64,000 nucleotides of DNA, from positions 1 through 64,000 of the forward strand of contig CAJXZG010000010.1 in the NCBI GenBank assembly GCA_913063265.1, given 5' to 3'. Of the stretch, positions 1 to 64,000 are shown in pieces (within the stretch, counting starts at the first letter, position 1; each line of letters begins with the position of its first letter). The notes under the pieces were generated by a model. That model was given only the letters and a program-made list of their open reading frames with translations. It was not told the origin of the DNA and ran no database searches. This stretch comes from an uncultured Prolixibacteraceae bacterium (GTDB lineage Bacteria > Bacteroidota > Bacteroidia > Bacteroidales > Prolixibacteraceae). A program made the position numbers and the translations under genes.

Positions 1-1175
1 GCAATGGCCGGACTATTGATTCGGGCATCCCCAACTTTTAGTTCAAACAAATAATCAAATCCATTGTCAATACGCGAAACATCGGTACTGGTACCTCCCA
101 TATCGAATGTGATGAGTTTTTTAAATCCACTTTGTTCGCCAATTTTTTTTGCACCAACCACACCCCCTGCCGGACCACTTAACAAACTGTCTTTGGGATA
201 AAAATTTTTAGCAGAAACCAAACCTCCGGCGCTGGTCATAATTTGAAAAGAAAAATCTCCAACCTTTTCCTCTATTCGTTTTACATAGTTGTGAATAATT
301 GGAGAAAGATATGCATTAACAACCGTCGTTTCAGCGCGATTCAGGATTTTTATCAATGGAGAAAGGTTAGTCGAAACCGATACAATACCGAAGCCCAGTT
401 CATTTAAAATCTGGGCAATCTGTTTTTCATGAATCGGATTGAGGTACGAATTCATTAAAGTAATCGCAACTGATTCAATCTCTTCTTTTTTGATTTGCAA
501 TAGTTGAGCTTTGAATTTTTCTTTATCCAATGTTTTAAGAATTTTTCCCTTGGAATCAATTCTTTCATTCACTTCGATAATATGCTTGGTAATCTGTTTT
601 GGTTTTTGAACATTGAGTGCAAAAATATCGGGGCGGGCCTGGTTGCCGATTTTTAATAAATCGGCAAAACCTTTGGTGACAATAAACAGCGTTTTTGCTC
701 CTTTGTTTTCGAGCAGTGCATTTGTGCCTTTTGTTGACCCGAGTTTCAGGCTTAAATCCGGGAATGTTTCATTTAGTCCTGTTTGAGTAATTAAACGTGC
801 ACCCAAAACAGGGGCTTCTTCAAAAGAGGTGATTTCAAAATTTTGCCCTTCAATTTGCCATGTGTCAGAAATGGGAGAGTCAGTTTTAATAATACTTTTT
901 TCAGGGTCATAGCTTTTGACTTTTAAGTCTGAATATTCAGTCCCCAAAATACGAAAAGAAAAACCCTGAAAAATATCCCGCTCAATTTGCCAGCTATGCG
1001 AAATTTCAAATAAATCATCAGCGAGTACCTTTGTTATTTTACCACGCAAGCTGCTGCTGCTTAAAACTTTTTGACGGTATTCTTTTCCCTGTTCGTCAAT
1101 TCCGATACAATCAGTAAAAGTACCACCGGTATCTACAAAAAGTTGGTAATGTTTATGTTGGATCTTATTCTTCAA
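1..1175 (-). CDS. Hydantoinase/oxoprolinase family protein, 3' end cut by window
   Basis: The reverse strand has an open frame from 1175 running off the window edge, so about 391 N-terminal residues are present and the C-terminus is missing. Near the N-terminus is the ATPase motif DTGGTFTDC, followed later by SGPAGGVVGA and TFDMGGTSTDV, which are hallmarks of the HyuA / 5-oxoprolinase subunit A fold (actin-like ATPase). Family members hydrolyse cyclic amides such as hydantoins or 5-oxoproline with ATP, usually with a HyuB partner, which is not visible here. No ATG lies near the start. The first usable codon after the upstream in-frame stop is TTG at 1175-1173, giving LKNKIQHKHYQLFVDTGG, so the start is a guess. 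No signal peptide is seen, so it should be cytoplasmic. The exact substrate is unknown. Confidence 0.85.
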   Translation of the reverse strand, partial: MKNKIQHKHYQLFVDTGGTFTDCIGIDEQGKEYRQKVLSSSSLRGKITKVLADDLFEISHSWQIERDIFQGFSFRILGTEYSDLKVKSYDPEKSIIKTDSPISDTWQIEGQNFEITSFEEAPVLGARLITQTGLNETFPDLSLKLGSTKGTNALLENKGAKTLFIVTKGFADLLKIGNQARPDIFALNVQKPKQITKHIIEVNERIDSKGKILKTLDKEKFKAQLLQIKKEEIESVAITLMNSYLNPIHEKQIAQILNELGFGIVSVSTNLSPLIKILNRAETTVVNAYLSPIIHNYVKRIEEKVGDFSFQIMTSAGGLVSAKNFYPKDSLLSGPAGGVVGAKKIGEQSGFKKLITFDMGGTSTDVSRIDNGFDYLFELKVGDARINSPAI

Positions 1176-1324
1176 TTTTCTAAACTGCTATTTTAATCTA
1201 TTCTAAATTACCTCTCCCCCCCCCTATGCATTTTATTGTTAAGTATAAATTGAAATATTATATTTGGAAACATACAAACCCAATCTTATCACATATGCAA
1301 ATCACGTCTTAATATAAAAAAAAT

Positions 1325-1346
1325 AATCCCGCGGAATCGCGGGATT
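1325..1346 (-). terminator. Intergenic hairpin, terminator-like on the minus strand
   Basis: A perfect 9-bp stem (AATCCCGCG / CGCGGGATT) with a GAAT loop. Read on the minus strand it is followed by a run of eight T residues, as in an intrinsic terminator. It stands between the hydantoinase gene and the lipoprotein gene at 1412, so it may block readthrough or antisense transcription. On the plus strand no T-run follows. Confidence 0.5.
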
Positions 1347-1367
1347 ACAATTAATATTTGTTTAACT

Positions 1368-1395
1368 GGAAAAGTGAGTTGCACCTCGCTTTTCC
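1368..1395 (+). promoter_or_regulatory. Hairpin in the 5' leader of the lipoprotein gene
   Basis: GGAAAAGTGAG (1368-1378) pairs with CTCGCTTTTCC (1385-1395) around a 6-nt loop, with one G-U pair. It ends 16 nt before the ATG at 1412 and would form in the leader of that mRNA. A role in translation or mRNA stability is possible. There is no direct evidence for one. Confidence 0.35.
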
Positions 1396-1411
1396 ATAAA
1401 AATTTAAAATT

Positions 1412-2689
1412 ATGAAAAAAAGTTTAAGTCTTATTGTTTTATCTGTAATTATCTTGCTGATTCATTCTTGTGAGTCGGATAGTTTCGAAGTAGGAAATGA
1501 AATTCTATTAAAATCGAATGAAGCTTATGATACTTTAATTGAAGAGGCAGAAGAATGGTATTATGCAAATCCTGAAGAATGTAATTACTCAGTAATGGAA
1601 TTTGCCAAAGAAATTAAATGGAACAAAGCCATGGTACACGATGTTGATACAGCTATAATTATTGAAGTTCCAGTAAAACTAGATAAGAAATATCTTACCA
1701 AGGTAAAAGATGAAGATAAAAAGAACGTAGATACCAGATTATTATTTATAAAGAAAGAAGGTGTTTTTTCCTCTCTTAATGAATTTATTATTTCAGAAAA
1801 AAGTAAAGAGGAGATTGAGCAAATAGAAAAAGCAAACCTAACAAACTACGGTAACGGTTTTGAGGGTACTGTTTTTTGTATGAATACATGTGGCGATGTA
1901 GTTTATGTAAAGAAATTTACAAAAAATGTTAGTCCCGGTGTTGAAATTTCATTAAAATCAGAGCAAGTATCATGTATTGTTATTTGGGAGTTTTTTGATG
2001 ATGGATCTGTAGAATTTGTAATGGTACTTGGTTGTTGGATGGATGGAGATGGAGATATCGGAGATGGAAGCGCAGGTGGAGGTGGAAGCACAGGTAGTGC
2101 TATCCCGGGTATTCCGGGAACGGAAGAATGTCCATGTACCGTTTGTAATACTTGCAATAAATGCTTGAATGATTTATTAAAAAGTGCTCCAATACCAGGT
2201 GATGAGGGTAGTGATGAAGTGAGTTATGAGTGTCCTATGTGTAGTTGTCCAGCACCAGCGGAATTGTTTTTTCAAGAAGTTGATAAAATTAATTTAGAAA
2301 GTCCAACATTACTTCAAGATATTTCATATTTAATGCGAGATCTTCGATTAAACGGAGGTAATTTGATAATAACAAATACTTTTGAAGGAGTTGGAGATAA
2401 TTTTTTGCATGGGTATAATATTGCTCAAAAATTTTATAACTATCAAGGTTCAATAGTAGAAATAGATGTAATATATGATGCAGAAAGTGAAGCTGCATGT
2501 ATGGGAAATAGAACAGAAACCCATAATGGTAGTGTAGTTTTTCATGAGATATTTGTTAAAGGAGAAATATCTCCTTCTGGTGATAAACCAAATTTGATAA
2601 GAATGAAATTTAAAAATGAAGATATTGGATTGTATGAATCAGTTTGGAAACATGTAAAAGGTGAAGCTAACTTATGGAATTGCAATTAA
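1412..2689 (+). CDS. Hypothetical lipoprotein with Gly-rich linker and Cys cluster
   Basis: 425 residues. The N-terminus is a lipoprotein signal: KK, a hydrophobic core, and a lipobox ending IHSC, so the protein is probably anchored in a membrane. Residues about 25-205 form an acidic, soluble-looking domain. A Gly/Ser/Asp-rich linker follows at about 208-232, then a cysteine-rich segment with CPCTVCNTCNKC and a later CPMCSC (about 238-280), which could bind a metal or form disulfides. The C-terminal third is a separate globular region. I do not recognise the family. It heads a group of small AT-rich orphan genes and overlaps the next gene by 16 nt, so the two are probably co-transcribed. Confidence 0.8.
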   Translation: MKKSLSLIVLSVIILLIHSCESDSFEVGNEILLKSNEAYDTLIEEAEEWYYANPEECNYSVMEFAKEIKWNKAMVHDVDTAIIIEVPVKLDKKYLTKVKDEDKKNVDTRLLFIKKEGVFSSLNEFIISEKSKEEIEQIEKANLTNYGNGFEGTVFCMNTCGDVVYVKKFTKNVSPGVEISLKSEQVSCIVIWEFFDDGSVEFVMVLGCWMDGDGDIGDGSAGGGGSTGSAIPGIPGTEECPCTVCNTCNKCLNDLLKSAPIPGDEGSDEVSYECPMCSCPAPAELFFQEVDKINLESPTLLQDISYLMRDLRLNGGNLIITNTFEGVGDNFLHGYNIAQKFYNYQGSIVEIDVIYDAESEAACMGNRTETHNGSVVFHEIFVKGEISPSGDKPNLIRMKFKNEDIGLYESVWKHVKGEANLWNCN

Positions 2690-3084
2690 ACAAATTATTT
2701 ATAGGAATTATTCTGTTAATATCATTTTCTTGCTCTCTAAGCCCCTCTTTTAATGGGGATTGGAGTGCAATGGATGAAATGAATAATTATTCAGAGTTAA
2801 ATATTGGAAAAAAACAAATCAGGATTTATTCCGAGATTGGTGGAATGATTTCTCCTCAAATTTATTTTGTTCATGGAGATTCATTGTTTACCAATATTTT
2901 AAACTACAGGATGGATTGGATTACTAAAGATTCTTTGGTTTTAAAATCTGATAAACAAACCTTTTATTTGAAAAGGATTAATAAAGGATTTAAACTTGGT
3001 CAGTTTTCGGGAGAAAAAGACGAAAATGATTACCTGAATAGTTTTTACAGAAGAATGAATGAATTCAAAAAAGTAGAAAAGTGA
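2674..3084 (+). CDS. Small hypothetical lipoprotein
   Basis: 136 residues beginning MELQLNKLFIG, followed by a hydrophobic stretch and a lipobox ISFSC with the putative lipidated Cys at residue 20. The mature part is small, polar and rich in aromatic and Lys residues. Strand-like repeats (for example FNGDWSAMDEMNN, and MDWITKDSLVLKSDKQ) resemble small beta-sandwich or lipocalin-like lipoproteins, but I cannot assign a family. The start overlaps the end of the upstream lipoprotein gene by 16 nt, which suggests translational coupling. Function unknown. Confidence 0.7.
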   Translation: MELQLNKLFIGIILLISFSCSLSPSFNGDWSAMDEMNNYSELNIGKKQIRIYSEIGGMISPQIYFVHGDSLFTNILNYRMDWITKDSLVLKSDKQTFYLKRINKGFKLGQFSGEKDENDYLNSFYRRMNEFKKVEK

Positions 3085-3107
3085 TACAATAAATTCTAAC
3101 TCATATT

Positions 3108-3491
3108 TTGTTTTTGGTTTTATTATGGAGTACTATTCTAATGATTAGAAAAGTAAGTAATGGAGAATGTTCAAAAACACCCTATCCTGTTTTTACAAAT
3201 TTTATTAATTACCAATATTTTATTATTGTTTTTGTTTTTGCCACTTTTATTGATGGAATAGTGAATTATAAGTTGGGATTGGTTATAGCACTTGTAATAT
3301 TGGTAATGATATTGTTTTTATTGATAAAAAGGTCTTCTGAGTTTTTTAGAAAAGAACGATTTAAAGTTAGACGTGGATATATCATTTTTATTGCATTGTT
3401 TCTTTTGTTATTGAATTTGTCGATCTATATTTTTAATGTTTTTATTTGGATAGATTTACTTGATGGGAAAACAAATGCCTTGTTACCATAA
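3108..3491 (+). CDS. Small integral membrane protein, unknown function
   Basis: Up to 127 residues with three or four hydrophobic segments (a short one at the N-terminus, then about 28-48, 54-74 and 90-118) separated by Lys/Arg-rich loops. The start is uncertain. The frame opens after a stop at 3090, with TTG at 3108 as the first recognised codon and ATG at 3141 as the first ATG, which would drop the first short hydrophobic stretch. It lies 23 nt after the preceding lipoprotein gene and looks like part of the same unit. I recognise no family. The low-complexity, AT-rich codon use is like its neighbours. Confidence 0.55.
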   Translation: MFLVLLWSTILMIRKVSNGECSKTPYPVFTNFINYQYFIIVFVFATFIDGIVNYKLGLVIALVILVMILFLLIKRSSEFFRKERFKVRRGYIIFIALFLLLLNLSIYIFNVFIWIDLLDGKTNALLP

Positions 3492-3511
3492 CAATAAATT
3501 ATGTTGGAGAT

Positions 3512-3682
3512 ATGACACAATGGTATGGTGAATATAATCTTATGGAATGTCTAGCATGGAGTGGATTAAAGAGTACAACCGCATGGTCGGAGTATTACGG
3601 GAATACAACAAATAAAACTAAATATGATGAAACAATGCAGTTTATTGTGCCAGTATTATCCTCAGAAGATTGTGGTAACTAG
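3512..3682 (+). pseudogene. Short coding remnant, C-terminal-like fragment
   Basis: A 56-codon frame (MTQWYGEYNLMECLAW and onward, ending SSEDCGN). The same frame stays open upstream to a TGA at 3461. The composition (WSGLKSTTAW, then polar residues) looks like the C-terminal tail of a longer Bacteroidota protein rather than a complete domain. It has no signal peptide and no clear start context. It lies between two genes with signal or membrane segments and overlaps the next gene slightly if that gene starts at GTG 3672. Either a degraded gene end or a genuine micro-ORF; low certainty. Confidence 0.35.
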
Positions 3683-4193
3683 ATTATTTAGAGAAAAGAG
3701 TTTAATATTATATATGTTTTTTGTAATTGCTTTGTTTTTAAGTAATTCAAGTGTTGGACAGAAACCTCTTCATAACGATACAGTTATTTGTATTGTAAAT
3801 ACAAATAATCCTTTTACACAATTGATAGAGAACCCTTCTAGAAAGAATTCGGAATATCATTGGAGAGTATTTATTAAAGGTAATTATTATAAAAATACAA
3901 AGAATTCCGAATTAGCTGGTGTAAGTTTTAGGGCTGAATTTAGAAATAATCCTTGGGTTATAGGACCTTTAGTTATTTCAGTTCCTATTAAAAATATGAA
4001 TAAAAGGTTTACTGTTGTACAAGATTCGTGGATATCCGAGCAGGAAGAATTTCAGAAAATTCGAAAAACAGTTGGATTTGCACCTTGGGTAAATTATAAT
4101 TATGTAGTTTTTGAGCCGGATATTTTGTACAATAAAACTGGATATGTAAATGCATATAGAGTTCTTGTTGGATATAATGAAGTGCAAAACTAG
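3672..4193 (+). CDS. Hypothetical secreted protein
   Basis: The frame is open from 3624. I place the start at GTG 3672 because it gives a normal signal peptide: VTRLFREK as basic n-region, then a hydrophobic core LYMFFVIALFL ending in SNSSVGQ. ATG at 3714 is the alternative but lacks the basic n-region. The mature protein is about 140 residues with no cysteines, rich in Asn, Lys and aromatic residues, with a run such as WVIGPLVISVPIKNMNK that suggests a beta fold. I do not recognise it. It is followed directly by a strong intrinsic terminator, so it closes the orphan gene group that begins at 1412. Confidence 0.6.
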   Translation: MVTRLFREKSLILYMFFVIALFLSNSSVGQKPLHNDTVICIVNTNNPFTQLIENPSRKNSEYHWRVFIKGNYYKNTKNSELAGVSFRAEFRNNPWVIGPLVISVPIKNMNKRFTVVQDSWISEQEEFQKIRKTVGFAPWVNYNYVVFEPDILYNKTGYVNAYRVLVGYNEVQN

Positions 4194-4213
4194 ATATCGA
4201 TAAGTCCAAATTA

Positions 4214-4245
4214 TAAATGGCATCTTAAGGTGCCATTTATTTTTT
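4214..4245 (+). terminator. Intrinsic terminator after the orphan gene group
   Basis: Stem TAAATGGCATC / GGTGCCATTTA of 11 bp (one T-G pair) with a TTAA loop, followed by six T residues. It lies 20 nt after the stop of the secreted-protein gene and 16 nt before the end of the convergent transporter gene, so it ends the plus-strand unit. Confidence 0.8.
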
Positions 4246-4260
4246 ACTGTAATCTAAAGG

Positions 4261-5472
4261 TTATAAAATGCTACTAAAAGCTTTTATCACACTATTCAAT
4301 CCCAACACTAAAGTCACAAAAATCACAAAAATCATCAGCACATTTAACAACAAAATATTTTTGTGTTTTACTCCGGTAATCTTTTGATTATTAATAGCGA
4401 TAAATAGAAAAATGCTCACAAATGGTAGCAAAAACCCATTTAAAGCCTGAGCCAAAACAATCGCAGGAATTGGTTTAATATTAGCCATTGCAAAACCCAT
4501 TCCTACCAGTAAAATAATGCCCCAACCCAATTTGTAATTTAACGAACCTGGTTTCCATCTTTCCGGGTTTTTGTTGCCAAACAAACTTTTTAAAGTAATC
4601 GCTGAAGCAAGAGGAGCGGTAACCGCAGAGGTAAATCCTGCTGCAAAAAGTCCAAATCCCAGAAGATATTTTCCCGCTGCACCAATTTTACCATTTAATG
4701 CCTTAGCAAGAGCTTCAAAAGAAAATGTTCCCGAAATTGCTGTTCCAACAATCAAAGCAGCTATTGAAAAAACTCCACCCAAAATAATTGCGACCGTTAA
4801 GCCAATTCGCATTTCTTTAACACCCTGTTTTACTCCTGCAATTCCTGAACCCAGAAAAAGATTATAAGGAACAATAGTAGTTCCGATTAATCCAAGAACT
4901 AAAACGCCAGCACTTGCTGTCGTTGGAACTTTGGGAATTATACCATAAGCGATTTCTGTGAAGGAAGGTTGTATTAAAAAGGCAGTAATTAGAAATCCCA
5001 GCCCCATGATTACAACCACAAATCCCATAATTCTTGATACAATTTTGAGAGATGGAATATTTAAAATAACTGCAGCAACAGCGCCGATAATTAAAACCAT
5101 TATTGTTGGGGAAACATTAAAAATCAAACCAAAGCCGGCAACGGCACCAAGAATATTTCCCATTTCGTAAGCGGCAGCACCCAGCACAATGGCTCCCAAC
5201 ACCAAGAGTAAAATCCATAATTTTGATTTGCTTTTTTCGAATTGTTCGGCGATTGCCTGACCAAGGTTTTTACCTGAAACAATGGTAAGCCGGGCAGCAG
5301 CCTCTTGCAAAAGCAGACATGCAAACGTTGAAAAAATAAGCGCCCAAAGTAATTCGGTTCCAAACTCAGCTCCCGATTTGGCTGCCGTCGTTATGGTTCC
5401 GGGACCAATAAATGCTGCCGAAACCACCGACCAGAACAAAATATTTAGTATTCGTTTTTTAGTTGACATCAA
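4261..5472 (-). CDS. Nramp-family divalent metal transporter homologue with altered metal site
   Basis: 403 residues, almost entirely hydrophobic, with about 11 transmembrane helices and no signal peptide: an inner-membrane carrier. The helix 1 region reads AAFIGPGTITTAAKSGAEFG (about 19-38), which aligns with the Nramp helix 1 block where canonical proteins have DPGN. The helix 6 region reads VPYN (201-204) where canonical members have MPHN. Nramp proteins import Mn2+/Fe2+ with protons using the Asp and Asn of DPGN and the Met of MPH. Here those become Gly, Thr and Val, so the usual metal ligands are absent and the substrate may differ (Mg2+- or Al-type relatives also depart from the canonical motif). 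It stands alone and divergent from the 5611 gene. The family call is solid; the substrate is not. Confidence 0.85.
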   Translation of the reverse strand: MMSTKKRILNILFWSVVSAAFIGPGTITTAAKSGAEFGTELLWALIFSTFACLLLQEAAARLTIVSGKNLGQAIAEQFEKSKSKLWILLLVLGAIVLGAAAYEMGNILGAVAGFGLIFNVSPTIMVLIIGAVAAVILNIPSLKIVSRIMGFVVVIMGLGFLITAFLIQPSFTEIAYGIIPKVPTTASAGVLVLGLIGTTIVPYNLFLGSGIAGVKQGVKEMRIGLTVAIILGGVFSIAALIVGTAISGTFSFEALAKALNGKIGAAGKYLLGFGLFAAGFTSAVTAPLASAITLKSLFGNKNPERWKPGSLNYKLGWGIILLVGMGFAMANIKPIPAIVLAQALNGFLLPFVSIFLFIAINNQKITGVKHKNILLLNVLMIFVIFVTLVLGLNSVIKAFSSIL

Positions 5473-5610
5473 TTTGTTTGAAATGCCAAATTACAAGTTT
5501 CAATTTATTAAACACAGCAAGAAATACAAAAAACAATCTTCGTTCTTCGTTTTTCATTTTGAAGATTCCACTTCTCGATAATTTATTAACTTACCGGAAA
5601 ATCCTTGTAA

Positions 5611-6351
5611 ATGGCATTTGATAAAAAACAATTGGAAGTATTGCTCATTAATTATTTTAGGGAATGTTTCTTTGATTTTCCCAAAGGAAAGTTGAGTGCT
5701 TCTGAATCTCCTGATTTTATTTTGAAAATGAAAAATCTGCATGAGCTGGGAATCGAACTTACGAGATTAAATCCAGCCAATAAGTTAATGCCAAATGAGG
5801 AACAAATCACTCAAAACCAATTAAGGGAAGATATTATAAAAGAAACGCAATTGATGTTTGAACGAAGTTCAGATACCAAATTGTTTGTAAAATTTCTTTT
5901 TTCAGAAAAGAAAAAATTATCAGATGAAGTAAAAATGATAACAAGCGTCAGGATTGTGAATGCCATCAGGGAAAAAATAAAAGGTAGAAACACTGATGTT
6001 TTTTTTTACGTGTCGGTTTTAAAGAAGCATCTTCCTGAGGGTGTGGAGGAAATATTAATCGTAAATCATCCCGGGCAACAAAATAATGTTTGGGAGAGGT
6101 CAAACAATCTGGGGCTTTCCCACAATGTTGTAGACGATATAAAACAAACCATTCTAAAAAAAGAGGAAAAGCTGCTGTTGTATCAAAAACAGCGATTAAA
6201 TTATTATTGGCTGTTAATTACTTCAGATCGACTTCGTGGAAACAAAAGCTATAATCTGGAAAATAAAATTTTAAATTATCAATTCAAATCTAATTTTCAG
6301 AAGGTTTTTCTTTTCGATTTAATGAAATCAAATATATATCAGTTAATTTAG
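5611..6351 (+). CDS. Hypothetical protein with PD-(D/E)XK nuclease-like N-terminus
   Basis: 246 residues, soluble, no signal peptide. Residues 22-52 contain a pattern typical of restriction-endonuclease-like folds: FPKGKLSASESPDF (with Glu32 and Asp35), then HELGIELTRL with Glu49 in a hydrophobic strand. This resembles the SPDF...GIELT arrangement of uncharacterised PD-(D/E)XK proteins, although the usual Lys after the second acid is replaced by Thr. The rest is mostly helical and Lys-rich and is unassigned. No methyltransferase or helicase neighbour is present, so it is not part of an obvious restriction system. It lies 23 nt upstream of the xylanase gene, but a shared function is unlikely. 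Nuclease fold is an inference from motif only. Confidence 0.6.
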   Translation: MAFDKKQLEVLLINYFRECFFDFPKGKLSASESPDFILKMKNLHELGIELTRLNPANKLMPNEEQITQNQLREDIIKETQLMFERSSDTKLFVKFLFSEKKKLSDEVKMITSVRIVNAIREKIKGRNTDVFFYVSVLKKHLPEGVEEILIVNHPGQQNNVWERSNNLGLSHNVVDDIKQTILKKEEKLLLYQKQRLNYYWLLITSDRLRGNKSYNLENKILNYQFKSNFQKVFLFDLMKSNIYQLI

Positions 6352-6374
6352 CGAAAATCTAAAAAATCTAAATC

Positions 6375-7508
6375 ATGGTAAACAGGAGAAATTTTATACG
6401 CAATACTGCATTAACTGCAGGAGCAATTACGATGTTAAAATCAAATGCAATCGCATCTTTGGTCGGTAAAAAGGGCTTAAAAAATTACTTCAAAAAGGAT
6501 TTTATGATTGGTGCTGCAATTGGCGATGCGGCTTTTGTAAAAAACGATTCCGAGTTGCTTGATATTGTAGCAAAAGAGTTTAACGTAATTACTGCAGAAA
6601 ATGCAATGAAATGGGCCCCTGTTCATCCAAAGGAAGACGAATGGCGTTTTGAAGGTGGTGACCGTTTGGTAGATTTTGCAAAAAAACATAAAATGGATGT
6701 TCAGGGACATGTTTTGGTGTGGCACAGTCAGGTACCCCGTAGCATTTTTGTCGATGAAAATGGAAATCAGGCCAGCAAAGAATTGCTGACCAAAAGAATG
6801 GAAAAACACATCCAGACAATGGTTGGCCGCTACAAGGGTAAAATCCATTCCTGGGATGTAATCAATGAATCTATTACTCCGGAAGACGGTTTCAGAAAAA
6901 GTAAATGGTTGGAAATCATGGGACCGGAGTTTATGGAAAAAGCATTTTATTTGGCACACGAAGTTGATCCAAAATGTCAGTTGATTTATAACGATTACGG
7001 AATGGATGATCCTAAAAGAAGGGATTTTGTAGTCGACCTTGTAAAAAAATATCAGAAAAAAGGAGTGCCCATTCATGGAATAGGAATGCAGGGTCATTTT
7101 AATCTCGATTCTCCTGATATTTCAAAAATAGAGGCCAGTATTGAAGCTTTTGCATCTACAGGTTTACCCGTAAGTATCACAGAGCTTGATGTTGATGTAT
7201 TACCCTATGATTGGGGTAGGTCAGCGGAAATTTCGACAAATGTGGAATACCGCAAAACTTTAAATCCATATGTGGATGGTTTGCCAAAAGAGATAAACGA
7301 TAAGCTGACAAAACGTTACGAAGAGATTTTTAAACTCTTTTTAAAACACCGCGATAAAATTGACAGGGTAACATTCTGGGCAGTAAGCGACGATTTATCG
7401 TGGAAGAACAACTTCCCGATGCGGGGAAGAACAAACTACCCAATGTTGTTCGATAGACAACGTAAACCCAAAGATGCATATTTTGCAGTTACCGGATTAA
7501 AGAGTTAA
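6375..7508 (+). CDS. Glycoside hydrolase family 10 endo-beta-1,4-xylanase
   Basis: 377 residues. The N-terminus NRRNFIRNTALTAG is a twin-arginine-type export signal, so the enzyme should be periplasmic or surface-exposed. The rest is a single GH10 (beta/alpha)8 barrel of the usual length. Visible hallmarks are NAMKW (residues 76-80), GHVLVWHSQVP (111-121), the acid/base Glu165 in WDVINE, and the nucleophile Glu270 in SITELDVD. GH10 enzymes cut the beta-1,4-xylan backbone with retention of configuration. No carbohydrate-binding module is fused. It agrees with the GH120, GH43 and UxuA genes elsewhere in the window, which would process xylo-oligosaccharides and glucuronate side chains. Family assignment is near certain; xylan as substrate is by far the commonest GH10 activity. 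Confidence 0.96.
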   Translation: MVNRRNFIRNTALTAGAITMLKSNAIASLVGKKGLKNYFKKDFMIGAAIGDAAFVKNDSELLDIVAKEFNVITAENAMKWAPVHPKEDEWRFEGGDRLVDFAKKHKMDVQGHVLVWHSQVPRSIFVDENGNQASKELLTKRMEKHIQTMVGRYKGKIHSWDVINESITPEDGFRKSKWLEIMGPEFMEKAFYLAHEVDPKCQLIYNDYGMDDPKRRDFVVDLVKKYQKKGVPIHGIGMQGHFNLDSPDISKIEASIEAFASTGLPVSITELDVDVLPYDWGRSAEISTNVEYRKTLNPYVDGLPKEINDKLTKRYEEIFKLFLKHRDKIDRVTFWAVSDDLSWKNNFPMRGRTNYPMLFDRQRKPKDAYFAVTGLKS

Positions 7509-7522
7509 TTGGAAAAATTTCA

Positions 7523-7530
7523 TAAATTTG
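7523..7530 (+). promoter_or_regulatory. Bacteroidota -7 box before mntA
   Basis: TAAATTTG matches TAnnTTTG exactly and ends 4 nt before the ATG of the nucleotidyltransferase gene, so a transcript from it would have almost no leader. No clear TTTG -33 element is present at the expected spacing. Confidence 0.35.
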
Positions 7531-7534
7531 ATTT

Positions 7535-7858
7535 ATGGAATTGATTAGCAACAATATTGATAAGCTAAGAGAATTAAGTAAAAGGCATTTTGTAAAAGAA
7601 CTTTATGTTTTTGGTTCGGTTGTAAGAGGACAATTAAAAAAAGAAAGTGATATAGATTTTCTTGTTCAATTTGAAGGAGTTCAGCTTATTGATTATTTCG
7701 ACAATTATATGGATCTAAAGAAATCTCTGGAGAAACTTTTTTCCAGAAATGTCGATTTGGTTGAAATTCAAACTTTAAGAAATCCCATTTTGATAAAATC
7801 TATTGAACGAGATAAGAAACTAATTTATGGACGAAAAGATTCTAAAATGGCTGTATGA
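7535..7858 (+). CDS. mntA: MntA-like nucleotidyltransferase, antitoxin of a HEPN/MNT pair
   Basis: 107 residues with the minimal nucleotidyltransferase signature GS-x10-DxD: Gly27-Ser28 in VFGSVVRG and Asp39/Asp41 in SDIDF, followed by a third-acid region near NVDLVEI. In characterised HepT/MntA pairs this enzyme transfers AMP residues onto a tyrosine of the HEPN RNase toxin and so inactivates it. Here the toxin gene follows immediately and overlaps by 32 nt, the usual order and coupling for this module. The pair sits between the xylanase and a sulfatase gene and is unlikely to be related to carbohydrate use. The size matches the family. It is probably autoregulated with its partner, but I see no defined operator. 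Confidence 0.9.
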   Translation: MELISNNIDKLRELSKRHFVKELYVFGSVVRGQLKKESDIDFLVQFEGVQLIDYFDNYMDLKKSLEKLFSRNVDLVEIQTLRNPILIKSIERDKKLIYGRKDSKMAV

Positions 7859-8180
7859 TATTAAAGCAGCGATTGAAGAAATTGAAAGCTATTTTGAGCA
7901 ATATCCAAAAGATTATATTAAGTATTCTTCCAACTTAATTTTAAAACGTGCAATTGAGAGGGATCTCGAAATTATTGGAGAAGCGGTAAACAGGATATTG
8001 AAAAAAGATGGAAACATTGCAATAGATAATGCCAGAAAAATAGTGGGATTAAGAAACCAAATAATTCATGCATATGATAATATCTCAGATGAAAATATTT
8101 GGGCTGTTATTTCCAAGTATATCCCAAAACTTTACGAAGAAGTTGAACAGCTGATAAACGCAAATAAGATTGAAAATTAG
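7827..8180 (+). CDS. hepT: HepT-like HEPN RNase toxin
   Basis: 117 residues, all-helical (DUF86/HepT family). The catalytic HEPN motif Rx4HxY is present as Arg76, His81, Tyr83 in GLRNQIIHAYDN; Arg and His form the RNase site and Tyr is the residue AMPylated by MntA in studied systems. A second conserved stretch is LKRAIERDLEIIGEAVNRI (residues 39-57). The start at 7827 overlaps mntA by 32 nt, so translation is probably coupled. All three motif residues are intact, so the toxin looks active. In known systems it cleaves RNA and causes growth arrest, with suggested roles in plasmid or island maintenance and phage defence. Confidence 0.92.
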   Translation: MDEKILKWLYDIKAAIEEIESYFEQYPKDYIKYSSNLILKRAIERDLEIIGEAVNRILKKDGNIAIDNARKIVGLRNQIIHAYDNISDENIWAVISKYIPKLYEEVEQLINANKIEN

Positions 8181-8263
8181 ATAATTTTAAGAGATTAGTA
8201 ATCAACATATTTAGTGATAATCGTTTTGGTAATTGAATAACTAATAACCAACAACCAGTAACA

Positions 8264-9844
8264 ATGAACAACTTATATTTTCTTGTTCTGTCAATTTTTA
8301 TCGGATCATCGACTTTTGCACAAAATCCGCAACCCAACATCATCTTCTTCATAGCGGATGATATGTATCCCGAAATGTTCAACTGTTTGCCTGAAGGAAA
8401 AGGGAAAAACCTGACTCCAAATCTCGACAGGCTGGCAACCGAAGGAGTAATTATGGAAAATCAGTATGTGGTTTCTCCGGTTTGTACGCCCAGTCGTTAC
8501 AACTGTTTAACAGGCAATTATGCAAGCAGGGCAACTAACAGAGCCTTTCTTGCCAAAACAAAAAAAGAAGAAGGGCAGACCTGTATTCAATGGAATTCTT
8601 TTATTACAAAAGATGATAAAATTCTACCTCATTATTTAAGGGAACTTGGATATACAACAGGTATGGTTGGGAAAAACCATGTGATTGAAGCCAATGGCTT
8701 AAAGGGATTTCCCGATTTTAATGCAAGTGTAAGTGACCCCAAAATCAAAAAGCGGGTGGAAGAAAATTACAGGATTGCAAGACAGGCTATACTGGATAAT
8801 GGTTTTGATTATGCTGAGGCCATTTATCACAATAATCCAAATTTTATTGGAGTAAAAGAGCTCGCTGTTCAAAACATGGACTGGATTGCGGAGGCTGGAG
8901 TCAACTTTATTAAGCAAAGTGCAGAAGAACCTTTTTTCCTTTATTTTGCCACTACTATTCCACACGGTCCGACAAATGCCGAACGCTCCTGGGAAGCCAA
9001 TCCAAAAGTTACGGCAGCGGGATATTTGGAAGAGGCTCCAGGTGTGTTGCCACCAAGAAATACGCTTACGAAAAGATTACGCGAAGCGGGAATAACTCAA
9101 AACGGAAAAGAAAATGTTTTATGGCTCGATGATGCTGTTGGTGCTTTACTTAAAGAATTGGAAAAACAGAATATTCTGGATAACACAATCATTTTCTTTT
9201 TTAACGACCACGGTCAAAAAGCTAAAGGAACTTTATACCAGGGAGGATTATTAAATCCAAGCATTATATGGAAAAGTGGTGGATTTGAATGTGGTAACAG
9301 AAGCCGGGCGACAATTTCAAATGTAGATTTTGCACCAACTATTCTGGATTTAGCGGGTGCTCCAAATATGGATGACAAATTTGATGGTAACAGTTTTAAA
9401 TCTGTTTTAGATGGGAGAAGCTATCAATCGCGAGAATCTTTGTATTGCGAACTTGGTTATGCACGGGCAGTCATTAAAGGCGATTACAAGTATTATGCAG
9501 TTCGATATCCAAACTATGCCAAAAACTGGACTCCGGAGCAAAGGGACTCAGTACTGAACAGTTATAACAAAGGACGTGAATTTAGAAGTATGAACATTGT
9601 TAATCGCGATCCCAAAAAACCATTTAGCCACCTTGAAGTTATTCCCGGAGGTGGTTCTGCAGAAAACGGATCTTACGGCAAATTGCCGGGTTATTTTGAT
9701 GCCAACCAATTGTATAATCTAAAAGACGATCCAAATGAGAAGAAAAATTTGGCCGGTAACAAAAAGTTTCAAAAAATACTTGCTGAAATGAAAGCTGAAC
9801 TTCAAAAATATTTGGATGAATTGCCGGGGAAGTTTGATTTGTAA
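8264..9844 (+). CDS. Secreted S1-family sulfatase
   Basis: 526 residues with a cleavable signal peptide (about 1-19, ending STFAQ). The alkaline-phosphatase-like sulfatase fold is shown by NIIFFIADD (metal-binding acidic residues near the N-terminus), the formylglycine motif C74-T-P-S-R78, and a later FFNDHGQKAKGTLYQGG with the metal-binding DH pair. Cys74 must be oxidised to formylglycine by a maturase that is not encoded in this window. The C-terminal part NLKDDPNEKKNL is typical of the family. Such enzymes remove sulfate esters from marine or host glycans. The specific sugar cannot be told. It precedes a hexuronate pathway (SDR, UxuA), so a sulfated uronic-acid-containing glycan is possible. 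Confidence 0.94.
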   Translation: MNNLYFLVLSIFIGSSTFAQNPQPNIIFFIADDMYPEMFNCLPEGKGKNLTPNLDRLATEGVIMENQYVVSPVCTPSRYNCLTGNYASRATNRAFLAKTKKEEGQTCIQWNSFITKDDKILPHYLRELGYTTGMVGKNHVIEANGLKGFPDFNASVSDPKIKKRVEENYRIARQAILDNGFDYAEAIYHNNPNFIGVKELAVQNMDWIAEAGVNFIKQSAEEPFFLYFATTIPHGPTNAERSWEANPKVTAAGYLEEAPGVLPPRNTLTKRLREAGITQNGKENVLWLDDAVGALLKELEKQNILDNTIIFFFNDHGQKAKGTLYQGGLLNPSIIWKSGGFECGNRSRATISNVDFAPTILDLAGAPNMDDKFDGNSFKSVLDGRSYQSRESLYCELGYARAVIKGDYKYYAVRYPNYAKNWTPEQRDSVLNSYNKGREFRSMNIVNRDPKKPFSHLEVIPGGGSAENGSYGKLPGYFDANQLYNLKDDPNEKKNLAGNKKFQKILAEMKAELQKYLDELPGKFDL

Positions 9845-10168
9845 AAGTCCAAACATTGGAATCAACAGGACTAAGTAAATTAGTTTTGACTAAATTGAAT
9901 TTTAACGTACAAAATTACCACCCTTCGACTACGCTCAGGGGGACCTGTCAGGCTGAACTTAATCGAAGCTTTTTCTGTTAAACTTATCACGTTGCATAGG
10001 ACAGGAGGCAAATAACCTCTTCAATTAGGCGAGACTTAAATACTGCTACAAAAATGCTTTCTTGGTATTTTCTTGAATATTTTTTGCAAATAAAGTATAG
10101 GTAATCGCTAAAATACAATCGAACATTATATTGATTTAAACGTAATATTTGCAGTTTAATATTGTAAT
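9845..10168. other. Intergenic region between sulfatase and SDR genes
   Basis: 324 nt without a gene. It contains the inverted-repeat element at 9921-9968 and, just before the SDR start, AATATTTG (10146-10153), a one-mismatch version of a TAnnTTTG promoter box. No open frame of note and no tRNA is visible. Confidence 0.5.
9921..9968. repeat. Dispersed inverted-repeat element
   Basis: CCCTTCGACTACGCTCAGG on one side and GTCAGGCTGAACTTAATCGAAG on the other, with outer arms CTTCGA / TCGAAG. The pattern (TTCGACTACGCTCAG with CAGGCTGA-CGAAG) is a very common intergenic repeat type in Bacteroidota genomes. Only one copy is in this window, so the dispersed nature rests on general knowledge. Confidence 0.55.
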
Positions 10169-10984
10169 ATGAATGACTTATTTAATTTAAGAGGGAAAGT
10201 TGCCGTCGTTACAGGTGGCTCAGGGACTTTGGGTGGAAGTATATCAAAATACCTGGCAGCAAACGGTGTTAAGGTTGCCGTAATTGGACGTACCCAGGAA
10301 AATGTTGATTTACGTTTGAGCAAAATTGAAAGTAGTGGTGGCGAAGGAATTGGTCTGGTGGTGGATGTTTTAAATGTTGAGGATCTAAAAAAAGCCAGGC
10401 AAAAAATTATGAACAAATGGGGCAGGGTGGATATCCTGGTAAATACAGCAGGCGGAAATATGCCCGGGGCCACTTTAACGGAACAACAGACTGTTTTCGA
10501 TATGAAAATCAAAGACTTTAATAAAGTCACTGATTTAAATCTCAACGGAACAGTTTATCCCAGCCTGGTTTTCGGGGAAGTGATGGGAGAGCAGAAATCC
10601 GGTTCAATAATTAATATTTCGAGTATGGCAACCATGTCGTCGATTACGCGTGTACCGGGGTATTCGGTTGCCAAATCGGGTGTTGAAATTTTTACCAAGT
10701 GGCTGGCCATGGAATTGGCAACTAAATTCAGTGAGAAAATTCGTGTAAATGCTATTGCTCCCGGTTTTTTTATCAGCACCCAAAACGAAAAGGTGCTGTT
10801 AAACGAAGATGGTTCTTTAACTGAAAGAAGCCAGAAAGTAATAGCCAAAACACCGATGGGCCGGTTTGGTAAAATCGATGAATTAAATGGAGCAGTTCAC
10901 TATCTATCTTCCGAGGCTGCAACTTTTGTAACCGGAACAATTATTCCGGTAGACGGTGGCTTTAGTTCTTTTAGCGGGATATAA
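10169..10984 (+). CDS. SDR oxidoreductase, probable fructuronate reductase (D-mannonate forming)
   Basis: 271 residues, cytoplasmic short-chain dehydrogenase. The Rossmann motif TGGSGTLGG is at 15-23, NTAGG at 93-97, the catalytic Ser in ISSMA (about 152), and Tyr166/Lys170 in YSVAK. VTGTIIPVDGGF near the C-terminus is typical of the classical subfamily. The gene is followed on the same strand by mannonate dehydratase (uxuA). In Bacteroidota an SDR replaces the classical UxuB at this position, reducing D-fructuronate to D-mannonate with NAD(P)H. The role is inferred from context. The SDR fold is certain, but the exact substrate could be a related keto-sugar acid. Confidence 0.85.
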   Translation: MNDLFNLRGKVAVVTGGSGTLGGSISKYLAANGVKVAVIGRTQENVDLRLSKIESSGGEGIGLVVDVLNVEDLKKARQKIMNKWGRVDILVNTAGGNMPGATLTEQQTVFDMKIKDFNKVTDLNLNGTVYPSLVFGEVMGEQKSGSIINISSMATMSSITRVPGYSVAKSGVEIFTKWLAMELATKFSEKIRVNAIAPGFFISTQNEKVLLNEDGSLTERSQKVIAKTPMGRFGKIDELNGAVHYLSSEAATFVTGTIIPVDGGFSSFSGI

Positions 10985-11245
10985 AATGAAAAATTCCATA
11001 TAATTTCCCCTTTTAGGGGGAAATGTCAGCACTGTAAGAAAAGTGTGAGGGATGGTGACAAAAGGGGTAAGTAAGCAGTTTGCAGTCTCGGTTTGCTGTC
11101 AAAGCCTGTTTTTGTATACGGTGAGATAGGAATATAAGGAGGTAAAAAGTGGAGACAGGGTATGCCCTGTTTGTACAGAAAATGGAAATTTGATAAAAAG
11201 ACTACAGTATAGACAAGGCATGCCTTGTCTCTCATTAAGCAAGAG
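10985..11245. other. Intergenic region with palindromic repeats before uxuA
   Basis: 261 nt with no credible gene. Besides the palindromes at 11155-11170 and 11211-11230, there is a small hairpin just after the SDR gene (TTTCCCC / GGGGAAA, about 11008-11024). An AGGAGG-like stretch at 11138-11143 is too far from the uxuA ATG to be its ribosome site. Confidence 0.4.
11155..11230. repeat. Pair of short palindromes (REP-like)
   Basis: ACAGGG-TATG-CCCTGT at 11155-11170 and the perfect 20-bp palindrome AGACAAGGCATGCCTTGTCT at 11211-11230, both with the layout AGACA-rGG-catg-CCy-TGTCT. They resemble the GTAGAGAC...GTCTCTAC palindromic repeats that occur in many copies in Bacteroidota and Cyanobacteria. 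The second ends 15 nt before the uxuA start, so it would form a hairpin in the leader. Confidence 0.6.
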
Positions 11246-12433
11246 ATGAAGCTAGTAAAAAGTTGGCGATGGTTTGGTGAAAAAGATCCGGTGCAATTGT
11301 CGTGGTTAAAAGAGCAGGGAATTGAAGAAGTGGTTACCGCTTTGCATCATATTCCAAATGGTGAAATCTGGCCTGTTGAAGAAATTCAGAAAGTAAAAAA
11401 CAAAATTGAAAAAGCCGGATTAAAATGGACTGTGGTGGAAAGTTTACCGGTTACAGAGGCTATAAAAACAGCTTCAGAATTAAGAGAAAGGCATATTCAG
11501 AATTATAAAATCTCTTTAAAAAATCTTGCCGCTTGTGGGATAAAAACAGTGGTTTATAATTTTATGCCGGTTATCGACTGGATTCGTACGGACTTAAATT
11601 ATCAAATCCCCGGGAAAGGGGAATCGATGCTTTTTGATTATCCGACATTTACTGCATTTGATGTTTTTATTTTGAAAAGGCCCGAAGCGGAAAAAGACTA
11701 TTCCGAAGAACAAATGAAAGTAGCTAAGAAAGTTTTCAATAACATGAGTGAAGAAGATGCCGAAAAGCTTGCCCACAACATTATAGTAGTTACTCAGGGA
11801 TTTATAGACGGAACGGTTGACGCTTCCATTGAAGATTATAAAAATGCATTTTTGGCTCTTTTGAAAACATATGAGAATATTGATGACCATCAGTTACGCG
11901 AAAACCTTTCCTGTTTTATAAATAAAGTAATTCCGGTAGCTGAAGAAGTGGGAATCAACCTGGCAATTCACCCTGATGATCCGCCATTTCCGGTTTTAGG
12001 ATTACCTCGAATTTTTAGTACAATAAAAGATTTAATATGGTTGGAAAAAACTAACCCATCAAAAAGAAATGGTATTGCTTTTTGTGTCGGTTCATTTTCA
12101 GCAAGAAAGGATAACGATTTGGAGCAAATGGCTCAAAAATTTGCACACCGAATTCATTTTGCTCATTTACGAAATACAGAAGTTTTGGATGATGGTAGTT
12201 TTTATGAGTCGGGACATATTGAAGGAAGAATAAATATGCAGGCTTTGGTGAAAATTCTTCAAACAGAAATGCAAAAAAGACATCAATTGGGGCTCAGAGA
12301 TTTCCGCATTCCCATGCGACCGGATCATGGAATAAAAACCGGCGAGGATTACAAAATACAAACCAATCCGGGCTATCCGGTTTATGGGAGGTTAAAAGGA
12401 TTACGAGAAATAGAAAGCCTGGAAAATTTATAA
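11246..12433 (+). CDS. uxuA: D-mannonate dehydratase
   Basis: 395 residues from the ATG at 11246; a TTG at 11225 would add seven residues but falls inside a palindromic repeat. The N-terminus KSWRWFGEKDPVQLSWLKEQG and VVTALHHIPNGEIWP are the signature of mannonate dehydratase, as is HPDDPPFPVLGLPRIFS in the middle, with metal-binding His/Asp. FAHLRN and RPDHG near the C-terminus complete the site. The enzyme dehydrates D-mannonate to 2-keto-3-deoxy-D-gluconate in the hexuronate pathway; it is cytoplasmic and needs Fe2+ or Mn2+. It follows the SDR gene that would supply mannonate. KDG kinase, aldolase and uronate isomerase are not in the window. Length and motifs fit the family well. Confidence 0.96.
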   Translation: MKLVKSWRWFGEKDPVQLSWLKEQGIEEVVTALHHIPNGEIWPVEEIQKVKNKIEKAGLKWTVVESLPVTEAIKTASELRERHIQNYKISLKNLAACGIKTVVYNFMPVIDWIRTDLNYQIPGKGESMLFDYPTFTAFDVFILKRPEAEKDYSEEQMKVAKKVFNNMSEEDAEKLAHNIIVVTQGFIDGTVDASIEDYKNAFLALLKTYENIDDHQLRENLSCFINKVIPVAEEVGINLAIHPDDPPFPVLGLPRIFSTIKDLIWLEKTNPSKRNGIAFCVGSFSARKDNDLEQMAQKFAHRIHFAHLRNTEVLDDGSFYESGHIEGRINMQALVKILQTEMQKRHQLGLRDFRIPMRPDHGIKTGEDYKIQTNPGYPVYGRLKGLREIESLENL

Positions 12434-12466
12434 TATCATGAACTCATTCAGGCGGTTCCAATTTTT

Positions 12467-12524
12467 GGGTCTGGTGGATTCCAATCCGCCATTTTACATC
12501 AGCGGATTGGAATCCGCTGTACCC
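12467..12524. repeat. Nested palindromic repeat between convergent genes
   Basis: Two arms, GTGGATTCCAATCCGC (12474-12489) and GCGGATTGGAATCCGC (12502-12517), are inverted copies with one G-T mismatch. The right arm is itself a palindrome (GCGGATT-GG-AATCCGC). GGGT/ACCC closes the outer end. It lies between the ends of uxuA (plus) and the GH2 gene (minus) and could act as a bidirectional transcription stop. Confidence 0.6.
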
Positions 12525-12527
12525 AAA

Positions 12528-14768
12528 TCAGGGATCAACTTCAAAAAAATTAGCATTTTCAATATCTCCAACTTTAATATAACGTCTGCTTTTTAATACT
12601 CTTTCTGAGCCATTTTTTACAAACTCAGTTAAAACCAAATAACCTCCGGTTTGTTGAGGAAGTGTAAAAAATGCAGGGATATTAGTTCTTCTATAAGCAG
12701 GTAAATCCACAGTTTTTTTATTCTGTGAAATAAGTTTACCTTTCTCATCAATTAATTTTGTTGTAACTGTTCCCGAAATATTTTCTTTTAAATCGTTTAT
12801 TCCAACCAAATTGAAAATCAGCTGTTCTCCTGGTTCATAATATCCATTTGGAAAATATCTTTGGTCGGCTATATCGATAAAAATATTGGCAGGAGCAAAA
12901 GAGTGTTCAAACCATTTTAACGAAATCCCGGGTTCCAGATCTTTTATGTTATTGATATACCAATCGCCGGTGTATCCATAATTGTTGGTTAGATGACAAA
13001 AGGCTAAAACACCTGCCATAGTTCTTTCTCCACGAATCCACTCTGTTTCGCATGATAACCAGTAGGCTTGTAATTCTCTGCGTTCTTCAGGTGCAGCTTC
13101 TTCACCTAAAAAGCTGTCATACATATTTTTGGTAAGTTTTGCCGGTTGACCATTTCTCCACAACCAGTTCCAACCATATTCGTTTACCAATTGTGTTGCT
13201 GATGCTTCAAGGTTTTTGATATGATTAGCATCCCAATCATCCATTTTACCTAATCGATATGGATTTTGTTTTAGGTACGAAATCGGATCTTCCTGTTTGA
13301 TTAAATGCCAGCCAGCCCTGTATAAATGTGGTTCGTCCATTGGGTCCACTCCAGCCAAATCGTTTTCCTGCATATATCCGGCATCCCAAATGCGGGTTGG
13401 ATCCAGTTTTTCCAACTCAGGGATTAAAGTATTTCCAATGTAATTATTCCAGTTTTCGTTTATGGCATCCCAGATTACAATACTCGGATGGTTTCCGTCA
13501 CTCCAAACCCAATCTGTAAATTCAGTTCTGATTTGCTCATCCCAACCGTGATTTTGCCAGTACAACCATTCATTCTGAAAAACCATTCCATATTCATCAG
13601 CTAAATCATACCAGAAATCAGGTACCAAACCCACACAAATTCGCATGGCATTCCAGTCGATCGCTTTAGGATCGTCAATTAACATTTTCTTTACCCAATT
13701 CTTATCCCATGGCAGCGCTGCACAATCCGGATCTTCAAAAAACCTGTGAAGTGTAATATTGCTTCCCCGCAGGTAATATTTTTCGTTGTTTAAATAGAAA
13801 AACTTTCCACGACGTTCAAAATCACGCATCCCAAAACTTTCGGTTACCCTATCCGAAAGATTTTCTCCATCGTACAAACTGATTTCGGCTGAGTATAAAA
13901 ATGGTTCTTCAGGCGACCAAAGTTTATATTCTTTTAAAGGAATTTCAACCAACAATTGGGTTTCGTTGTCCCTTGTGGTTTCTCCAATAGCCGTTTTTTT
14001 GGTAATCAGTTTTCCTGATTCTTTTTCCGAAATTTTAACCTGAAATTTTATCAAATCCAACATTGGATCGCCATACATCACCTGCTGTGGATAAAAGTTA
14101 CGAACCAAAAGTTTTACTGTAACATTTTTATTTTTTACGGAAGGCAAAACAAGATTCTTATAGATTTTTTGTTTACCTGAAAAAGAAAGAAATACATCAT
14201 CCCAGATTCCCGGAATATAATTTACTTTTTCTTTATCAGTGCTACCTGCAGCTTGCGGAGGCAGCCAAATCCTTTCTCCTATACGAATCATGATTTCATT
14301 TTCTTCACCATAATTTAGTGCATCAGAAACTTTAAAATCAATTGGAGTGTAACAAGAAATCGATTGACCCACATCCTTACCATTGATATAAACCTGTGTT
14401 ACATATTTACTTTTCAAAATGGAAAGCATGGCTTCCATCCCTTCTAATTCCGCCGGGATATTTATTGTTTTTTTGTACCAGCTGTATTTGGGTTCATACT
14501 GCAGATTTCGGTAATCGTAGGCTTCATTTGCAAGTACCTGGTCAGGACGTTTAAATAGTTTATCGTAAGCTTCAATTTTTGGTTCAGCCAAATGAATCAA
14601 TCCCGGGACAGGGCATTTTCTTGTAAACTTTTTTGGAGGAAAGGCATTTGTTGTTTGGTCAAAATCCCATTGCCCGTTTAGGTTGATAATTTTTCCTTCG
14701 TTTTGTGCAAAAAGACCAGAGAAAACAAAGAAGCTTAGGAAGATGGTTATTAGTTTTTTCATGTTCAT
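12528..14768 (-). CDS. Glycoside hydrolase family 2 protein, secreted
   Basis: The frame extends to 14831, but the first 21 residues lack signal character. I start at ATG 14768 (or 14762), giving a signal peptide KKLITIFLSFFVFSGLFAQ. The mature protein of about 725 residues has the GH2 order: N-terminal sugar-binding jelly roll (LNGQWDF near residue 28, WYKKTI), an Ig-like domain, then a TIM barrel with LRGSN, the acid/base candidate Glu436 in WDAINE and a nucleophile candidate Glu528 in VNEYGW (numbered from 14762), and a C-terminal beta domain. GH2 includes beta-galactosidases, -mannosidases, -glucuronidases and others, and the specificity is not clear. It is a relative of the GH2 gene at 58590 (shared PVPGL, PGIxDDV, LRGxNI, FWYDLADE blocks). 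Neighbours are hexokinase and fucosidase genes. Confidence 0.88.
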   Translation of the reverse strand: MNMKKLITIFLSFFVFSGLFAQNEGKIINLNGQWDFDQTTNAFPPKKFTRKCPVPGLIHLAEPKIEAYDKLFKRPDQVLANEAYDYRNLQYEPKYSWYKKTINIPAELEGMEAMLSILKSKYVTQVYINGKDVGQSISCYTPIDFKVSDALNYGEENEIMIRIGERIWLPPQAAGSTDKEKVNYIPGIWDDVFLSFSGKQKIYKNLVLPSVKNKNVTVKLLVRNFYPQQVMYGDPMLDLIKFQVKISEKESGKLITKKTAIGETTRDNETQLLVEIPLKEYKLWSPEEPFLYSAEISLYDGENLSDRVTESFGMRDFERRGKFFYLNNEKYYLRGSNITLHRFFEDPDCAALPWDKNWVKKMLIDDPKAIDWNAMRICVGLVPDFWYDLADEYGMVFQNEWLYWQNHGWDEQIRTEFTDWVWSDGNHPSIVIWDAINENWNNYIGNTLIPELEKLDPTRIWDAGYMQENDLAGVDPMDEPHLYRAGWHLIKQEDPISYLKQNPYRLGKMDDWDANHIKNLEASATQLVNEYGWNWLWRNGQPAKLTKNMYDSFLGEEAAPEERRELQAYWLSCETEWIRGERTMAGVLAFCHLTNNYGYTGDWYINNIKDLEPGISLKWFEHSFAPANIFIDIADQRYFPNGYYEPGEQLIFNLVGINDLKENISGTVTTKLIDEKGKLISQNKKTVDLPAYRRTNIPAFFTLPQQTGGYLVLTEFVKNGSERVLKSRRYIKVGDIENANFFEVDP

Positions 14769-14770
14769 TA

Positions 14771-15297
14771 GATTAACCGCGAAGGGCGCCAGGTTTACGC
14801 AAAGGACGCGGAAATTATAATTTATTGGCAACTCTTTTTAATCCATTTTTAATCAAAGCAACATTAAAGTTTATTATCAAACCAAGTTTACAATTTGAAA
14901 GTTTTACATAAGTTAGAATTTGTGCTAAATGGACATCGTTTAATGCTTCAACAGATTTAATTTCTACAACCACTTTTCGTTCTACCAATAAATCTAACCT
15001 GTAACCTATTTCAAGTTTTACTTCTTCATAGATTAGAGGCAGAGGTTTTTGTTTTTCTACAGATAGTCCTTGTTTCTTTAGTTCGTAAAAGAGACATTCT
15101 TCATATAAACTTTCTAACAAACCTGGTCCTAAGTTCCGATGAATTTTTAAAGCACAATCAACTATAATTTTTGATATTTCATTTTCTGAAAAATGGTTCA
15201 TTCTTAATGAAACTTAGTTTGAATCTGAAAGCTTTCGCAAATTCAACCGAGTTCTTTGTGTCCTTTGCGAAAACTTAAAATCCTTAGCGGTTCAATG
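14771..15297. mobile_element. Inverted-repeat-flanked unit carrying the GxxExxY gene (putative)
   Basis: On the minus strand the left flank (14813-14771) reads GTCCTTTGCGTAAACC...CCCTTCGCGGTTAA. On the plus strand the right flank (15252-15297) reads GTCCTTTGCGAAAAC...TCCTTAGCGGTTCAA. These imperfect inverted repeats of about 40 bp bracket the GxxExxY gene, making a unit of about 527 bp without any transposase. Mobility is an inference; the inverted flanks are directly visible. Confidence 0.45.
14815..15201 (-). CDS. GxxExxY protein, PD-(D/E)XK nuclease superfamily
   Basis: 128 residues, soluble. It carries the name-giving motif Gly27-LL-Glu30-SL-Tyr33 in GPGLLESLYEE, then Asp70 in YRLDLLVE and Glu80-Ile-Lys82 in VVVEIKS, which form a complete PD-(D/E)XK nuclease-like active site. 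HLAQILTYVKLSN and GLIINFN are also standard for this family, and the length is typical. The biochemical role of GxxExxY proteins is not established. It is flanked by inverted copies of a repeat (14771-14813 and 15252-15297), and its stop lies within the left copy's edge, so gene and repeats seem to form one unit. It has no evident link to the flanking hydrolase and hexokinase genes. Confidence 0.92.
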   Translation of the reverse strand: MNHFSENEISKIIVDCALKIHRNLGPGLLESLYEECLFYELKKQGLSVEKQKPLPLIYEEVKLEIGYRLDLLVERKVVVEIKSVEALNDVHLAQILTYVKLSNCKLGLIINFNVALIKNGLKRVANKL

Positions 15298-15299
15298 TA

Positions 15300-16583
15300 T
15301 TAATTTACCACCGCAGCAATTCCTGCACCAATCAAACTTGAGTTCGGTACTTCTACGATTTCATAAAATCGGCGGTTTTCGCCTGAGAAGAATCCTTGCA
15401 GGAAGCCTTCGAACATCACCTGGAAGTTGTGAAGCTTGTAGAAAGTAGTTCCTTCAATGGTCATTAAAACAGGTTTGTCTGGAGATTTTCCTTTTCCGGT
15501 TTTTAGAATTACAGCACCTAAATTCCCAGCAACCAGTTTCGCAGCACGTTGAATAAGACCATTAATAATTTCTGCAGCAGCTTCTTTATCCTCCTCACAT
15601 GCAAGCGCAGCATTTAAATCGTTGGTGGAAAGATCGATTCCACAAACAAATTTGTTTACCTCTTCCGAAGTCAGCTCTCCAATCTTTTTTAGGTTAACCC
15701 GGGTTTCATCACAAAATACACCTTCCGAAGCAGCAATTCGAAGGATTGTTGTACAAAGTCCTCCAAAATATCCTCCCGATATCATTTTTTCAAATGTATA
15801 ACGGCCCGGTAATTTTGTGGATTTGTCAAATAAAACATCGATATCGGTCCGTGGTGCTTTGTTAAAATTGCCCGATTCAATATTTATGATCTGACTGCTG
15901 TTTTTATCCAAATCGGCTGTTTTGGTGATATTGCTGTTTTGCTCAATGTAGCAGGCATTGGTTCCGGTTCCTAAAATAAATCCGATATAAGTATCATATT
16001 TTTTTCCGGCAGTAGCAGCTTGACCAGCCAACAGTGTAGATACAGTATCATTCATCAAAACAATTTGTTTGTTGGGCGTACCCATTGCCTGAAGCAGGTT
16101 TTTCCCAACCATTTCTCCAATTACTTCCGGAGCTTTAACTTCTTTACTCCACTCTAAAAGCTTACCATCTTTATTTGGAAATATTTCAACTGCGTAAGAA
16201 AAACAGAATCCAATCTTTTCCGAAACATCTTTGTATTCAGTCAAATAAGCTGCCAGTGTGGCAAAAAACTCTTTGTTAGAAAGCTCTTCATCGATAGCCG
16301 GCATTTTTCGTTGTTGTAAATTTTCAGTAACCAGGTTCATCTTTTCATCAAACCACATTTTTACAGCTCTGAAATTTGTGCCGCCGGCATCTATGGCTAC
16401 AACCGGTTGGTTGGGAGCGATTTTACCTTCCGCACTGATATAAGTCGGAATCATCATCAACGATCCTTTTTGGCCTTGCAAACCATTAGTCATTTCCGAA
16501 ATAAAATCATCGGTTAAAGATTTTAAATCCAAATCAGCGGAAGTTAATTTGTGTGCTTTTAAAAAATCTTTTGCAGTAGTCAT
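15300..16583 (-). CDS. Hexokinase-family sugar kinase
   Basis: 427 residues, cytoplasmic. It has the eukaryote-type hexokinase pattern used in Bacteroidota. The ATP/phosphate-1 motif VVAIDAGGTNFRAVK is near residues 61-75. A catalytic-Asp region is in VLMNDTVSTLLAG, phosphate-2-like IGFILGTGTNACYIE follows, and a C-terminal adenosine-binding stretch SSLIGAGIAA is present. It phosphorylates hexoses such as glucose or mannose at O6 with ATP and would channel monosaccharides released by the surrounding hydrolases into glycolysis. The gene sits in a minus-strand row between the fucosidase and GxxExxY genes, with 92 nt to the fucosidase end, so co-transcription is possible but not shown. Exact sugar preference is unknown. 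Confidence 0.92.
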   Translation of the reverse strand: MTTAKDFLKAHKLTSADLDLKSLTDDFISEMTNGLQGQKGSLMMIPTYISAEGKIAPNQPVVAIDAGGTNFRAVKMWFDEKMNLVTENLQQRKMPAIDEELSNKEFFATLAAYLTEYKDVSEKIGFCFSYAVEIFPNKDGKLLEWSKEVKAPEVIGEMVGKNLLQAMGTPNKQIVLMNDTVSTLLAGQAATAGKKYDTYIGFILGTGTNACYIEQNSNITKTADLDKNSSQIINIESGNFNKAPRTDIDVLFDKSTKLPGRYTFEKMISGGYFGGLCTTILRIAASEGVFCDETRVNLKKIGELTSEEVNKFVCGIDLSTNDLNAALACEEDKEAAAEIINGLIQRAAKLVAGNLGAVILKTGKGKSPDKPVLMTIEGTTFYKLHNFQVMFEGFLQGFFSGENRRFYEIVEVPNSSLIGAGIAAVVN

Positions 16584-16675
16584 AATTATTTGTTTTTATT
16601 CGTTAGTTATTAAAATTTTATTTTGAATACCAATATCCCCCTTCTTTTACCATCTGTTTTATTTTTGACGCATAA

Positions 16676-18049
16676 TTATAAAACACCTTTAAGTTTAAAA
16701 ACCCATGCGAAATTGCCGGGATTAGATAATGGCGTTAAATCAGGAATTGAAATAGTAATTTTTTTACCGGATTTTTTTGCTTTTACTTTTGTTTCAACTC
16801 CCAGCATGCTTATGTTACCCGATTTGCGAATGCCATTAACAACAATTGGTTCTGTTGGAAATACAGTACAATGAACATACAAATCTTTACCTTTGGCTGT
16901 GAAGAAAACATTTTCAGATTGATTCTGTTTAGAACCTTCCCATTTTCTTGTCCCATAAATAGCTTCACCATTAATATCCAACCAGGCACCCATATCCAAC
17001 AATCTTTGTTCCTGGATTACAGGAATTCTTCCATCAGCAGTTGGGCCCACATCAAGTAAAAGGTTTCCACCTCCAGCAACTTTTTCAATTAGAAGGTCAA
17101 CCAAGGCATCAGAACTCATATAATTGCTTACATCTTCAATTTGATTATATCCAAAAGAAGTTCCAATTCCACGACATTCTTCCCATGCTTTTTTCATTTC
17201 GCCGCCTTCACCTTCGTGCACCAAATCGTATTCAGTTGTATAATATCCCCCATGTTTTCCACGGGTCTCTTCACCCCATCGATCATTTACAACAATGTTT
17301 TCTTTAACAGGAGATTCATTGTACAGCCAGGCTAAAAACTCAGTACTTCTCCATAATTCACTTGGATAATCCCATTCGCCGTCTGTCCATAAAATATCAG
17401 GTTCGTACTTTGTTACCAGATCCTTCATCTGAGGCAGCATATGAATATCGACATATTTTTCCGGATTGCTGTGATAGAGCGGATTATACCATTCATAGAG
17501 AGAATAATAATATCCCATATGCAGACCAGCATCTTTTACAGCTTTTCCCAGATCGCCGCATAAATCACGATGAGGTCCAATATCCACACTATTCCAGTTC
17601 CAGCTTTGCTGACTTGGCCAGAGTGTAAATCCTTCATGGTGTTTTGAAGTCAAAACCACATATTTTGCTCCTGCACGTTTAAAAAGATCAGCCCATTTTT
17701 CCGGTTCAAAATGTTGCGCTTTAAATTCTCCTGCAAAATCCTGATACTTGAATTTTTCGCCATACATATTATTGTGATAATCGCGAAACAGAGCCCCAGC
17801 TTCACTTTCTTCATTGATTCTCCACCAGTACCATTCCGCATATTTTGCATACACGCCAATATCAGCATTTGCCGGTGCCCATGCCGGAACAGCATAAACT
17901 CCCCAATGAATAAAAATTCCAAACTTTACATCTTCAAACCAGGCTGGGATTGGCCGACTGTCAATTGATTCCCAATTTGCTTGATACTTTTGTGCCTTAA
18001 CTGAGGTGCTTAAAATGAATACAAAGATGATTAGAAATACTTTTTTCAT
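16676..18049 (-). CDS. Alpha-L-fucosidase, glycoside hydrolase family 29
   Basis: 457 residues with a signal peptide (about 1-19, ending VKAQ). The GH29 barrel is evident from WFEDVKFGIFIHWGVYAVPAW (37-57), KYVVLTSKHHEGFTLWPS (129-146), and the nucleophile Asp223 in DILWTDGEWDYP. The C-terminal part is a short beta domain (VGGGNLLLDVGPTADGRIP region, then a beta-sandwich). These enzymes remove terminal alpha-L-fucose with retention; acid/base placement varies in the family and I do not assign it. It would act in the periplasm or outside. It lies in the minus-strand hydrolase row next to a URO-D-family gene, pointing to a fucosylated glycan among the targets. Confidence 0.94.
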   Translation of the reverse strand: MKKVFLIIFVFILSTSVKAQKYQANWESIDSRPIPAWFEDVKFGIFIHWGVYAVPAWAPANADIGVYAKYAEWYWWRINEESEAGALFRDYHNNMYGEKFKYQDFAGEFKAQHFEPEKWADLFKRAGAKYVVLTSKHHEGFTLWPSQQSWNWNSVDIGPHRDLCGDLGKAVKDAGLHMGYYYSLYEWYNPLYHSNPEKYVDIHMLPQMKDLVTKYEPDILWTDGEWDYPSELWRSTEFLAWLYNESPVKENIVVNDRWGEETRGKHGGYYTTEYDLVHEGEGGEMKKAWEECRGIGTSFGYNQIEDVSNYMSSDALVDLLIEKVAGGGNLLLDVGPTADGRIPVIQEQRLLDMGAWLDINGEAIYGTRKWEGSKQNQSENVFFTAKGKDLYVHCTVFPTEPIVVNGIRKSGNISMLGVETKVKAKKSGKKITISIPDLTPLSNPGNFAWVFKLKGVL

Positions 18050-18074
18050 GATTAATTTAGGTTTAGGTTATTTT

Positions 18075-18135
18075 AGTCTCAGTATTCAGTCACAGTCGCA
18101 GTCACAATTGTATTACATCAAACTGAGACTGCGAC
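18075..18135. repeat. Interleaved inverted repeats between fucosidase and URO-D genes
   Basis: AGTCTCAGT (18075-18083) can pair with ACTGAGACT (18122-18130), and GTCGCAGTC (18095-18103) with GACTGCGAC (18127-18135). The two right arms overlap, so the pairings are mutually exclusive. The CAGTCGCAGTC / GACTGCGACT words recall dispersed Bacteroidota repeats. Confidence 0.5.
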
Positions 18136-18153
18136 TACCCACTGATAACTTTC

Positions 18154-19413
18154 TTATTTTCCGTTAAATTCCTGAATGGCTTCTAACATGGCAACCACGT
18201 TTTCAACCGGAACATTTGCCTGAATGTTATGGACGGTATTAAAAACAAATCCGCCATCTTTTGAGAATACATCACAAGTTCTTAGTACCTGCTCACGAAC
18301 TTCGCCTGGTTTACCAAATGGCAACATTTTTTGCGTATCAATGCCACCGCCCCAAAAAACCAGGTCGCGGCCATATTTCTGTTTTAGTTTTACGGGATCC
18401 ATTCCTGTTGCATTAATCTGAACCGGATTGATTATATCGAATCCCGCACGAATAAAACTATCCATAAATCCTTCAACTGCTCCACAAGAATGTTTGAATG
18501 TTTTCCATTGGGTATTTTCGTGAATCCAGTCGTTTATCCTTTTGTAGTAAGGCAACCACATTTCTTCAAACTGTTCAGGCGAACAGAAAGTAGAATCCTG
18601 TGTGCCAAAATCGGTACCACAAACAAACATAGCGTTGACTTTATTACCAACCACTGCAAAAATCCTGGTCAAATTTTCAATGGCAATTTCTACCTGGCGT
18701 TCGAAAATCGATTTTACATAGTCGGGACGCATTACCGTACTCATGTACCATTCAGCCACATCGCGAATCCCTTTGGGAGCTTTTAGATTCATCGCCGGAA
18801 CTAAAGCAATATCACCCAAGGCTGTTCCTCCAAAACCTGCGATAACAGCTTTCCCTGAATAATAAGCTTTATCCACTTCTACACGCCAGTGTTCCAGTTC
18901 TGCATCACTGATTAATCCAAACTCTTCAAGGTTGTCATCAACATTTAACTCTTCTTCCACAACCGGTTCCTGGCGAATAATTGCATCGAAAAAATAGCCG
19001 GATTTTGGCATCTTCGCAGATGGTGAAACTGATGTGTCCCCTTCAGGGTACATTAGCAAATCTCCTGCATCGTCTACCGTTGTGTTAAAGTTTAAAGGAA
19101 CCATTACACGTTGTCCCCAGGGGGTTTTCCATTCTTTAAACGGAGCATGGTTATGAAAACCAAACATGTTATTTTTTCCCCATGCACCAATCACATCAAT
19201 CCCGATTGAATCTATTAATTCCCAACCTACTTCACCAAGCATTTGAAAGGGTTCGATAACACGAATCGGTTTTCTTTGCAGACCAAAATGACGGCGAAGT
19301 TTTGATATGGTTTGTACATGAATTCCAGTCACTGCCGTGGCACCAAAATCCAATACTATTCTGTCGGGTTGTTGATGATTAACTGTCTTTAAAAATTGTT
19401 CTCTTGAGCTCAT
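18154..19413 (-). CDS. Uroporphyrinogen decarboxylase-family protein (methyltransferase-like)
   Basis: 419 residues, cytoplasmic, no signal peptide. It starts SSREQFLKTVNHQQPDRIVLDFG, the usual opening of URO-D superfamily proteins, and contains MFVCGTDFGTQ and WKTFKHSCGAVEGF, where His and Cys resemble the zinc site of MtaA/CmuA-type methyltransferases, and FWGGGIDTQKMLPFG. True HemE proteins are shorter (about 340 residues) and lack the HxCG feature, so heme synthesis is unlikely. Relatives are often encoded among carbohydrate genes in Bacteroidota and Planctomycetes, perhaps for methyl or other one-carbon side groups such as 4-O-methyl sugars, but the function is not established. It is flanked by GH29 and GH120 genes on the same strand. 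Confidence 0.8.
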   Translation of the reverse strand: MSSREQFLKTVNHQQPDRIVLDFGATAVTGIHVQTISKLRRHFGLQRKPIRVIEPFQMLGEVGWELIDSIGIDVIGAWGKNNMFGFHNHAPFKEWKTPWGQRVMVPLNFNTTVDDAGDLLMYPEGDTSVSPSAKMPKSGYFFDAIIRQEPVVEEELNVDDNLEEFGLISDAELEHWRVEVDKAYYSGKAVIAGFGGTALGDIALVPAMNLKAPKGIRDVAEWYMSTVMRPDYVKSIFERQVEIAIENLTRIFAVVGNKVNAMFVCGTDFGTQDSTFCSPEQFEEMWLPYYKRINDWIHENTQWKTFKHSCGAVEGFMDSFIRAGFDIINPVQINATGMDPVKLKQKYGRDLVFWGGGIDTQKMLPFGKPGEVREQVLRTCDVFSKDGGFVFNTVHNIQANVPVENVVAMLEAIQEFNGK

Positions 19414-19516
19414 ATATATTCGACTTGTTCTATTATTTATTGAAGGCCTTAAAATACGATAATTAACTAATTTGTAATAACATGCTCACAATTTTGTAGC
19501 TTTTATAATCAAATAA

Positions 19517-21388
19517 TTATTGTTTTGGCCAAACTTTTAAACTTATCTCTCCGCTATTTAAATTTGCTACTGGTCCTGCCACAGGATTTTGAACATTTAT
19601 CTTTTTTCCAAAATAGTCTGATTCAATGGTAAATGGTGTTTCATCCGGATTTTCAAAAGGCACATCAGGTACTACAACTTTTCCCAGAAGTTCACTTGTG
19701 ATGATATTATTATTCATATCGATAATTTTTTCATCTACATTCATTATCAGGTAAACACCATAATCTTTTTCAACGATTCTGATATTTGGATTAGTTTCCA
19801 GTTCGAGCTTATCTTTTTCATCGAAAAACGGGATAGCATTATTCAAATAAACATTACCATTTACAAACATTGGAAAATGTGTCTTTTCATAAATTCCCAA
19901 TCCCGATTTACTTCTGTGTCCTTTTTCAATGCCTCCCACAAAGATGTTATTGTAGTAGCGGTTGTCTCCACCTAAGGTTTGGGCAAGCCCCATCATTTTT
20001 GTAGTATGAGGTTTGTGGTACGGGGTTTCCCTGGTTTGCGGCCAGAGTTCTATATTGCCGGCAATCAGATTATGTACATAAGCTCCGCCTTCCGACCAGT
20101 CGCGTATAGACATAGGCGAAAGTAAAATATTGTTTTCAATAAAAAACGGACCATGATTAACTTCTACAAAAAGGTCATCTGTTGTATTATCGTATAAAAG
20201 ATTTCCACTTACTCTTGTTCCCTGTGCCATCCAGTCGAGCCACAAACCGCGGCCACAATTATGAAGACGGTTGTTTTTTATAATCATATCCATTGCAGCA
20301 TGTATTTTTATGCCACCCATTTCCGCACCTGTAAACTGGCGTTTAAACCAGATATTAAAGATATCATTGTTTTCAATGGTACTAAAAACACCTCCCATAC
20401 TTCCGCATATTCCTGTTTGTTCGCAATTGTAAATTTTGTTATTCCTGATAATATGAGAGCCAATATTCTTTTTACTCCATCCTCTTTTTTCAGCACGATG
20501 AATGGTTTCAACATAACCCTCGGCAGAATCTTCAGAAGTATTATCATATTCATCACCATGTTTTCCCAAGGTAATTCCCGAGCACCTCGAGTCGCTTATG
20601 ATGTTATTTTCGATAATCCATCCTTTACTCCAGTTGGTGCCGATTAGTCCAATTTGCTCCGAGGTTGGAGGTGCCCATTGTGTAGCTGCATGGCGCAAGA
20701 TAAATCCCCGAATTGTAATATAATTGATATTGTTTTTTTCGGGATAAAAGCATGTTTTACGCACGTTGATTTCCACAGTTTCCCGGTTTGGATCAGCCTC
20801 CTGAAAGTTGGCGTAAATGCTTACGTTTTCATCATCACTTTCGCAATACCATGTGTAGGTTGAACCTTCCGGATCAAAGTTGCCTTCAACTGCAACCGGA
20901 TTAAGAACCTTTTCAAGGTTTTCTACTTCCCATAAGGATTTACCGTTTAGGTAAACATCACCAGTGTGGTGAATTCTGCCTTTATCGTTAAACCAGTCTC
21001 CGTGAATAATATCTTTATACGGATTGTAATCGCCAAAAAAGGAATTAGGGATAGTTAGTTTCCAAACCGTTCCGGTATGTTTGTTCCATCCTTTAAATCT
21101 TTCGGATCCTTTGATTTCCACTTTTTCACTTTCGGCGGCACGATAAGTAATTCGTTCTGAATCTGAATTTCCTCCTCTAGGCGGGTTGATCCTTTCTCTG
21201 TAAATACCTTTGTGAACGGTAATAATATCGCCAGGTTGTGCTTTATCAGCAGCGGCCTGAATGGTTAATAAAGGTGCAATATCGCTGCCGGAGTTTTTAT
21301 CATTCCCATTTTTGGCTACATGGTATTCTTTAGCCGACAACGAGAATGTAAATAATATAGCAAAGCAAAAAGTCAGAATTTGTTTCAT
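19517..21388 (-). CDS. Glycoside hydrolase family 120 beta-xylosidase (parallel beta-helix)
   Basis: 623 residues with a signal peptide (1-19, ending LSAK). The whole protein reads like the characterised GH120 xylosidase of Thermoanaerobacterium as I remember it: VAKNGNDKNSG near the start, NSFFGDYNPYKD (115-126), QWAPPT (237-242), LIGTNWSKGWIIENN, then LWLDW and FVEVNHGP. Asp385 in LWLDW corresponds to the nucleophile and Glu409 in FVEVNHGP to the acid/base. The fold is a right-handed parallel beta-helix with an inserted beta-sandwich. The enzyme removes xylose from xylo-oligosaccharides. A sugar porter gene follows it in minus-strand order upstream (21435-22778), 46 nt apart, so release and uptake of xylose may be co-expressed. 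The match was made from memory, not by alignment. Confidence 0.9.
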   Translation of the reverse strand: MKQILTFCFAILFTFSLSAKEYHVAKNGNDKNSGSDIAPLLTIQAAADKAQPGDIITVHKGIYRERINPPRGGNSDSERITYRAAESEKVEIKGSERFKGWNKHTGTVWKLTIPNSFFGDYNPYKDIIHGDWFNDKGRIHHTGDVYLNGKSLWEVENLEKVLNPVAVEGNFDPEGSTYTWYCESDDENVSIYANFQEADPNRETVEINVRKTCFYPEKNNINYITIRGFILRHAATQWAPPTSEQIGLIGTNWSKGWIIENNIISDSRCSGITLGKHGDEYDNTSEDSAEGYVETIHRAEKRGWSKKNIGSHIIRNNKIYNCEQTGICGSMGGVFSTIENNDIFNIWFKRQFTGAEMGGIKIHAAMDMIIKNNRLHNCGRGLWLDWMAQGTRVSGNLLYDNTTDDLFVEVNHGPFFIENNILLSPMSIRDWSEGGAYVHNLIAGNIELWPQTRETPYHKPHTTKMMGLAQTLGGDNRYYNNIFVGGIEKGHRSKSGLGIYEKTHFPMFVNGNVYLNNAIPFFDEKDKLELETNPNIRIVEKDYGVYLIMNVDEKIIDMNNNIITSELLGKVVVPDVPFENPDETPFTIESDYFGKKINVQNPVAGPVANLNSGEISLKVWPKQ

Positions 21389-21434
21389 ATTAGTTAAGTT
21401 TTATTGGTCAAGTTGAAAAATTCAAGAGTGTTAT

Positions 21435-22778
21435 TCAGTTCTTATTTTTTACAAGTATTTTTTCCAGTTTTTCAAGCGAAACACCTTTGGTTTCGGGAAG
21501 ATATTTAAAAATTACAATAAAACCAATGAAACAAATAACGGAGTAAATCCAAAATGTAATTGCCGAACTAAACAATTCCACAAGAATTGGAAAAGTTAAG
21601 GTTAAAATGTAACAGGCTACCCATAATGAGAATGTTGCAACCGACATTGCAGCCCCGCGAATTGTGTTGGGAAATATCTCGGATAAAACCACCCATACTG
21701 TTGGTCCCAAACCAAACGCAAAAAAGGCCGGAGTAAGAATAATAAAAGTTAGAAGCATCCAATCATCTGTACGTCCAATTTGGAATAGATAACCGATAAT
21801 TATATAACAAAATACCATCCCCGCGGCGCCAATAAGCATAAGTTTCTTTCTTCCCATTTTATCAATTACACGCATGGCAAGAATTGTAAAAACAATGTTC
21901 ATCACACCCACCAATGTTGTTTGAAAAAGAGCGGCATCAACACCCAGATTAGCTTTTGCAAATATATCGGGTGCGTAAAAGAAGATTACATTTATTCCCG
22001 ACCACTGTTGAAAAACTGCCAAAAAAATTCCAAAAAACAAAATGAGCTTATATTTCTTTTTGAAAACATCTTTTAAAGTTCCACGTTTTTCATCTCCGGT
22101 TAGCGATTCTTTTATTTCACCTAATTCAAAGTTGGCAAATTCTGTTCCTCCAACACGGTTTAATACTGAATGGGCCCTTTCACTCTGATTTTTTGCAACT
22201 AACCAACGCGGACTTTCGGGAACAATAAACAAGGCAAAAAAGAAAAAGATTGAAGGAACAGCTTCGGCCGCAAACATCCAACGCCAGGCGTTCTCACCAA
22301 GAGCAAGTAAGAAATAGTTAGAAAAGTAAGCCATTGAAATACCGAGTACAATGGTTAGCTGGTTTAACGAAACCATTCGTCCACGATATTCAGCAGGTGA
22401 AACTTCGGCAATATACATAGGAGCAAGAACTGATGCACCGCCAACAGCCAGGCCACCCAAAATACGATAAAAAACAAAAGCGCTAATTGAATTGGCCCAC
22501 CCACTTCCTAAGGCAGAGATTCCAAACAAAATACTTACTACCATCAACACTTTTTTACGGCCAAAAAAATCTCCTAGTCTTCCGGCGTAACTGGCCCCAA
22601 AAATACACCCTATTAAAGCACTGCTGACTACCCAGCCTTTCATTGTTTCACTCAATCCAAAATAGTCCTGAAGGAAGGGTATGGTTCCTGAAATTACTGA
22701 TATATCGAATCCAAAAAGTAATCCTCCCAAAGCAGTAACCAGGGAAATCGTAAGCAGGTATTTAAAGTTTACCTTCAT
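21435..22778 (-). CDS. MFS sugar porter (XylE-like, sugar:H+ symporter)
   Basis: 447 residues, 12 predicted transmembrane helices. It has the sugar-porter signatures: GGLLFGFDISVISGTIPF in helix 1, the loop 2-3 motif GRLGDFFGRKKVL, the central PESPRWL, a second GRKKLML in loop 8-9, and PETKGVSLEKLE at the C-terminus. QQWSGINVIFFYAPDIF in helix 7 matches the sugar-binding QQxxGxNxxxYY region. It would import a monosaccharide such as D-xylose or another pentose or hexose across the inner membrane with protons. The gene precedes the GH120 beta-xylosidase in transcription order with only 46 nt between them, which favours xylose. Substrate is inferred from context. Confidence 0.93.
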   Translation of the reverse strand: MKVNFKYLLTISLVTALGGLLFGFDISVISGTIPFLQDYFGLSETMKGWVVSSALIGCIFGASYAGRLGDFFGRKKVLMVVSILFGISALGSGWANSISAFVFYRILGGLAVGGASVLAPMYIAEVSPAEYRGRMVSLNQLTIVLGISMAYFSNYFLLALGENAWRWMFAAEAVPSIFFFFALFIVPESPRWLVAKNQSERAHSVLNRVGGTEFANFELGEIKESLTGDEKRGTLKDVFKKKYKLILFFGIFLAVFQQWSGINVIFFYAPDIFAKANLGVDAALFQTTLVGVMNIVFTILAMRVIDKMGRKKLMLIGAAGMVFCYIIIGYLFQIGRTDDWMLLTFIILTPAFFAFGLGPTVWVVLSEIFPNTIRGAAMSVATFSLWVACYILTLTFPILVELFSSAITFWIYSVICFIGFIVIFKYLPETKGVSLEKLEKILVKNKN

Positions 22779-23103
22779 GGTTTATAGATTTAGGTTTTAC
22801 AACTTCCGAAAATACAAAATTGAAACCTTTGTTTTAATTTCAACTTTAATACAGAATAATTCAAAATAATTTCCCTGCTGTTTTGGCGTATTTCGGTTTT
22901 GGAGAAGCCAGCAAAACTTTAGGTATATATTTACGGGATACAAGTTCTAGTGACTAAATTGGATACATATAAAACAGCCTGTAAATTGTTAGATATGTTT
23001 TCAACCGAAAAAAACCAAATCTTTAACAAATTCGTAAAGTAATAAACTGCTCTCAAACTATTTTACTCTTTATAAATGAAATTATATGAAAGAATAAAAA
23101 TAT
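22779..23103. other. Divergent intergenic region, sugar porter / SnoaL-like gene
   Basis: 325 nt without a gene. On the minus strand, TATTTTCG ahead of the sugar-porter gene is a one-mismatch TAnnTTTG candidate. No clear operator palindrome, tRNA or repeat is seen. Confidence 0.4.
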
Positions 23104-23523
23104 ATGGAAAACACCAATAACAAATCAATCATACGTCGATTCGTTGAAGAAATAGAGAATACAGGAGATGTTTCAAATATCCGGGAATTTATATCAGAGG
23201 ATTATGTTGAAGTATATGAAAGTAAACGATATAATATTGGAATAAAGGGAGCCATAGATCATGTACTCGGCATTAGAAAGGTTTTTCCAGATTTAAAATT
23301 AATTATTGAAAATCAGATATCTGAAGGCGATTGGGTTGTAACTGTTTATTCTGTTACCGGAACTTTTAGTGATGATTGGTTTGGAATGAAACCAACCGGG
23401 AAAACAATAACTTTTACCGGAGTAAATATTGACCTTGTTAAAGATGATAAAATTATTGAACACGGTGGTGCTGCCAATCTGTTTGAACCCCTTTTAAAAG
23501 CCGGTGTTATAAAAAAGAATTGA
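23104..23523 (+). CDS. SnoaL-like / ester cyclase family protein
   Basis: 139 residues, cytoplasmic. The sequence ENTNNKSIIRRFVEEIENTGD, then FISEDYVEV, and PDLKLIIENQISEGDWVVTVYSVTGTF with GMKPTGKTITFTGVNI, is the standard alpha+beta-barrel pattern of SnoaL-like proteins (NTF2-like fold). Named members cyclise polyketide esters, but most genomic copies are small-molecule binding or detoxifying proteins of unknown function. It is a single plus-strand gene between two minus-strand groups, so it has its own promoter. It has no evident tie to carbohydrate use. Confidence 0.85.
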   Translation: MENTNNKSIIRRFVEEIENTGDVSNIREFISEDYVEVYESKRYNIGIKGAIDHVLGIRKVFPDLKLIIENQISEGDWVVTVYSVTGTFSDDWFGMKPTGKTITFTGVNIDLVKDDKIIEHGGAANLFEPLLKAGVIKKN

Positions 23524-23569
23524 GTAATGTCGTATGTAAAGTTTTTTTAAATAGCGGAAACAGTGCTTA

Positions 23570-25069
23570 CTACATCCACTTATCATTTGAATTCTCGGTA
23601 TGATAAAGAAGATAATTGTACATTTTAAGTGCAAGTTTATCATCGATAAAAGGAATAGTAATTGAGCCGGCTGCATTCATCAATTTCAAGCTGGCCAGTT
23701 TTCTTCGTTTTTGAAATATGGTTTGACGAAACTCAACTGCCTGAATTTTATACAATTCCATCTGTCTCCAGGTTTGGCTAATCGCACCATTCGACACCCT
23801 GATTTGATAATTGTTTATATTAAAATATTGTTTGGAAAGAATGAGATAGCAATAACCCGCAGCAATGGCAATCCAAACAAATGCACCCAACCAAAACAGA
23901 TAAAATTTGAAAAGGAAAGGAGCTGCCAATATAAACGGTAGCCAGGCTGAAAACATCCATAACCGCCAGAAGTAGTATTTATTTGAATAAAATTTGTGAA
24001 CGCCGGAAAGTTTATCTTCACCAAACAAGTCTGATTTTAAAAGCTCCAGGTGATTATTTAAACAACCAGGTGCATCAACCAATTGTTGTTTTTTTTGGTT
24101 TTGCTGACCACTTACTGCTTGTTTAAAAACCAACTTGTAAATTCCAAAAATCTGCTTTATCGGACCGGTTTCCCAATTTAATTGCTGAACCTTTTTCATT
24201 GGGATAACCACATTTCTTTTGTTGAGCAATCCCGATTCAATCCGATAGGTTTTATCCTTCTTGAATAAAGTAAAATCGTAATATTTTATCACGGAACTTA
24301 CCAGCGAATATATCACAGAAACAAACAAAAAGAAGATGACCATAAAAGTAATAAGTGCCACACTTGAGTTTGACATAAAATCAAAAAACTCGTTGGAATA
24401 TTGTTCTGCTTTTTCTGAAAACAGATCCTGAACTTGCTGAAAAATCTGCATTCCAAATGCAATAATGATAAGTCCGGTTTTAATGTGGTTCTGACTAATC
24501 CCAATTTTTAATAAATCGATGGGTAAAAGTTTTAAAACCGGTTTTTCCTGTGCGACTTCAATTTTTTGTACTTCTTCGTTTTCTGAAAAAGATATCTGAC
24601 TTTTTTCTTTTTGAATATACTTTTGTAATTCGTTTGCCAACGATTTTTCAAGGGCATGAATTTTTAATTCTTTCCCCACAGTACCTGCCGTGTCTATTTC
24701 AAGAGAGACAACATCCAGAACTTGTTGAATAATGTTCTGTTTTGTATTTACACTTTGAATACGCTCCAAAGGAATGGCAAGTACTTTCTTTTTCAGATAT
24801 CCTTTTTTTAAAATGAACTCGCCTTCAGATACATAAAAATAGAAATTGAGATAATATAAAATAGAATGTACAATCAATAAAACAAGAATTAACACCACAA
24901 TGGAACCTACAAGAAATTGGTTGCTTAAAAGGTTTTTTTGAAGTACAAATACTGCAATTAATGCCCAAAACATTCTTACCGCCTGTCGAATGGATTGAAG
25001 AAAAATAATTACCAATCCTTTTACAGATTGTCTTGTCGGTTTTGTCAAATCAAAACTACTCATGTTCAC
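23570..25069 (-). CDS. PH-domain membrane protein (YdbT-like, DUF304)
   Basis: 499 residues with at least six hydrophobic segments arranged in pairs, each followed by a bacterial PH (bPH2) domain. A diagnostic stretch is FYFYVSEGEFILKKGYLKKKVLAIPLERIQSVNTKQNIIQQ (about residues 75-115), and related blocks recur near FTLFKKDKTYRIESGLLNKRNVVIPMKKVQQL and FNINNYQIRVSNGAISQTWRQMELYKIQAVE. That makes three repeats, the YdbT pattern. The gene starts inside the end of the YdbS-like gene (14 nt overlap), the usual operon pair. In Bacillus, YdbS/YdbT are linked to envelope stress and resistance to a bacteriocin; a precise function is not known. It should sit in the inner membrane. Confidence 0.88.
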   Translation of the reverse strand: MNMSSFDLTKPTRQSVKGLVIIFLQSIRQAVRMFWALIAVFVLQKNLLSNQFLVGSIVVLILVLLIVHSILYYLNFYFYVSEGEFILKKGYLKKKVLAIPLERIQSVNTKQNIIQQVLDVVSLEIDTAGTVGKELKIHALEKSLANELQKYIQKEKSQISFSENEEVQKIEVAQEKPVLKLLPIDLLKIGISQNHIKTGLIIIAFGMQIFQQVQDLFSEKAEQYSNEFFDFMSNSSVALITFMVIFFLFVSVIYSLVSSVIKYYDFTLFKKDKTYRIESGLLNKRNVVIPMKKVQQLNWETGPIKQIFGIYKLVFKQAVSGQQNQKKQQLVDAPGCLNNHLELLKSDLFGEDKLSGVHKFYSNKYYFWRLWMFSAWLPFILAAPFLFKFYLFWLGAFVWIAIAAGYCYLILSKQYFNINNYQIRVSNGAISQTWRQMELYKIQAVEFRQTIFQKRRKLASLKLMNAAGSITIPFIDDKLALKMYNYLLYHTENSNDKWM

Positions 25070-25577
25070 TTATTTTTTCTGATAAAAAAGCTTTTAGATT
25101 ATGAGCAGTTTCAATTGCAATACCCGGAATAGTAAGGTCGCTGGAAGTCCCACCGGCAGTGTAAATTTTAAGCGATGACAGATTATAGATCTTTTCCAAA
25201 ACTCCCTGGTTTACCTCTACATGTTGAATACGATTAAAAGGAACCGAAGTTTGTTTGTAAACAATTAATCCTCTTTTAAACGATATGTCTTTTTCTCTTA
25301 CCATATATCCTTTTTTTGCAAAACCAAGAATTGTTATTACAACTAAATAAATCAGCAAAATAGCGATTACACAAATCATTATCAGCTTGACAAAGAAGGG
25401 TGCCTCTTCCCCGGCAAAAAAAATGAAAGCGAGAATTCCTGTAGTCACAAATAGTGCAAAAATTGCCAGCCTTATAAGAATAATTTTAAGATAATTTTTA
25501 CTTAAAGAGTTAAATTCTTCCTGATGAATTTCCGGTAGATTTTCAGGTAGAACTACTGAATTTGAAAAGTTTTCCAT
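25056..25577 (-). CDS. PH-domain membrane protein (YdbS-like)
   Basis: 173 residues with two transmembrane helices (about 33-55 and 62-88) followed by one bPH2 domain: KKGYMVREKDISFKRGLIVYKQTSVPFNRIQHVEVNQGVLEKIYNL. TAGGTSSDLTIPGI follows, as in YdbS. The first gene of a two-gene unit, it overlaps the larger YdbT-like gene by 14 nt, so the products probably form one membrane complex. Function is not established. The start at 25577 gives a normal cytoplasmic N-tail without signal peptide. Confidence 0.88.
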   Translation of the reverse strand: MENFSNSVVLPENLPEIHQEEFNSLSKNYLKIILIRLAIFALFVTTGILAFIFFAGEEAPFFVKLIMICVIAILLIYLVVITILGFAKKGYMVREKDISFKRGLIVYKQTSVPFNRIQHVEVNQGVLEKIYNLSSLKIYTAGGTSSDLTIPGIAIETAHNLKAFLSEKISEHE

Positions 25578-25633
25578 TTGTTTATTTAACTTGTTTTTCC
25601 AAATATATTAATTACATTTTAACGGGATTATTA

Positions 25634-27127
25634 CTATTCATACGTAATTCCCTTGTCTTTATTCTTCAGTGCGTAACTGGTAACTGTTGTAATACTGTTT
25701 GGTGGCAAAAGCACTTGCTTTGGATTTGACGAACCAAACACATGTTCTGCATTCAATTCAAAACCAGGTTTGTTAACAATTTCTTTAGAAGTTTGGTAAA
25801 CATTTAATTCTTTGCCCGGGAAGTTGCTAATATTAAGACTTACAATTTTTTCTTCGTCGCTTTTGTTCAAAATAAAAACACTTAATTGTTTTGAAGGACT
25901 CATTACTGCCAAGGACATGATAACGCTATCCGGTTGATTAACTTTGCATTCTATTATTGAAGATTCTTTCGACAAAAATCTCGAAATGATGCCAAAACCA
26001 TAATAAGCTTCATTTTCAGGTTCGATTACTTTTAAATAGGTTTTTGTATCCCTGTCGAAAGTTTTAATGAGCTGCCATTGACCATCCAAATCACCACGGT
26101 TGGTGAAACTCCAGCGATTAACACCGTCGGCACCTGCACGAAAAATTCTAATCACATCATTTGCATTTGATACAGCTGCTTCAAAAGATTTTTGATTTGG
26201 ATCATCTGTTCCCCAACCCAAACTCATATTTCCATATTCCGTCAGAAAAAATGGTTTGTTTTGTGAATGAGCCCAGTCGGCCCATTTCTTTAGGTTGGCT
26301 TCTCCTTTTTTGTCTACTCCATCATACGAATGAATATCAATGGCGCCAAAATATTTTACCATATCAAGTTTTTCTACTTCAAAGGGCGGCATACTTGTCC
26401 AATCAGGCCCTGAAATTGGTATCTTTATCTCTCTTGCATCAAACTCTTCTTTTAATCTTTTCCATGCATCATTTATCGATCCTTCCGAATCGCCATATTC
26501 CCACCAATATCCCCAAGGTCCGCCCGGGGGTTCGTTGGTCATACAAAAATATTTTATACAGGTATATCCTTTGGTTTTTGTCAGGTGTTCAATTAAGGTG
26601 GCGATTCCGTTTGCATAATCGTCAAGATTTTTTGGAGCACTGATTAAAGGATGCACCCCGGGGTAAGCGTTCCATTCATTAAAATTTGACATTTGTTGCA
26701 GAAATACATCAGCACCGTTTTTTTCGCAATAATCAAGAATGTGATACAATGAGCGCATTTCTTCACTTTCCCAGGCGAAATTATTTTTTTCCGGTTCATA
26801 CGAGCGGTGAGTAATTTCAACCCGGATAAAGTTGAGGCCAAGCCATGCTGCATGATTCTTAATTTGATTCCAGGCTAGTGTATCACTACTGGGAGGATTT
26901 CCTCCATAAGCACTTCCCAAAGGAGCAATCTCTCTGACTTTGTATTTGTATTTATCGTTATTCAGTGGTAATACGTCAGTAATGGCATGCCATGATGCAC
27001 CCATTCCTCCTTTCATGGTATGTAGAATTTTTGATGTGTCAACATCAATTTTTATGTCTGGTTGATTGGGGTCTTTACAATGTGTAAGCATAATAAGAAT
27101 GGTTAAAACAATAAATAATCGATTCAT
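25634..27127 (-). CDS. Clan GH-A glycoside hydrolase (GH30/GH5-like), lipoprotein
   Basis: 497 residues with a lipoprotein signal, lipobox LTHC (Cys17). The (beta/alpha)8 barrel shows the clan GH-A pair: acid/base Glu199 in YFCMTNEPPGGPWG and nucleophile Glu297 in PFFLTEYGN. GLNFIRVEITHRSYEP (97-112) and AIDIHSYDG (262-270) are further barrel strands. A C-terminal beta domain of about 100 residues (SVFILNKSDEEKIVSLNIS) resembles the side domain of GH30 and related families. Retaining endo- or exo-action on a beta-linked glycan is expected. I cannot fix the family, so substrate is open. It lies downstream of a sulfatase and a GH43 gene on the same strand and is probably surface-attached. Confidence 0.82.
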   Translation of the reverse strand: MNRLFIVLTILIMLTHCKDPNQPDIKIDVDTSKILHTMKGGMGASWHAITDVLPLNNDKYKYKVREIAPLGSAYGGNPPSSDTLAWNQIKNHAAWLGLNFIRVEITHRSYEPEKNNFAWESEEMRSLYHILDYCEKNGADVFLQQMSNFNEWNAYPGVHPLISAPKNLDDYANGIATLIEHLTKTKGYTCIKYFCMTNEPPGGPWGYWWEYGDSEGSINDAWKRLKEEFDAREIKIPISGPDWTSMPPFEVEKLDMVKYFGAIDIHSYDGVDKKGEANLKKWADWAHSQNKPFFLTEYGNMSLGWGTDDPNQKSFEAAVSNANDVIRIFRAGADGVNRWSFTNRGDLDGQWQLIKTFDRDTKTYLKVIEPENEAYYGFGIISRFLSKESSIIECKVNQPDSVIMSLAVMSPSKQLSVFILNKSDEEKIVSLNISNFPGKELNVYQTSKEIVNKPGFELNAEHVFGSSNPKQVLLPPNSITTVTSYALKNKDKGITYE

Positions 27128-27188
27128 AATTGCTGCTGGTTATGTTTTTTAGTGGATAAATCACTTTGTTCAAAACAATAAATGCGGT

Positions 27189-28682
27189 TTAATTTGTAGA
27201 AAAGTCCAATCCCCTTCTTGCTTTTTTTCTTACTTCTTCAAACTGCTGACGTAAATCATTCAAAACAGAACTATAATCCGGATTGTCTGAAAGGTTAAGC
27301 TGTTCTTCCGGATCTTTTTTGTGATTATATAATTCTTCATTTTTTAACGCTGCATTCTCACCCCAGCGGTTGTATCTCCAGTTTTCTGTTCTTAAAGAAG
27401 CTGCTTTCCCGCCATTGGTAACGGTGTATGCTACAGACTGAATATTTTTAGTTTCCTTTCCTTTTATATATTCAACCAGGCTTTTCCCTTGTAAAATTTT
27501 TGGTTGTTTTTCAGAATAACCGCACAGTTCAATAAGTGTAGGGTAGAGGTCTAATAACTCAGCAATGGATGAACACGACTTACCGTTGGTTTTTTCCAAC
27601 CCGGGAACTGAAATAATCATCGGTACACGAATACTTCCTTCCCACAAACTTTGTTTTGCCCAGCAATCGTGCTCTCCCAGATTATATCCATGGTCTGATA
27701 TAAAAATAACTATGGTTTCATTTCTTAGATTTAGCCTGTCCAGTGCATTCAGTAATCGTCCAACCTGCTGGTCCATAAACCGAACACTTGCCATGTAAGC
27801 ACTAACAGATTGTTTTTGCTGAATTTCATTCATACCCCAGATATTATTATTCCGGGTTCTTAGAGCATTCAAGGGGACATTCTCTCCAATCTCGTACGAA
27901 GGCAATACAACTTCATTATCAGGATAAGGTTCAAAACAGTTTTTGGGTGCAACAAAAGGCACATGAGGCCGAACAAAACCAACAGCCAGGAAAAAAGGAG
28001 CATCTTTTTTTATCCTTTGTTTATTGGTACCGTATTTTGGAACTTCACCGGCCCTGTTTTCAAGAATTGCAATTGCCTGACTTGCAGCCATGTAGTCGGC
28101 CTGTGTATCTTCATGCTCATCATCCAGAATTATTCTTGCAAAGCTTGACCCAAAGTGTTTGTTTTTGGGTGATAATAATTCCAGTTTACCTGGGCTCAAT
28201 GTTTCCGGAGCCATAACATTATAGGTATAGTCCCATGAATCGGGTTCATCACCACCAATTTGTCCACGTTCAATACCACCCGGTACACCCATGTGATAGA
28301 TTTTTGAAACGCGAGCAGTAAAATATCCCTGCTCGCGAAAAAATCCTGCCATTGATGGATGGTTTGCTAGTGACGGTGTTTCTTTTTTGTAACTTCCGGG
28401 TTGATCATCATTACGTAAAACGCCATTGGTTTCAGGATACAAACCGCTCATAAAAGAAGCCCTCGAAGGGCCACATAATGGGAACTGGCTGTAACACCTT
28501 GTAAAACGAACTCCCTCTTTAGCCAGCCTGTCCAGCTCCGGAGTGTGTTTTTCGATTTGCATGTATGGCCCGATTCGCGTATTTAAATCGTCGGCAACAA
28601 TGAGTAAAATATTTGGTTTTTCTGCCTTAACAAATTGAAATGAAAATAGAAACAAGAAAAAAAAGATTCTAAAAAATCGCAT
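27189..28682 (-). CDS. Secreted sulfatase, iduronate-2-sulfatase-like (S1 family)
   Basis: 497 residues with a signal peptide (about 1-20, ending FVKA). NILLIVADDLNTRIGPY holds the first metal ligands, followed by the formylglycine motif Cys70-G-P-S-R74 in SQFPLCGPSRASFMSGLYP. Later come VGFVRPHVPFVAP and FISDHGYNLGEHDCWAK with the metal-binding Asp-His. This arrangement (CGPSR, RPHVPF, LGEHDxWAK) is typical of iduronate-2-sulfatase-like enzymes (often S1_7). It would remove sulfate from a uronic acid or other glycan unit after maturation by a formylglycine enzyme encoded elsewhere. It sits between the GH-A lipoprotein and the GH43 gene on the same strand with short gaps (61 and 79 nt), so co-transcription is likely. 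Confidence 0.94.
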   Translation of the reverse strand: MRFFRIFFFLFLFSFQFVKAEKPNILLIVADDLNTRIGPYMQIEKHTPELDRLAKEGVRFTRCYSQFPLCGPSRASFMSGLYPETNGVLRNDDQPGSYKKETPSLANHPSMAGFFREQGYFTARVSKIYHMGVPGGIERGQIGGDEPDSWDYTYNVMAPETLSPGKLELLSPKNKHFGSSFARIILDDEHEDTQADYMAASQAIAILENRAGEVPKYGTNKQRIKKDAPFFLAVGFVRPHVPFVAPKNCFEPYPDNEVVLPSYEIGENVPLNALRTRNNNIWGMNEIQQKQSVSAYMASVRFMDQQVGRLLNALDRLNLRNETIVIFISDHGYNLGEHDCWAKQSLWEGSIRVPMIISVPGLEKTNGKSCSSIAELLDLYPTLIELCGYSEKQPKILQGKSLVEYIKGKETKNIQSVAYTVTNGGKAASLRTENWRYNRWGENAALKNEELYNHKKDPEEQLNLSDNPDYSSVLNDLRQQFEEVRKKARRGLDFSTN

Positions 28683-28761
28683 AACTTTTGTTTAATTCAT
28701 TTCTAAAAATATGAAAAAAGCAAATATCCGGAATCCAAAAAGAAAAAGAAATACAGATCAA

Positions 28762-29727
28762 TTAATCCATTCCATCCATAGAAATAATGGTTCCGTCATC
28801 GTTGTATTTTAATTCTCTAACCTTAATACTTCTTAACCATGTTTTTCCACCGGAAGGCACGCTATCGTGATAAAATAAATACCATTTTCCTTTAAACTCA
28901 CATATTGAGTGATGAGTTGTCCAGCCCACAACGGGAGTTAAAATAACACCCTTGTAGGTAAATGGTCCGTAAGGATTATCACCAATGGCATAACACAAAT
29001 TATGAGTGTTTCCTGTAGAATATGATAAGTAATATTTTCCGTTGTATTTGTGCATCCATGGCCCTTCAAAGTATCTGCGGTCGTGATCCCCGGCTTTCAG
29101 AGCTTCTCCGTTTTCATCCAGAATTACTGCATTTTTAGGTTCTTCAGCGAATTCAAGCATATTATCGCTCAATAAGGCAACTTTTGCACAAAGCGCAGGC
29201 TCATTGTCAGCAGGTTCCTGGCCACATTCTATGGCTTTGTTGTTACGATAGCGCTGTAACTGGCCTCCCCAGATTCCTCCCCAATACATATAATATTTGC
29301 CATCTGAATCTTCTAAAACGGCCGGATCAATACTGTGACTTCCTTTTATCGGATCACTTTCAGGTATAAACGGGCCTTCAGGTTTGTCACTTACTGCAAC
29401 ACCTATTCTGAAAATATCGTTTTGATCTTTTAAGGGGAAATAGAGATAATACTTTCCATCTTTGTGCGCAGCATCGGGGGCCCATAACTGACGCCCTGAC
29501 CATGGGATATCTTTTACATCAAGCACGACTCCGTGGTCAGTACATTCTCCTTCAATGTCATCCATTGAAAATACATGATAATCGCGCATGTCAAAATGAT
29601 CCCCGTTGTCATTTTCAGGGATTCCTGATTCGATGTCGTGAGATGGATAAATGTATAGTTTTCCGTTAAAAACATGTGCCGATGGATCGGCTGTATAAAT
29701 TCCCGGTGTTAAATATTTTGGTTTCAT
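28762..29727 (-). CDS. Glycoside hydrolase family 43 protein (beta-xylosidase/arabinofuranosidase), intracellular
   Basis: 321 residues, no signal peptide, so cytoplasmic. A single five-bladed beta-propeller with the three GH43 catalytic acids visible: base Asp14 in TADPSAHVF, pKa-modulating Asp134 in SIDPAVLED, and acid Glu221 in YFEGPWMHKYNGKYYLSYS. Inverting removal of xylose or arabinose from oligosaccharides is expected. The length fits one-domain members without the C-terminal sandwich. It follows the GPH-type symporter gene in transcription order, a common pairing in which imported xylo-oligosaccharides are trimmed inside the cell. Specificity (xylosidase versus arabinofuranosidase) cannot be settled from sequence. 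Confidence 0.93.
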   Translation of the reverse strand: MKPKYLTPGIYTADPSAHVFNGKLYIYPSHDIESGIPENDNGDHFDMRDYHVFSMDDIEGECTDHGVVLDVKDIPWSGRQLWAPDAAHKDGKYYLYFPLKDQNDIFRIGVAVSDKPEGPFIPESDPIKGSHSIDPAVLEDSDGKYYMYWGGIWGGQLQRYRNNKAIECGQEPADNEPALCAKVALLSDNMLEFAEEPKNAVILDENGEALKAGDHDRRYFEGPWMHKYNGKYYLSYSTGNTHNLCYAIGDNPYGPFTYKGVILTPVVGWTTHHSICEFKGKWYLFYHDSVPSGGKTWLRSIKVRELKYNDDGTIISMDGMD

Positions 29728-29837
29728 CTCATTAAAGTTTTAAGTGTCATTTGTATTCGATGTAACTTACAATGAATTTTAAAAATGCCGATTGTAGATT
29801 ATAAACACCCTAAAATTCATGCCCGTTTCATTTTATA

Positions 29838-31304
29838 TTATTTTGATGATTTTTCTCTTCGTTCGATAAGTTCCTGTTCAATTTGTACTTCTTTTTTCTT
29901 ATTTATTTCATAAAAGAATAATAGCAAAACTACCATAAAGAAAGGTATGGATGCATATACACTAACCAGCATTTTTGCACCTGTTGCAACGGTTTCTGGT
30001 TGAATAATCTCCGCTCCTGCTGCAACCATATCTTTATTAACGTACCCATAAAGACCTAATATCCATGTTACCAAAGCGCCTCCGATTGACAATCCTGATT
30101 TTAAACCAACCATCATGGCTGAAAAAATAATTGCTGTGGCTCTGCGATTGGTTTTCCATTCAGAGTAATCAGCAACATCGGCAATCATAGCCCAGAGTAT
30201 TGGAATGGTAATACCATAAAAGAATCCGTGCAGAATTTGTGAAGCAAACATCATTTTTACACTTTCAGGTTTATAAAAAACAAAAAAGAGTATAAAAAGA
30301 GTAGACACAAAAAGTGCGGATGAGAAAACGTCTCTTTTGCCATATTTGTCAGCCAGCTTTTTAGAAATTCCAATTCCAACCAGCATAAAAATAATTCCTC
30401 CGGCATTAAACAGACCAAATCCTGCCGAAATTGGCTCAGAACCAAAGAAGTTAATTCCTATTGATGTAAGTGAATCTGTTATCGGACTGATAAAGCTTGT
30501 TAAAGCAGGCTCATCTACAAAATTGTTAAAATAATAAACATACGACCCTCCCTTCATGGCAAGTGTTACAAATACAAGAATTGTAGATACCAGCATAATT
30601 ACCCATGGCCTGTTTTTTACAAGATCTGACAAATCTTCTTTTAATGTTGATTTTTGTTGTTCAGTCGGTATAATTCTTTCCCTGGTACTGAAGAATGTTA
30701 TTAGCAGCATTATTGTTCCAAGAATGGCCAGCCAGGTCATTACTGCTTCTATACCAGCAGCTTTGTCTCCCTTCCCTGCATACTCGATAATAGGTAACAT
30801 AAAAACCTGAACAAAAAACTGGGCAAACATTACAGCTACAAACCTAATCGAAGAGATACTGTTTCTTTCCGCCATATCTCCGGTTATTACTCCACTAAGT
30901 GCAGAATAAGGAAGATTATTTGCAGCATAAAACAGTAAAAGCAAAGTATAGGTAACAGCCGCGTAAATTACTTTACCTTTATAAGAAAAATCCGGCGTGG
31001 TAAAGGCAAGAAGAGCCACAACTCCAAGTGGAATAGCGGTATATAAAATCCAGGGTCTGAATTTTCCCCATCTTGATTTGGTACGATCTGCCAAAGCACC
31101 TATTATTGGATTAAATGCAAATGCGGCAATTAATCCAACTGTTAGCATTATAACCGAAGCATCATTGTTATTTAGTCCGTAAATATCAGTATAAAAGAAT
31201 GCGAGGTAGGTAATAAGTGTCTGAAATACAAGGTTTGCTGCCAGGTCTCCCAAACTATATCCAATTTTCTCGAATAGAGAGACTTTTTGATTTGTTCTAT
31301 TCAT
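29838..31304 (-). CDS. GPH-family glycoside:cation symporter (MelB/XynB-like)
   Basis: 488 residues, about 12 transmembrane helices. Glycoside-pentoside-hexuronide symporter features: SLFEKIGYSLGDLAANLVFQ at the N-terminus, NPIIGALADRTKSRWGKFRPWIL (loop 2-3), FYAANNLPYSALSGVITGD, and IADVADYSEWKTNRRATAIIFSAMMVGLKSGLSIGGA. Members import disaccharides, xylo-oligosaccharides or hexuronides with Na+ or H+. A well-formed promoter lies before it (TTTG-N19-TAGCTTTG). The GH43 gene follows 110 nt later, and the sulfatase and GH-A genes after it, so this is probably the first gene of a minus-strand operon for uptake and trimming of hemicellulose fragments. Confidence 0.93.
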   Translation of the reverse strand: MNRTNQKVSLFEKIGYSLGDLAANLVFQTLITYLAFFYTDIYGLNNNDASVIMLTVGLIAAFAFNPIIGALADRTKSRWGKFRPWILYTAIPLGVVALLAFTTPDFSYKGKVIYAAVTYTLLLLFYAANNLPYSALSGVITGDMAERNSISSIRFVAVMFAQFFVQVFMLPIIEYAGKGDKAAGIEAVMTWLAILGTIMLLITFFSTRERIIPTEQQKSTLKEDLSDLVKNRPWVIMLVSTILVFVTLAMKGGSYVYYFNNFVDEPALTSFISPITDSLTSIGINFFGSEPISAGFGLFNAGGIIFMLVGIGISKKLADKYGKRDVFSSALFVSTLFILFFVFYKPESVKMMFASQILHGFFYGITIPILWAMIADVADYSEWKTNRRATAIIFSAMMVGLKSGLSIGGALVTWILGLYGYVNKDMVAAGAEIIQPETVATGAKMLVSVYASIPFFMVVLLLFFYEINKKKEVQIEQELIERREKSSK

Positions 31305-31363
31305 ATGTTTGATTTTAATTTAGTTTATAATTACTGTACTGTTCTGGTTCGTACTGCTCGCAA

Positions 31364-31394
31364 CAAAGCTAATGAAAGTTGATGATTTCACAAA
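31364..31394 (-). promoter_or_regulatory. Promoter for the GPH symporter operon
   Basis: On the minus strand TTTG (31394-31391) is followed after 19 nt by TAGCTTTG (31371-31364), an exact match to the Bacteroidota consensus TTTG-N19-TAnnTTTG. The transcript would begin near 31357 and have a leader of about 50 nt before the symporter start. Confidence 0.7.
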
Positions 31395-31431
31395 GACCCA
31401 AATAAAGGAGAAGATTAAAATTTGGAAAATA

Positions 31432-31453
31432 TTCTTCTCGGTCCGGAGAAGAA
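31432..31453. promoter_or_regulatory. Candidate operator between divergent symporter and oxidoreductase genes
   Basis: A 22-bp near-perfect palindrome, arms TTCTTCTC and GAGAAGAA with a 6-nt centre. It lies in the divergent region, 37 nt upstream of the symporter -33 box and 43 nt before the oxidoreductase start. The shape fits a dimeric regulator site. No regulator gene is adjacent. Confidence 0.5.
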
Positions 31454-31496
31454 ATTTAGTAAATTACACATGATTTCAATATTAGAATTAACCTAA

Positions 31497-32837
31497 ATGA
31501 AAACTACAAACATTAACAGGAGAAATTTTATCTCAAAAACAGCTGTTGGAACTATGGGAATTGCAGGAATTTTAACATCCTGTTCAACCCAAAAAACAAA
31601 AAAAGAAGAAATCAAATTGCCGGAACTTTTGGATTTTGCTCCCGATGGGAAAGTTCTGAAAGCCGGTCTGATAGGTTGCGGAGGGAGGGGAACCGGTGCT
31701 GCTGTAAATTTTCTTGATGCCGGACCAAACCTGCAAATTACAGCCCTTGGCGATGTTTTTCAGGATAAAATTGATAATTGCCGGGCTGAATTAAAAAAAC
31801 TGAAAAACGTTGAAATTGCAGATGAAAATTGTTTTGTTGGTTTCGATAGTTATCAGAAAGTTCTTGATTCGGATATCGATATAGTCTTGTTATGCACACC
31901 ACCACATTTCAGGCCTCAACATGTTGAATCGGCAGTGCTATCCAGGAAGCATATCTTTATGGAAAAACCCATTGCAGTTGATCCGGTTGGTGCAAGATCA
32001 GTGTTAGCTTCTGCAAAAAAAGCTGAAGCGATTGGATTGAGTATGGTAAGTGGAACTATCAGGCGGGTTCAGAAAGATTATATGGAAACCTGGCGTCAGG
32101 TTGCAAATGGATTGATAGGTGAGATTACCGGGGCAAATATTATTCGAAACGGTGGAGCATTATGGTATAGAAACAGACAGCCAGACTGGACGGATATGGA
32201 ATACATGCTACGAAACTGGGTAAACTTTTGTTGGCTTTCAGGTGATCATATTACAGAACAGTTTATCCATGAAATTGATGTAATGAACTGGCATGTTGGT
32301 CAAAATCCTGTAAGTGCCATAGGGTGGGGAGGAAGACAAAGAAGGATAACCGGTGATCAATACGATTTTTTTAGTGTAGAATATGTTTACGATAATGGAA
32401 TAAGGACTCATTGTGCTGCGCGTCAAATTAATGGATGTTCAAATCGTAAGGTGGAACAGATAAATGGTACTCAGGGATTTGCAAAAGCATCAGGAACAAT
32501 TTACGACTGGAAAGGCAATGAAATCTGGAAATATCCAACTCCAGAGGAAGGAGACACATCTTCACCCTGGAAAGTTACCAATCCCTTTGTACAGGAACAT
32601 ATTAACCTCGTGACCGCAATTCGTACCGGAAAAACAATCAGCGATGCTGAAGCTCAGGTAAATTCAACATTGATAACAATTATGGGAAGAATGGCAGCAT
32701 ACACAGGAAAAGAAATTACATGGGAAGAACTGATGAATTCTGATCTTTATCTTGGTCCCAAGACCTATGTTTTTGGACCGGTTCCGGAAGTAAAAGAGGA
32801 AATTCCTGTAGTGGGGATTGAAAATAAGCCAACTTAA
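31497..32837 (+). CDS. Gfo/Idh/MocA-family oxidoreductase, Tat-exported lipoprotein
   Basis: 446 residues. The N-terminus NRRNFISKTAVGTMGIAGIL is a twin-arginine signal ending in a lipobox-like LTSC (Cys29), so the folded, NAD(P)-loaded enzyme is exported and lipid-anchored. The Rossmann motif GLIGCGGRGTGAAVNFL begins near residue 57, VLLCTPPHFRPQHVESA and the EKPIAVD signature follow, then the substrate domain with IHEIDVMNWHVGQNP. The family oxidises or reduces sugars and related polyols. The gene is followed 19 nt later by a DUF1080 gene. This pair is frequent in Bacteroidota and Planctomycetes, and DUF1080 proteins have been linked to hydrolysis of 3-keto-glycosides, so a 3-oxidation route is possible. 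Substrate unknown. Confidence 0.92.
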   Translation: MKTTNINRRNFISKTAVGTMGIAGILTSCSTQKTKKEEIKLPELLDFAPDGKVLKAGLIGCGGRGTGAAVNFLDAGPNLQITALGDVFQDKIDNCRAELKKLKNVEIADENCFVGFDSYQKVLDSDIDIVLLCTPPHFRPQHVESAVLSRKHIFMEKPIAVDPVGARSVLASAKKAEAIGLSMVSGTIRRVQKDYMETWRQVANGLIGEITGANIIRNGGALWYRNRQPDWTDMEYMLRNWVNFCWLSGDHITEQFIHEIDVMNWHVGQNPVSAIGWGGRQRRITGDQYDFFSVEYVYDNGIRTHCAARQINGCSNRKVEQINGTQGFAKASGTIYDWKGNEIWKYPTPEEGDTSSPWKVTNPFVQEHINLVTAIRTGKTISDAEAQVNSTLITIMGRMAAYTGKEITWEELMNSDLYLGPKTYVFGPVPEVKEEIPVVGIENKPT

Positions 32838-32856
32838 AATTTTAATATAAACCAAT

Positions 32857-33555
32857 ATGAAATTACTATTGCAGTTGATTTTTATAATCATTGCTTCAGG
32901 TGCAGCAAATGCACAAAAACCATTATTTAAATTCGGGAGCGAAATTAAACATGAAAGCCTGATTCCCGGTGAAAAAGTAAAAGGTAAAACTATAAACTGG
33001 TTTCAGGTAAATACAGATGACGATACCTGGGGTGTAACTAAAGAAGAACTTGTATGTTCAGGACATCCTATTGGGGTGGTCAGAAGTGAAAAAATGTATA
33101 AAAATTTTATCCTGCATATCGAGTGGAAACATATGGAAGCAGGAGGTAATTCGGGAACTTTTGTTTGGAGCAGGGCTGAACCGGGTAAAAACCGGCTGCC
33201 GGATGGTGTAGAAGTACAAATGCTTGAACTGGAATGGGTAAATCTTAATATGAGAAATGGTGAAAAACCTCCTGTTGCTTATGTTCATGGAGAGTTATTT
33301 GGAGTTGGGGGAGTAAAAATTGTACCTGACAACCCTCGTGGTGAACGGAGTAAATCTGTTGAAAACCGTTGTTTGGGGAAAGGAGAGTGGAACACTTACG
33401 ATGTTGTTTGTGTTGACGGGACAGTCAAACTTTCAGTGAATGGTAAATTTGTAAATGGCATCAGTCAGTCTTCACAAAAAGAAGGGTACATTTGTCTTGA
33501 ATCTGAGGGTGCTGAGATTCATTTTAGAAATATCCGAATTATAGAATTACCATAA
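32857..33555 (+). CDS. DUF1080 (3-keto-disaccharide hydrolase-like) secreted protein
   Basis: 232 residues with a signal peptide (1-20, ending ANAQ). The mature protein is a single concanavalin-like beta-sandwich of the DUF1080 family: [22 protein letters not shown], then [56 protein letters not shown] and [19 protein letters not shown] at the end. These are the standard blocks. DUF1080 has been named 3-keto-disaccharide hydrolase domain on the basis of some members; others may only bind glycans. Directly downstream of the exported Gfo/Idh/MocA oxidoreductase (19-nt gap), it is almost certainly co-transcribed and may act on the oxidised product in the periplasm. Confidence 0.92.
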
Positions 33556-33561
33556 CAATAA

Positions 33562-34431
33562 TCAGCTTTGCCAGGTAATTGGCTCAGGATGTATTGTTGA
33601 AATATAACCAAATTTCTCTTTTATTGCAGTTTCAATTTTGGTGCAGATTTCATGGGCTTCTTCAAGCGGCATTTCGGGCGGAAGCTTAATATGACAACTC
33701 AATTCGGAATGATGACCATAGTTGTGAATATGAATATGGTGTAAATGAATTGGTTGCCTGCATGCATTTTGAGCGGTCTCTCTAATTGATAATAATAAAT
33801 CTTCTGCCGGACTTTCACCCAACAATGAAATAATTTCTTTTGAAAGAATCTCCCAACTGGCGTAACCTATCATTAAAGCCACAATAAAACTTAAAACTGC
33901 ATCAGTCCACCAAAAATAGTTTCCAATGGCCAATCCTATTAATATAATAATTGAAGAAAGTGCATCAGATCTATGATGCCAGCCATCGGCTCTCAGTATG
34001 GATGAGTCACTTTTTTTTGCCGCCCAAAAAGCATATTGGGCCATGGCCTCCTTTGTTAAGATTGAGAAAATCGTTGCTATCCATGCAACTGTTCCGTATA
34101 TGGTTTTTTCCTTTGTACTAAATTTTTCGAAAGCGCCAATTACAAAATCGAAAGCAACTATAGCAAGTAAAACACCTACAATAATTGCGGCAATATGCTC
34201 TGCCCTGCCATGACCAAAAGGATGATCTTCGTCAGCAGGTTTTCTTGATACTTTGCCGGCAATTAAAACAATTACCGATGAAACCGTATCAGTTAAAGTG
34301 TGCCAGGCATCGGCAATTAATGCAAGCGAACCGGTTACTACTCCGGCCCAGTATTTCAGAATAAAAAGAAATGTATTGCCTAAAATAGAAATCCAGCCCT
34401 CACGTACAATGTATTTTTTATTGTCTGGCAT
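33562..34431 (-). CDS. Cation diffusion facilitator family metal exporter
   Basis: 289 residues with six predicted transmembrane helices and a C-terminal cytoplasmic domain. The metal sites read LALIADAWHTLTD in helix 2 (His/Asp) and WHHRSDALSS in helix 5, and DEDHPFGHGRAEHIAAIIVGVLLA is the family's conserved loop. The C-terminal part HLHHIHIHNYGHHSELSCHIKLP is His-rich and fits the regulatory metal-binding domain. CDF proteins export Zn2+, Fe2+, Mn2+ or Co2+ in exchange for protons. HxxxD in helix 2 with HxxxD in helix 5 is most often seen in Zn or broad-specificity members. It converges on the DUF1080 gene with 6 nt between stops. Confidence 0.94.
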   Translation of the reverse strand: MPDNKKYIVREGWISILGNTFLFILKYWAGVVTGSLALIADAWHTLTDTVSSVIVLIAGKVSRKPADEDHPFGHGRAEHIAAIIVGVLLAIVAFDFVIGAFEKFSTKEKTIYGTVAWIATIFSILTKEAMAQYAFWAAKKSDSSILRADGWHHRSDALSSIIILIGLAIGNYFWWTDAVLSFIVALMIGYASWEILSKEIISLLGESPAEDLLLSIRETAQNACRQPIHLHHIHIHNYGHHSELSCHIKLPPEMPLEEAHEICTKIETAIKEKFGYISTIHPEPITWQS

Positions 34432-34468
34432 TTAACAAAAATATGAAAATGAAGTCAATTAGAAACTT

Positions 34469-35182
34469 CTATTTTGAGTTTTGGAGCAGTTTATGAAGTT
34501 CGGGTTTGTAATTTCTCCCAACGGGTAATTTCTTTTTGTTGATTTCGACAAAGCCCGGACCCACTGATTCTATCCTGGAAACAGATATAATATATCCCCG
34601 GTGAATTTGTATAAATTTGTCGTTTGGTAAAGTCTCAAACAGCCTTCCAATCCTTTCTTTTGTTACGATTTTTCTTTCGGTTGTATAAGCAATTACATAA
34701 TCGCCCAGACTTTCAAAATAAAGAATATCATCGATATTCACTTTATAATGTTTTTTATCAGCCTTCAGAAAAATAAACTCCCGGATTTTATTCCCTGAAT
34801 TTTCTTTTTTATTAGCATTTTTATGCAATTGGTCCAATTCAAGAAAGTTATTAATTGCTTTGGCAAATCTTTCAAATGAAATGGGTTTAAGCAGGTAATC
34901 CACAACCTGCAACTCAAAGGCATCGATAGCATAATCGCGATATGCTGTTATAAATATAACTTTTGGTGGATGTGCCAGCGAACGGACAAATTCCACTCCT
35001 GTAATTTGTGGCATTTGAATGTCGCAAAAAAGTAAATCGATATGTTCTTTTGCCATAACAGGCATTGCTTCGAGGGCGTCATTGCATTCAGCAACAACCT
35101 CAAAATCCGCAAATGCAGCAAGATGATTTTTAATCAACCTGATTGCAATTGGTTCGTCATCGATAATAAGGCAACGGTACAT
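34469..35182 (-). CDS. LytTR-family response regulator
   Basis: 237 residues. Residues 1-120 form a receiver domain with the acidic pocket DDE (8-10), the phosphorylation site Asp54 in LLFCDIQMPQITG, Thr in VIFITAYRDYAID and Lys in DYLLKPISFERF. Residues about 140-235 form a LytTR DNA-binding domain (FIFLKADKKHYKVNIDDILYFESLGDYV, FIQIHRGYIISVSRIESV, KKLPVGRNYK). It is preceded by its kinase gene with 2 nt between them, so translation is coupled. The divergent small MotA/TolQ/ExbB-like gene at 36489 could be a target; LytTR regulators often control adjacent membrane genes. Confidence 0.94.
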   Translation of the reverse strand: MYRCLIIDDEPIAIRLIKNHLAAFADFEVVAECNDALEAMPVMAKEHIDLLFCDIQMPQITGVEFVRSLAHPPKVIFITAYRDYAIDAFELQVVDYLLKPISFERFAKAINNFLELDQLHKNANKKENSGNKIREFIFLKADKKHYKVNIDDILYFESLGDYVIAYTTERKIVTKERIGRLFETLPNDKFIQIHRGYIISVSRIESVGPGFVEINKKKLPVGRNYKPELHKLLQNSK

Positions 35183-35184
35183 TA

Positions 35185-36270
35185 CTAATTTTCGAGTTCT
35201 AAGGTTAAATTTACCAAAAATGTTTTATCCTTTTCATCTATATCAAGGATATGTTTTTTGGGATATATTAATTCCAATCGTTTTTTTACATTGGTTAAAC
35301 CAATTCCTTTTGTATAGTTCTTTGATTCAAACTTTAATGGATTTTTGGAATTTTCCACTTTAAGGATCAACAATTTTCCATTAATTTCAAGCTCGATATT
35401 TACAAAAGCATTTCCCGGAAATTTACTGACACCATGCTTAAATGCATTTTCTATAAATGGCAGAATTATTAAAGGGGCAATATTTAAATTACTAGTCTGG
35501 TCGGGAAATTTTAAATCGAGTTTCAATTTATTGGAATACCTGATTTTTTCTATTTCAATATAGTTTTTCAGATTCGCCATTTCCTCGGATAACAGTACAC
35601 GCGGAGCATCACATTTATAAAGTATATAATCCAGGATTTCAGATAATCTTAAAACCAAACCCGGAGCTTCGTCAGATTTTTCTAATGTCAATCCATAAAG
35701 GTTATTCAGGGTATTAAATAAAAAGTGTGGATGAACCTGTGCTTTCAACATTTTTAATTCAGCCTCTTTAAGCTTTAATTCGGTTGCAAGTTTTGTTTTT
35801 TCCAGTTCATTTTTTTCTTCCTGTATAAAAAATGCTCTTTTAATTTGTTTGATTGAAATAGCAAAGAATACAATAAAGTTAAGTGAAATAACCTGTAATT
35901 CAGGGTGTAAAACTGCAGGTTCCAGAGAAGCCTCTGTTTCCAGTATGTAAATCAATGCAAAAAATACAATCAGAAAAGATAGCCAGGTAGCAGTTAGTAA
36001 AGTCATAAAACTGATAAAAAAGAATCTGCCATAACGTTTTTGCCATAAAAACTTTGGAACCAGAATGTAATTAAAAAAATAGGTAACAATAATGGCGATT
36101 GGTAAAAGACCGGTTGAGAAAATTATTGAAACTTGCTGAAACTGGCTGTTCCAGTTAAAAACGAGGAAATAGAAAAATCCCACAATTACCCAGAAAAGAA
36201 TATGATATGAAATCCTAAGTATTCTGGATTTCTGCATTTCATGAATTATATGCTGAATTTTTTTAGTCAT
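35185..36270 (-). CDS. LytS/YehU-type sensor histidine kinase
   Basis: 361 residues: about 4 transmembrane helices in the first 150 residues, then a coiled stretch rich in Glu/Lys (EEKNELEKTKLATELKLKEAELKMLKAQ, about 150-178), then the His_kinase block with the phospho-acceptor His in VHPHFLFNTLNNLYGL and an ATPase domain with IENAFKHG (N-box) and GIGLTNVKKRLELIYP (G-box). This is the LytS/YehU architecture, with four membrane helices and no large sensor domain. It would sense a membrane-related or small-molecule signal and phosphorylate the LytTR regulator encoded 2 nt downstream. The actual stimulus is not known. Confidence 0.94.
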   Translation of the reverse strand: MTKKIQHIIHEMQKSRILRISYHILFWVIVGFFYFLVFNWNSQFQQVSIIFSTGLLPIAIIVTYFFNYILVPKFLWQKRYGRFFFISFMTLLTATWLSFLIVFFALIYILETEASLEPAVLHPELQVISLNFIVFFAISIKQIKRAFFIQEEKNELEKTKLATELKLKEAELKMLKAQVHPHFLFNTLNNLYGLTLEKSDEAPGLVLRLSEILDYILYKCDAPRVLLSEEMANLKNYIEIEKIRYSNKLKLDLKFPDQTSNLNIAPLIILPFIENAFKHGVSKFPGNAFVNIELEINGKLLILKVENSKNPLKFESKNYTKGIGLTNVKKRLELIYPKKHILDIDEKDKTFLVNLTLELEN

Positions 36271-36488
36271 TACAATTGAAGGTAAAAAATAATAATGATT
36301 TGGGGATTAATAAAATTCTATCGTTAAAATGCACAAATTTGATGTTGAGTAACAAAAAGTATAAGATTTGTTGTAAAAATACCGTAAGTTGAAATTCAAA
36401 TCCGTTTTGCTGTCGTTTGACGACAAAATTCTTTTTAAAACTGTTTTGTGTTTTAGTTTGCAATGGTAAACTTTAAAAACAAATTATT

Positions 36489-36896
36489 ATGATTGATTTA
36501 GAAAAAACAGAAGCTGGATTTGGATATATGATACAGGCTTATAAAACAGGTGGACCATATATGCATTTTATTACGATTTTTGGCTTATTTGCTTTGGCGA
36601 TTGCTATTTGGAAAATTGTAAGAATTGGTACTAAAAAAGATGTGGATTTCCGGTTTTTAGAATTGATTAGAATGTTTGGATCCCTGGCAGTCGCGACCGG
36701 ATTTCTATCTCAAATAATTGGAATTGTTTTGGCTCTTGAGGCCATCCGTGCAGCTGCCGATATTTCTCCGGAAATTGTTTTGGGAGGTGCAATAGTCAGT
36801 TTTTATGCGCCTATTTGGGGATTTATGGTTTTTATTTTTTCAATAATTCTTTATTATTCTTTAAAGGAAATTATTAAAACAAAATCACCCGTGTAA
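36489..36896 (+). CDS. Small MotA/TolQ/ExbB-like membrane protein
   Basis: 135 residues with three hydrophobic segments (about 24-41, 64-86 and 99-122). The middle and last parts, FGSLAVATGFLSQIIGIVLALEAIRAAADISPEIVLGGAIVSFYAPIWGFMVFIFSIILYYSL, match the core helices of MotA/TolQ/ExbB proteins, where TGFLxxxxGI...A and the pair of helices line a proton channel. The usual large cytoplasmic insertion is missing, so it is at the short end of the family. No ExbD/TolR or MotB partner is adjacent. It is divergent from the LytS/LytTR genes and is followed by a terminator at 36919, so it is a single-gene unit. Regulation by the LytTR system is an inference from position. Confidence 0.8.
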   Translation: MIDLEKTEAGFGYMIQAYKTGGPYMHFITIFGLFALAIAIWKIVRIGTKKDVDFRFLELIRMFGSLAVATGFLSQIIGIVLALEAIRAAADISPEIVLGGAIVSFYAPIWGFMVFIFSIILYYSLKEIIKTKSPV

Positions 36897-36918
36897 TAAA
36901 CCGGATTTTGGAAAATCA

Positions 36919-36956
36919 GGTCAATTTCTGTTTTGAAATTGGCCTATTTTATTTTG
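36919..36956 (+). terminator. Terminator after the MotA/TolQ/ExbB-like gene
   Basis: GGTCAATTTC pairs with GAAATTGGCC (10 bp, one G-T) around a 6-nt loop, followed by TATTTTATTTT. It lies 22 nt after the stop codon and its T-run enters the end of the convergent LAB-N gene. Confidence 0.65.
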
Positions 36957-37636
36957 TCAGCGATGTTTTTAAAGATTTTTTCAACAGAAGGGATTTTACT
37001 AAGTTTAGAGAACATCCCTTTTTTCCCGTAGTACAAAAAAATATTCCTTAAATACATTAGCAATCCCAGGCTATGGGCTGTAAAAAGTACCGGATCCAAT
37101 CTAGGTATCGAATAAATAAAAATCATTAAAGAGCCCACAGTGCTAAAAATCCAGAATCCAAGGGGAAGTACCGATTCCTTGTGATATTCAGAAAAAAGCC
37201 ACTGGTACAAAAATCTTGAATTAAATATTATCTGACCCATTGAGCCCCATATTAACAGAAACAGTGAAACATCGTCATTTTTAATTATCGATGTAAAATT
37301 GTAATTCTCTCCGGTTATCAGCCATAATACATAAATTACCGGTACTACAATGGCAAGCGTACGGGTAATAATATGCATTTTATTCCAGGCTTTTTTTAAT
37401 TGAAGGTTTCTGATGTAAACACTGTATACCAGAACCTGGCCCAAAACTATGGTGAAATCATTTCTTAAGATACCATAGGTAAGCATTAGCATTGAAGCAA
37501 AAAGACTAATTTGCCAGTAAATTACCGGTGAAATAATTTCACCTTCCTGTTCAGATTTAAACCATTGAACTATGGTTCTTGCAAAAAACAGGAACTGAGC
37601 TAAAAAGCCAAATACAATAATGAGATAATCATTCAT
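36944..37636 (-). CDS. Lipid-A-disaccharide synthase N-terminal (LAB-N) domain membrane protein
   Basis: 230 residues and about 7-8 transmembrane helices arranged as two repeats of the LAB-N module: FLAQFLFFARTIVQWFKSEQEGEIISPVIYWQISLFASMLMLTYGILRNDF (about 11-61), and GSMGQIIFNSRFLYQWLFSEYHKESVLPLGFWIFSTVGSLMIFIYSIPRLDP (about 131-182). In both, FL.QW...E....S..P..FW..S is shared. This resembles PQ-loop/SemiSWEET helices. The domain occurs fused to LpxB in some bacteria and alone in Bacteroidota, where it is thought to be involved in lipid or sugar-lipid handling; direct proof is lacking. It is upstream of rnc but on the same strand with a 66-nt gap in the order rnc then LAB-N. Confidence 0.85.
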   Translation of the reverse strand: MNDYLIIVFGFLAQFLFFARTIVQWFKSEQEGEIISPVIYWQISLFASMLMLTYGILRNDFTIVLGQVLVYSVYIRNLQLKKAWNKMHIITRTLAIVVPVIYVLWLITGENYNFTSIIKNDDVSLFLLIWGSMGQIIFNSRFLYQWLFSEYHKESVLPLGFWIFSTVGSLMIFIYSIPRLDPVLFTAHSLGLLMYLRNIFLYYGKKGMFSKLSKIPSVEKIFKNIADKIK

Positions 37637-37702
37637 TTACTATAAAACAAGGGGGCAAAAATAGTAATCTTATGAAACTAAATTGATTTTTTATGTGCTG
37701 AA

Positions 37703-38434
37703 TTACGTTTGTTCCAGTTTTGCTAATGCTTTGCGTGCGGCATTTTGATGAGCCTCTTTTTTTGAAGCTCCGGTTCCAAATCCTAATTTCTGATTATCGA
37801 CAACTACAACAGCAGTAAATTTTGGCTGTTTGTTTTTTTCGTTAAATTCTTCTGTAGTGTCAAACTCAAGGGCTTTTTTATTTTTCTGACTCCATTCAAT
37901 TAACTGACTTTTAAAGTTTGAGTCGTTTTGTTCAATCTCGTTTAAATCAACAAAGTTTGAAAGTATTTTTTTAGTAATAAAATATTTGGCTGCATGATAA
38001 CCCTTGTCGAGATATATTGCACCTATAAGTGCTTCCAGTGCATCGCCATAGATATGACTGCTGTCGATTTTTTTTGTAGTGTTCGAATCGATAAAAACAC
38101 TTAAGCCCATTTCGTTGGTAAGTTTGGTAAGAAATGCCCGGTTTACCAATTTAGACCTCATCTTGGTAAGAAAACCTTCATCTTCCTGCGGAAACCTGTT
38201 ATACAGGAAATCGGCAATCACAGCACTTAAAACAGCATCCCCAAGAAACTCCAGGCGTTCATTATTTACAAAATTTCCCTGTGAATCAACGGCTGATGCA
38301 GATTTATGCAAAAATGCCAGATCGTAAAGTTTAAGATTATTAGGATAGGTGCCGATAACATCTTTTAAAAACAAATAAAACTCTTTTCGATTGGAAGAAA
38401 AGAGTTTTATTCGTTGTACTATTATCCTAACCAC
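37703..38434 (-). CDS. rnc: Ribonuclease III
   Basis: 243 residues: an RNase III catalytic domain (about 25-150) with the signature NERLEFLGDAVLSAVI, including the metal-binding Glu and Asp, and a second acidic site in DALEALIGAIYLDKG. A double-stranded RNA-binding domain (about 165-240) follows, with FTAVVVVDNQKLGFGTGASKKEAHQNAARKAL. It processes rRNA precursors and other double-stranded RNA. Only 6 nt separate it from the fabF stop upstream, so acpP-fabF-rnc is one operon, a fixed order in Bacteroidota. The N-terminal extension MVRIIVQRIKLFSSNRKEFY may reflect a slightly later true start. Confidence 0.97.
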   Translation of the reverse strand: MVRIIVQRIKLFSSNRKEFYLFLKDVIGTYPNNLKLYDLAFLHKSASAVDSQGNFVNNERLEFLGDAVLSAVIADFLYNRFPQEDEGFLTKMRSKLVNRAFLTKLTNEMGLSVFIDSNTTKKIDSSHIYGDALEALIGAIYLDKGYHAAKYFITKKILSNFVDLNEIEQNDSNFKSQLIEWSQKNKKALEFDTTEEFNEKNKQPKFTAVVVVDNQKLGFGTGASKKEAHQNAARKALAKLEQT

Positions 38435-38440
38435 AATCTT

Positions 38441-39682
38441 CTAATGTTTTTTGAAAACCAGAGTTGCATTATGACCACCAAAACCAAAAGTGTTACTTAG
38501 TGCAACATTAATTTCTCTTTCTTTGGCAACGTTGAACGTTAAATCCAATCTGTTGTCAATCTCCGGATCATCTGTAAAATGGTTTATCGTTGGCGGAACA
38601 ACGTTATCTCTAATGGCAAGTATACTTGCAAGTCCTTCAACTGCTCCGGCTGCGCCTAACAGGTGGCCGGTCATTGATTTTGTTGAGCTGATACTTAATT
38701 TATAGGCATGCTCACCAAAAGTTTTAATGATAGCCTTTGGTTCTGCAATATCACCTAGTGGTGTGGCAGTGCCATGTACATTAATGTAGTCAATATCTTC
38801 CGGTTTCAACCCGGCATCTTCAATGGCCCATTTCATTACAAGGTTAGCTCCTCTTCCTTCCGGATCAGGGGCAGTAATATGATGTGCGTCAGCCGACATA
38901 CCTCCACCACCCATCTCTGCGTAAATGGTTGCACCTCTTTTAACTGCGCTTTCATATTCCTCGAATATAAATGCTGCTGAACCTTCACCCATAACAAAAC
39001 CATCACGATCCAAATCGAAAGGTCGTGAAGCTGTTTTGGGATCATCGTTTCGCGTTGAAAGTGCACGCATTGAATTAAACCCGGCAATACCTGCCTGATT
39101 GATACCTGCTTCAGATCCTCCTGTTACCATAATATCCGCTTTCCCTAAACGAATCAGGTTAAAAGCTTCTATCATCGCGTGTGAAGCAGAAGCACAGGCG
39201 GAAACCGCAGTGAAATTTGGTCCTCGAAAACCATATTTCATTGAGATTAATCCACCTGCAATGTTTGCAATCATTTTAGGGATAAAAAACGGAGAAAAGC
39301 GTGGCATTTCATCTTTAAACTGTCTCGATTCCTCAAAAAAGGTTTCCAGACCTCCAATTCCTGCACCCCAAATAACACCTACCCTGTCATGATCAATCTG
39401 ATCCAGGTTTAATCCGGAATTCTCAAGAGCCTGCTGACTACTGGCGAAAGCATATTGCGTGTACAAATCATGTTTCCTGATTTCTTTACGCTCCATATAC
39501 TTTTCAGCATCGAAGTCCTTAATCTCACAAGCAAATTGAGTTTTATGATTCGTTGGATCAAACTTAGTAATAGGTCCGGCGCCACTTACACCATTAACCA
39601 AATTTTTCCAAAATTCGTCAACGGTGTTACCTAATGGGTTTACGGTTCCTACTCCAGTAATTGCTACCCGTTTCAATTCCAT
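38441..39682 (-). CDS. fabF: 3-oxoacyl-ACP synthase II
   Basis: 413 residues, the usual length. The N-terminus ELKRVAITGVGTVNPLGNTVDEFW and the thiolase-fold Cys-His-His triad are present: Cys in FTAVSACASASHAM, His in YINVHGTATPLGD, His in SMTGHLLGAAGAVE. It condenses acyl-ACP with malonyl-ACP during fatty acid elongation, in the cytoplasm. The acpP gene lies 20 nt upstream and rnc 6 nt downstream, so the carrier, the condensing enzyme and RNase III are co-transcribed. No irregularities. Confidence 0.98.
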   Translation of the reverse strand: MELKRVAITGVGTVNPLGNTVDEFWKNLVNGVSGAGPITKFDPTNHKTQFACEIKDFDAEKYMERKEIRKHDLYTQYAFASSQQALENSGLNLDQIDHDRVGVIWGAGIGGLETFFEESRQFKDEMPRFSPFFIPKMIANIAGGLISMKYGFRGPNFTAVSACASASHAMIEAFNLIRLGKADIMVTGGSEAGINQAGIAGFNSMRALSTRNDDPKTASRPFDLDRDGFVMGEGSAAFIFEEYESAVKRGATIYAEMGGGGMSADAHHITAPDPEGRGANLVMKWAIEDAGLKPEDIDYINVHGTATPLGDIAEPKAIIKTFGEHAYKLSISSTKSMTGHLLGAAGAVEGLASILAIRDNVVPPTINHFTDDPEIDNRLDLTFNVAKEREINVALSNTFGFGGHNATLVFKKH

Positions 39683-39702
39683 AAATGAAATTTCTGATTT
39701 AT

Positions 39703-39939
39703 TTACTTAACTGCCGCTTCGATATGGGCAATTGCTTCTCCTACTGTTGAAATTTTTTCAGCTTCGTCGTCTGGAATAGCAAGATCAAATTCTTTTTCAA
39801 ATTCCATGATTAACTCAACTGTATCCAATGAATCTGCACCTAAATCGTTTGTAAACGATGCTCCGGGAACAACTTCACTGTCATCAACTCCTAATTTATC
39901 TACGATAATAGCTTTTACTTTTGCTGCAACGTCAGACAT
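39703..39939 (-). CDS. acpP: Acyl carrier protein
   Basis: 78 residues, strongly acidic, four-helix carrier. The phosphopantetheine attachment Ser37 lies in [16 protein letters not shown], and the ending [22 protein letters not shown] is standard. It carries acyl intermediates for fatty acid synthesis and is first gene of the acpP-fabF-rnc unit. On the minus strand TTACTTTG about 55 nt upstream is a one-mismatch Bacteroidota promoter box. Confidence 0.98.
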
Positions 39940-40123
39940 AATTCTAATTTTTAATTAATACTTAAATTTGTTTCTAAATAATTCGCTGCAAAGTAATACA
40001 TTTACGATGTTAATCTCAAAGAAAAAAATTAAAAAAGATATGGTGTTGAGAGGAATTCTAAGATTCAAACCGTTAGATTTGAACATTTTATTCAATTATT
40101 CTAATAGTTAATTTATTGTTAAA

Positions 40124-40696
40124 ATGAAAGTAAAAAAAATAGCATTATTTGCTTCGGGGTCGGGAACGAATGTACAAAATATTGTGGAGTATTTCTCTGA
40201 AAACAAAGAGATTGTAGTCGATTCTGTTTGGACAAATAATCCTGATGCTTATGTGTTGGAAAGGGCAAAAAAGTACAATATAGATTCATTTGTGTTTAAC
40301 AGAAACGAATTTCGCAATACAACCCAGGTTGTTGATGAATTAATAAGCAGGGGAGTTGATTTGGTGGTACTGGCTGGTTTTCTGTGGCTGATTCCTGAAA
40401 GTTTGATACATAATTTCAGAATTATAAATATTCATCCGGCTCTTTTACCTAAGTATGGAGGTAAGGGAATGTATGGCATGAATGTGCATCGTGCAGTTTT
40501 GGAAAATAAGGAATCAGAATCAGGAATAACAATTCATGAAGTAAACGAAAAATATGATGAAGGGAAAATTCTTTTTCAATCCAGGGTAAATGTCACACCT
40601 GATGATACACCTGAAACAGTTGCTCGGAAAGTTCATGAACTGGAGTATAAATATTTTCCTGGGGTTATTGAAAATGTTTTAAAAGGTGAGTTATAG
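40124..40696 (+). CDS. purN: Phosphoribosylglycinamide formyltransferase
   Basis: 190 residues, cytoplasmic. IALFASGSGTNVQNIVEYF at the N-terminus binds the phosphate of GAR; VVLAGFLWLIPESL and IINIHPALLPKYGGKGMYG contain the catalytic Asn-His pair; ITIHEVNEKYDEGKILFQ carries the conserved Asp/Glu near the C-terminus. It transfers a formyl group from 10-formyl-THF to GAR in purine synthesis. The gene is divergent from acpP, as is common in Bacteroidota. No signal or fusion. Confidence 0.97.
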   Translation: MKVKKIALFASGSGTNVQNIVEYFSENKEIVVDSVWTNNPDAYVLERAKKYNIDSFVFNRNEFRNTTQVVDELISRGVDLVVLAGFLWLIPESLIHNFRIINIHPALLPKYGGKGMYGMNVHRAVLENKESESGITIHEVNEKYDEGKILFQSRVNVTPDDTPETVARKVHELEYKYFPGVIENVLKGEL

Positions 40697-40830
40697 AGTA
40701 TTTAAAAAATCGATTGTTTCAAATCATTTTATTTTTGGCAATCTGCTTAAGTAGTGGTTAATAAAGATTACAATTTAACATATCTTGTTAAATAATGTTA
40801 AGCTCTGAAATCAACCCATTTCAATAAAAT

Positions 40831-40838
40831 TATCTTTG
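40831..40838 (+). promoter_or_regulatory. Bacteroidota -7 box before rprX
   Basis: TATCTTTG matches TAnnTTTG and ends 4 nt before the ATG of the sensor kinase gene, implying a very short or absent leader. No clear TTTG -33 element is seen at 19-21 nt upstream. Confidence 0.4.
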
Positions 40839-40842
40839 CTAC

Positions 40843-42402
40843 ATGAGTCAGAAAACACTTATATCAATAATTGTACTGTTGGTTTTTGTTCTTACCGGAT
40901 TGATTTTAATTCAGACCAAAATGATTAAAACGGCTTCGGATATCAGGGAAGAACAATTTAACCAGATAGTTCGAAATTTATTGTATGATGTTTCTGAACA
41001 TCTGGATAAAAACGAACAAACTATTGCACGAAACAGTGCACGGTTAAACAGATTGCCAGGATCCGTTTTGTCTGAGAAATTCAATATCTTTCCTAATGAC
41101 GGTAAAAACAGCGGGGCTATAAGTATCAGTTCCCAGTATTTTGACAATGGAGTAATAAGTGAATATCGTGAAGAAATAAAATTAAGTGTACCTGAATCTT
41201 CGGACTCAAAACTGGGTGGAGATGAACTAAACGAAAGCACTTTACTTGGAATTGAAAGTTTGGTGGATTTAAGAAATCTGGAGCAAAGAAGAAAAAGATG
41301 GTTAAATGACATTAATTGGTACAACTATAAAGTTCTGCTTGAGGAAAGACCAATCAGAGAAAGAATCGATTCTTTGTTTTTAAATGATATTCTGGCATTT
41401 GCTTTTAATGAAAGTGGGATTGGACTGGAGTATAAATATGCGGTAAAAAACTCAAACCTGGGAAAAGATAAAGTAATTATGGGTGACCCTGATTATGATC
41501 CCGGCAGGCAAAAAGTATACAACCAGCCGCTTTTTCAAAAAGATCTGAACGGTGCCAAGCCCAATTATCTTTATGTATATTTTCCAAAAAGAAGAGGGTA
41601 TCTTTTGAAGGAAACAGGTTTTACGATTATACCAACTGTAATTTTAACAGGCTTTCTGATTGCTATTTTTGTATATACCATAATGGTAATTTTTAAACAG
41701 AAGAAACTGTCGATAATAAAGAATGACTTTATCAACAATATGACCCATGAATTGAAAACTCCAATTTCTACGATTTCTTTGGCCAGTCAGATGCTAAGCG
41801 ATGGTACTATTGCAAATACACCTCAAACCATCGAACATGTCTCAAAAGTTATAAATCAGGAAAGTAAACGATTAGGCTTTCAGGTTGAGAAGGTGTTACA
41901 AATGGCTGTTTTCAATGAGGGCAGATTAAAATTTAAATTTAAAGAGTTCGATATTAATAAAATGATCGAAACGGTTTCTTCAAATTTTGAACTGCGTGTT
42001 AAAAATAAAAACGGGACACTAACAACAGAAACTCTGGCGGAAAGATCAATTATAAACGGAGACGAAGTGCATATAACTAATGTGATTTTTAATTTGCTCG
42101 ATAACGCTGTAAAGTATAGTAAAAACTCTCCCCGGATAAAAATTACAACAGGAAACAAAAACGGAGAGTTAATGGTATCGGTGGCAGATAACGGAATAGG
42201 TATCTCCAAAGAACATCATGCTCAGATTTTTGACAGATTCTATCGGGTTCCCACAGGAAATGTGCATGACGTAAAAGGATTTGGATTAGGATTGAGTTAT
42301 GTTAAAAAAATAGTAGATTCGCATAATGCACAAATTAAAGTCGAAAGTGCTGTAAATAAAGGAACTAAGTTTACAATATTATTCCCATTAATAAATAATT
42401 AA
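40843..42402 (+). CDS. rprX: Sensor histidine kinase (RprX-like)
   Basis: 519 residues: helix 1 at about 5-25, a periplasmic sensor region of about 240 residues, helix 2 (VILTGFLIAIFVYTIMVIF, about 267-285), then a HisKA domain with the phospho-acceptor His in NNMTHELKTPISTISLA and a HATPase domain with LLDNAVKYSKNSP (N-box), VADNGIGISKEHHAQIFDRFYRV (G1/F) and GFGLGLSYVKKIV (G2). The next gene, 2 nt on, is its RprY-like regulator. In Bacteroides this pair responds to envelope or antibiotic stress and oxidative conditions. The true signal here is unknown. The very short spacing to a -7 box suggests an almost leaderless mRNA. Confidence 0.94.
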   Translation: MSQKTLISIIVLLVFVLTGLILIQTKMIKTASDIREEQFNQIVRNLLYDVSEHLDKNEQTIARNSARLNRLPGSVLSEKFNIFPNDGKNSGAISISSQYFDNGVISEYREEIKLSVPESSDSKLGGDELNESTLLGIESLVDLRNLEQRRKRWLNDINWYNYKVLLEERPIRERIDSLFLNDILAFAFNESGIGLEYKYAVKNSNLGKDKVIMGDPDYDPGRQKVYNQPLFQKDLNGAKPNYLYVYFPKRRGYLLKETGFTIIPTVILTGFLIAIFVYTIMVIFKQKKLSIIKNDFINNMTHELKTPISTISLASQMLSDGTIANTPQTIEHVSKVINQESKRLGFQVEKVLQMAVFNEGRLKFKFKEFDINKMIETVSSNFELRVKNKNGTLTTETLAERSIINGDEVHITNVIFNLLDNAVKYSKNSPRIKITTGNKNGELMVSVADNGIGISKEHHAQIFDRFYRVPTGNVHDVKGFGLGLSYVKKIVDSHNAQIKVESAVNKGTKFTILFPLINN

Positions 42403-42404
42403 CC

Positions 42405-43094
42405 ATGGAACAAAAAACAAAATTGCTTCTTGCAGAAGATGACGAAAATTTAGGATTATTATTAAAAGAATATCTGGTCGCAAAAGGGTACGATGCAAAT
42501 CTTTTTCCCGATGGCGAAGCCGCATATAAGGGTTTTATGCGCGATCATCATGATATCTGTATTCTGGATATTATGATGCCCAAAAAGGACGGATTTACCC
42601 TCGCAAAAGAAATCAGAATGGTAAACCAGGATATCCCGATTTTATTTCTTACTGCAAAAAATATGAAGGAGGATGTACTTGAAGGTTTTAAAATTGGTGC
42701 CGACGATTATATTACCAAACCATTTAGTATGGAGGAATTAATCATGAGAATCGAAGCCATTTTAAGACGAACTTCTCAGGAAAATCAGGCCAATGCACAA
42801 CCCGTCTTTACATTGGGAAAATTCTCTTTCGATACAAGAAAACAAACGTTAACAGAAGGTGACAATGTAGTAAAACTTACCACTAAAGAATCTGACTTGT
42901 TAAAGTTATTATGTCAGAATGCCAATAAAATTCTGGAAAGAAATTACGCATTACGTTCAATCTGGATTGATGACAATTATTTTAATGCCAGAAGCATGGA
43001 CGTATATATTACAAAACTCAGAAAACATTTGAAAGAAGAACCTTCGGTTGAAATTATTAATGTTCACGGGAAAGGTTATAAGTTGATAATGTAA
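42405..43094 (+). CDS. rprY: OmpR/PhoB-type response regulator (RprY-like)
   Basis: 229 residues: receiver domain 1-125 with EDD (11-13), phospho-acceptor Asp55 in ICILDIMMPKKDG, Thr/Ser in LFLTAKN and Lys in DDYITKPFSMEEL; winged-helix domain about 130-229 with LTTKESDLLKLLCQNANKILERNYAL and DVYITKLRKHLKEEPSVEIINVHGKGYKLI. The sequence closely matches RprY of Bacteroides as I recall it (DDENLGLLLKEYL, MMPKKDGFTLA, GFKIGADDYITKPFSMEEL). It is co-transcribed with the kinase gene 2 nt upstream and is followed by a terminator at 43119. Regulon not deducible here. Confidence 0.95.
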   Translation: MEQKTKLLLAEDDENLGLLLKEYLVAKGYDANLFPDGEAAYKGFMRDHHDICILDIMMPKKDGFTLAKEIRMVNQDIPILFLTAKNMKEDVLEGFKIGADDYITKPFSMEELIMRIEAILRRTSQENQANAQPVFTLGKFSFDTRKQTLTEGDNVVKLTTKESDLLKLLCQNANKILERNYALRSIWIDDNYFNARSMDVYITKLRKHLKEEPSVEIINVHGKGYKLIM

Positions 43095-43118
43095 TTGATA
43101 ATGAGGAGGTAAAAAACA

Positions 43119-43157
43119 AAAGCCGGGATTTAATAAAAATCCCGGCTTTATTTTTTA
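43119..43157. terminator. Bidirectional terminator between rprY and lepA
   Basis: Stem AAAGCCGGGATTT / AAATCCCGGCTTT of 13 bp with a short loop, followed on the plus strand by ATTTTTTATT. The minus strand also gives a T-rich tail (TTTGTTTTTT), so it can end both converging units. Confidence 0.85.
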
Positions 43158-43174
43158 TTAAATAAATCACAAAG

Positions 43175-44962
43175 CTAGTCCAGTTTTAAAACAGCCAGGA
43201 AAGCTTTTTGCGGTACTTCAACATTACCGATTTGTTTCATTCGCTTTTTACCCTTTTTCTGTTTCTCCAACAATTTACGTTTACGTGTGATGTCACCTCC
43301 ATAACATTTTGCAGTAACATCTTTTCTGACTGCCTTTACAGTTTCACGGGCGATTATTTTTGCCCCAATAGCTGCCTGAATTGCAATGTCAAATTGTTGC
43401 CTCGGAATAAGTTCTTTCAATTTTTCACACATTCTTCTTCCGAAAGTATAAGCATTATCGAAGTGAATCAGTGTTGAAAGTGCATCCACCATTTCGCCGT
43501 TTAAAAGAATATCCAATCGAACCAACTTTGCAGGTTTATATCCGCTAATGTGGTAATCAAAGGAAGCATATCCTTTTGAGATACTTTTTAATTTGTCATA
43601 GAAATCGAAAACAATTTCGCCCAGGGGAATATTAAAAATCAACTCTGCCCGTTCGGCAGTAAGGTAACTCTGGTTTACAAGCGTCCCTCGTTTATCCAAA
43701 CACAAATTCATTACCGGACCAATAAATTCCGATGCAGTAATTATGTTTGCACGAATATAAGGTTCCTCAATCTCATCAATGGTAGTCGATGCAGGCATCC
43801 CTGACGGATTATAAACGGTTTGCGTTGTGCCGTCAGTTAATTTTGCCAGGTACGAAACGTTGGGAACTGTCGTAATGACATTCATATCAAATTCGCGATC
43901 CAACCTTTCCTGGATGATTTCCATATGCAATAATCCCAAAAATCCGCAACGGAAACCAAATCCAAGTGCTGCCGATGATTCCGGTTCAAATGTAAGGGAA
44001 GCATCATTTAACTGGAGCTTATCCATTGCTGCACGCAAATCTTCATAATCTTCGGCATCAATCGGGTAAACCCCCGCAAATACCATCGGTTTTACCTCCT
44101 CAAAACCTTCAATAGCTTTTTCACAAGGCTTTTTTACATGGGTAATCGTATCACCAACTTTTACTTCTTTTGCCGTTTTAATTCCAGAAATAATATATCC
44201 AACATCACCGGGGCCCAAAACATCTTTTGGCTGAAGACCAAGTTTTAGCACACCAACTTCATCAGCGTCATACTCTTTCTTTGTGGCAACAAATTTTACA
44301 AGGTCTTTTTTCCGAAGTTGTCCGTTTACAATTTTGAAATATGCGATAATACCTCTGAAAGAATTAAATACGGAATCAAAAATAAGAGCCTGGAGTGGAG
44401 CATCGGGATCGCCAACCGGATGTGGTATCTTATGGATAATTTGTTCCAGGATTTCTTCAATACCTTCTCCTGTTTTTCCACTTGCTCTTATAATATCCTC
44501 TTTGTCGCAACCAATTAAATCTATTATCTGGTCTTCCACAACTTCCGGCATGGCATTTGGTAAATCCATTTTATTGAGAACCGGAATTATTTCAAGGTCA
44601 TGTTCAATGGCAAGATATAAATTAGAAATTGTCTGAGCCTGAATGCCCTGTGTTGCATCGATAATTAACAACGCACCTTCGCAAGCTGCGATTGATCTGG
44701 ATACTTCATATGAAAAATCCACGTGTCCGGGAGTATCAATCAGGTTTAGTTTATACTCCTGACCATCATGGAGATAATCCATTTGAATCGCATGACTTTT
44801 TATCGTAATACCCCGTTCCTTTTCCAGATCCATATTGTCGAGAACCTGATCATGCATATCTCTCTCCCCAACGGTTTTGGTAAATTCCAGTAATCTGTCG
44901 GCAAGGGTGCTTTTACCATGGTCAATATGGGCGATGATACAAAAGTTGCGAATGTTCTTCAT
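43175..44962 (-). CDS. lepA: Elongation factor 4 (LepA GTPase)
   Basis: 595 residues, the normal length. G-domain motifs AHIDHGKST (P-loop), DTPGHVDF (G3) and NKMDLP (G4) are intact, and the LepA-specific C-terminus is present ([34 protein letters not shown]). It is a translational GTPase that can back-translocate the ribosome. It stands alone on the minus strand. A TATATTTG promoter box lies about 50 nt upstream at 45012-45019 and the shared terminator lies just after its end. Confidence 0.98.
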
Positions 44963-45011
44963 TTATGTATAGTTAACGTTCTGTCTACTAATTCTGTTTT
45001 CAAAATTTTCG

Positions 45012-45019
45012 CAAATATA
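45012..45019 (-). promoter_or_regulatory. lepA promoter -7 box
   Basis: TATATTTG on the minus strand, an exact TAnnTTTG match, about 50 nt upstream of the lepA start. No perfect TTTG is seen at the -33 position. Confidence 0.5.
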
Positions 45020-45232
45020 GTTTTTTTTAAAGATTTCACTTTTGAAATATACAGTATGTTAATGTGTGAATTTTTGTTAATAATTGTGCCTATGTTATTT
45101 TTTGGCACAGGGTTTGTTGAAAAGAAAATACGAAAACGATGTCAGAAACGATACAGTTTTATATACAAAAATGACACTTCGCAGCATCAGGCTGCATTTT
45201 TTCATAAGTTTGGTTTAGTTAGGTTAAGTTTG

Positions 45233-45266
45233 AATCCCGGGGTGTTGACCCCGGGATTTCTCTTTT
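45233..45266 (+). terminator. Strong intergenic terminator
   Basis: AATCCCGGGG (45233-45242) pairs perfectly with CCCCGGGATT (45249-45258) around TGTTGA, followed by TCTCTTTT. No plus-strand gene precedes it, so it either ends an untranslated RNA or insulates the downstream cluster. Confidence 0.65.
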
Positions 45267-45413
45267 ACAGATACTTTGATTGATATTTTTTATTGAACAA
45301 ACTGGATTTAATAAACTTACACGAAAGTTGAACTTACTGCCAAATACGAATCTGGCATCAATAGATTCCTGTTAACAGAAACTCTGCCTCTTTAATCAAA
45401 AAATATCAATTTA

Positions 45414-45457
45414 ACTTGTACGGACAAGAATATTTTCGTATAATTGTACGTACAAGT
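45414..45457 (+). promoter_or_regulatory. Pair of GntR-type operators flanking a promoter-like box
   Basis: Site 1 ACTTGTACGGACAAGA (45414-45429) and site 2 AATTGTACGTACAAGT (45442-45457) differ from the perfect palindrome ACTTGTACGTACAAGT by two and one bases. Their centres are 28 bp apart. Between them lies TATTTTCG (45431-45438), a one-mismatch TAnnTTTG box. The perfect version of the palindrome occurs at 60931-60946 near the GntR gene. Repressor binding here would cover both sides of the promoter. Confidence 0.7.
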
Positions 45458-45560
45458 AAAATAAGCCTTTTTTGACCTGAGCTTAATGTCGATTTTGAAT
45501 CGAGAAAGACCAACAATTCAAATTTATATACATAAAACATAAACTTTAAATTAAATTATT

Positions 45561-48500
45561 ATGAAACTAAAACTTCTACTTTTACTTATTTTGCTGTCGT
45601 GTGGCATAGTAAATGCACAAAACGATACGATTAAAACCCTGATTTTTACGCAGTATGCGGCAGGGGGAGATGTTGGTTGGCATACAGAAATAACCAATGT
45701 CGGTGATGAGCCAATTCAGATGGGAGATTTTAAATTGGTAAAACTTTCTCCTTATGTCGATTTTCAGATTTTTGACGAGAACACAGATGAATGGGGACCA
45801 AATCCTGCCTATTTCTTTTTTCCTGAAAGAATGCTTCAACCCGGAGAATCCTATGTTGTTACAGGAGCCGTAGATTTTGGCCCTGCGCAATATCAGAAAA
45901 GAGTTCCGGGTTTTCAGGATACAGAACAACAAAAAAATCCTGACTGGTATGAAGTAGCTGATTTGTTAATTCACTGGAAAGAGTATAAAAGTACACCTGA
46001 AGATATTGACAGTGTAACCACAGCCATTCCGGGATCAAAGGGATGGGGTGATATTTCCGGTATTTTGGGACACTGGAGAGGAAGAGATGGTTTTTATCTG
46101 GAACAACATTTACCAAACGGTGATTCGGTGGTTGTAGACCAGGTAAATTGTGTATTTGACAACGATGGTAAAAATCAGGATGCCGGTGGTTACGATGTTG
46201 CGGGTGTTGCATTGGCATCTGGACACAGTACAATAGTAAGAAAATTCGTAGTGAAATCGGGGAACCTTAAATTTAGAGAATCAAGAGGTGTGGGTGAAGA
46301 CGATTCAGAATGGATGGTGGTTCCAAAAGAAGCAAGTCAATATCGGGATCTTGTTTGGATTCATGGAAATCATGGAGATTATAACCTGGATGAAAATACA
46401 CTGGAATCAGACTTAATTGATGTTGATTTTGCGGGAAAAGTAATTACTGTTCCATGGGGTACCCGGAGAGGTGATGGAATTATGCAACATATGGTTAAAA
46501 AGCCGGGAGTGGCTTGGGAATATATCCTGAATACCAATGTTGAAGATTCTTTGGCATTTGGATGTCGAACAGGTGATCAACTTAAAATTTATGTTTGCGG
46601 AAACGATCTGGATGTTGCAACTTTTGATATAGTAGTTGCTGATCCCACTGAAGAAACTAATGTGGTAATTCCTGTGGCTAATTTAGATGTTGGTGGCTGG
46701 TGGAGAAGAGCTGTGGAAAGAGGTGCAGGAGATTATGGTTGGCCCAGAGTATCTGAGAATGCATCAGGAATGGATACCATCTCAGGCCGTTGGCAGGGTG
46801 CAGGTACAAAAATTGGTATTCCTTATGCTACAAGGGTTGACAGTTTGATACAAATGCTTGAAAAACCTGCAAATGCTTCATGGGAATTTGTATGGGTTGA
46901 TGATGTTGAAAGGCCCGATTTAAAAGAAGGTGATAAATTAAAAGTAACGGCTCAGAATGGTAATGTTAAGGAATATTACATTCAGGTACAGGAAAAACAG
47001 GTGAGCTCTAATGCATATTTAAGCTCTATCACCTGGCCCGATATCCCTGATCATTATAAGGGATTGTTTGGATGGATTGGAGATACAATTCCAAATTTTG
47101 GTCCACAGGTGTACAATTACAAAGTTCAGGTCCCGCTTGATGTTGATGGAATACCCGCTTTGTTGGCTAAAACAGAAGATTTAAATGCAATTGTTGAAGT
47201 AAAAAGAGCTACCAGTTTATCAGGAACATTGGAAGATAGAACAGTTAGATTTATCGTTACTGCGGAAGATGATAGTGTAATGCAGGTATACAGCATTGAA
47301 TTAATAAAAGAGAAAGATCCAAGAAAACTTCAGCCATATGTGGCCGAGCCATTTATTTCAGAATCTGTTTTTGCCGATCAGTGGGCAAATTTCTTCACTG
47401 AAATAGTAAATCCGGGTAATCAGGCACTGGATTTAAGTGATTATATGATTGTGTCCGGTTGGGTTTCCGATCCTGCAGGTGCAATAAGTCAGGCAAGCGG
47501 TGAAGGTGACTGGAATAACAGATATATGAGATATGTTCCTGGTTATAAGTGGGTTGATCAGCAGAACTGGGAAATAACTCCTTCCATGTTGGAGCAGGAT
47601 TTAAATGTAAACTCAATTGTTTATCCTGGTGATGTGTTCTGTTTGGGGGCCATAGGTAATGATGGTCAAACAAAGCACCCTAACTTTGTGAATGATTATT
47701 GGTGGGTACCCGATCAACTTGATGTACAATTCAGAAATTCCGGTGGCTATACCAATCCATGGAATGAATCAACAGGAGCAAATACAGCAGCAGGTAGCTG
47801 GGGAACAAGTACCTATCTTTTTAAAATCTTAAACGATTCAATTAAACAAGGTTTAAAGCCTGCTACTGACCCTGCCGATTTTGAATTAGTTGATGTTATT
47901 GGAATGGTTGACGGTTCAGGTTGGGTTGTTGGCGGATGGTCATATTGGGTAATGACCTGTAATATTATCAGAAAACCTGAAATTTATAAAGGTGTACCTG
48001 AACTTCAAAAATCATTTGGCACAAACGACGATGATTCAGAATGGTTACATTACGACAGACCTTACTGGCAAGCTCAAAACGTTGGTTATCCTCGTGATAT
48101 CTTATATGATGCTGCTGACCTAGGAAAACACTTTATGTATACTCCGACTTTTTACATGTCAACGGTAAGTTCGGTAGTTTATAAGGTAAGCGAAGGTTAT
48201 TCAATGAAAGAATTTATCCGTGGTCCAAAAACAGGAACTACTGCGGCAGAATTCTTAAGCAATATTATAAAAGCCGATGATGGACAGAAATTAAAGCTTA
48301 AAGGTTCAAATGGTGAATTACCGGGAGATGCAGCGTTAAGTTTGAATGATACTTTGATTGTAATGTCAGCCGATAGTGTTAATACTACAAAATATGTCAT
48401 CGAAGTATCTGAAGATGGTTTGAGTTCAAATGCCATATTGACTTCAAACAGATATAAAATTGACATAACTGCCAGCCCAAAAAGTTCTGTAGCAGAAGCA

Positions 48501-49520
48501 GGGACAGGAACTGTAACAGGATTCGAATATGGAACTTCATTAAGAACAATTGTAGCCAATATTAATGTGCCTGCCGGTGCAAATATGGATATTGTAGACA
48601 GCGAAGGTGCGTATGTACCTTTAACAAAATTGAATTTCGATACAAGCTATGTAAATGTAACTGTAAATAATAATACGTTCTTACATGTTACAGCTGAAGA
48701 TGGAGTTACCGCTATTATTTATCAGTTAATTCCTGACGGAACGGAAAGTGATGCATTCTTAACTTCAGATGTTTATACAGTTTATCAGAAAAATACCTTG
48801 ATTGATTTTGTTCCCAGAGGAACAAATGCTGCGGTATTCCTTTCAAATCTGGTTCCTTCCAGCGGTGCGAGCATTACGCTTGTTAATAAAATGGGGCAGG
48901 AAAGAATGGACGGAAACATTGTTCAGGATGATAAGGTTGTTGTTACTTCAGCAAACGGAATGAATTCCAGAGTTTATTACATTTCAATGCTTCCTACCGA
49001 ATATATCAAAGAAACTTCTTACCTGGCTTACATATTATCAAATGTATATATGGTAGATCAGGTTTCATTAATGGTTAATGGAGTTTCTGGTACTGAACTT
49101 GTAGCAGATTTCTTAACAAAAATTGATGCAGTAGAAGGTGCAACCGCAATGGTAGTTGATGCCGATGGAAATCCAAAAACTTCAGGTGATATTGACCGGG
49201 ACGATATGGTTAAAGTAACATCGTTAGACGGAAAAGCAGTTGTTTATTATAGTTTTGGTACTTTAACTTCAAGCAATATGTTCGATACAAATAATATCGA
49301 ATTATATCCAAATCCAACAAATAATCACATTAATATTAGTGGAGTAAAAGACGGATACCAAATTCAGATTTATAACTCTGTTGGGGCAATCATTCGTGAA
49401 GTAAATGTTCAAAACAGTATTGAAACGATTACACTGTCAGACCAACCGGCAGGAATGTACATGGTTGTTGTAAAAGGTGAAGGAAAAATTGTTGGGCGAT
49501 ACAAAGCGCTCAAGAATTAG
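45561..49520 (+). CDS. Large repeat-rich secreted protein with T9SS sorting domain
   Basis: 1319 residues. Signal peptide 1-19 (ending VNAQ). Two related segments, about 22-250 and 600-860, look like lamin-tail-type beta-sandwiches (TEITNVGDEPIQMGDFKLV; TEIVNPGNQALDLSDYMIV). The middle and C-terminal parts contain several units of about 90 residues with a common end pattern (IVMSADSVNTTKYVIEV, VVVTSANGMNSRVYYISM, VKVTSLDGKAVVYYSF), preceded by an SNAxLTS-like start. The end has the T9SS type A signal: ELYPNPTNNHINISG, then GMYMVVVKG. It is therefore secreted to the cell surface. No catalytic motif is recognised; a binding or scaffold role is possible. It is the first gene of the GH9/GH27/GH2/sulfatase cluster and lies behind two GntR-type operators. 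Confidence 0.85.
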   Translation: MKLKLLLLLILLSCGIVNAQNDTIKTLIFTQYAAGGDVGWHTEITNVGDEPIQMGDFKLVKLSPYVDFQIFDENTDEWGPNPAYFFFPERMLQPGESYVVTGAVDFGPAQYQKRVPGFQDTEQQKNPDWYEVADLLIHWKEYKSTPEDIDSVTTAIPGSKGWGDISGILGHWRGRDGFYLEQHLPNGDSVVVDQVNCVFDNDGKNQDAGGYDVAGVALASGHSTIVRKFVVKSGNLKFRESRGVGEDDSEWMVVPKEASQYRDLVWIHGNHGDYNLDENTLESDLIDVDFAGKVITVPWGTRRGDGIMQHMVKKPGVAWEYILNTNVEDSLAFGCRTGDQLKIYVCGNDLDVATFDIVVADPTEETNVVIPVANLDVGGWWRRAVERGAGDYGWPRVSENASGMDTISGRWQGAGTKIGIPYATRVDSLIQMLEKPANASWEFVWVDDVERPDLKEGDKLKVTAQNGNVKEYYIQVQEKQVSSNAYLSSITWPDIPDHYKGLFGWIGDTIPNFGPQVYNYKVQVPLDVDGIPALLAKTEDLNAIVEVKRATSLSGTLEDRTVRFIVTAEDDSVMQVYSIELIKEKDPRKLQPYVAEPFISESVFADQWANFFTEIVNPGNQALDLSDYMIVSGWVSDPAGAISQASGEGDWNNRYMRYVPGYKWVDQQNWEITPSMLEQDLNVNSIVYPGDVFCLGAIGNDGQTKHPNFVNDYWWVPDQLDVQFRNSGGYTNPWNESTGANTAAGSWGTSTYLFKILNDSIKQGLKPATDPADFELVDVIGMVDGSGWVVGGWSYWVMTCNIIRKPEIYKGVPELQKSFGTNDDDSEWLHYDRPYWQAQNVGYPRDILYDAADLGKHFMYTPTFYMSTVSSVVYKVSEGYSMKEFIRGPKTGTTAAEFLSNIIKADDGQKLKLKGSNGELPGDAALSLNDTLIVMSADSVNTTKYVIEVSEDGLSSNAILTSNRYKIDITASPKSSVAEAGTGTVTGFEYGTSLRTIVANINVPAGANMDIVDSEGAYVPLTKLNFDTSYVNVTVNNNTFLHVTAEDGVTAIIYQLIPDGTESDAFLTSDVYTVYQKNTLIDFVPRGTNAAVFLSNLVPSSGASITLVNKMGQERMDGNIVQDDKVVVTSANGMNSRVYYISMLPTEYIKETSYLAYILSNVYMVDQVSLMVNGVSGTELVADFLTKIDAVEGATAMVVDADGNPKTSGDIDRDDMVKVTSLDGKAVVYYSFGTLTSSNMFDTNNIELYPNPTNNHINISGVKDGYQIQIYNSVGAIIREVNVQNSIETITLSDQPAGMYMVVVKGEGKIVGRYKALKN

Positions 49521-49548
49521 TTTTAGTTTAATATTTTAAAAATTTACA

Positions 49549-49576
49549 GAGCCCGGGTTTTCGGGCTTTGTTTTTT
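49549..49576 (+). terminator. Terminator-like hairpin inside the cluster
   Basis: AGCCCG pairs with CGGGCT (loop GGTTTT), followed by TTGTTTTTT. It lies between the T9SS protein gene and the first GH9 gene, 18 nt before the latter's ATG, so it may reduce transcription of the hydrolase genes relative to the first gene. Confidence 0.65.
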
Positions 49577-49593
49577 GAAATTAATTAGAGAAA

Positions 49594-52515
49594 ATGAATA
49601 AGTTTTTTTTGACGATTTTTTTTGTGTGTTTTCTTTTGGGAACGGTACGTGCTTCCGATATTATTGAAATTATACCGATAACCAATAAAATTATTGCTCT
49701 TCATTTTGATGATGGTTATGCAGTATATCATAAAAAAGGACAAAAACGAAATAATGAAAGAGTAGTTGTAGAATTGTTGGATGTTAATCAGGCAGAAATG
49801 CTTTCCAGCTATTCAATTTCAAGTACAAGCGATGAAAATTATATAAAAGCGACAGAACCTGTTGATATCGGTCGAAAAACAAAAGGTTCTGAATTTACAT
49901 GGATGTGCCAAAGCTGGAACAATGGCTGTGTCAATCGTGATCCTGATCATGTAAAAGAACACTGGATTTATTTGTATTTGCCAGAAGCATTAAAAAATGG
50001 TCATCGATATATTTTAAATACAACAGATGTTGCAAATAATGGTAGTGTTTGGCATATTGTGTACAACGAAAAAAGATGCAATTCGCCTGCAATTCATACT
50101 AATTTATTAGGTTACAAACCTGAGGCAGTAGAAAAATTTGCGTATCTCTATCATTGGGTGGGAGATAAAGGTAGTGTAAATCTTTCGGCTTATTCAAACA
50201 AAAGGTTTTATCTTATCGACCACTTTACTGAAGAAATGGTTTTTGAAGGAAAGGTAGATTTTCGAAAATCAAAAAACAATGTTGAAACAGGTCAGCCCAA
50301 TGAAACACCCAACAATAACTTTTTGGGCGCTGATGTTTATCAATGCGATTTCTCCGCTTTTAAACAACCCGGGAAATACCGACTTGTAATCGAGAACCTG
50401 GGATGTTCCAATCCTTTCAGAATTCAGGATGATATTTACCAACAGGTTTTTTATACCTCAATTCGGGGACTTTATCATAACCGCAGTGGAATTGCTCTTG
50501 AAGAACCTTATACCGGGTTTACCCGCCCGGCACCTCATAATCCATTAACTACTCCAGGTTTTGCAGGAAAATTAAAATATACAACATCACGTTTTATCGA
50601 CTGGAAAGATGGAGATCATTCATCCGCAGACAAACCTGCTATTGAAGCCGGAATTTTAGGCAGTATTAATAGCTGGGGTTGGTACCAGGATGCCGGTGAC
50701 TGGGATGGATATATTTCACATTTAAAAGTGCCTTCCATTCTCATGTTTAGCTGGCAAATTGCTCCCGAAAACTATATCGACAATCAATTAAATCTTCCGG
50801 AAAGTGGAAACGGAATTCCTGATATTTTGGATGAGGCTGCTTTTCTGATTCGTTATTTTCAGCGTACCCGTCAGTTAATTATTGAAAATGGTTACGGAAC
50901 GGGTGGTGTGGGTGCCCGTGTTTGTGGCGACCATTTTGGTGGAGATGGAGAAGGTATTCCATCTTACGAAGATGTAAACCGCACTTATATAATTTCGGGA
51001 GAAGATCCACATTCAACCTATAAATATGCTGCTTTGGCTGCACAGTTTGCCTATATTCTGAATACTATGGAAATTAAAGATCCGGAAGGAATAAACTGGG
51101 AAACCGAAGCGCATGAGGCTTACCATTGGGCAAAAAACAACACCATGCCGGGCGACGAAGATCCAAAACCGGCAATGAAAGACAAACTCAGCGATTTTAG
51201 AGCTTATGCGGCGGCAATGCTATATCAGTTAACCGGAGAAGAAACTTACAAAACACAAATGGAAAAAGATATGGCATGGTTAAGCGGCAGCAGTTCTCCC
51301 GGTGGGGAACAAATCTGGTCTGTTTTTACCGTGGCCGGTTTCCCTGATAGCCTGGATTCGGATCTAAAAACCAAAGCCAAACAAGCTATTATTAATGTTG
51401 CCAATAGTTATGTTTCAACTGCAAGTAAGCGTGCATGCCGCTGGGGAGGTAATTACTATTTTCCCATGTTAATTGGGCAGGCAACCACTCCTATGGTATT
51501 TGAAATTATAATGGGCTATCATCTGGTAAAAGACAGCAATCCGACACAAGCCGGATCATATTTAAAAGTTATTCAAAATACGGCTGATTACTTATTAGGT
51601 ACAAATCCGTTAAATACTACCTGGATTACAGGGCTGGGAATCAAACAACCGGGAAGAGTATTTCATATGGATTCATGGTATAACGGAAAAGAAGAAATGG
51701 CCCCGGGAATTACTCCTTATGGAGCTTATCGAGACCAAAGCTGGTTTACCGGACAGGGAATCTGGGACGTAGCCTGGTCGTATAAATCCATTTATCCTTC
51801 GGATATTAACGAATGGCCCGGACATGAACGGTGGTTTGGAAATCATGGAACACCTTTAAATGCCGAATTTACGATTCATCAAAATACAGTGCTGAATGCT
51901 GCAGTTTATGGATTTTTAGCAGGTGTGGCAAATCCTGATTTTAAAGACAACCAAAAACCGGAAGTGTCAGAATTTCAGGTAAAACTTTCCAATGACTCCT
52001 TACGATTGGAGGCTCAGGTGTCCGACCCGGATGGGGAAAACACAATTCATAAAGTTGAGTTTTATAACGACTGGCATAAAATCGGAGAGGCAAAAGCAGA
52101 ACCTTTCAATATTAAATACAAACCCAAACCGGGAGAAAAAATAGAGATCAAAGCCAAAGTAATCGACGAACTGGGGGCGTATTCGTATTCCGAAATAAAA
52201 TATGAAGGAGATATAATTACTTCGGATCTAAGATTGAAAAAAGGCAAAGTGAGGGTATTTCCAAATCCTTTTCAAAATGAAATAGAGTTTAGTATTTCAA
52301 ATTCAAAATCAGAAAAACTTCAATTAGAAATATACAGTCTGACCGGGAAATTGGTTTATTCTCAAGGGTTGAATCCAGACCCGGGATTTACCAAAAATAT
52401 TACATGGTCTCCCGGTAAAAACAATATTCCCGCAGGAATGTATTTGTACAAAATATTTAATCCCGGAAACTTAAATGCAGATCAATTTACAGGAAAAATA
52501 TTTTACCAACTTTAA
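49594..52515 (+). CDS. Glycoside hydrolase family 9 protein with T9SS sorting domain
   Basis: 973 residues. Signal peptide 1-20. An N-terminal Ig-like domain of the CelD type lies around 165-275 (NPFRI), then the GH9 (alpha/alpha)6 barrel. WYQDAGDWDGY holds Asp366 and the base Asp369 in DAGD, LPESGNGIPDILDEAAFLIRYFQRTRQ follows, and the acid is probably Glu758 in NAEFTIHQN. A beta-sandwich of about 90 residues follows, and the C-terminus is a T9SS type A signal (RVFPNPFQNEIEFSI ... GMYLYKIF). It is therefore an exported inverting enzyme on a beta-linked glycan; classical GH9 members are cellulases, but this one is divergent. It lies 73 nt after the T9SS protein gene and 9 nt before the next GH9-like gene. 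Confidence 0.88.
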   Translation: MNKFFLTIFFVCFLLGTVRASDIIEIIPITNKIIALHFDDGYAVYHKKGQKRNNERVVVELLDVNQAEMLSSYSISSTSDENYIKATEPVDIGRKTKGSEFTWMCQSWNNGCVNRDPDHVKEHWIYLYLPEALKNGHRYILNTTDVANNGSVWHIVYNEKRCNSPAIHTNLLGYKPEAVEKFAYLYHWVGDKGSVNLSAYSNKRFYLIDHFTEEMVFEGKVDFRKSKNNVETGQPNETPNNNFLGADVYQCDFSAFKQPGKYRLVIENLGCSNPFRIQDDIYQQVFYTSIRGLYHNRSGIALEEPYTGFTRPAPHNPLTTPGFAGKLKYTTSRFIDWKDGDHSSADKPAIEAGILGSINSWGWYQDAGDWDGYISHLKVPSILMFSWQIAPENYIDNQLNLPESGNGIPDILDEAAFLIRYFQRTRQLIIENGYGTGGVGARVCGDHFGGDGEGIPSYEDVNRTYIISGEDPHSTYKYAALAAQFAYILNTMEIKDPEGINWETEAHEAYHWAKNNTMPGDEDPKPAMKDKLSDFRAYAAAMLYQLTGEETYKTQMEKDMAWLSGSSSPGGEQIWSVFTVAGFPDSLDSDLKTKAKQAIINVANSYVSTASKRACRWGGNYYFPMLIGQATTPMVFEIIMGYHLVKDSNPTQAGSYLKVIQNTADYLLGTNPLNTTWITGLGIKQPGRVFHMDSWYNGKEEMAPGITPYGAYRDQSWFTGQGIWDVAWSYKSIYPSDINEWPGHERWFGNHGTPLNAEFTIHQNTVLNAAVYGFLAGVANPDFKDNQKPEVSEFQVKLSNDSLRLEAQVSDPDGENTIHKVEFYNDWHKIGEAKAEPFNIKYKPKPGEKIEIKAKVIDELGAYSYSEIKYEGDIITSDLRLKKGKVRVFPNPFQNEIEFSISNSKSEKLQLEIYSLTGKLVYSQGLNPDPGFTKNITWSPGKNNIPAGMYLYKIFNPGNLNADQFTGKIFYQL

Positions 52516-52524
52516 ACCTAAAGA

Positions 52525-55059
52525 ATGAAACATATTTTTATCGTCGTTTTAATCTTATTTGCTCAAGCTTCAGTTTTTGGACAGACGTTTAAAACCATTG
52601 CACCCAACGAAGCTTATTACGGACTGCAGGAAAAAGAAATTCAGGGAGTAAGCATCAAACAAGCATATAATTATCCGATTATTCGTCATTTGTATCGGGT
52701 TAATAAAAATACGCTGGCCTTAACGATTCATGCACAAGCACCTTTAAACAAAGGAACACAGGAATACGTTCCGCATCCAACCGATAGCATTTTTGTTCCG
52801 AATGGGAAACAGGTTCCGGAGCATCTTTTTAAGGAAGCACTTATTGATGAATACCTGTCGCCTGAGCAACGTGCTGCCGGAAGTGCAGGAATACATATGT
52901 TTTTTTATCGAGAAGGCAAACCTTTTGGCTGGATTGTTGGAAGAGAAAAGAAACACTATTGGCCAATTCAGCCTATGCTTGGCGAAGCATTAAATATCGA
53001 TCTGGCAGAGAATGTGAAAAGCTACAAATTGTATTCTGTGAACAACATACTCTCGCCATCAAAAGTATACCGAAAAACCAAACCGCACAAAAAAGCTTCT
53101 ACTGGTTCTGGATATGGAGGAGCACTGGGCGCGTATCACGAAATTTACCTGGAGTTTGATGGCGCTTTAACCGAGGATGAGGCCTATGTTTTAAGAACCG
53201 ATGTTAACCTGGTAGAAAACTCTGAATTAAAATTTACACTCGATTCAAAATCAATACGAAGCGAAGCAATCCAGGTAAACCAAAATGGTTATGAATTAGG
53301 ACAAGCTTCAAAACAGGCTTTTCTTTCGTTTTGGCTGGGAAATGGTGGCAGTGTGGATTACAGCAGTTTTTCCATGTTTGAAGTTTGTGAAGCGCAAAAT
53401 GGAAATCCAGTTTTTAAAGGAGAAATAAAATTGAAAACCAAGGCTAATCAGCCTGAATTAACTTCTAGAAAGCACGGTGAAGAAAATCAGTCGAAAACCA
53501 ATTTTTATGTACTCGACTTTAGCGAATTGAATCAATCCGGAAAATATTACGTGCATATTATTGGTTTGGGTAAATCTTTTGATTTCGAAATAAAAAAAGG
53601 GGTTTGGGAAGATGCTTTCAAAAAACAAATGTTTGGTTTTTATGCCCAAAGAAGCGGTTGCAGTTTAGAACCCGAAGTAAGTGCTTTTGTCAGAAAAAGA
53701 AATTTTCATCCCGAAGATACCCCCATCAGAAATGTTGACAAGGACAAGTTTTATGGTCATTTGGATCCTGATATTCGCCAGCAACATTCTTTATTCGATC
53801 AAATAAAATTTAGCATCGATATCACCTCTAACAACATGCAGGCCTGGGGTGGCTGGGCCGACGCAGCCGATTACGACAGAAATATCCGTCATGTATCTGC
53901 AGCCCGGAAAATGATTGAATTGTATTTGCTAAATCCAGAGTATTTTGAAAATCAAGTTCTTACTTTACCCGAAACAGAAAACCAAATACCGGATATTATT
54001 GACGAAGCACTGTGGTGTTTGGAACTCTGGCGCAGAACGCAGGAAAAAGATGGGGAAGTAATATATGGAATTGAGTCGATTGCTCATCCCCGCCGTGGAG
54101 AACCCAGTTGGTACGATTCTTTACCGGTTGCTGTAATTCCCGGAAGTCCGTCGGATGCCTGTACTTATGCTTCGGCTGCTGCACTCGCGGCTTTGGCCTT
54201 TAATAACTACGATGCCGAATTGGCTGATAAATACCTTGAAAGTGCAAAACTTGCCTATCAGTGGGCTAAGGAAAATATTTCGAATACGAGGTATGAAAAG
54301 AAAAAAGCTTCGGATACTGATAGAATTCTGGCCAGCCTGAGTTTGTATAAAAGCACATCGGAAAAAAAGTATGAAAAGGATTTTACAAATCTGGTAAAAG
54401 GTAAAAATGGAGAGGTAAATGTGAATACCGGAGCAGCAAGCGCTTTGTTTTTCTACCAGGAGCAAAACTCATCGGGGAAGAAAACAGAGAAGCTAAAAAC
54501 TGAGATTCGAAATCAAATAATTAAAAAAGCGGACAGATTGATTGCCGGGGCGAAAGAATCCAATTATTTTCTTTTGCGCGAGCCCAACAATCCCTACGAT
54601 TACTGGATCATTGAAAGTCGGAATTCTTCATATCTGATATTTGCCCATCAAATTACCAACGATGATAAATACCTGAACTCTTTGGTTAAAGCAAGCCAGT
54701 TTTCAATGGGGGCAAATCCGCTGAATTTAAGTTATACAACTGGTATTGGTACCCGGTATATCGAACCATTTTTACTCGATTGTGAATATGGCGGAATTAA
54801 CTGGCCTGTAGGAATTGCGGCTTATGGCCCATCCATAGTCAATCCAAAAGGTCTCCCTGAAAATAGTTGGGGCTGGGACAAAAGAAAAGCCGAAAGTTAT
54901 GGAAATTTGATGATGCCCAAATCGGTAATCGATTGGCCAATGTATGAGTTGTATTTCAGGTACATGGGATATCCGGCAATTAACGAATTTACAGTTCATC
55001 AGGGAATGGCAGAGCAGTTGTTTCGCTGGGGATATTTAGCAAGTATTTTTAATGATTAA
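52525..55059 (+). CDS. Divergent GH9-family protein, secreted
   Basis: 844 residues, signal peptide 1-19 (ending VFGQ). The N-terminal 240 residues are a beta domain without clear assignment, then an Ig-like CelD-type domain (IQVNQNGYELGQASKQAFLSFW, about 250-355, the usual GH9 N-domain start), then the barrel. WGGWADAADYDRN has Asp446 and Asp449 in place of DAGD. LPETENQIPDIIDEALWCLELWRRTQ follows, and the proposed acid Glu821 lies in INEFTVHQGMAEQLF. No T9SS domain is present, in contrast to its neighbour. The change of Gly to Ala in DAAD and the ADYDR block suggest a non-cellulase subgroup. It follows the first GH9 gene by 9 nt, so they are co-transcribed. Confidence 0.85.
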   Translation: MKHIFIVVLILFAQASVFGQTFKTIAPNEAYYGLQEKEIQGVSIKQAYNYPIIRHLYRVNKNTLALTIHAQAPLNKGTQEYVPHPTDSIFVPNGKQVPEHLFKEALIDEYLSPEQRAAGSAGIHMFFYREGKPFGWIVGREKKHYWPIQPMLGEALNIDLAENVKSYKLYSVNNILSPSKVYRKTKPHKKASTGSGYGGALGAYHEIYLEFDGALTEDEAYVLRTDVNLVENSELKFTLDSKSIRSEAIQVNQNGYELGQASKQAFLSFWLGNGGSVDYSSFSMFEVCEAQNGNPVFKGEIKLKTKANQPELTSRKHGEENQSKTNFYVLDFSELNQSGKYYVHIIGLGKSFDFEIKKGVWEDAFKKQMFGFYAQRSGCSLEPEVSAFVRKRNFHPEDTPIRNVDKDKFYGHLDPDIRQQHSLFDQIKFSIDITSNNMQAWGGWADAADYDRNIRHVSAARKMIELYLLNPEYFENQVLTLPETENQIPDIIDEALWCLELWRRTQEKDGEVIYGIESIAHPRRGEPSWYDSLPVAVIPGSPSDACTYASAAALAALAFNNYDAELADKYLESAKLAYQWAKENISNTRYEKKKASDTDRILASLSLYKSTSEKKYEKDFTNLVKGKNGEVNVNTGAASALFFYQEQNSSGKKTEKLKTEIRNQIIKKADRLIAGAKESNYFLLREPNNPYDYWIIESRNSSYLIFAHQITNDDKYLNSLVKASQFSMGANPLNLSYTTGIGTRYIEPFLLDCEYGGINWPVGIAAYGPSIVNPKGLPENSWGWDKRKAESYGNLMMPKSVIDWPMYELYFRYMGYPAINEFTVHQGMAEQLFRWGYLASIFND

Positions 55060-55150
55060 CTTGGTGAAACTCTGTGTCTACTTTGTGTAGCTTCGTGTAA
55101 CTATAATTACACAGAGATGCTCAAAGAATGCACAAAGGTGCTTAAAGACA
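55060..55150. repeat. Inverted intergenic repeat, CTTTGTG/CTCTGTG family, copy 1
   Basis: Left arm GGTGAAACTCTGTGTCTACT...TTCGTGTAA and right arm, read backwards, GCACCTTTGTGCATTCTTTG...CTCTGTGTAA, separated by a short AT spacer. The same words recur at 58480-58575 and, more diverged, in the flanks of the GxxExxY gene. Confidence 0.55.
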
Positions 55151-55173
55151 GAAAAAACTAAAATTGACCTAAA

Positions 55174-57079
55174 ATGAATAATACCAAAATTCTAACCTTT
55201 ATCATCCTCTTTCTTCTTGGATTTCAGCAAATCGATGCAAGCGATAAACCAAACTTTATCTGGATCAATTGTGAAGATATCAGTCCAAACCTTGGTTGTT
55301 ATGGCGATGATTATGCAACAACTCCCAACATCGATGCATTGGCTGAAAGCGGAATAGTTTTTACCGAAGCATTTTCTGCAGCACCAATTTGTACACCTTC
55401 CCGTACATCATTAATTACAGGTGTTTATGCAACATCAATAGGAACGCAGCATTTAAGAAGTATGGTAGAGCGAGATCCCCGAATTAAAACAATTGCTGAA
55501 TTAATGAGTAACGCAGGATATTTTACATCCAATAGTGCCAAGACCGATTACAACTTCGACCCAACAGGTATTTGGGAATACTGGAAACAGGACGAAGCTC
55601 CATGGCGACAAAGAAAAGATGACAGACCTTTTTTCTCAATGTTTGTTTATGGAATGACACATGAAGGCAGCACCAATAAACCAGATAATTGGGAGAAAAA
55701 CACTGCGGGTTGGCCCAAAGAAAAGTTTCATAAAGATCCTAATGTTTTTGTTCCACCTTACTTTCCAAACAACGATGTTTTTAAAAAAATATACAATCGT
55801 TACTACGACAATATCACGGTTTTTGATGAAACAGTTGGGGAAATTATCGAAAACCTGAAGAACGATGATTTGCTGGAGAATACTTTTGTGTTTTTCTGAT
55901 CACGGTACAGGTTTGCCACGTTATAAAAGGTGGTTAAACAATACCGGAATTCATGTTCCGCTTGTGGTTCATATTCCGGAGAAATACAAAAAACTGGTTG
56001 AGGTTAAACAAGGAAGCTCCGTTGATGATTTGGTGAATTTGGTGGATTTGCCTTCAACCGTTTTGTCTATTGCTGATGTTCCAATTCCTGAGATAATTGA
56101 GGGACAGGCATTTTTGGGTCAGCAAAAAGAAGCACCACGAAAATATATTTACACTACTCGAAGCCGTGCAGACAATATGTACGAAATGTCGCGTTCCATT
56201 CGCGATAAAAGATTTATATATATCAAACACGGACTTCCACATGTTGCTTATATGCAACCCGGTTTTATTTTTGATGAAAAGAAAGAGAGTTTTGCAGAAT
56301 TACACCGACTTTACAATTTAAATGAGTTACCGGCGGAAACAACGAAAATGTATAAGCCAAAGGGACGGGAAGAACTTTACGATCTTGAAAACGATCCCTT
56401 CGAACTGAATAACCTTGCTGATGACCCGAATTATAAAAAGATAAAAAATAAATTAAAAGATGAACTGGCGGATTGGCAAATTAAAACACATGATACCGGC
56501 TTATTTCATGAAGCTGAATATATGTGGGAATCCAGGGATTCGAATCCGTATAACTGGAGTCGTGAACAACCTGAAAAAAGAATTAAAAGCCTGGTTGAAA
56601 TTTCCTCAAATATTGGCGATAAAGATGCAAATTTCTGGTTGTCAAAATTAAAAGACAAAGATCCTGCGGTAAGGTACTGGGCTGTGATTGGCTTACACGC
56701 ATTGAATGACAACTCTTTAAAAGTGATTGAAGCATTAGACAAAGCCCTGGAAGATGAAAATCCAACCGTAGCCATTTCTGCAGCTTTAACAATGCTTGAG
56801 TACAAAACTTCGGATAAAGCACTTGATGTACTAGGAAAATATATGTTGGATGATCGACCTTATGTTTCTTTATATGCATCGCGTTGTACAGAACTGGCCG
56901 GGATAAAAGCTAAACCTTTGATTCCTGTTATGTACGAAGTGTTGGAGAAAAATAAAAAACAAGAAGGCGTACCAAGTAACCATAAAGTGTACAAAGATTT
57001 TGAATTTGCCTCTTTTACCAGCTGGTCGATAAAATATGCTTTGCACATTTGTGGGGAGGATATTGATTATTCATTTTAA
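55174..57079 (+). pseudogene. S1 sulfatase with HEAT-like C-terminus, interrupted by a frameshift
   Basis: The first frame (55174-55899, 241 residues) has a signal peptide (ending IDAS), FIWINCEDISPNLGCYG, the formylglycine motif Cys73-T-P-S-R77, and ends ENTFVFF at a TGA (55897-55899). The next frame (from 55865) continues CFSDHGTGLPRYKRWLNN, which is what should follow FF; SDHG carries the metal-binding Asp-His. One extra T in the T5 run 55891-55895 would join both into a protein of about 635 residues. After the sulfatase domain (LYDLENDPFELNNLADDP) come HEAT-like repeats (DPAVRYWAVIGLHALND; NPTVAISAALTMLEY). So the gene is either newly inactivated or the base is a sequence error. It lies in the GntR-type cluster. 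Confidence 0.85.
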
Positions 57080-57282
57080 GAATATATTTTATAAGTGCAA
57101 TTACAAAAACTATTGGATTTCTCATTAAACTCTCCCTCACTCCCTCTCTTCGAGAAGAGAGGGAAGATTGTTACGCAGAAACAATAAGGGTGAGTTATAA
57201 AATAGAAGTATTTCGAAACCAATAATTATTATTTAACATTCAATTTTGTTATTAAGTAGAACATAATCAAATAAATAAATCA
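57080..57282. other. Intergenic region between sulfatase and GH27 genes
   Basis: 203 nt with the perfect palindrome CCCTCTCTTCGAGAAGAGAGGG-type element at 57142-57163 (11-bp arms). It resembles dispersed G/C-purine repeats of Bacteroidota. It may form a stable hairpin in the transcript and act as a processing or partial stop signal; no T-run follows. Confidence 0.5.
57142..57163. repeat. Perfect 22-bp palindrome
   Basis: Arms CCCTCTCTTCG and CGAAGAGAGGG meet without a spacer (CCCTCTCTTC-GA-GAAGAGAGGG in effect). It lies in the transcript between the frameshifted sulfatase and GH27. Likely a dispersed repeat element. Confidence 0.55.
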
Positions 57283-58479
57283 ATGAAACAACTAACATTA
57301 TTTTTAATATCAATTATCTTCTTGTTCTCGAATGCAACAGCACAAGAAGGATTTGACAAACTTGCGTTAACACCGCCAATGGGCTGGAACAGTTGGAATA
57401 CTTTCAGGCTGGAAATTAACGAAGACCTTGTAAAAGAGGTAGCCGATGTTTTTATCGAAAAAGGTCTAAAAGATGCCGGTTACGAATTTGTAGTTATCGA
57501 CGATGGCTGGCAAATCGATCGCGATGAGGAAGGAAATATTATCACAAACCCTGATAAATTTCCATCAGGAATAAAAGATTTGGCCGATTATGTACACACC
57601 AAGGGATTAAAATTTGGGATTTATTCCGATGCAGGTTACGAAACCTGTGGAGGTTTTCCCGGTAGTTTGGGCTATGAATATCAGGACGCCCGGCAATATG
57701 CTGCCTGGGGTGTGGATTATTTAAAATACGATTGGTGCAACACAGGAAATCAAAGTGCACCCGACAGTTATTTGTTAATGCGAAACGCCATAGAAAAGGC
57801 AGGTCGACCGATTGTTTTTAGCATGTGCGAGTGGGGACTTTCGAAACCATGGGAGTGGGGCGAAGGAATTGGGAATCTTTGGCGTACAACTTTAGATATT
57901 CGTCCTTGCTGGGATTGTAGTAAAATGGGACATATTAACGAAGTACGAGTGGAGAATTTTATGGGATTTACAAAAATCCTCGACTTGCAGGAAGGATTGG
58001 AAATTTATGCCGGACCGGGGCACTGGAACGATCCCGATATGCTGGAAGTTGGAAACGGGGAGTTAACTTATGATGAAAATGTTGCCCACTTTAGTTTGTG
58101 GTGTATTTTGGCAGCTCCACTAATGTTGGGAAACGATGTTCGAAATATGTCGGACGAAATACTTGAAATTGTTACCAACAAAGAATTGATTGCTGTTAAC
58201 CAGGATCCTTTAGGGCGTCAGGGCAAAAAAGTTCGTGATGATGGCGATTTTGAAGTTTGGAGTAAAGAATTAAATGATGGAAGTAGGGCGGTGTGTTTGT
58301 TTAACCGTTCAGAAGAAGAAGCTGAATTTGGATTTACGTGGAGTGAAGTTGGTCTGCCTCAAAATATAGATTTTAAATTACGCGACCTTTGGTTAAAAGA
58401 AGAATTAGGAAAATTTGATGGAGAATACAAGGCTATAGTTCCATCACATGGGGTGGTTGTGGTGAAGGTTTATAATTAG
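57283..58479 (+). CDS. Alpha-galactosidase, glycoside hydrolase family 27
   Basis: 398 residues with a signal peptide (1-20, ending ATAQ). Barrel motifs: LTPPMGWNSWNTF (29-41), FVVIDDGWQ (69-77), the nucleophile Asp150 in YLKYDWCN, and the proposed acid/base Asp205 in LWRTTLDI. GPGHWNDPDMLEVGNG follows, and a C-terminal beta-sandwich with RAVCLFNRSEEEAEFGF completes the fold. The enzyme is a retaining alpha-galactosidase (some members act on alpha-N-acetylgalactosamine or beta-arabinopyranose). It would remove alpha-linked galactose from the polysaccharide attacked by the GH9-like enzymes. Next gene is a GH2 enzyme, 110 nt on with a repeat in between. Length and motifs fit the family fully. 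Confidence 0.96.
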   Translation: MKQLTLFLISIIFLFSNATAQEGFDKLALTPPMGWNSWNTFRLEINEDLVKEVADVFIEKGLKDAGYEFVVIDDGWQIDRDEEGNIITNPDKFPSGIKDLADYVHTKGLKFGIYSDAGYETCGGFPGSLGYEYQDARQYAAWGVDYLKYDWCNTGNQSAPDSYLLMRNAIEKAGRPIVFSMCEWGLSKPWEWGEGIGNLWRTTLDIRPCWDCSKMGHINEVRVENFMGFTKILDLQEGLEIYAGPGHWNDPDMLEVGNGELTYDENVAHFSLWCILAAPLMLGNDVRNMSDEILEIVTNKELIAVNQDPLGRQGKKVRDDGDFEVWSKELNDGSRAVCLFNRSEEEAEFGFTWSEVGLPQNIDFKLRDLWLKEELGKFDGEYKAIVPSHGVVVVKVYN

Positions 58480-58575
58480 TTTCTAACTCTGTGAAACTCT
58501 GAGTATTCTTTGTGCAACTCTGTGTTAAAGCTATTACACAAAGTCTCACAAAGTAGGTACAAAGAATCTCGAAGA
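58480..58575. repeat. Inverted intergenic repeat, CTTTGTG/CTCTGTG family, copy 2
   Basis: Left arm CTCTGTGAAACTCTGAGTAT...CTCTGTGTTA and right arm, read backwards, GATTCTTTGTACCTACTTTG...CTTTGTGTAA, with a short spacer. It is the same family as 55060-55150 and sits in the same kind of place, just upstream of a hydrolase start. Confidence 0.55.
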
Positions 58576-58589
58576 TTAAATCATTAATC

Positions 58590-60782
58590 ATGAAAAATTA
58601 CCTGTATTTAGTTTTGGTTGTTTTTTTATTTGTACAATGCTCAACGGAATCTTCAAAAAGGACAACAATTTCTTTAAAAGGATCCTGGCAAATTGCACAA
58701 AGTGTTATAGACCAAATTCCGGAAAAGTTTGAACGGGAAATTCCGGTTCCGGGTTTGGTGGATTTGGCTTTACCGGCTTTTGATAGTGTTGGGGTAAAAA
58801 CGCAAATAAGAAATTATTTCTGGTACAAAACAACATTTAATACAAATGCAGAAGATTCGCAAATAGCCATCCTAAAATTTCATAAGGTAAAGTACGGATT
58901 AAAAGCCTGGATTAATGGCTTTGAGATAGGGGAGAGTATGCTCAATTTTACCCCCGCAAAATTTCAGGTAAAGGAGTTTCTTCGAGAAGGTGAAAACGAA
59001 TTGATAGTCCGTGTTTTTGCCACACCCGACATGTTACCAGACTCGATAGTTTGGGGACACGATTTTGAAAAATTGAAATATATTCCCGGAATTTACGATG
59101 ATGTCCAGTTGATACTTACCAATCCACCCTTTATTAAAAATGTTCAGCTTGTTCCTCAAATCGAGGAAAGTAAAATCGATGTATTGTGTTGGTTAGAAGG
59201 GACAAAACAGAAAAATCAGATTTTAAATTACAAAATTACTGAAGTTAAAGGTGGGGCTGTAGTTGCCAAAGGGAAAGTAACTAAAGAACTGGAAAAAATT
59301 GATGGAGAAGACGGGGCTCAGTTTTCGATAGAAATCCCCGGTGCAAAACTTTGGTCGCCGGAAAATCCTTTTTTATATGAATTAGAAATTCAGACTGAGG
59401 AAGATTCGTACAAATCTAATTTTGGCATGCGCAATTTTAGGTTTAATCCGGAAACAAAACGAGCTGAATTAAACAATGCGTTGTATTATTTACGGGGAAC
59501 CAACATTTGTATTTTTCGTTTTTCTGAAGATGCGGTTCGAAATGATTTAATTTGGAATAAAGAATGGGTACGCGGATTGTATCGGAAAATGAAAGATTTG
59601 CATTACAACAGCTTTCGTTTTTGTATCGGATTTCCTCCCGGGTTTTGGTATGATTTGGCTGATGAAATGGGATTTGTTGTTCAGGATGAATACCCGATTT
59701 GGTATGGTGCCCGGCCCGAAATGTTTCCAACAACCTGGACGGCAACGGAGCTGGCTTTTGAATACAGCGAATGGATGAAGGAACGCTGGAATCATGCCTG
59801 TGTTTTAACCTGGGATGCACAAAACGAATCGCTTACAGATTTAACAGGGGAAGCATTAGAATTGGTTCGTCATCTCGACCGCTCCAACCGACCCTGGGAC
59901 AATGGTTATTCGCCACCCATGCGGGAAAGTGATCCTATAGAAACTCACCCTTATCGATTACAGAATTTTTTGGGAAAACGACCAGGAGTGCAAGGTCCAT
60001 TGTTTGATTATTTTACTGAAAAGCTAATTCCTGACAACGGACCAAGTGAATTATATCCTCCTGAAGATGGTGGAATATATCCTAATCCGATTATTATTAA
60101 TGAGTATCCGTTTTATTGGCTCAACCGTGATGGATTGCCAACCGGACTTACAAAATATATTTATCAAAATATTTTTCAGGAAGAGTTAAGCAAAGAAGCA
60201 TATCAATTAACTCATGCGCAGGTGGTTGCAAAACTTACGCAGTATTGGCGAGCGTATAGAACAAGCGCTGGAGTTCAGCATTTTGTGATGTTGGGATACT
60301 CACGTGGGCAAAATGAAAAAGATTATACAAGCGATAATTTTGTAGACGTTGCAAACCTAAAACTGGAACCTCAGTTTGAAAAGTATATGAAAAGTGCCAT
60401 GTATCCCGTTTGTATTTTAATCGACCGGTGGGAAGAGTGGTTTTGTAAAGAAACTCAAATTGAAATTCCGGTAAAATTGATAAATGACAATCCGGAATCA
60501 TGGAAAAACAGAGTAACTTTCCAATTGAAAAAGGGAGAAGATATTCTATCTCAGCTTGAAAAAGAAATTGAAATTCCGGGTTATGGATCTTTTGATTTTA
60601 CAGAAACAATTGACCGACCAAAGGAATTTGGATTTTATACAGTACTGGTTTCCTTCGAAGAAAATGGAGAAACTATATTTTCAGAATATAATTTTGAGGT
60701 AAGAAAAACAGAAGTCAAACAATACGAATCACCTTCAAAATGGGTGGATAAACAGTTTATTCATGCAAAAGAAAATGGATGA
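58590..60782 (+). CDS. Glycoside hydrolase family 2 protein, lipoprotein
   Basis: 730 residues with a lipoprotein signal and lipobox FVQC (Cys17). GH2 order: jelly roll with GSWQIAQSV and PVPGLVDLA (31-60) and WYKTTF, Ig-like domain with LWSPENPFLYELEIQ, then the barrel with YLRGTNICIFRFSED, RFCIGFPPGFWYDLADEMGFVVQDEYP, the acid/base candidate Glu413 in WDAQNESL and nucleophile candidate Glu505 in INEYPFYW. It is a relative of the GH2 gene at 12528, with the same PVPGL, PGIxDDV, LRGxN and FWYDLADE blocks, and lacks the extra C-terminal domain of true beta-galactosidases. Substrate unknown; presumably a beta-linked sugar of the cluster's polysaccharide. It is anchored in a membrane. Confidence 0.9.
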   Translation: MKNYLYLVLVVFLFVQCSTESSKRTTISLKGSWQIAQSVIDQIPEKFEREIPVPGLVDLALPAFDSVGVKTQIRNYFWYKTTFNTNAEDSQIAILKFHKVKYGLKAWINGFEIGESMLNFTPAKFQVKEFLREGENELIVRVFATPDMLPDSIVWGHDFEKLKYIPGIYDDVQLILTNPPFIKNVQLVPQIEESKIDVLCWLEGTKQKNQILNYKITEVKGGAVVAKGKVTKELEKIDGEDGAQFSIEIPGAKLWSPENPFLYELEIQTEEDSYKSNFGMRNFRFNPETKRAELNNALYYLRGTNICIFRFSEDAVRNDLIWNKEWVRGLYRKMKDLHYNSFRFCIGFPPGFWYDLADEMGFVVQDEYPIWYGARPEMFPTTWTATELAFEYSEWMKERWNHACVLTWDAQNESLTDLTGEALELVRHLDRSNRPWDNGYSPPMRESDPIETHPYRLQNFLGKRPGVQGPLFDYFTEKLIPDNGPSELYPPEDGGIYPNPIIINEYPFYWLNRDGLPTGLTKYIYQNIFQEELSKEAYQLTHAQVVAKLTQYWRAYRTSAGVQHFVMLGYSRGQNEKDYTSDNFVDVANLKLEPQFEKYMKSAMYPVCILIDRWEEWFCKETQIEIPVKLINDNPESWKNRVTFQLKKGEDILSQLEKEIEIPGYGSFDFTETIDRPKEFGFYTVLVSFEENGETIFSEYNFEVRKTEVKQYESPSKWVDKQFIHAKENG

Positions 60783-60928
60783 AAAGTATTGTTAAAAACC
60801 ATGTGTTAAATAAAGGTGCGGTTAGATGCTCAGTTTTCTTCTGTTATATAAATTATATTTGCTAAATTGTACGCTAATTCCCAGTCACATATAACTTCTT
60901 ACAAATCATCTTAAATTATTCTATAATT

Positions 60929-60948
60929 ATACTTGTACGTACAAGTAT
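60929..60948 (+). promoter_or_regulatory. Perfect GntR-type operator
   Basis: AT-ACTTGTACGTACAAGT-AT is a perfect 20-bp palindrome covering the -33 region of the promoter at 60954. The core TTGTACGTACAA recurs at 45442-45457 (one change) and 45414-45429 (two changes). The GntR/UTRA gene at 63442 is the most likely binder. Confidence 0.8.
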
Positions 60949-60953
60949 TTTTG

Positions 60954-60961
60954 TATATTTG
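60954..60961 (+). promoter_or_regulatory. Promoter -7 box for the GH9-like/GntR unit
   Basis: TATATTTG, an exact TAnnTTTG match, with TTG at 60933-60935, 18 nt upstream, inside the operator. Repressor bound to the palindrome would cover the -33 element. Transcription would begin near 60968 with a leader of about 110 nt. Confidence 0.65.
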
Positions 60962-61076
60962 TATTGTTATGCCGGTAACTCAGAAGTTATTCTGAATAAT
61001 TATCGGAGAAAACTTTAGTTAAATGCTTATCAAAAATGATAAGCCATAGTGAATTAAAGAACTTGACCATAAACTT

Positions 61077-63383
61077 ATGAGAAATCAAACAAAAAAAATA
61101 GCGTTAGGAATCCTAATGTTTTTTGTCTTAATAATGCACTTTCAATCAAATGCGACAAAACTTATTGAAGTTCTTCCAGTAGATAATCAGTGCCTCGTTC
61201 TTCATTTCCAGGATGGAGCCGTAGAATACAACTGGGACGATACAATTAGTGGTTCTTGCAATGGGTGGGATTATTATCATACTGAAAAATGGAGTTTGTG
61301 TCCCGACAAAGATCAATATATTCCTTTTGGAAATGCCTTAAATACAAATCCGGAAATCCTTTCATCAGCTTTTTCAATCGTTTCTGTGGACGACAAAAAT
61401 TATGGATTATTAGGAAAAACACCGGTTAAAGTTTATCGAAAGTCTAAAGTGTGGGAAGCGGCAATTGATGAAAGGATACCGGCAATGCATCACTGGATTT
61501 ACCTGGAGTTACCTCACCCTTTGGAAAAAGGAGTAAAATATGACATAAAAATTGATGGAAAAACGGAATCGGATAAAACCGAATTTGAATTGGTTTATGA
61601 TGAATACAAATTAGAATCACCTTCAATTAAAATTTCAAATATAGGTTACGAAACTGATGCAGTTTTTAAATCAGCAGATGTGTATTTATGGATGGGTGAC
61701 GGAGGTGGCCGTGATTTTTCAAGATTTACAGGAAAGAACTTTTATTTGGTCGATTCAAAAACCAACAAAAAAGCATTTACAGGTAAACTGGAATTCAGAA
61801 CAAAAAGTAAACCGGAGCCAGAATATGATAAAAACTTTACCGAAGCCGATGTTTGGGATTGTGATTTTTCAGAATTTAAAAAGCCGGGAAAATACAAATT
61901 GGTAATTGATGGAATTGGATGCAGTCGGCCTTTTGAAATTGGAGATAATCTTTTTGATGAAGCTTTTAAAGTAGCAATGCAGGGAATGTTTTATCTGCGA
62001 ATGGGTTGTGAAGAAAAACCGGTTGGTGATAATCCCCGGGCCCGCAGACCATTATTTAAACAGGGTGTGGAACCTGATGGTTTTGAAGTTTTTATTTCAA
62101 AAAAGGATATGGTAACAGGAACCAATCCCGACAACCGAAATTATTACAGTGAAGAAATCACTGGCGACGTAGCCAAAGAAACATGGGGAGGTTGGTGTGA
62201 TGCTTATGACAACGATCAGCGTCCACCAAATTTTATCACAGTTTTTGATATTCTTCTTACCTACTATTTAAATCCTGATATCTATAAAGATAATCAGCTG
62301 TATGTAACCGAAATTAACAATGCTATTCCTGATATTTTGGATGAAGCACTTTATGAAATCGACTGGTGGTTGCGAATGCGAGATGCTAATGGAAGGTATT
62401 TAACCGGACTTACAAATATTACCGATCATAAAGTGAATTATGCCGGTGCTCCATGTGCATGGCAGGGCTATTGCGTGGCTGCCGGATGTGCGATGGTTGC
62501 CGACTGTTTCAGGCTGAATGGAAATCAAAAACTTCAAAAGAAATACCAGACTGAAGCTTTAACTGCTTACAAATGGGCTGAAAAGCAAACCGATCAGATG
62601 AGGGATGTAGCATCCAGTAATTTAAGAGGTAAGGATTTAAAAATGACAGCAGCAGCAGCCTTGTTTAATTTAACCGGGGAAAGTGTTTATGAGGAAGTTG
62701 TAAAAGCGGAAAGTGAAGTAACAAATGCGACATCCAAGGTTCGGAATATAGGAAAATGGGAACAACAGTTTGCTGCAGTTCCTTACATTTTATCACCGCA
62801 AAAAATCTCTTTTCCTGAACTTCAATCCAGCATGAGAAAATCAATCATTAATCAGGCTAAAATTGATTATGTGGATAAAATGAAAAACAGTCCGACTAAA
62901 GCAATTCGCTGGTCAGGAGGTTGGGAAGGAATGATGCAAACATCCAACGAGATTTCCCTGGTTGCAATAGCACATAAACTGACTAAAAATAAAGAGGACA
63001 AGAAATATTTTGAAAAAGGCTTGTATGCAGAGGCTGAGTGGACTTTAGGAAGAAATCCGCTTGGTTTGGTTCAAATGACCGGATTAACAGAACGCTGTTT
63101 TACACAGACTTTTGCTCCGGGTCGACGGGATGGATACCCCGGATTAACACCGGGATGGACACCATATATGTGCCGTGACGGCTGGATGAGAGGTGACGAT
63201 AATATTATCGCATGCGATTGGTACACTGCGCGAAGTTATCCTGAAAATAAAGAAGTATGGCCATGGGGAGAAACATTTTGGAATAGTCGTTATTGCGTTC
63301 CAAGTGGAGAGACTACTCCCCATCAAACCATTCGTCAGAAAATTGTTTTGTATGGCTATTTATTGGCTTTAGGGAACAATTAG
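61077..63383 (+). CDS. Divergent GH9-family protein, secreted
   Basis: 768 residues, signal region about 1-26 (RNQTKKIALGILMFFVLIMHF, then SNA). An Ig-like CelD-type domain (about 180-300, ISNIGYETDAVFKSADVYLWMG ... GCSRPFEIG) precedes the barrel. WGGWCDAYDND has Asp375 and Asp378 at the DAGD position (DAYD), and NNAIPDILDEALYEIDWWLRMRD follows. Glu745 in SGETTPHQTIRQ is at the place of the catalytic acid, with the usual (N)E changed to GE. No T9SS domain. The substitutions make cellulase activity doubtful. It has its own operator and promoter and is followed 58 nt on by the GntR gene, so enzyme and regulator are probably co-transcribed. Confidence 0.85.
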   Translation: MRNQTKKIALGILMFFVLIMHFQSNATKLIEVLPVDNQCLVLHFQDGAVEYNWDDTISGSCNGWDYYHTEKWSLCPDKDQYIPFGNALNTNPEILSSAFSIVSVDDKNYGLLGKTPVKVYRKSKVWEAAIDERIPAMHHWIYLELPHPLEKGVKYDIKIDGKTESDKTEFELVYDEYKLESPSIKISNIGYETDAVFKSADVYLWMGDGGGRDFSRFTGKNFYLVDSKTNKKAFTGKLEFRTKSKPEPEYDKNFTEADVWDCDFSEFKKPGKYKLVIDGIGCSRPFEIGDNLFDEAFKVAMQGMFYLRMGCEEKPVGDNPRARRPLFKQGVEPDGFEVFISKKDMVTGTNPDNRNYYSEEITGDVAKETWGGWCDAYDNDQRPPNFITVFDILLTYYLNPDIYKDNQLYVTEINNAIPDILDEALYEIDWWLRMRDANGRYLTGLTNITDHKVNYAGAPCAWQGYCVAAGCAMVADCFRLNGNQKLQKKYQTEALTAYKWAEKQTDQMRDVASSNLRGKDLKMTAAAALFNLTGESVYEEVVKAESEVTNATSKVRNIGKWEQQFAAVPYILSPQKISFPELQSSMRKSIINQAKIDYVDKMKNSPTKAIRWSGGWEGMMQTSNEISLVAIAHKLTKNKEDKKYFEKGLYAEAEWTLGRNPLGLVQMTGLTERCFTQTFAPGRRDGYPGLTPGWTPYMCRDGWMRGDDNIIACDWYTARSYPENKEVWPWGETFWNSRYCVPSGETTPHQTIRQKIVLYGYLLALGNN

Positions 63384-63441
63384 ACCAAATAAAAGAGTAG
63401 GAACTTGAAGAACTTATCCATACAGACTAACAAATTGAATT

Positions 63442-64000
63442 ATGAAGAAATACATCAAAGTTCGGGACAAATTAAAAAAGCAAATTCAACTTGGAGAATT
63501 TAAAGTTGGAGATTTGCTTCCATCGGAACACACGCTTTGCCGTACATTTTCAATCACACGAACAACGGCAAGAAAAGCTTTGGATGAACTTTTAAAGGAA
63601 GGCTTTATTGAAAAGCAACACGGTAAGGGAAGTGTTGTAATCGAACGGAGACAATCCCTCGGTTTGTTGTCGGTAAAAGGTTTCTCTGAGGCAGTTGGTG
63701 AAAATGTAAGAACAACATTTCTTCAAAAGCCAAAGGTTGACAATTGGAGTGATGAAATTTTTTCGAAAATAAATAGTTCAGACTCCAGGGCGCAATGCGT
63801 AAGTTTTGAACGGGTTAGGTTTGTTGGCGATTTCCCGGTCATGATTGGAAAAAACTGGTTTAATGGCAATATAATACCCGGAATCACGGAAACGGAATTT
63901 GTGGAAGGATCATTTTTCAAAACATTAAGCAACAGGTATCTGATAGAAGTGACAGGCTCCTCTTCGGAATTGCGGGCAGAGGCTGCGAGCGAAAGAGTCG
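63442..64000 (+). CDS. GntR-family transcriptional regulator (HutC/UTRA type), 3' end cut by window
   Basis: 186 residues before the window end. An N-terminal winged helix (YIKVRDKLKKQIQLGEFKVGDLLPSEHTLCRTFSITRTTARKALDELLKEGFIEKQHGKGSVV) is the GntR DNA-binding domain: PSEHTL, RTTARKALDELLKEG and the wing QHGKGSVV. A UTRA-type effector domain begins near residue 75 (LGLLSVKGFSEAVGENVRTTFL; SFERVRFVGDFPVMIGKNWF; ITETEFVEGSFFKTLSNRY). The effector is probably a sugar or sugar phosphate. It lies in the same unit as the GH9-like gene, whose promoter bears the TTGTACGTACAA palindrome, so autoregulation is likely. About 60-70 C-terminal residues are missing. Confidence 0.92.
   Translation, partial: MKKYIKVRDKLKKQIQLGEFKVGDLLPSEHTLCRTFSITRTTARKALDELLKEGFIEKQHGKGSVVIERRQSLGLLSVKGFSEAVGENVRTTFLQKPKVDNWSDEIFSKINSSDSRAQCVSFERVRFVGDFPVMIGKNWFNGNIIPGITETEFVEGSFFKTLSNRYLIEVTGSSSELRAEAASERV

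Follow-up and report, generated by a model that had tools for sequence, protein, structure and literature searches.

A conserved palindrome as the very probable operator of a GntR/UTRA regulator in a SusC/SusD-less gene cluster of a Prolixibacteraceae bacterium

NagR (YvoA) of Bacillus subtilis is described as a repressor, with Thr90, Arg133, Arg135 and Ser165 given as the ligands of the effector phosphate (PMC4333415). Operators of GntR/HutC proteins are characterized by GT-N4-AC spacing and the HutC consensus GTMTAKAC, whose TA centre is typical but not obligatory (PMC4494728); section 11 of the same source links position 39 of the HTH, most often Met, to the central operator bases in HutC. 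There AraR forms a minor GntR subfamily of its own, and its operator consensus is given as At(T/A)tGTaCGTAcaa(A/T)T (PMC4218819). In Bacteroides thetaiotaomicron, FucR (BT1272) and ManR (BT2103) are listed as GntR proteins (PMC3878776); a sugar regulon run by a GntR protein is thus not new in kind for Bacteroidetes.

Here we analyse a 64,000-nucleotide stretch (the window) of an uncultured Prolixibacteraceae genome, which carries GH9 and sulfatase genes, a GntR/UTRA (HutC-type) gene and the 16-bp palindrome ACTTGTACGTACAAGT. We propose, at a probability of roughly 0.8, that this palindrome is the operator of the GntR/UTRA protein of the same cluster, predicted to be a local metabolite-responsive repressor. 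The regulator-operator pair is ordinary in kind and unusually clean. No description of the 16-mer operator pair was found in the searched literature; its core TTGTACGTACAA was found there once, as the putative araD operator (AraR) of Geobacillus.

The palindrome and its gene cluster

A perfect 20-bp palindrome (ATACTTGTACGTACAAGTAT, 60929-60948) lies, as the initial annotation had reported, at the promoter of the last GH9/GntR unit, and the two near copies flanking a promoter-like box before the first gene are likewise present (Table 1). The symmetry extends over 20 bp, but the conserved operator comprises only 16: conservation in the alignment of orthologue sites has a sharp edge at this length, and the outer 4 bp are local. 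Extended inverted repeats around the site are striking in L069, L076, L081 and L085; they were rejected as a general feature, no flanking position of 47 sites having a z above 1.8.

At up to three mismatches, ACTTGTACGTACAAGT matches exactly three places in the window (mean 0.23, largest 2 in 100 dinucleotide shuffles), which bears out the earlier impression, gained by eye, that there is no further copy. Many unrelated copies in the genome would count against an operator; among 5,487,558 bases in 190 contigs, copies with 0-1 mismatch occur only at 60931 and 45442, none of them outside the cluster. Two mismatches add 45414 and three other places. A wider regulon in this genome was considered and rejected: the 16-mer at up to three mismatches occurs in 24 places versus 43 for the reversed control pattern, and the 12-mer core at up to one mismatch in 17 versus 13 for the control. 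The motif is short, as a chance or mobile repeat might be, but the shuffle, reversed-pattern and cross-genome controls contradict such an origin and leave it a negligible probability.

Table 1. Features of the cluster and two-mismatch copies of the 16-mer elsewhere in the genome (window coordinates unless a contig is named).
Feature	Position	Strand	Remark
Operator copy 1, front promoter (ACTTGTACGGACAAGA)	45414-45429	.	2 mismatches; TTG 20 bp before -7 box
-7 box, front promoter (TATAATTG)	45439-45446	+	One change from TAnnTTTG
Operator copy 2, front promoter (AATTGTACGTACAAGT)	45442-45457	.	1 mismatch; overlaps -7 box and predicted start site
1319-aa protein	45561-49520	+	Weak lamin-tail match (below Pfam cut-off); T9SS C-terminal sorting domain
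Terminator-like hairpin	49546-49571	+	11 pairs, then TTTTT; between first gene and first GH9; possible partial terminator
GH9 with CelD_N and T9SS sorting domains	49594-52515	+	
GH9 with CelD_N domain	52525-55059	+	38% identical to GH9 directly after gntR
Sulfatase in two reading frames	55174-57079	+	55174-55899, 55865-57079; split at short T run
GH27-type alpha-galactosidase	57283-58479	+	Pfam Melibiase_2
GH2 family glycosidase	58590-60782	+	
Perfect operator, second promoter	60931-60946	.	Core of 20-bp palindrome; -35 to -20 of predicted start
-7 box, second promoter (TATATTTG)	60954-60961	+	18 bp after TTG within operator
GH9 with CelD_N domain	61077-63383	+	Flanked by operator and gntR; L080 has the same arrangement
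GntR/UTRA (HutC-type) regulator, 233 aa	63442-64000	+	Cut by window end; complete at contig C10 63442-64143 (L016 442-1143)
2-mismatch copy	C158:37		Within a coding sequence
2-mismatch copy	C33:33368		194 bp upstream of methyltransferase gene
2-mismatch copy	C177:1631		41 bp upstream of paralogous GntR gene

The proposal that the palindrome links the GntR gene to both cluster promoters is supported by comparative genomics, in which the palindrome, present at both promoters, behaves as the operator of this GntR/UTRA protein; the gene content ascribed to the cluster was too narrow. Eight genes had been counted and the GntR gene taken as the last, an effect of the window edge, which cuts this gene; the same-strand run has 21 genes (the split sulfatase counted once) and continues to 83758 of the contig, so that about 20 kb of the cluster lie 3' of gntR, including DeoC, ribokinase and permease genes. 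The kinase is a ribokinase by family models, ribokinase being one of two above the cut-off. A SusC/SusD pair, as in a Sus-type PUL, is absent: none of the genes called between contig positions 45561 and 91336 has a Pfam match to either. The T9SS sorting domain (PF18962) is confined to the 1319-aa protein and the first GH9 and is lacking in the other two GH9s of the window; the GH9 at 52525-55059, the only one tested, is a distant match to cellulase-type GH9 structures. Transcription from the front promoter may be largely limited to the first gene, given the strong terminator-like hairpin behind it. The 235-243-bp gaps further downstream contain nothing resembling the operator (best 6-7 mismatches), and control of deoC and ribokinase would therefore require very long transcripts, unless they have promoters of their own.

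Site and regulator in related genomes

With orthologues defined by at least 55% identity to the cluster GntR/UTRA regulator, the site was found in 10 of 10 relatives with an orthologue and in 1 of 91 without (101 genomes, Fisher p 5.7e-13, kinship ignored); the exception is G051, in which a perfect site but no orthologue was detected. The comparison in related genomes, which the initial annotation had named as a check, thus has the site following the orthologue. Distinct orthologues number 56, from 51 loci, the own genome, G009, G029, G031 and G098; 55 loci were found, four of which (L123-L126, from other phyla and matching in the DNA-binding head only) enter none of the counts, and five of the 51, on contigs equal in length to those of relatives, were taken as the same genomes (L072=G017, L074=G027, L077=G011, L095=G016, L097=G053). 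L077 is the orthologue locus of Maribellus maritimus, a cultivable relative. A copy with at most one mismatch stands in the locus or genome of 52 of the 56; the four without a recorded one, at locus level, are L089 (113 bp upstream covered), L098, L105 and L110, the last two having 2-mismatch sites. Within the loci themselves such a site occurs in 40 of 51 (60 shuffled palindromes: mean 0.02, maximum 1). Of the remaining loci, seven were followed up by searching their genomes, each of which has one perfect copy, four overlapping the orthologue locus, one on the same numbered contig and two on the same contig judged by coordinates. In 394 other genomes of the class there are no perfect copies and 4 with one mismatch; the class-wide Fisher test (0.013) is weak because only the own genome among these 395 has an orthologue. 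By this comparison the pair is kept in many marine Bacteroidota, from Prolixibacteraceae to Flavobacteriaceae, a genome usually having one or two copies and the examined genomes using the pair in a single cluster; a local repressor that senses sugar very probably docks at the 16-mer.

Seven loci (L106, L108, L111, L112, L115, L116, L117) have a near-gntR copy with 3-5 mismatches and a perfect copy elsewhere in the cluster, so that gntR is not the only gene served by the site, target promoters being served as well; in L106, L116 and L117 the perfect copy lies 96-146 bp upstream of a 400-aa Gfo/Idh-like gene. In G011, G016, G017, G027, G031 and L082, gntR and its site are close to lepA, the place occupied here by 45414-45457. 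The front copies might accordingly be a relic of a former gntR promoter with no present function, the site controlling only the operon of gntR itself, and their mismatches would fit such decay; yet both copies persist, their -7 box has normal spacing and is followed by a large gene, many other genomes retain perfect sites at a distance from gntR, and in L080 one stands before a GH9, which makes a relic improbable.

Genes that recur beside the pair in relatives are deoC, ribokinase and those for a serine hydrolase, a sugar permease and a GH9-like protein of 614 aa; in Flavobacteriaceae the pair stands beside unrelated catabolic genes. Partner counts are lower bounds, the ORF tables having ATG starts, an overlap filter and, in one table, a 45% identity floor, with gntR missed in 14 of 51 loci and loci reaching only 6 kb. 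Sequence searches of Pfam, NCBIfam and the PDB gave no match for the 614-aa protein; in structure, its model (mean pLDDT 65) is similar to GH9 enzymes, most of all to the exo-beta-D-glucosaminidase 5dgq, at a TM of 0.43-0.45 that is too weak for a substrate to be inferred. In this genome the GH9/sulfatase/GH27/GH2 block seems to have been added.

Promoter geometry, operator centre and the paralogue

The -7 box consensus is given as TAnnTTTG (PMC9723704). This motif starts 8-9 bp past the site in 21 of 51 sites, all other offsets together giving 8 matches, and its exact form is absent at +8/+9 from the remaining 30. As conservation ends at 16 bp and the -7 box comes 8-9 bp later, the site is placed by this alignment over the predicted -33 element, and promoter occlusion would follow. 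Activation is known for some GntR proteins, and the regulator might activate the GH cluster or act in both ways. The operator, however, spans about -35 to -20 at 60931, as it does wherever the -7 box is exact (21 of 51 sites), a geometry of occlusion, and front copy 2 covers the -7 box and start; NagR, the closest protein in a PDB sequence search, is described as a repressor (PMC4333415). We therefore regard activation as unlikely and repression as the preferred reading.

The regulator has an N-terminal GntR winged helix-turn-helix (PF00392, 55.2 bits, cut-off 27) and a C-terminal UTRA domain (PF07702, 70.7 bits, cut-off 23.8, residues 103-225). The conserved 16-mer contains GT-ACGT-AC, in line with GT-N4-AC, and departs from the HutC consensus in its centre, which is CG in 41 of 47 sites, TG in 5 and CA in 1. 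The paralogous GntR on contig C177 has an operator with the same 14 outer bases and an A/T centre instead of CG, and, both proteins being encoded in one genome, this paralogue or a global factor could be thought to use the palindrome. The paralogue, however, occurs in many relatives without the CG palindrome; its 20 loci have an A/T centre in 19 cases, no clear site in one and CG in none; the site occurs where the orthologue does; and for a global factor many sites would be expected instead of two promoters. Control by another regulator is thus very unlikely, and the operator is best assigned to the cluster regulator.

At the residue aligned with the NagR Met, all 51 orthologues compared (the own one and those of 50 of the 51 loci, L122 being too short) have Thr, and all 12 paralogues read (the own one and those of 11 of the 20 loci, the other nine being left out) have Pro. 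A joint reading, which we hold to be possible and rather doubtful, is that the two paralogues share the 14 outer bases and are kept apart by the centre alone (CG versus A/T), that this choice depends on the residue following the first arginine of the recognition helix (Thr versus Pro) and its neighbour (Lys versus His/Gln), and that the CG regulator captured the SusCD-less T9SS/GH9/sulfatase cluster, coupling attack on a sulfated polymer outside the cell to (deoxy)ribose-phosphate catabolism inside it. A search of 15 genomes with the paralogue as query gave a single match in 13, by coordinates the orthologue, and a close paralogue therefore seems absent there. Six of these 13 (L087, L103, L104, L105, L109, L120) have a changed operator centre at some site and the other seven keep CG, a result against insulation by the centre. 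If the joint reading is true, it would point to a glycan or conjugate source of pentose not yet described; the pair differing in operator centre is in any case a natural experiment on GntR specificity.

Predicted mechanism and comparison with known systems

We propose that a dimer of the regulator binds ACTTGTACGTACAAGT across the -33 element, and that at the front promoter a second dimer would sit over the -7 box and start site, so that its own operon and the front operon would both be blocked. The residues aligned with the four NagR phosphate ligands are Ser, Arg, Arg and Ser, each in 50 or 51 of 51 orthologues, and the inducer is therefore probably a sugar phosphate. Most likely a pentose phosphate from the cluster ribokinase, with ribose-5-phosphate and 2-deoxyribose-5-phosphate, the DeoC substrate, as candidates, would bind the UTRA domain and free the repressor when the pathway runs; given the unrelated catabolic genes beside the pair in Flavobacteriaceae, the inducer may not be a pentose phosphate or may differ between clades. 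In most relatives the regulator is accompanied by a pentose module (DeoC, ribokinase, permease, serine hydrolase and the 614-aa GH9-like protein). Here the block of GH9s, sulfatase, GH27, GH2 and T9SS protein appears inserted between the lepA-side operator and gntR, so that a single switch would govern both the outer attack and the inner catabolism. A SusCD-less polysaccharide cluster thereby becomes directly testable, with repressor, both operators, promoters and a short list of inducers predicted.

Like NagR, the protein joins a GntR winged helix to UTRA, has a GT-N4-AC operator, keeps the phosphate-ligand residues and is predicted to exert local control of sugar use; it differs in the operator centre (CG, where the HutC consensus has TA) and the pathway genes, and is distant in sequence (79 bits). 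AraR has a GalR/LacI-type effector domain. The 16-mer is of the AraR operator type, deviating from the 16-position consensus only at the second and the fifteenth position (14 agree) and having the same CG centre, and the DNA-binding domains are related (4egy), whereas the protein carries UTRA and has no GalR/LacI-type Pfam match. As in Sus-type PULs, glycosidases and sulfatases are co-located with a local regulator; in contrast to these, SusC/SusD are missing and a one-component GntR protein takes the place of SusR, hybrid two-component or ECF/anti-sigma systems. With FucR and ManR it shares membership among the GntR-family regulators of monosaccharide pathways in Bacteroidota, and it differs from them in standing with a GH9/sulfatase/T9SS block.

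Distribution of the palindrome and its regulator

The initial annotation had placed a palindrome at 60929-60948 and two close copies at 45414-45457, and the present analysis confirmed these positions, with 0, 2 and 1 mismatches in the order of the table. They are the only three matches in the window at up to three mismatches, while shuffled sequence yielded a mean of 0.23 (maximum 2). The genome-wide search proposed at that time was run on the whole genome of the bacterium (5.49 Mb, 190 contigs, of which contig C10 has 91,549 bases, the first 64,000 being the window), and no other copy with 0-1 mismatch was found. Three further places have two mismatches: one within a coding sequence (C158), one 194 bp before the start of a methyltransferase gene (C33), and one 41 bp upstream of a paralogous GntR/UTRA gene (C177).

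Phylogenetic footprinting, also suggested earlier, showed that the site pairs with orthologues of the cluster's GntR/UTRA regulator gene (gntR). Among 101 relatives, an orthologue (at least 55% identity) is present in 10 genomes and the palindrome (at most one mismatch) in the same 10 and in G051, where deoC follows it after 70 bp, the contig being short and starting 398 bp before the site; a GntR orthologue was sought in the G051 genome and not found. Nine of the 10 carry the site a short distance 5' of gntR, and the window's genome has a GH9 gene between the two. In an evenly drawn sample of 395 genomes of the same class, only the bacterium's own genome has the orthologue; the other 394 contain no perfect copy, and four of them a one-mismatch copy. 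A further 51 orthologues were recovered by scanning named genomes; those with a complete gene are 45-63% identical, and the set spans Prolixibacteraceae, Cyclobacteriaceae, Flavobacteriaceae and other Bacteroidota. Five of the 51 are taken to be the same genomes as five of the 10 relatives. A site with at most one mismatch occurs within 250 bp upstream of gntR in 31 of the 51 and anywhere in the locus in 40, compared with a mean of 0.02 and a maximum of one locus for 60 shuffled palindromes. Seven of the eleven loci without such a site were searched genome-wide and yielded one perfect copy each; four of these overlap the gntR locus, the copy of L101 is 9.4 kb from gntR on the same numbered contig, and those of L102 and L107 are assumed from their coordinates to share its contig. 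A perfect copy occurs exactly once in 11 of the 12 genomes searched in this way, and the twelfth holds one copy with one mismatch. Altogether, 52 of 56 orthologues (the 51 loci, the own genome, G009, G029, G031 and G098) have a site. Seven loci of Flavobacteriaceae combine a degraded site near gntR (3-5 mismatches) with a perfect one at another place in the cluster.

Promoter geometry and the operator centre

In 47 aligned sites 16 positions are near-invariant and conservation drops immediately on either side; as the sites were picked by their match to the 16-mer, this edge alone is independent evidence. The Bacteroidota -7 box is given as TAnnTTTG in the part of PMC9723704 consulted. For 21 of 51 sites this motif begins 8 or 9 bases further on (eight matches at all other offsets combined), its exact form being missing there from the other 30. 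Where the box is present, the TTG of the left half-site lies about 18-20 bp ahead of it, as a -33 element, the rule being a spacing of 19 bp. The spacer is 18 at the second promoter (60931) and 20 from copy 1 at the front, lepA-side promoter, where copy 2 overlies the -7 box and the start. Judged from sequence, this placement is a repressor geometry: a GntR/UTRA dimer would sit on the -33 element, and at the front promoter also on the -7 box and start, blocking transcription. In four loci an inverted repeat, near-perfect and much longer, encloses the operator; its arms vary in sequence but remain complementary.

A second GntR/UTRA gene, 35-39% identical, is present in every relative with the regulator (10/10). 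The operator of the own paralogue, ACTTGTAAATACAAGT, differs from the cluster operator at the central dinucleotide only. Upstream of the paralogue, 19 of 20 loci from other relatives have ACTTGTA-NN-TACAAGT or a version with a single outer change, the centre being TT in 10, AA in five, TA in three, AT in one and CG in none. Residue 41 is Thr in 51/51 orthologues and Pro in the 12 paralogues read, and residue 45 is Lys in 50/51 and His or Gln, respectively. In the alignment with NagR, residue 41 falls opposite Met49, in our reading position 39 of the HTH, for which a correlation with the central nucleotides is described in HutC proteins (PMC4494728, section 11, consulted in part). The centre is altered, to TG, to the complementary CA or by a double change, in L087, L103, L104, L105, L109 and L120, from genomes where a close paralogue is seemingly absent. 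Since seven more genomes that seemingly lack one retain CG, insulation of the two regulators by the centre is only a possibility, confounded with phylogeny.

Cluster content, proposed origin and putative effector

Features of the cluster and of related loci
Feature	Position	Remark
Palindrome, perfect 20-mer	60929-60948	window
Palindrome copy 1	45414-45429	window, 2 mismatches
Palindrome copy 2	45442-45457	window, 1 mismatch
Terminator-like hairpin, strong	49546-49571	directly 3' of first cluster gene, 22 bp ahead of next
Sulfatase, frame split	55174-57079	two overlapping ORFs, different frames
gntR, whole gene	C10 63442-64143	truncated by window end
GH9		3' of gntR, same strand, as are the rows down to the second sulfatase; 19-bp gap
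Fib_succ_major protein
GH28
GH9
614-aa protein	C10 71439-73283 (L016 8439-10283)	twin-arginine-like start
GH36
Serine hydrolase		beta-lactamase fold
DeoC
Permease		ureide/sugar type
Ribokinase
DUF4038 protein		apiosidase-like
DUF559 protein		small
Second sulfatase	end at 83758
Paralogous GntR/UTRA gene	G000 C177:882-1646	L019
Operator, then deoC	L069 (G051 C49) 399-1198	operator perfect
Operators in long inverted repeats	L069 399-414; L076, L081 and L085 5944

The regulator had been thought to end the cluster, but same-strand genes run on beyond it to 83758, past which the orientation flips. SusC/SusD, reported earlier as out of view, are indeed absent from the called genes between 45561 and 91336 of the contig. 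DeoC is above its NCBIfam equivalog cut-off (200.9 versus 117.3), while the ribokinase passes one such model (350.3 versus 299.65) and is slightly under the cut-off of a second NCBIfam model (333.7 versus 341). The sulfatase split at a short T run is either a sequencing error or a pseudogene, and the hairpin is possibly an attenuator yielding a surplus of the first protein. The 614-aa protein, a recurrent partner of the regulator, has no Pfam match and a predicted GH9-like fold; it is a candidate for a new family near GH9.

In L080, from another Prolixibacteraceae, the order is that of the window: the operator is followed by a GH9 whose end is T9SS-like, then by gntR and the 614-aa protein. 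Because G011, G016, G017, G027, G031 and L082 have gntR with its site in the neighbourhood of lepA, the position of the window's front copies, we propose that a gene block was inserted between the lepA-side operator and gntR, whereby the site would have come to serve two promoters.

NagR grips the phosphate of its ligand with Thr90, Arg133, Arg135 and the helix start Ser165-Tyr167, according to the portion of PMC4333415 consulted. The aligned residues of the regulator (Ser82, Arg124, Arg126 and Ser157-Phe159) are each retained in 50 or 51 of the 51 orthologues. Partners recurring in the 51 loci are DeoC (at least 20), the 614-aa protein (at least 11), the permease (at least 8), the serine hydrolase (at least 7) and the ribokinase (at least 6). 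Given the NagR-like phosphate residues and the recurrent ribokinase and DeoC, our best guess for the effector, made from sequence, is a pentose phosphate. A point against it is that in Kriegella, Arenibacter and other Flavobacteriaceae, where the effector may differ, the pair is accompanied by a Gfo/Idh oxidoreductase, an SDR, a ROK kinase, a SIS protein, an FAD oxidoreductase and a phosphotriesterase-like protein (families scanned in L104 and L118 only). In L104, L106, L118, L148-L153 and other Flavobacteriaceae/Cyclobacteriaceae loci the regulator-operator pair stands on different catabolic genes, the switch being kept and the regulon content swapped.

Comparison with known regulators

By its domains and operator spacing, the cluster regulator is a GntR/HutC protein. 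The effector domain of AraR is of another type, and AraR was rejected as the identity of the regulator on this ground. The likeness to AraR concerns the operator, which matches at 14 of 16 positions that given in the consulted part of PMC4218819. GntR regulators of sugar pathways are already known in Bacteroides (PMC3878776, consulted in part), and no description of this regulon was found in the literature searched. What is new is a well-supported GntR/HutC regulator-operator pair; with the paralogue it would form a specificity pair, and the SusCD-less enzyme cluster attached to it is unusual.
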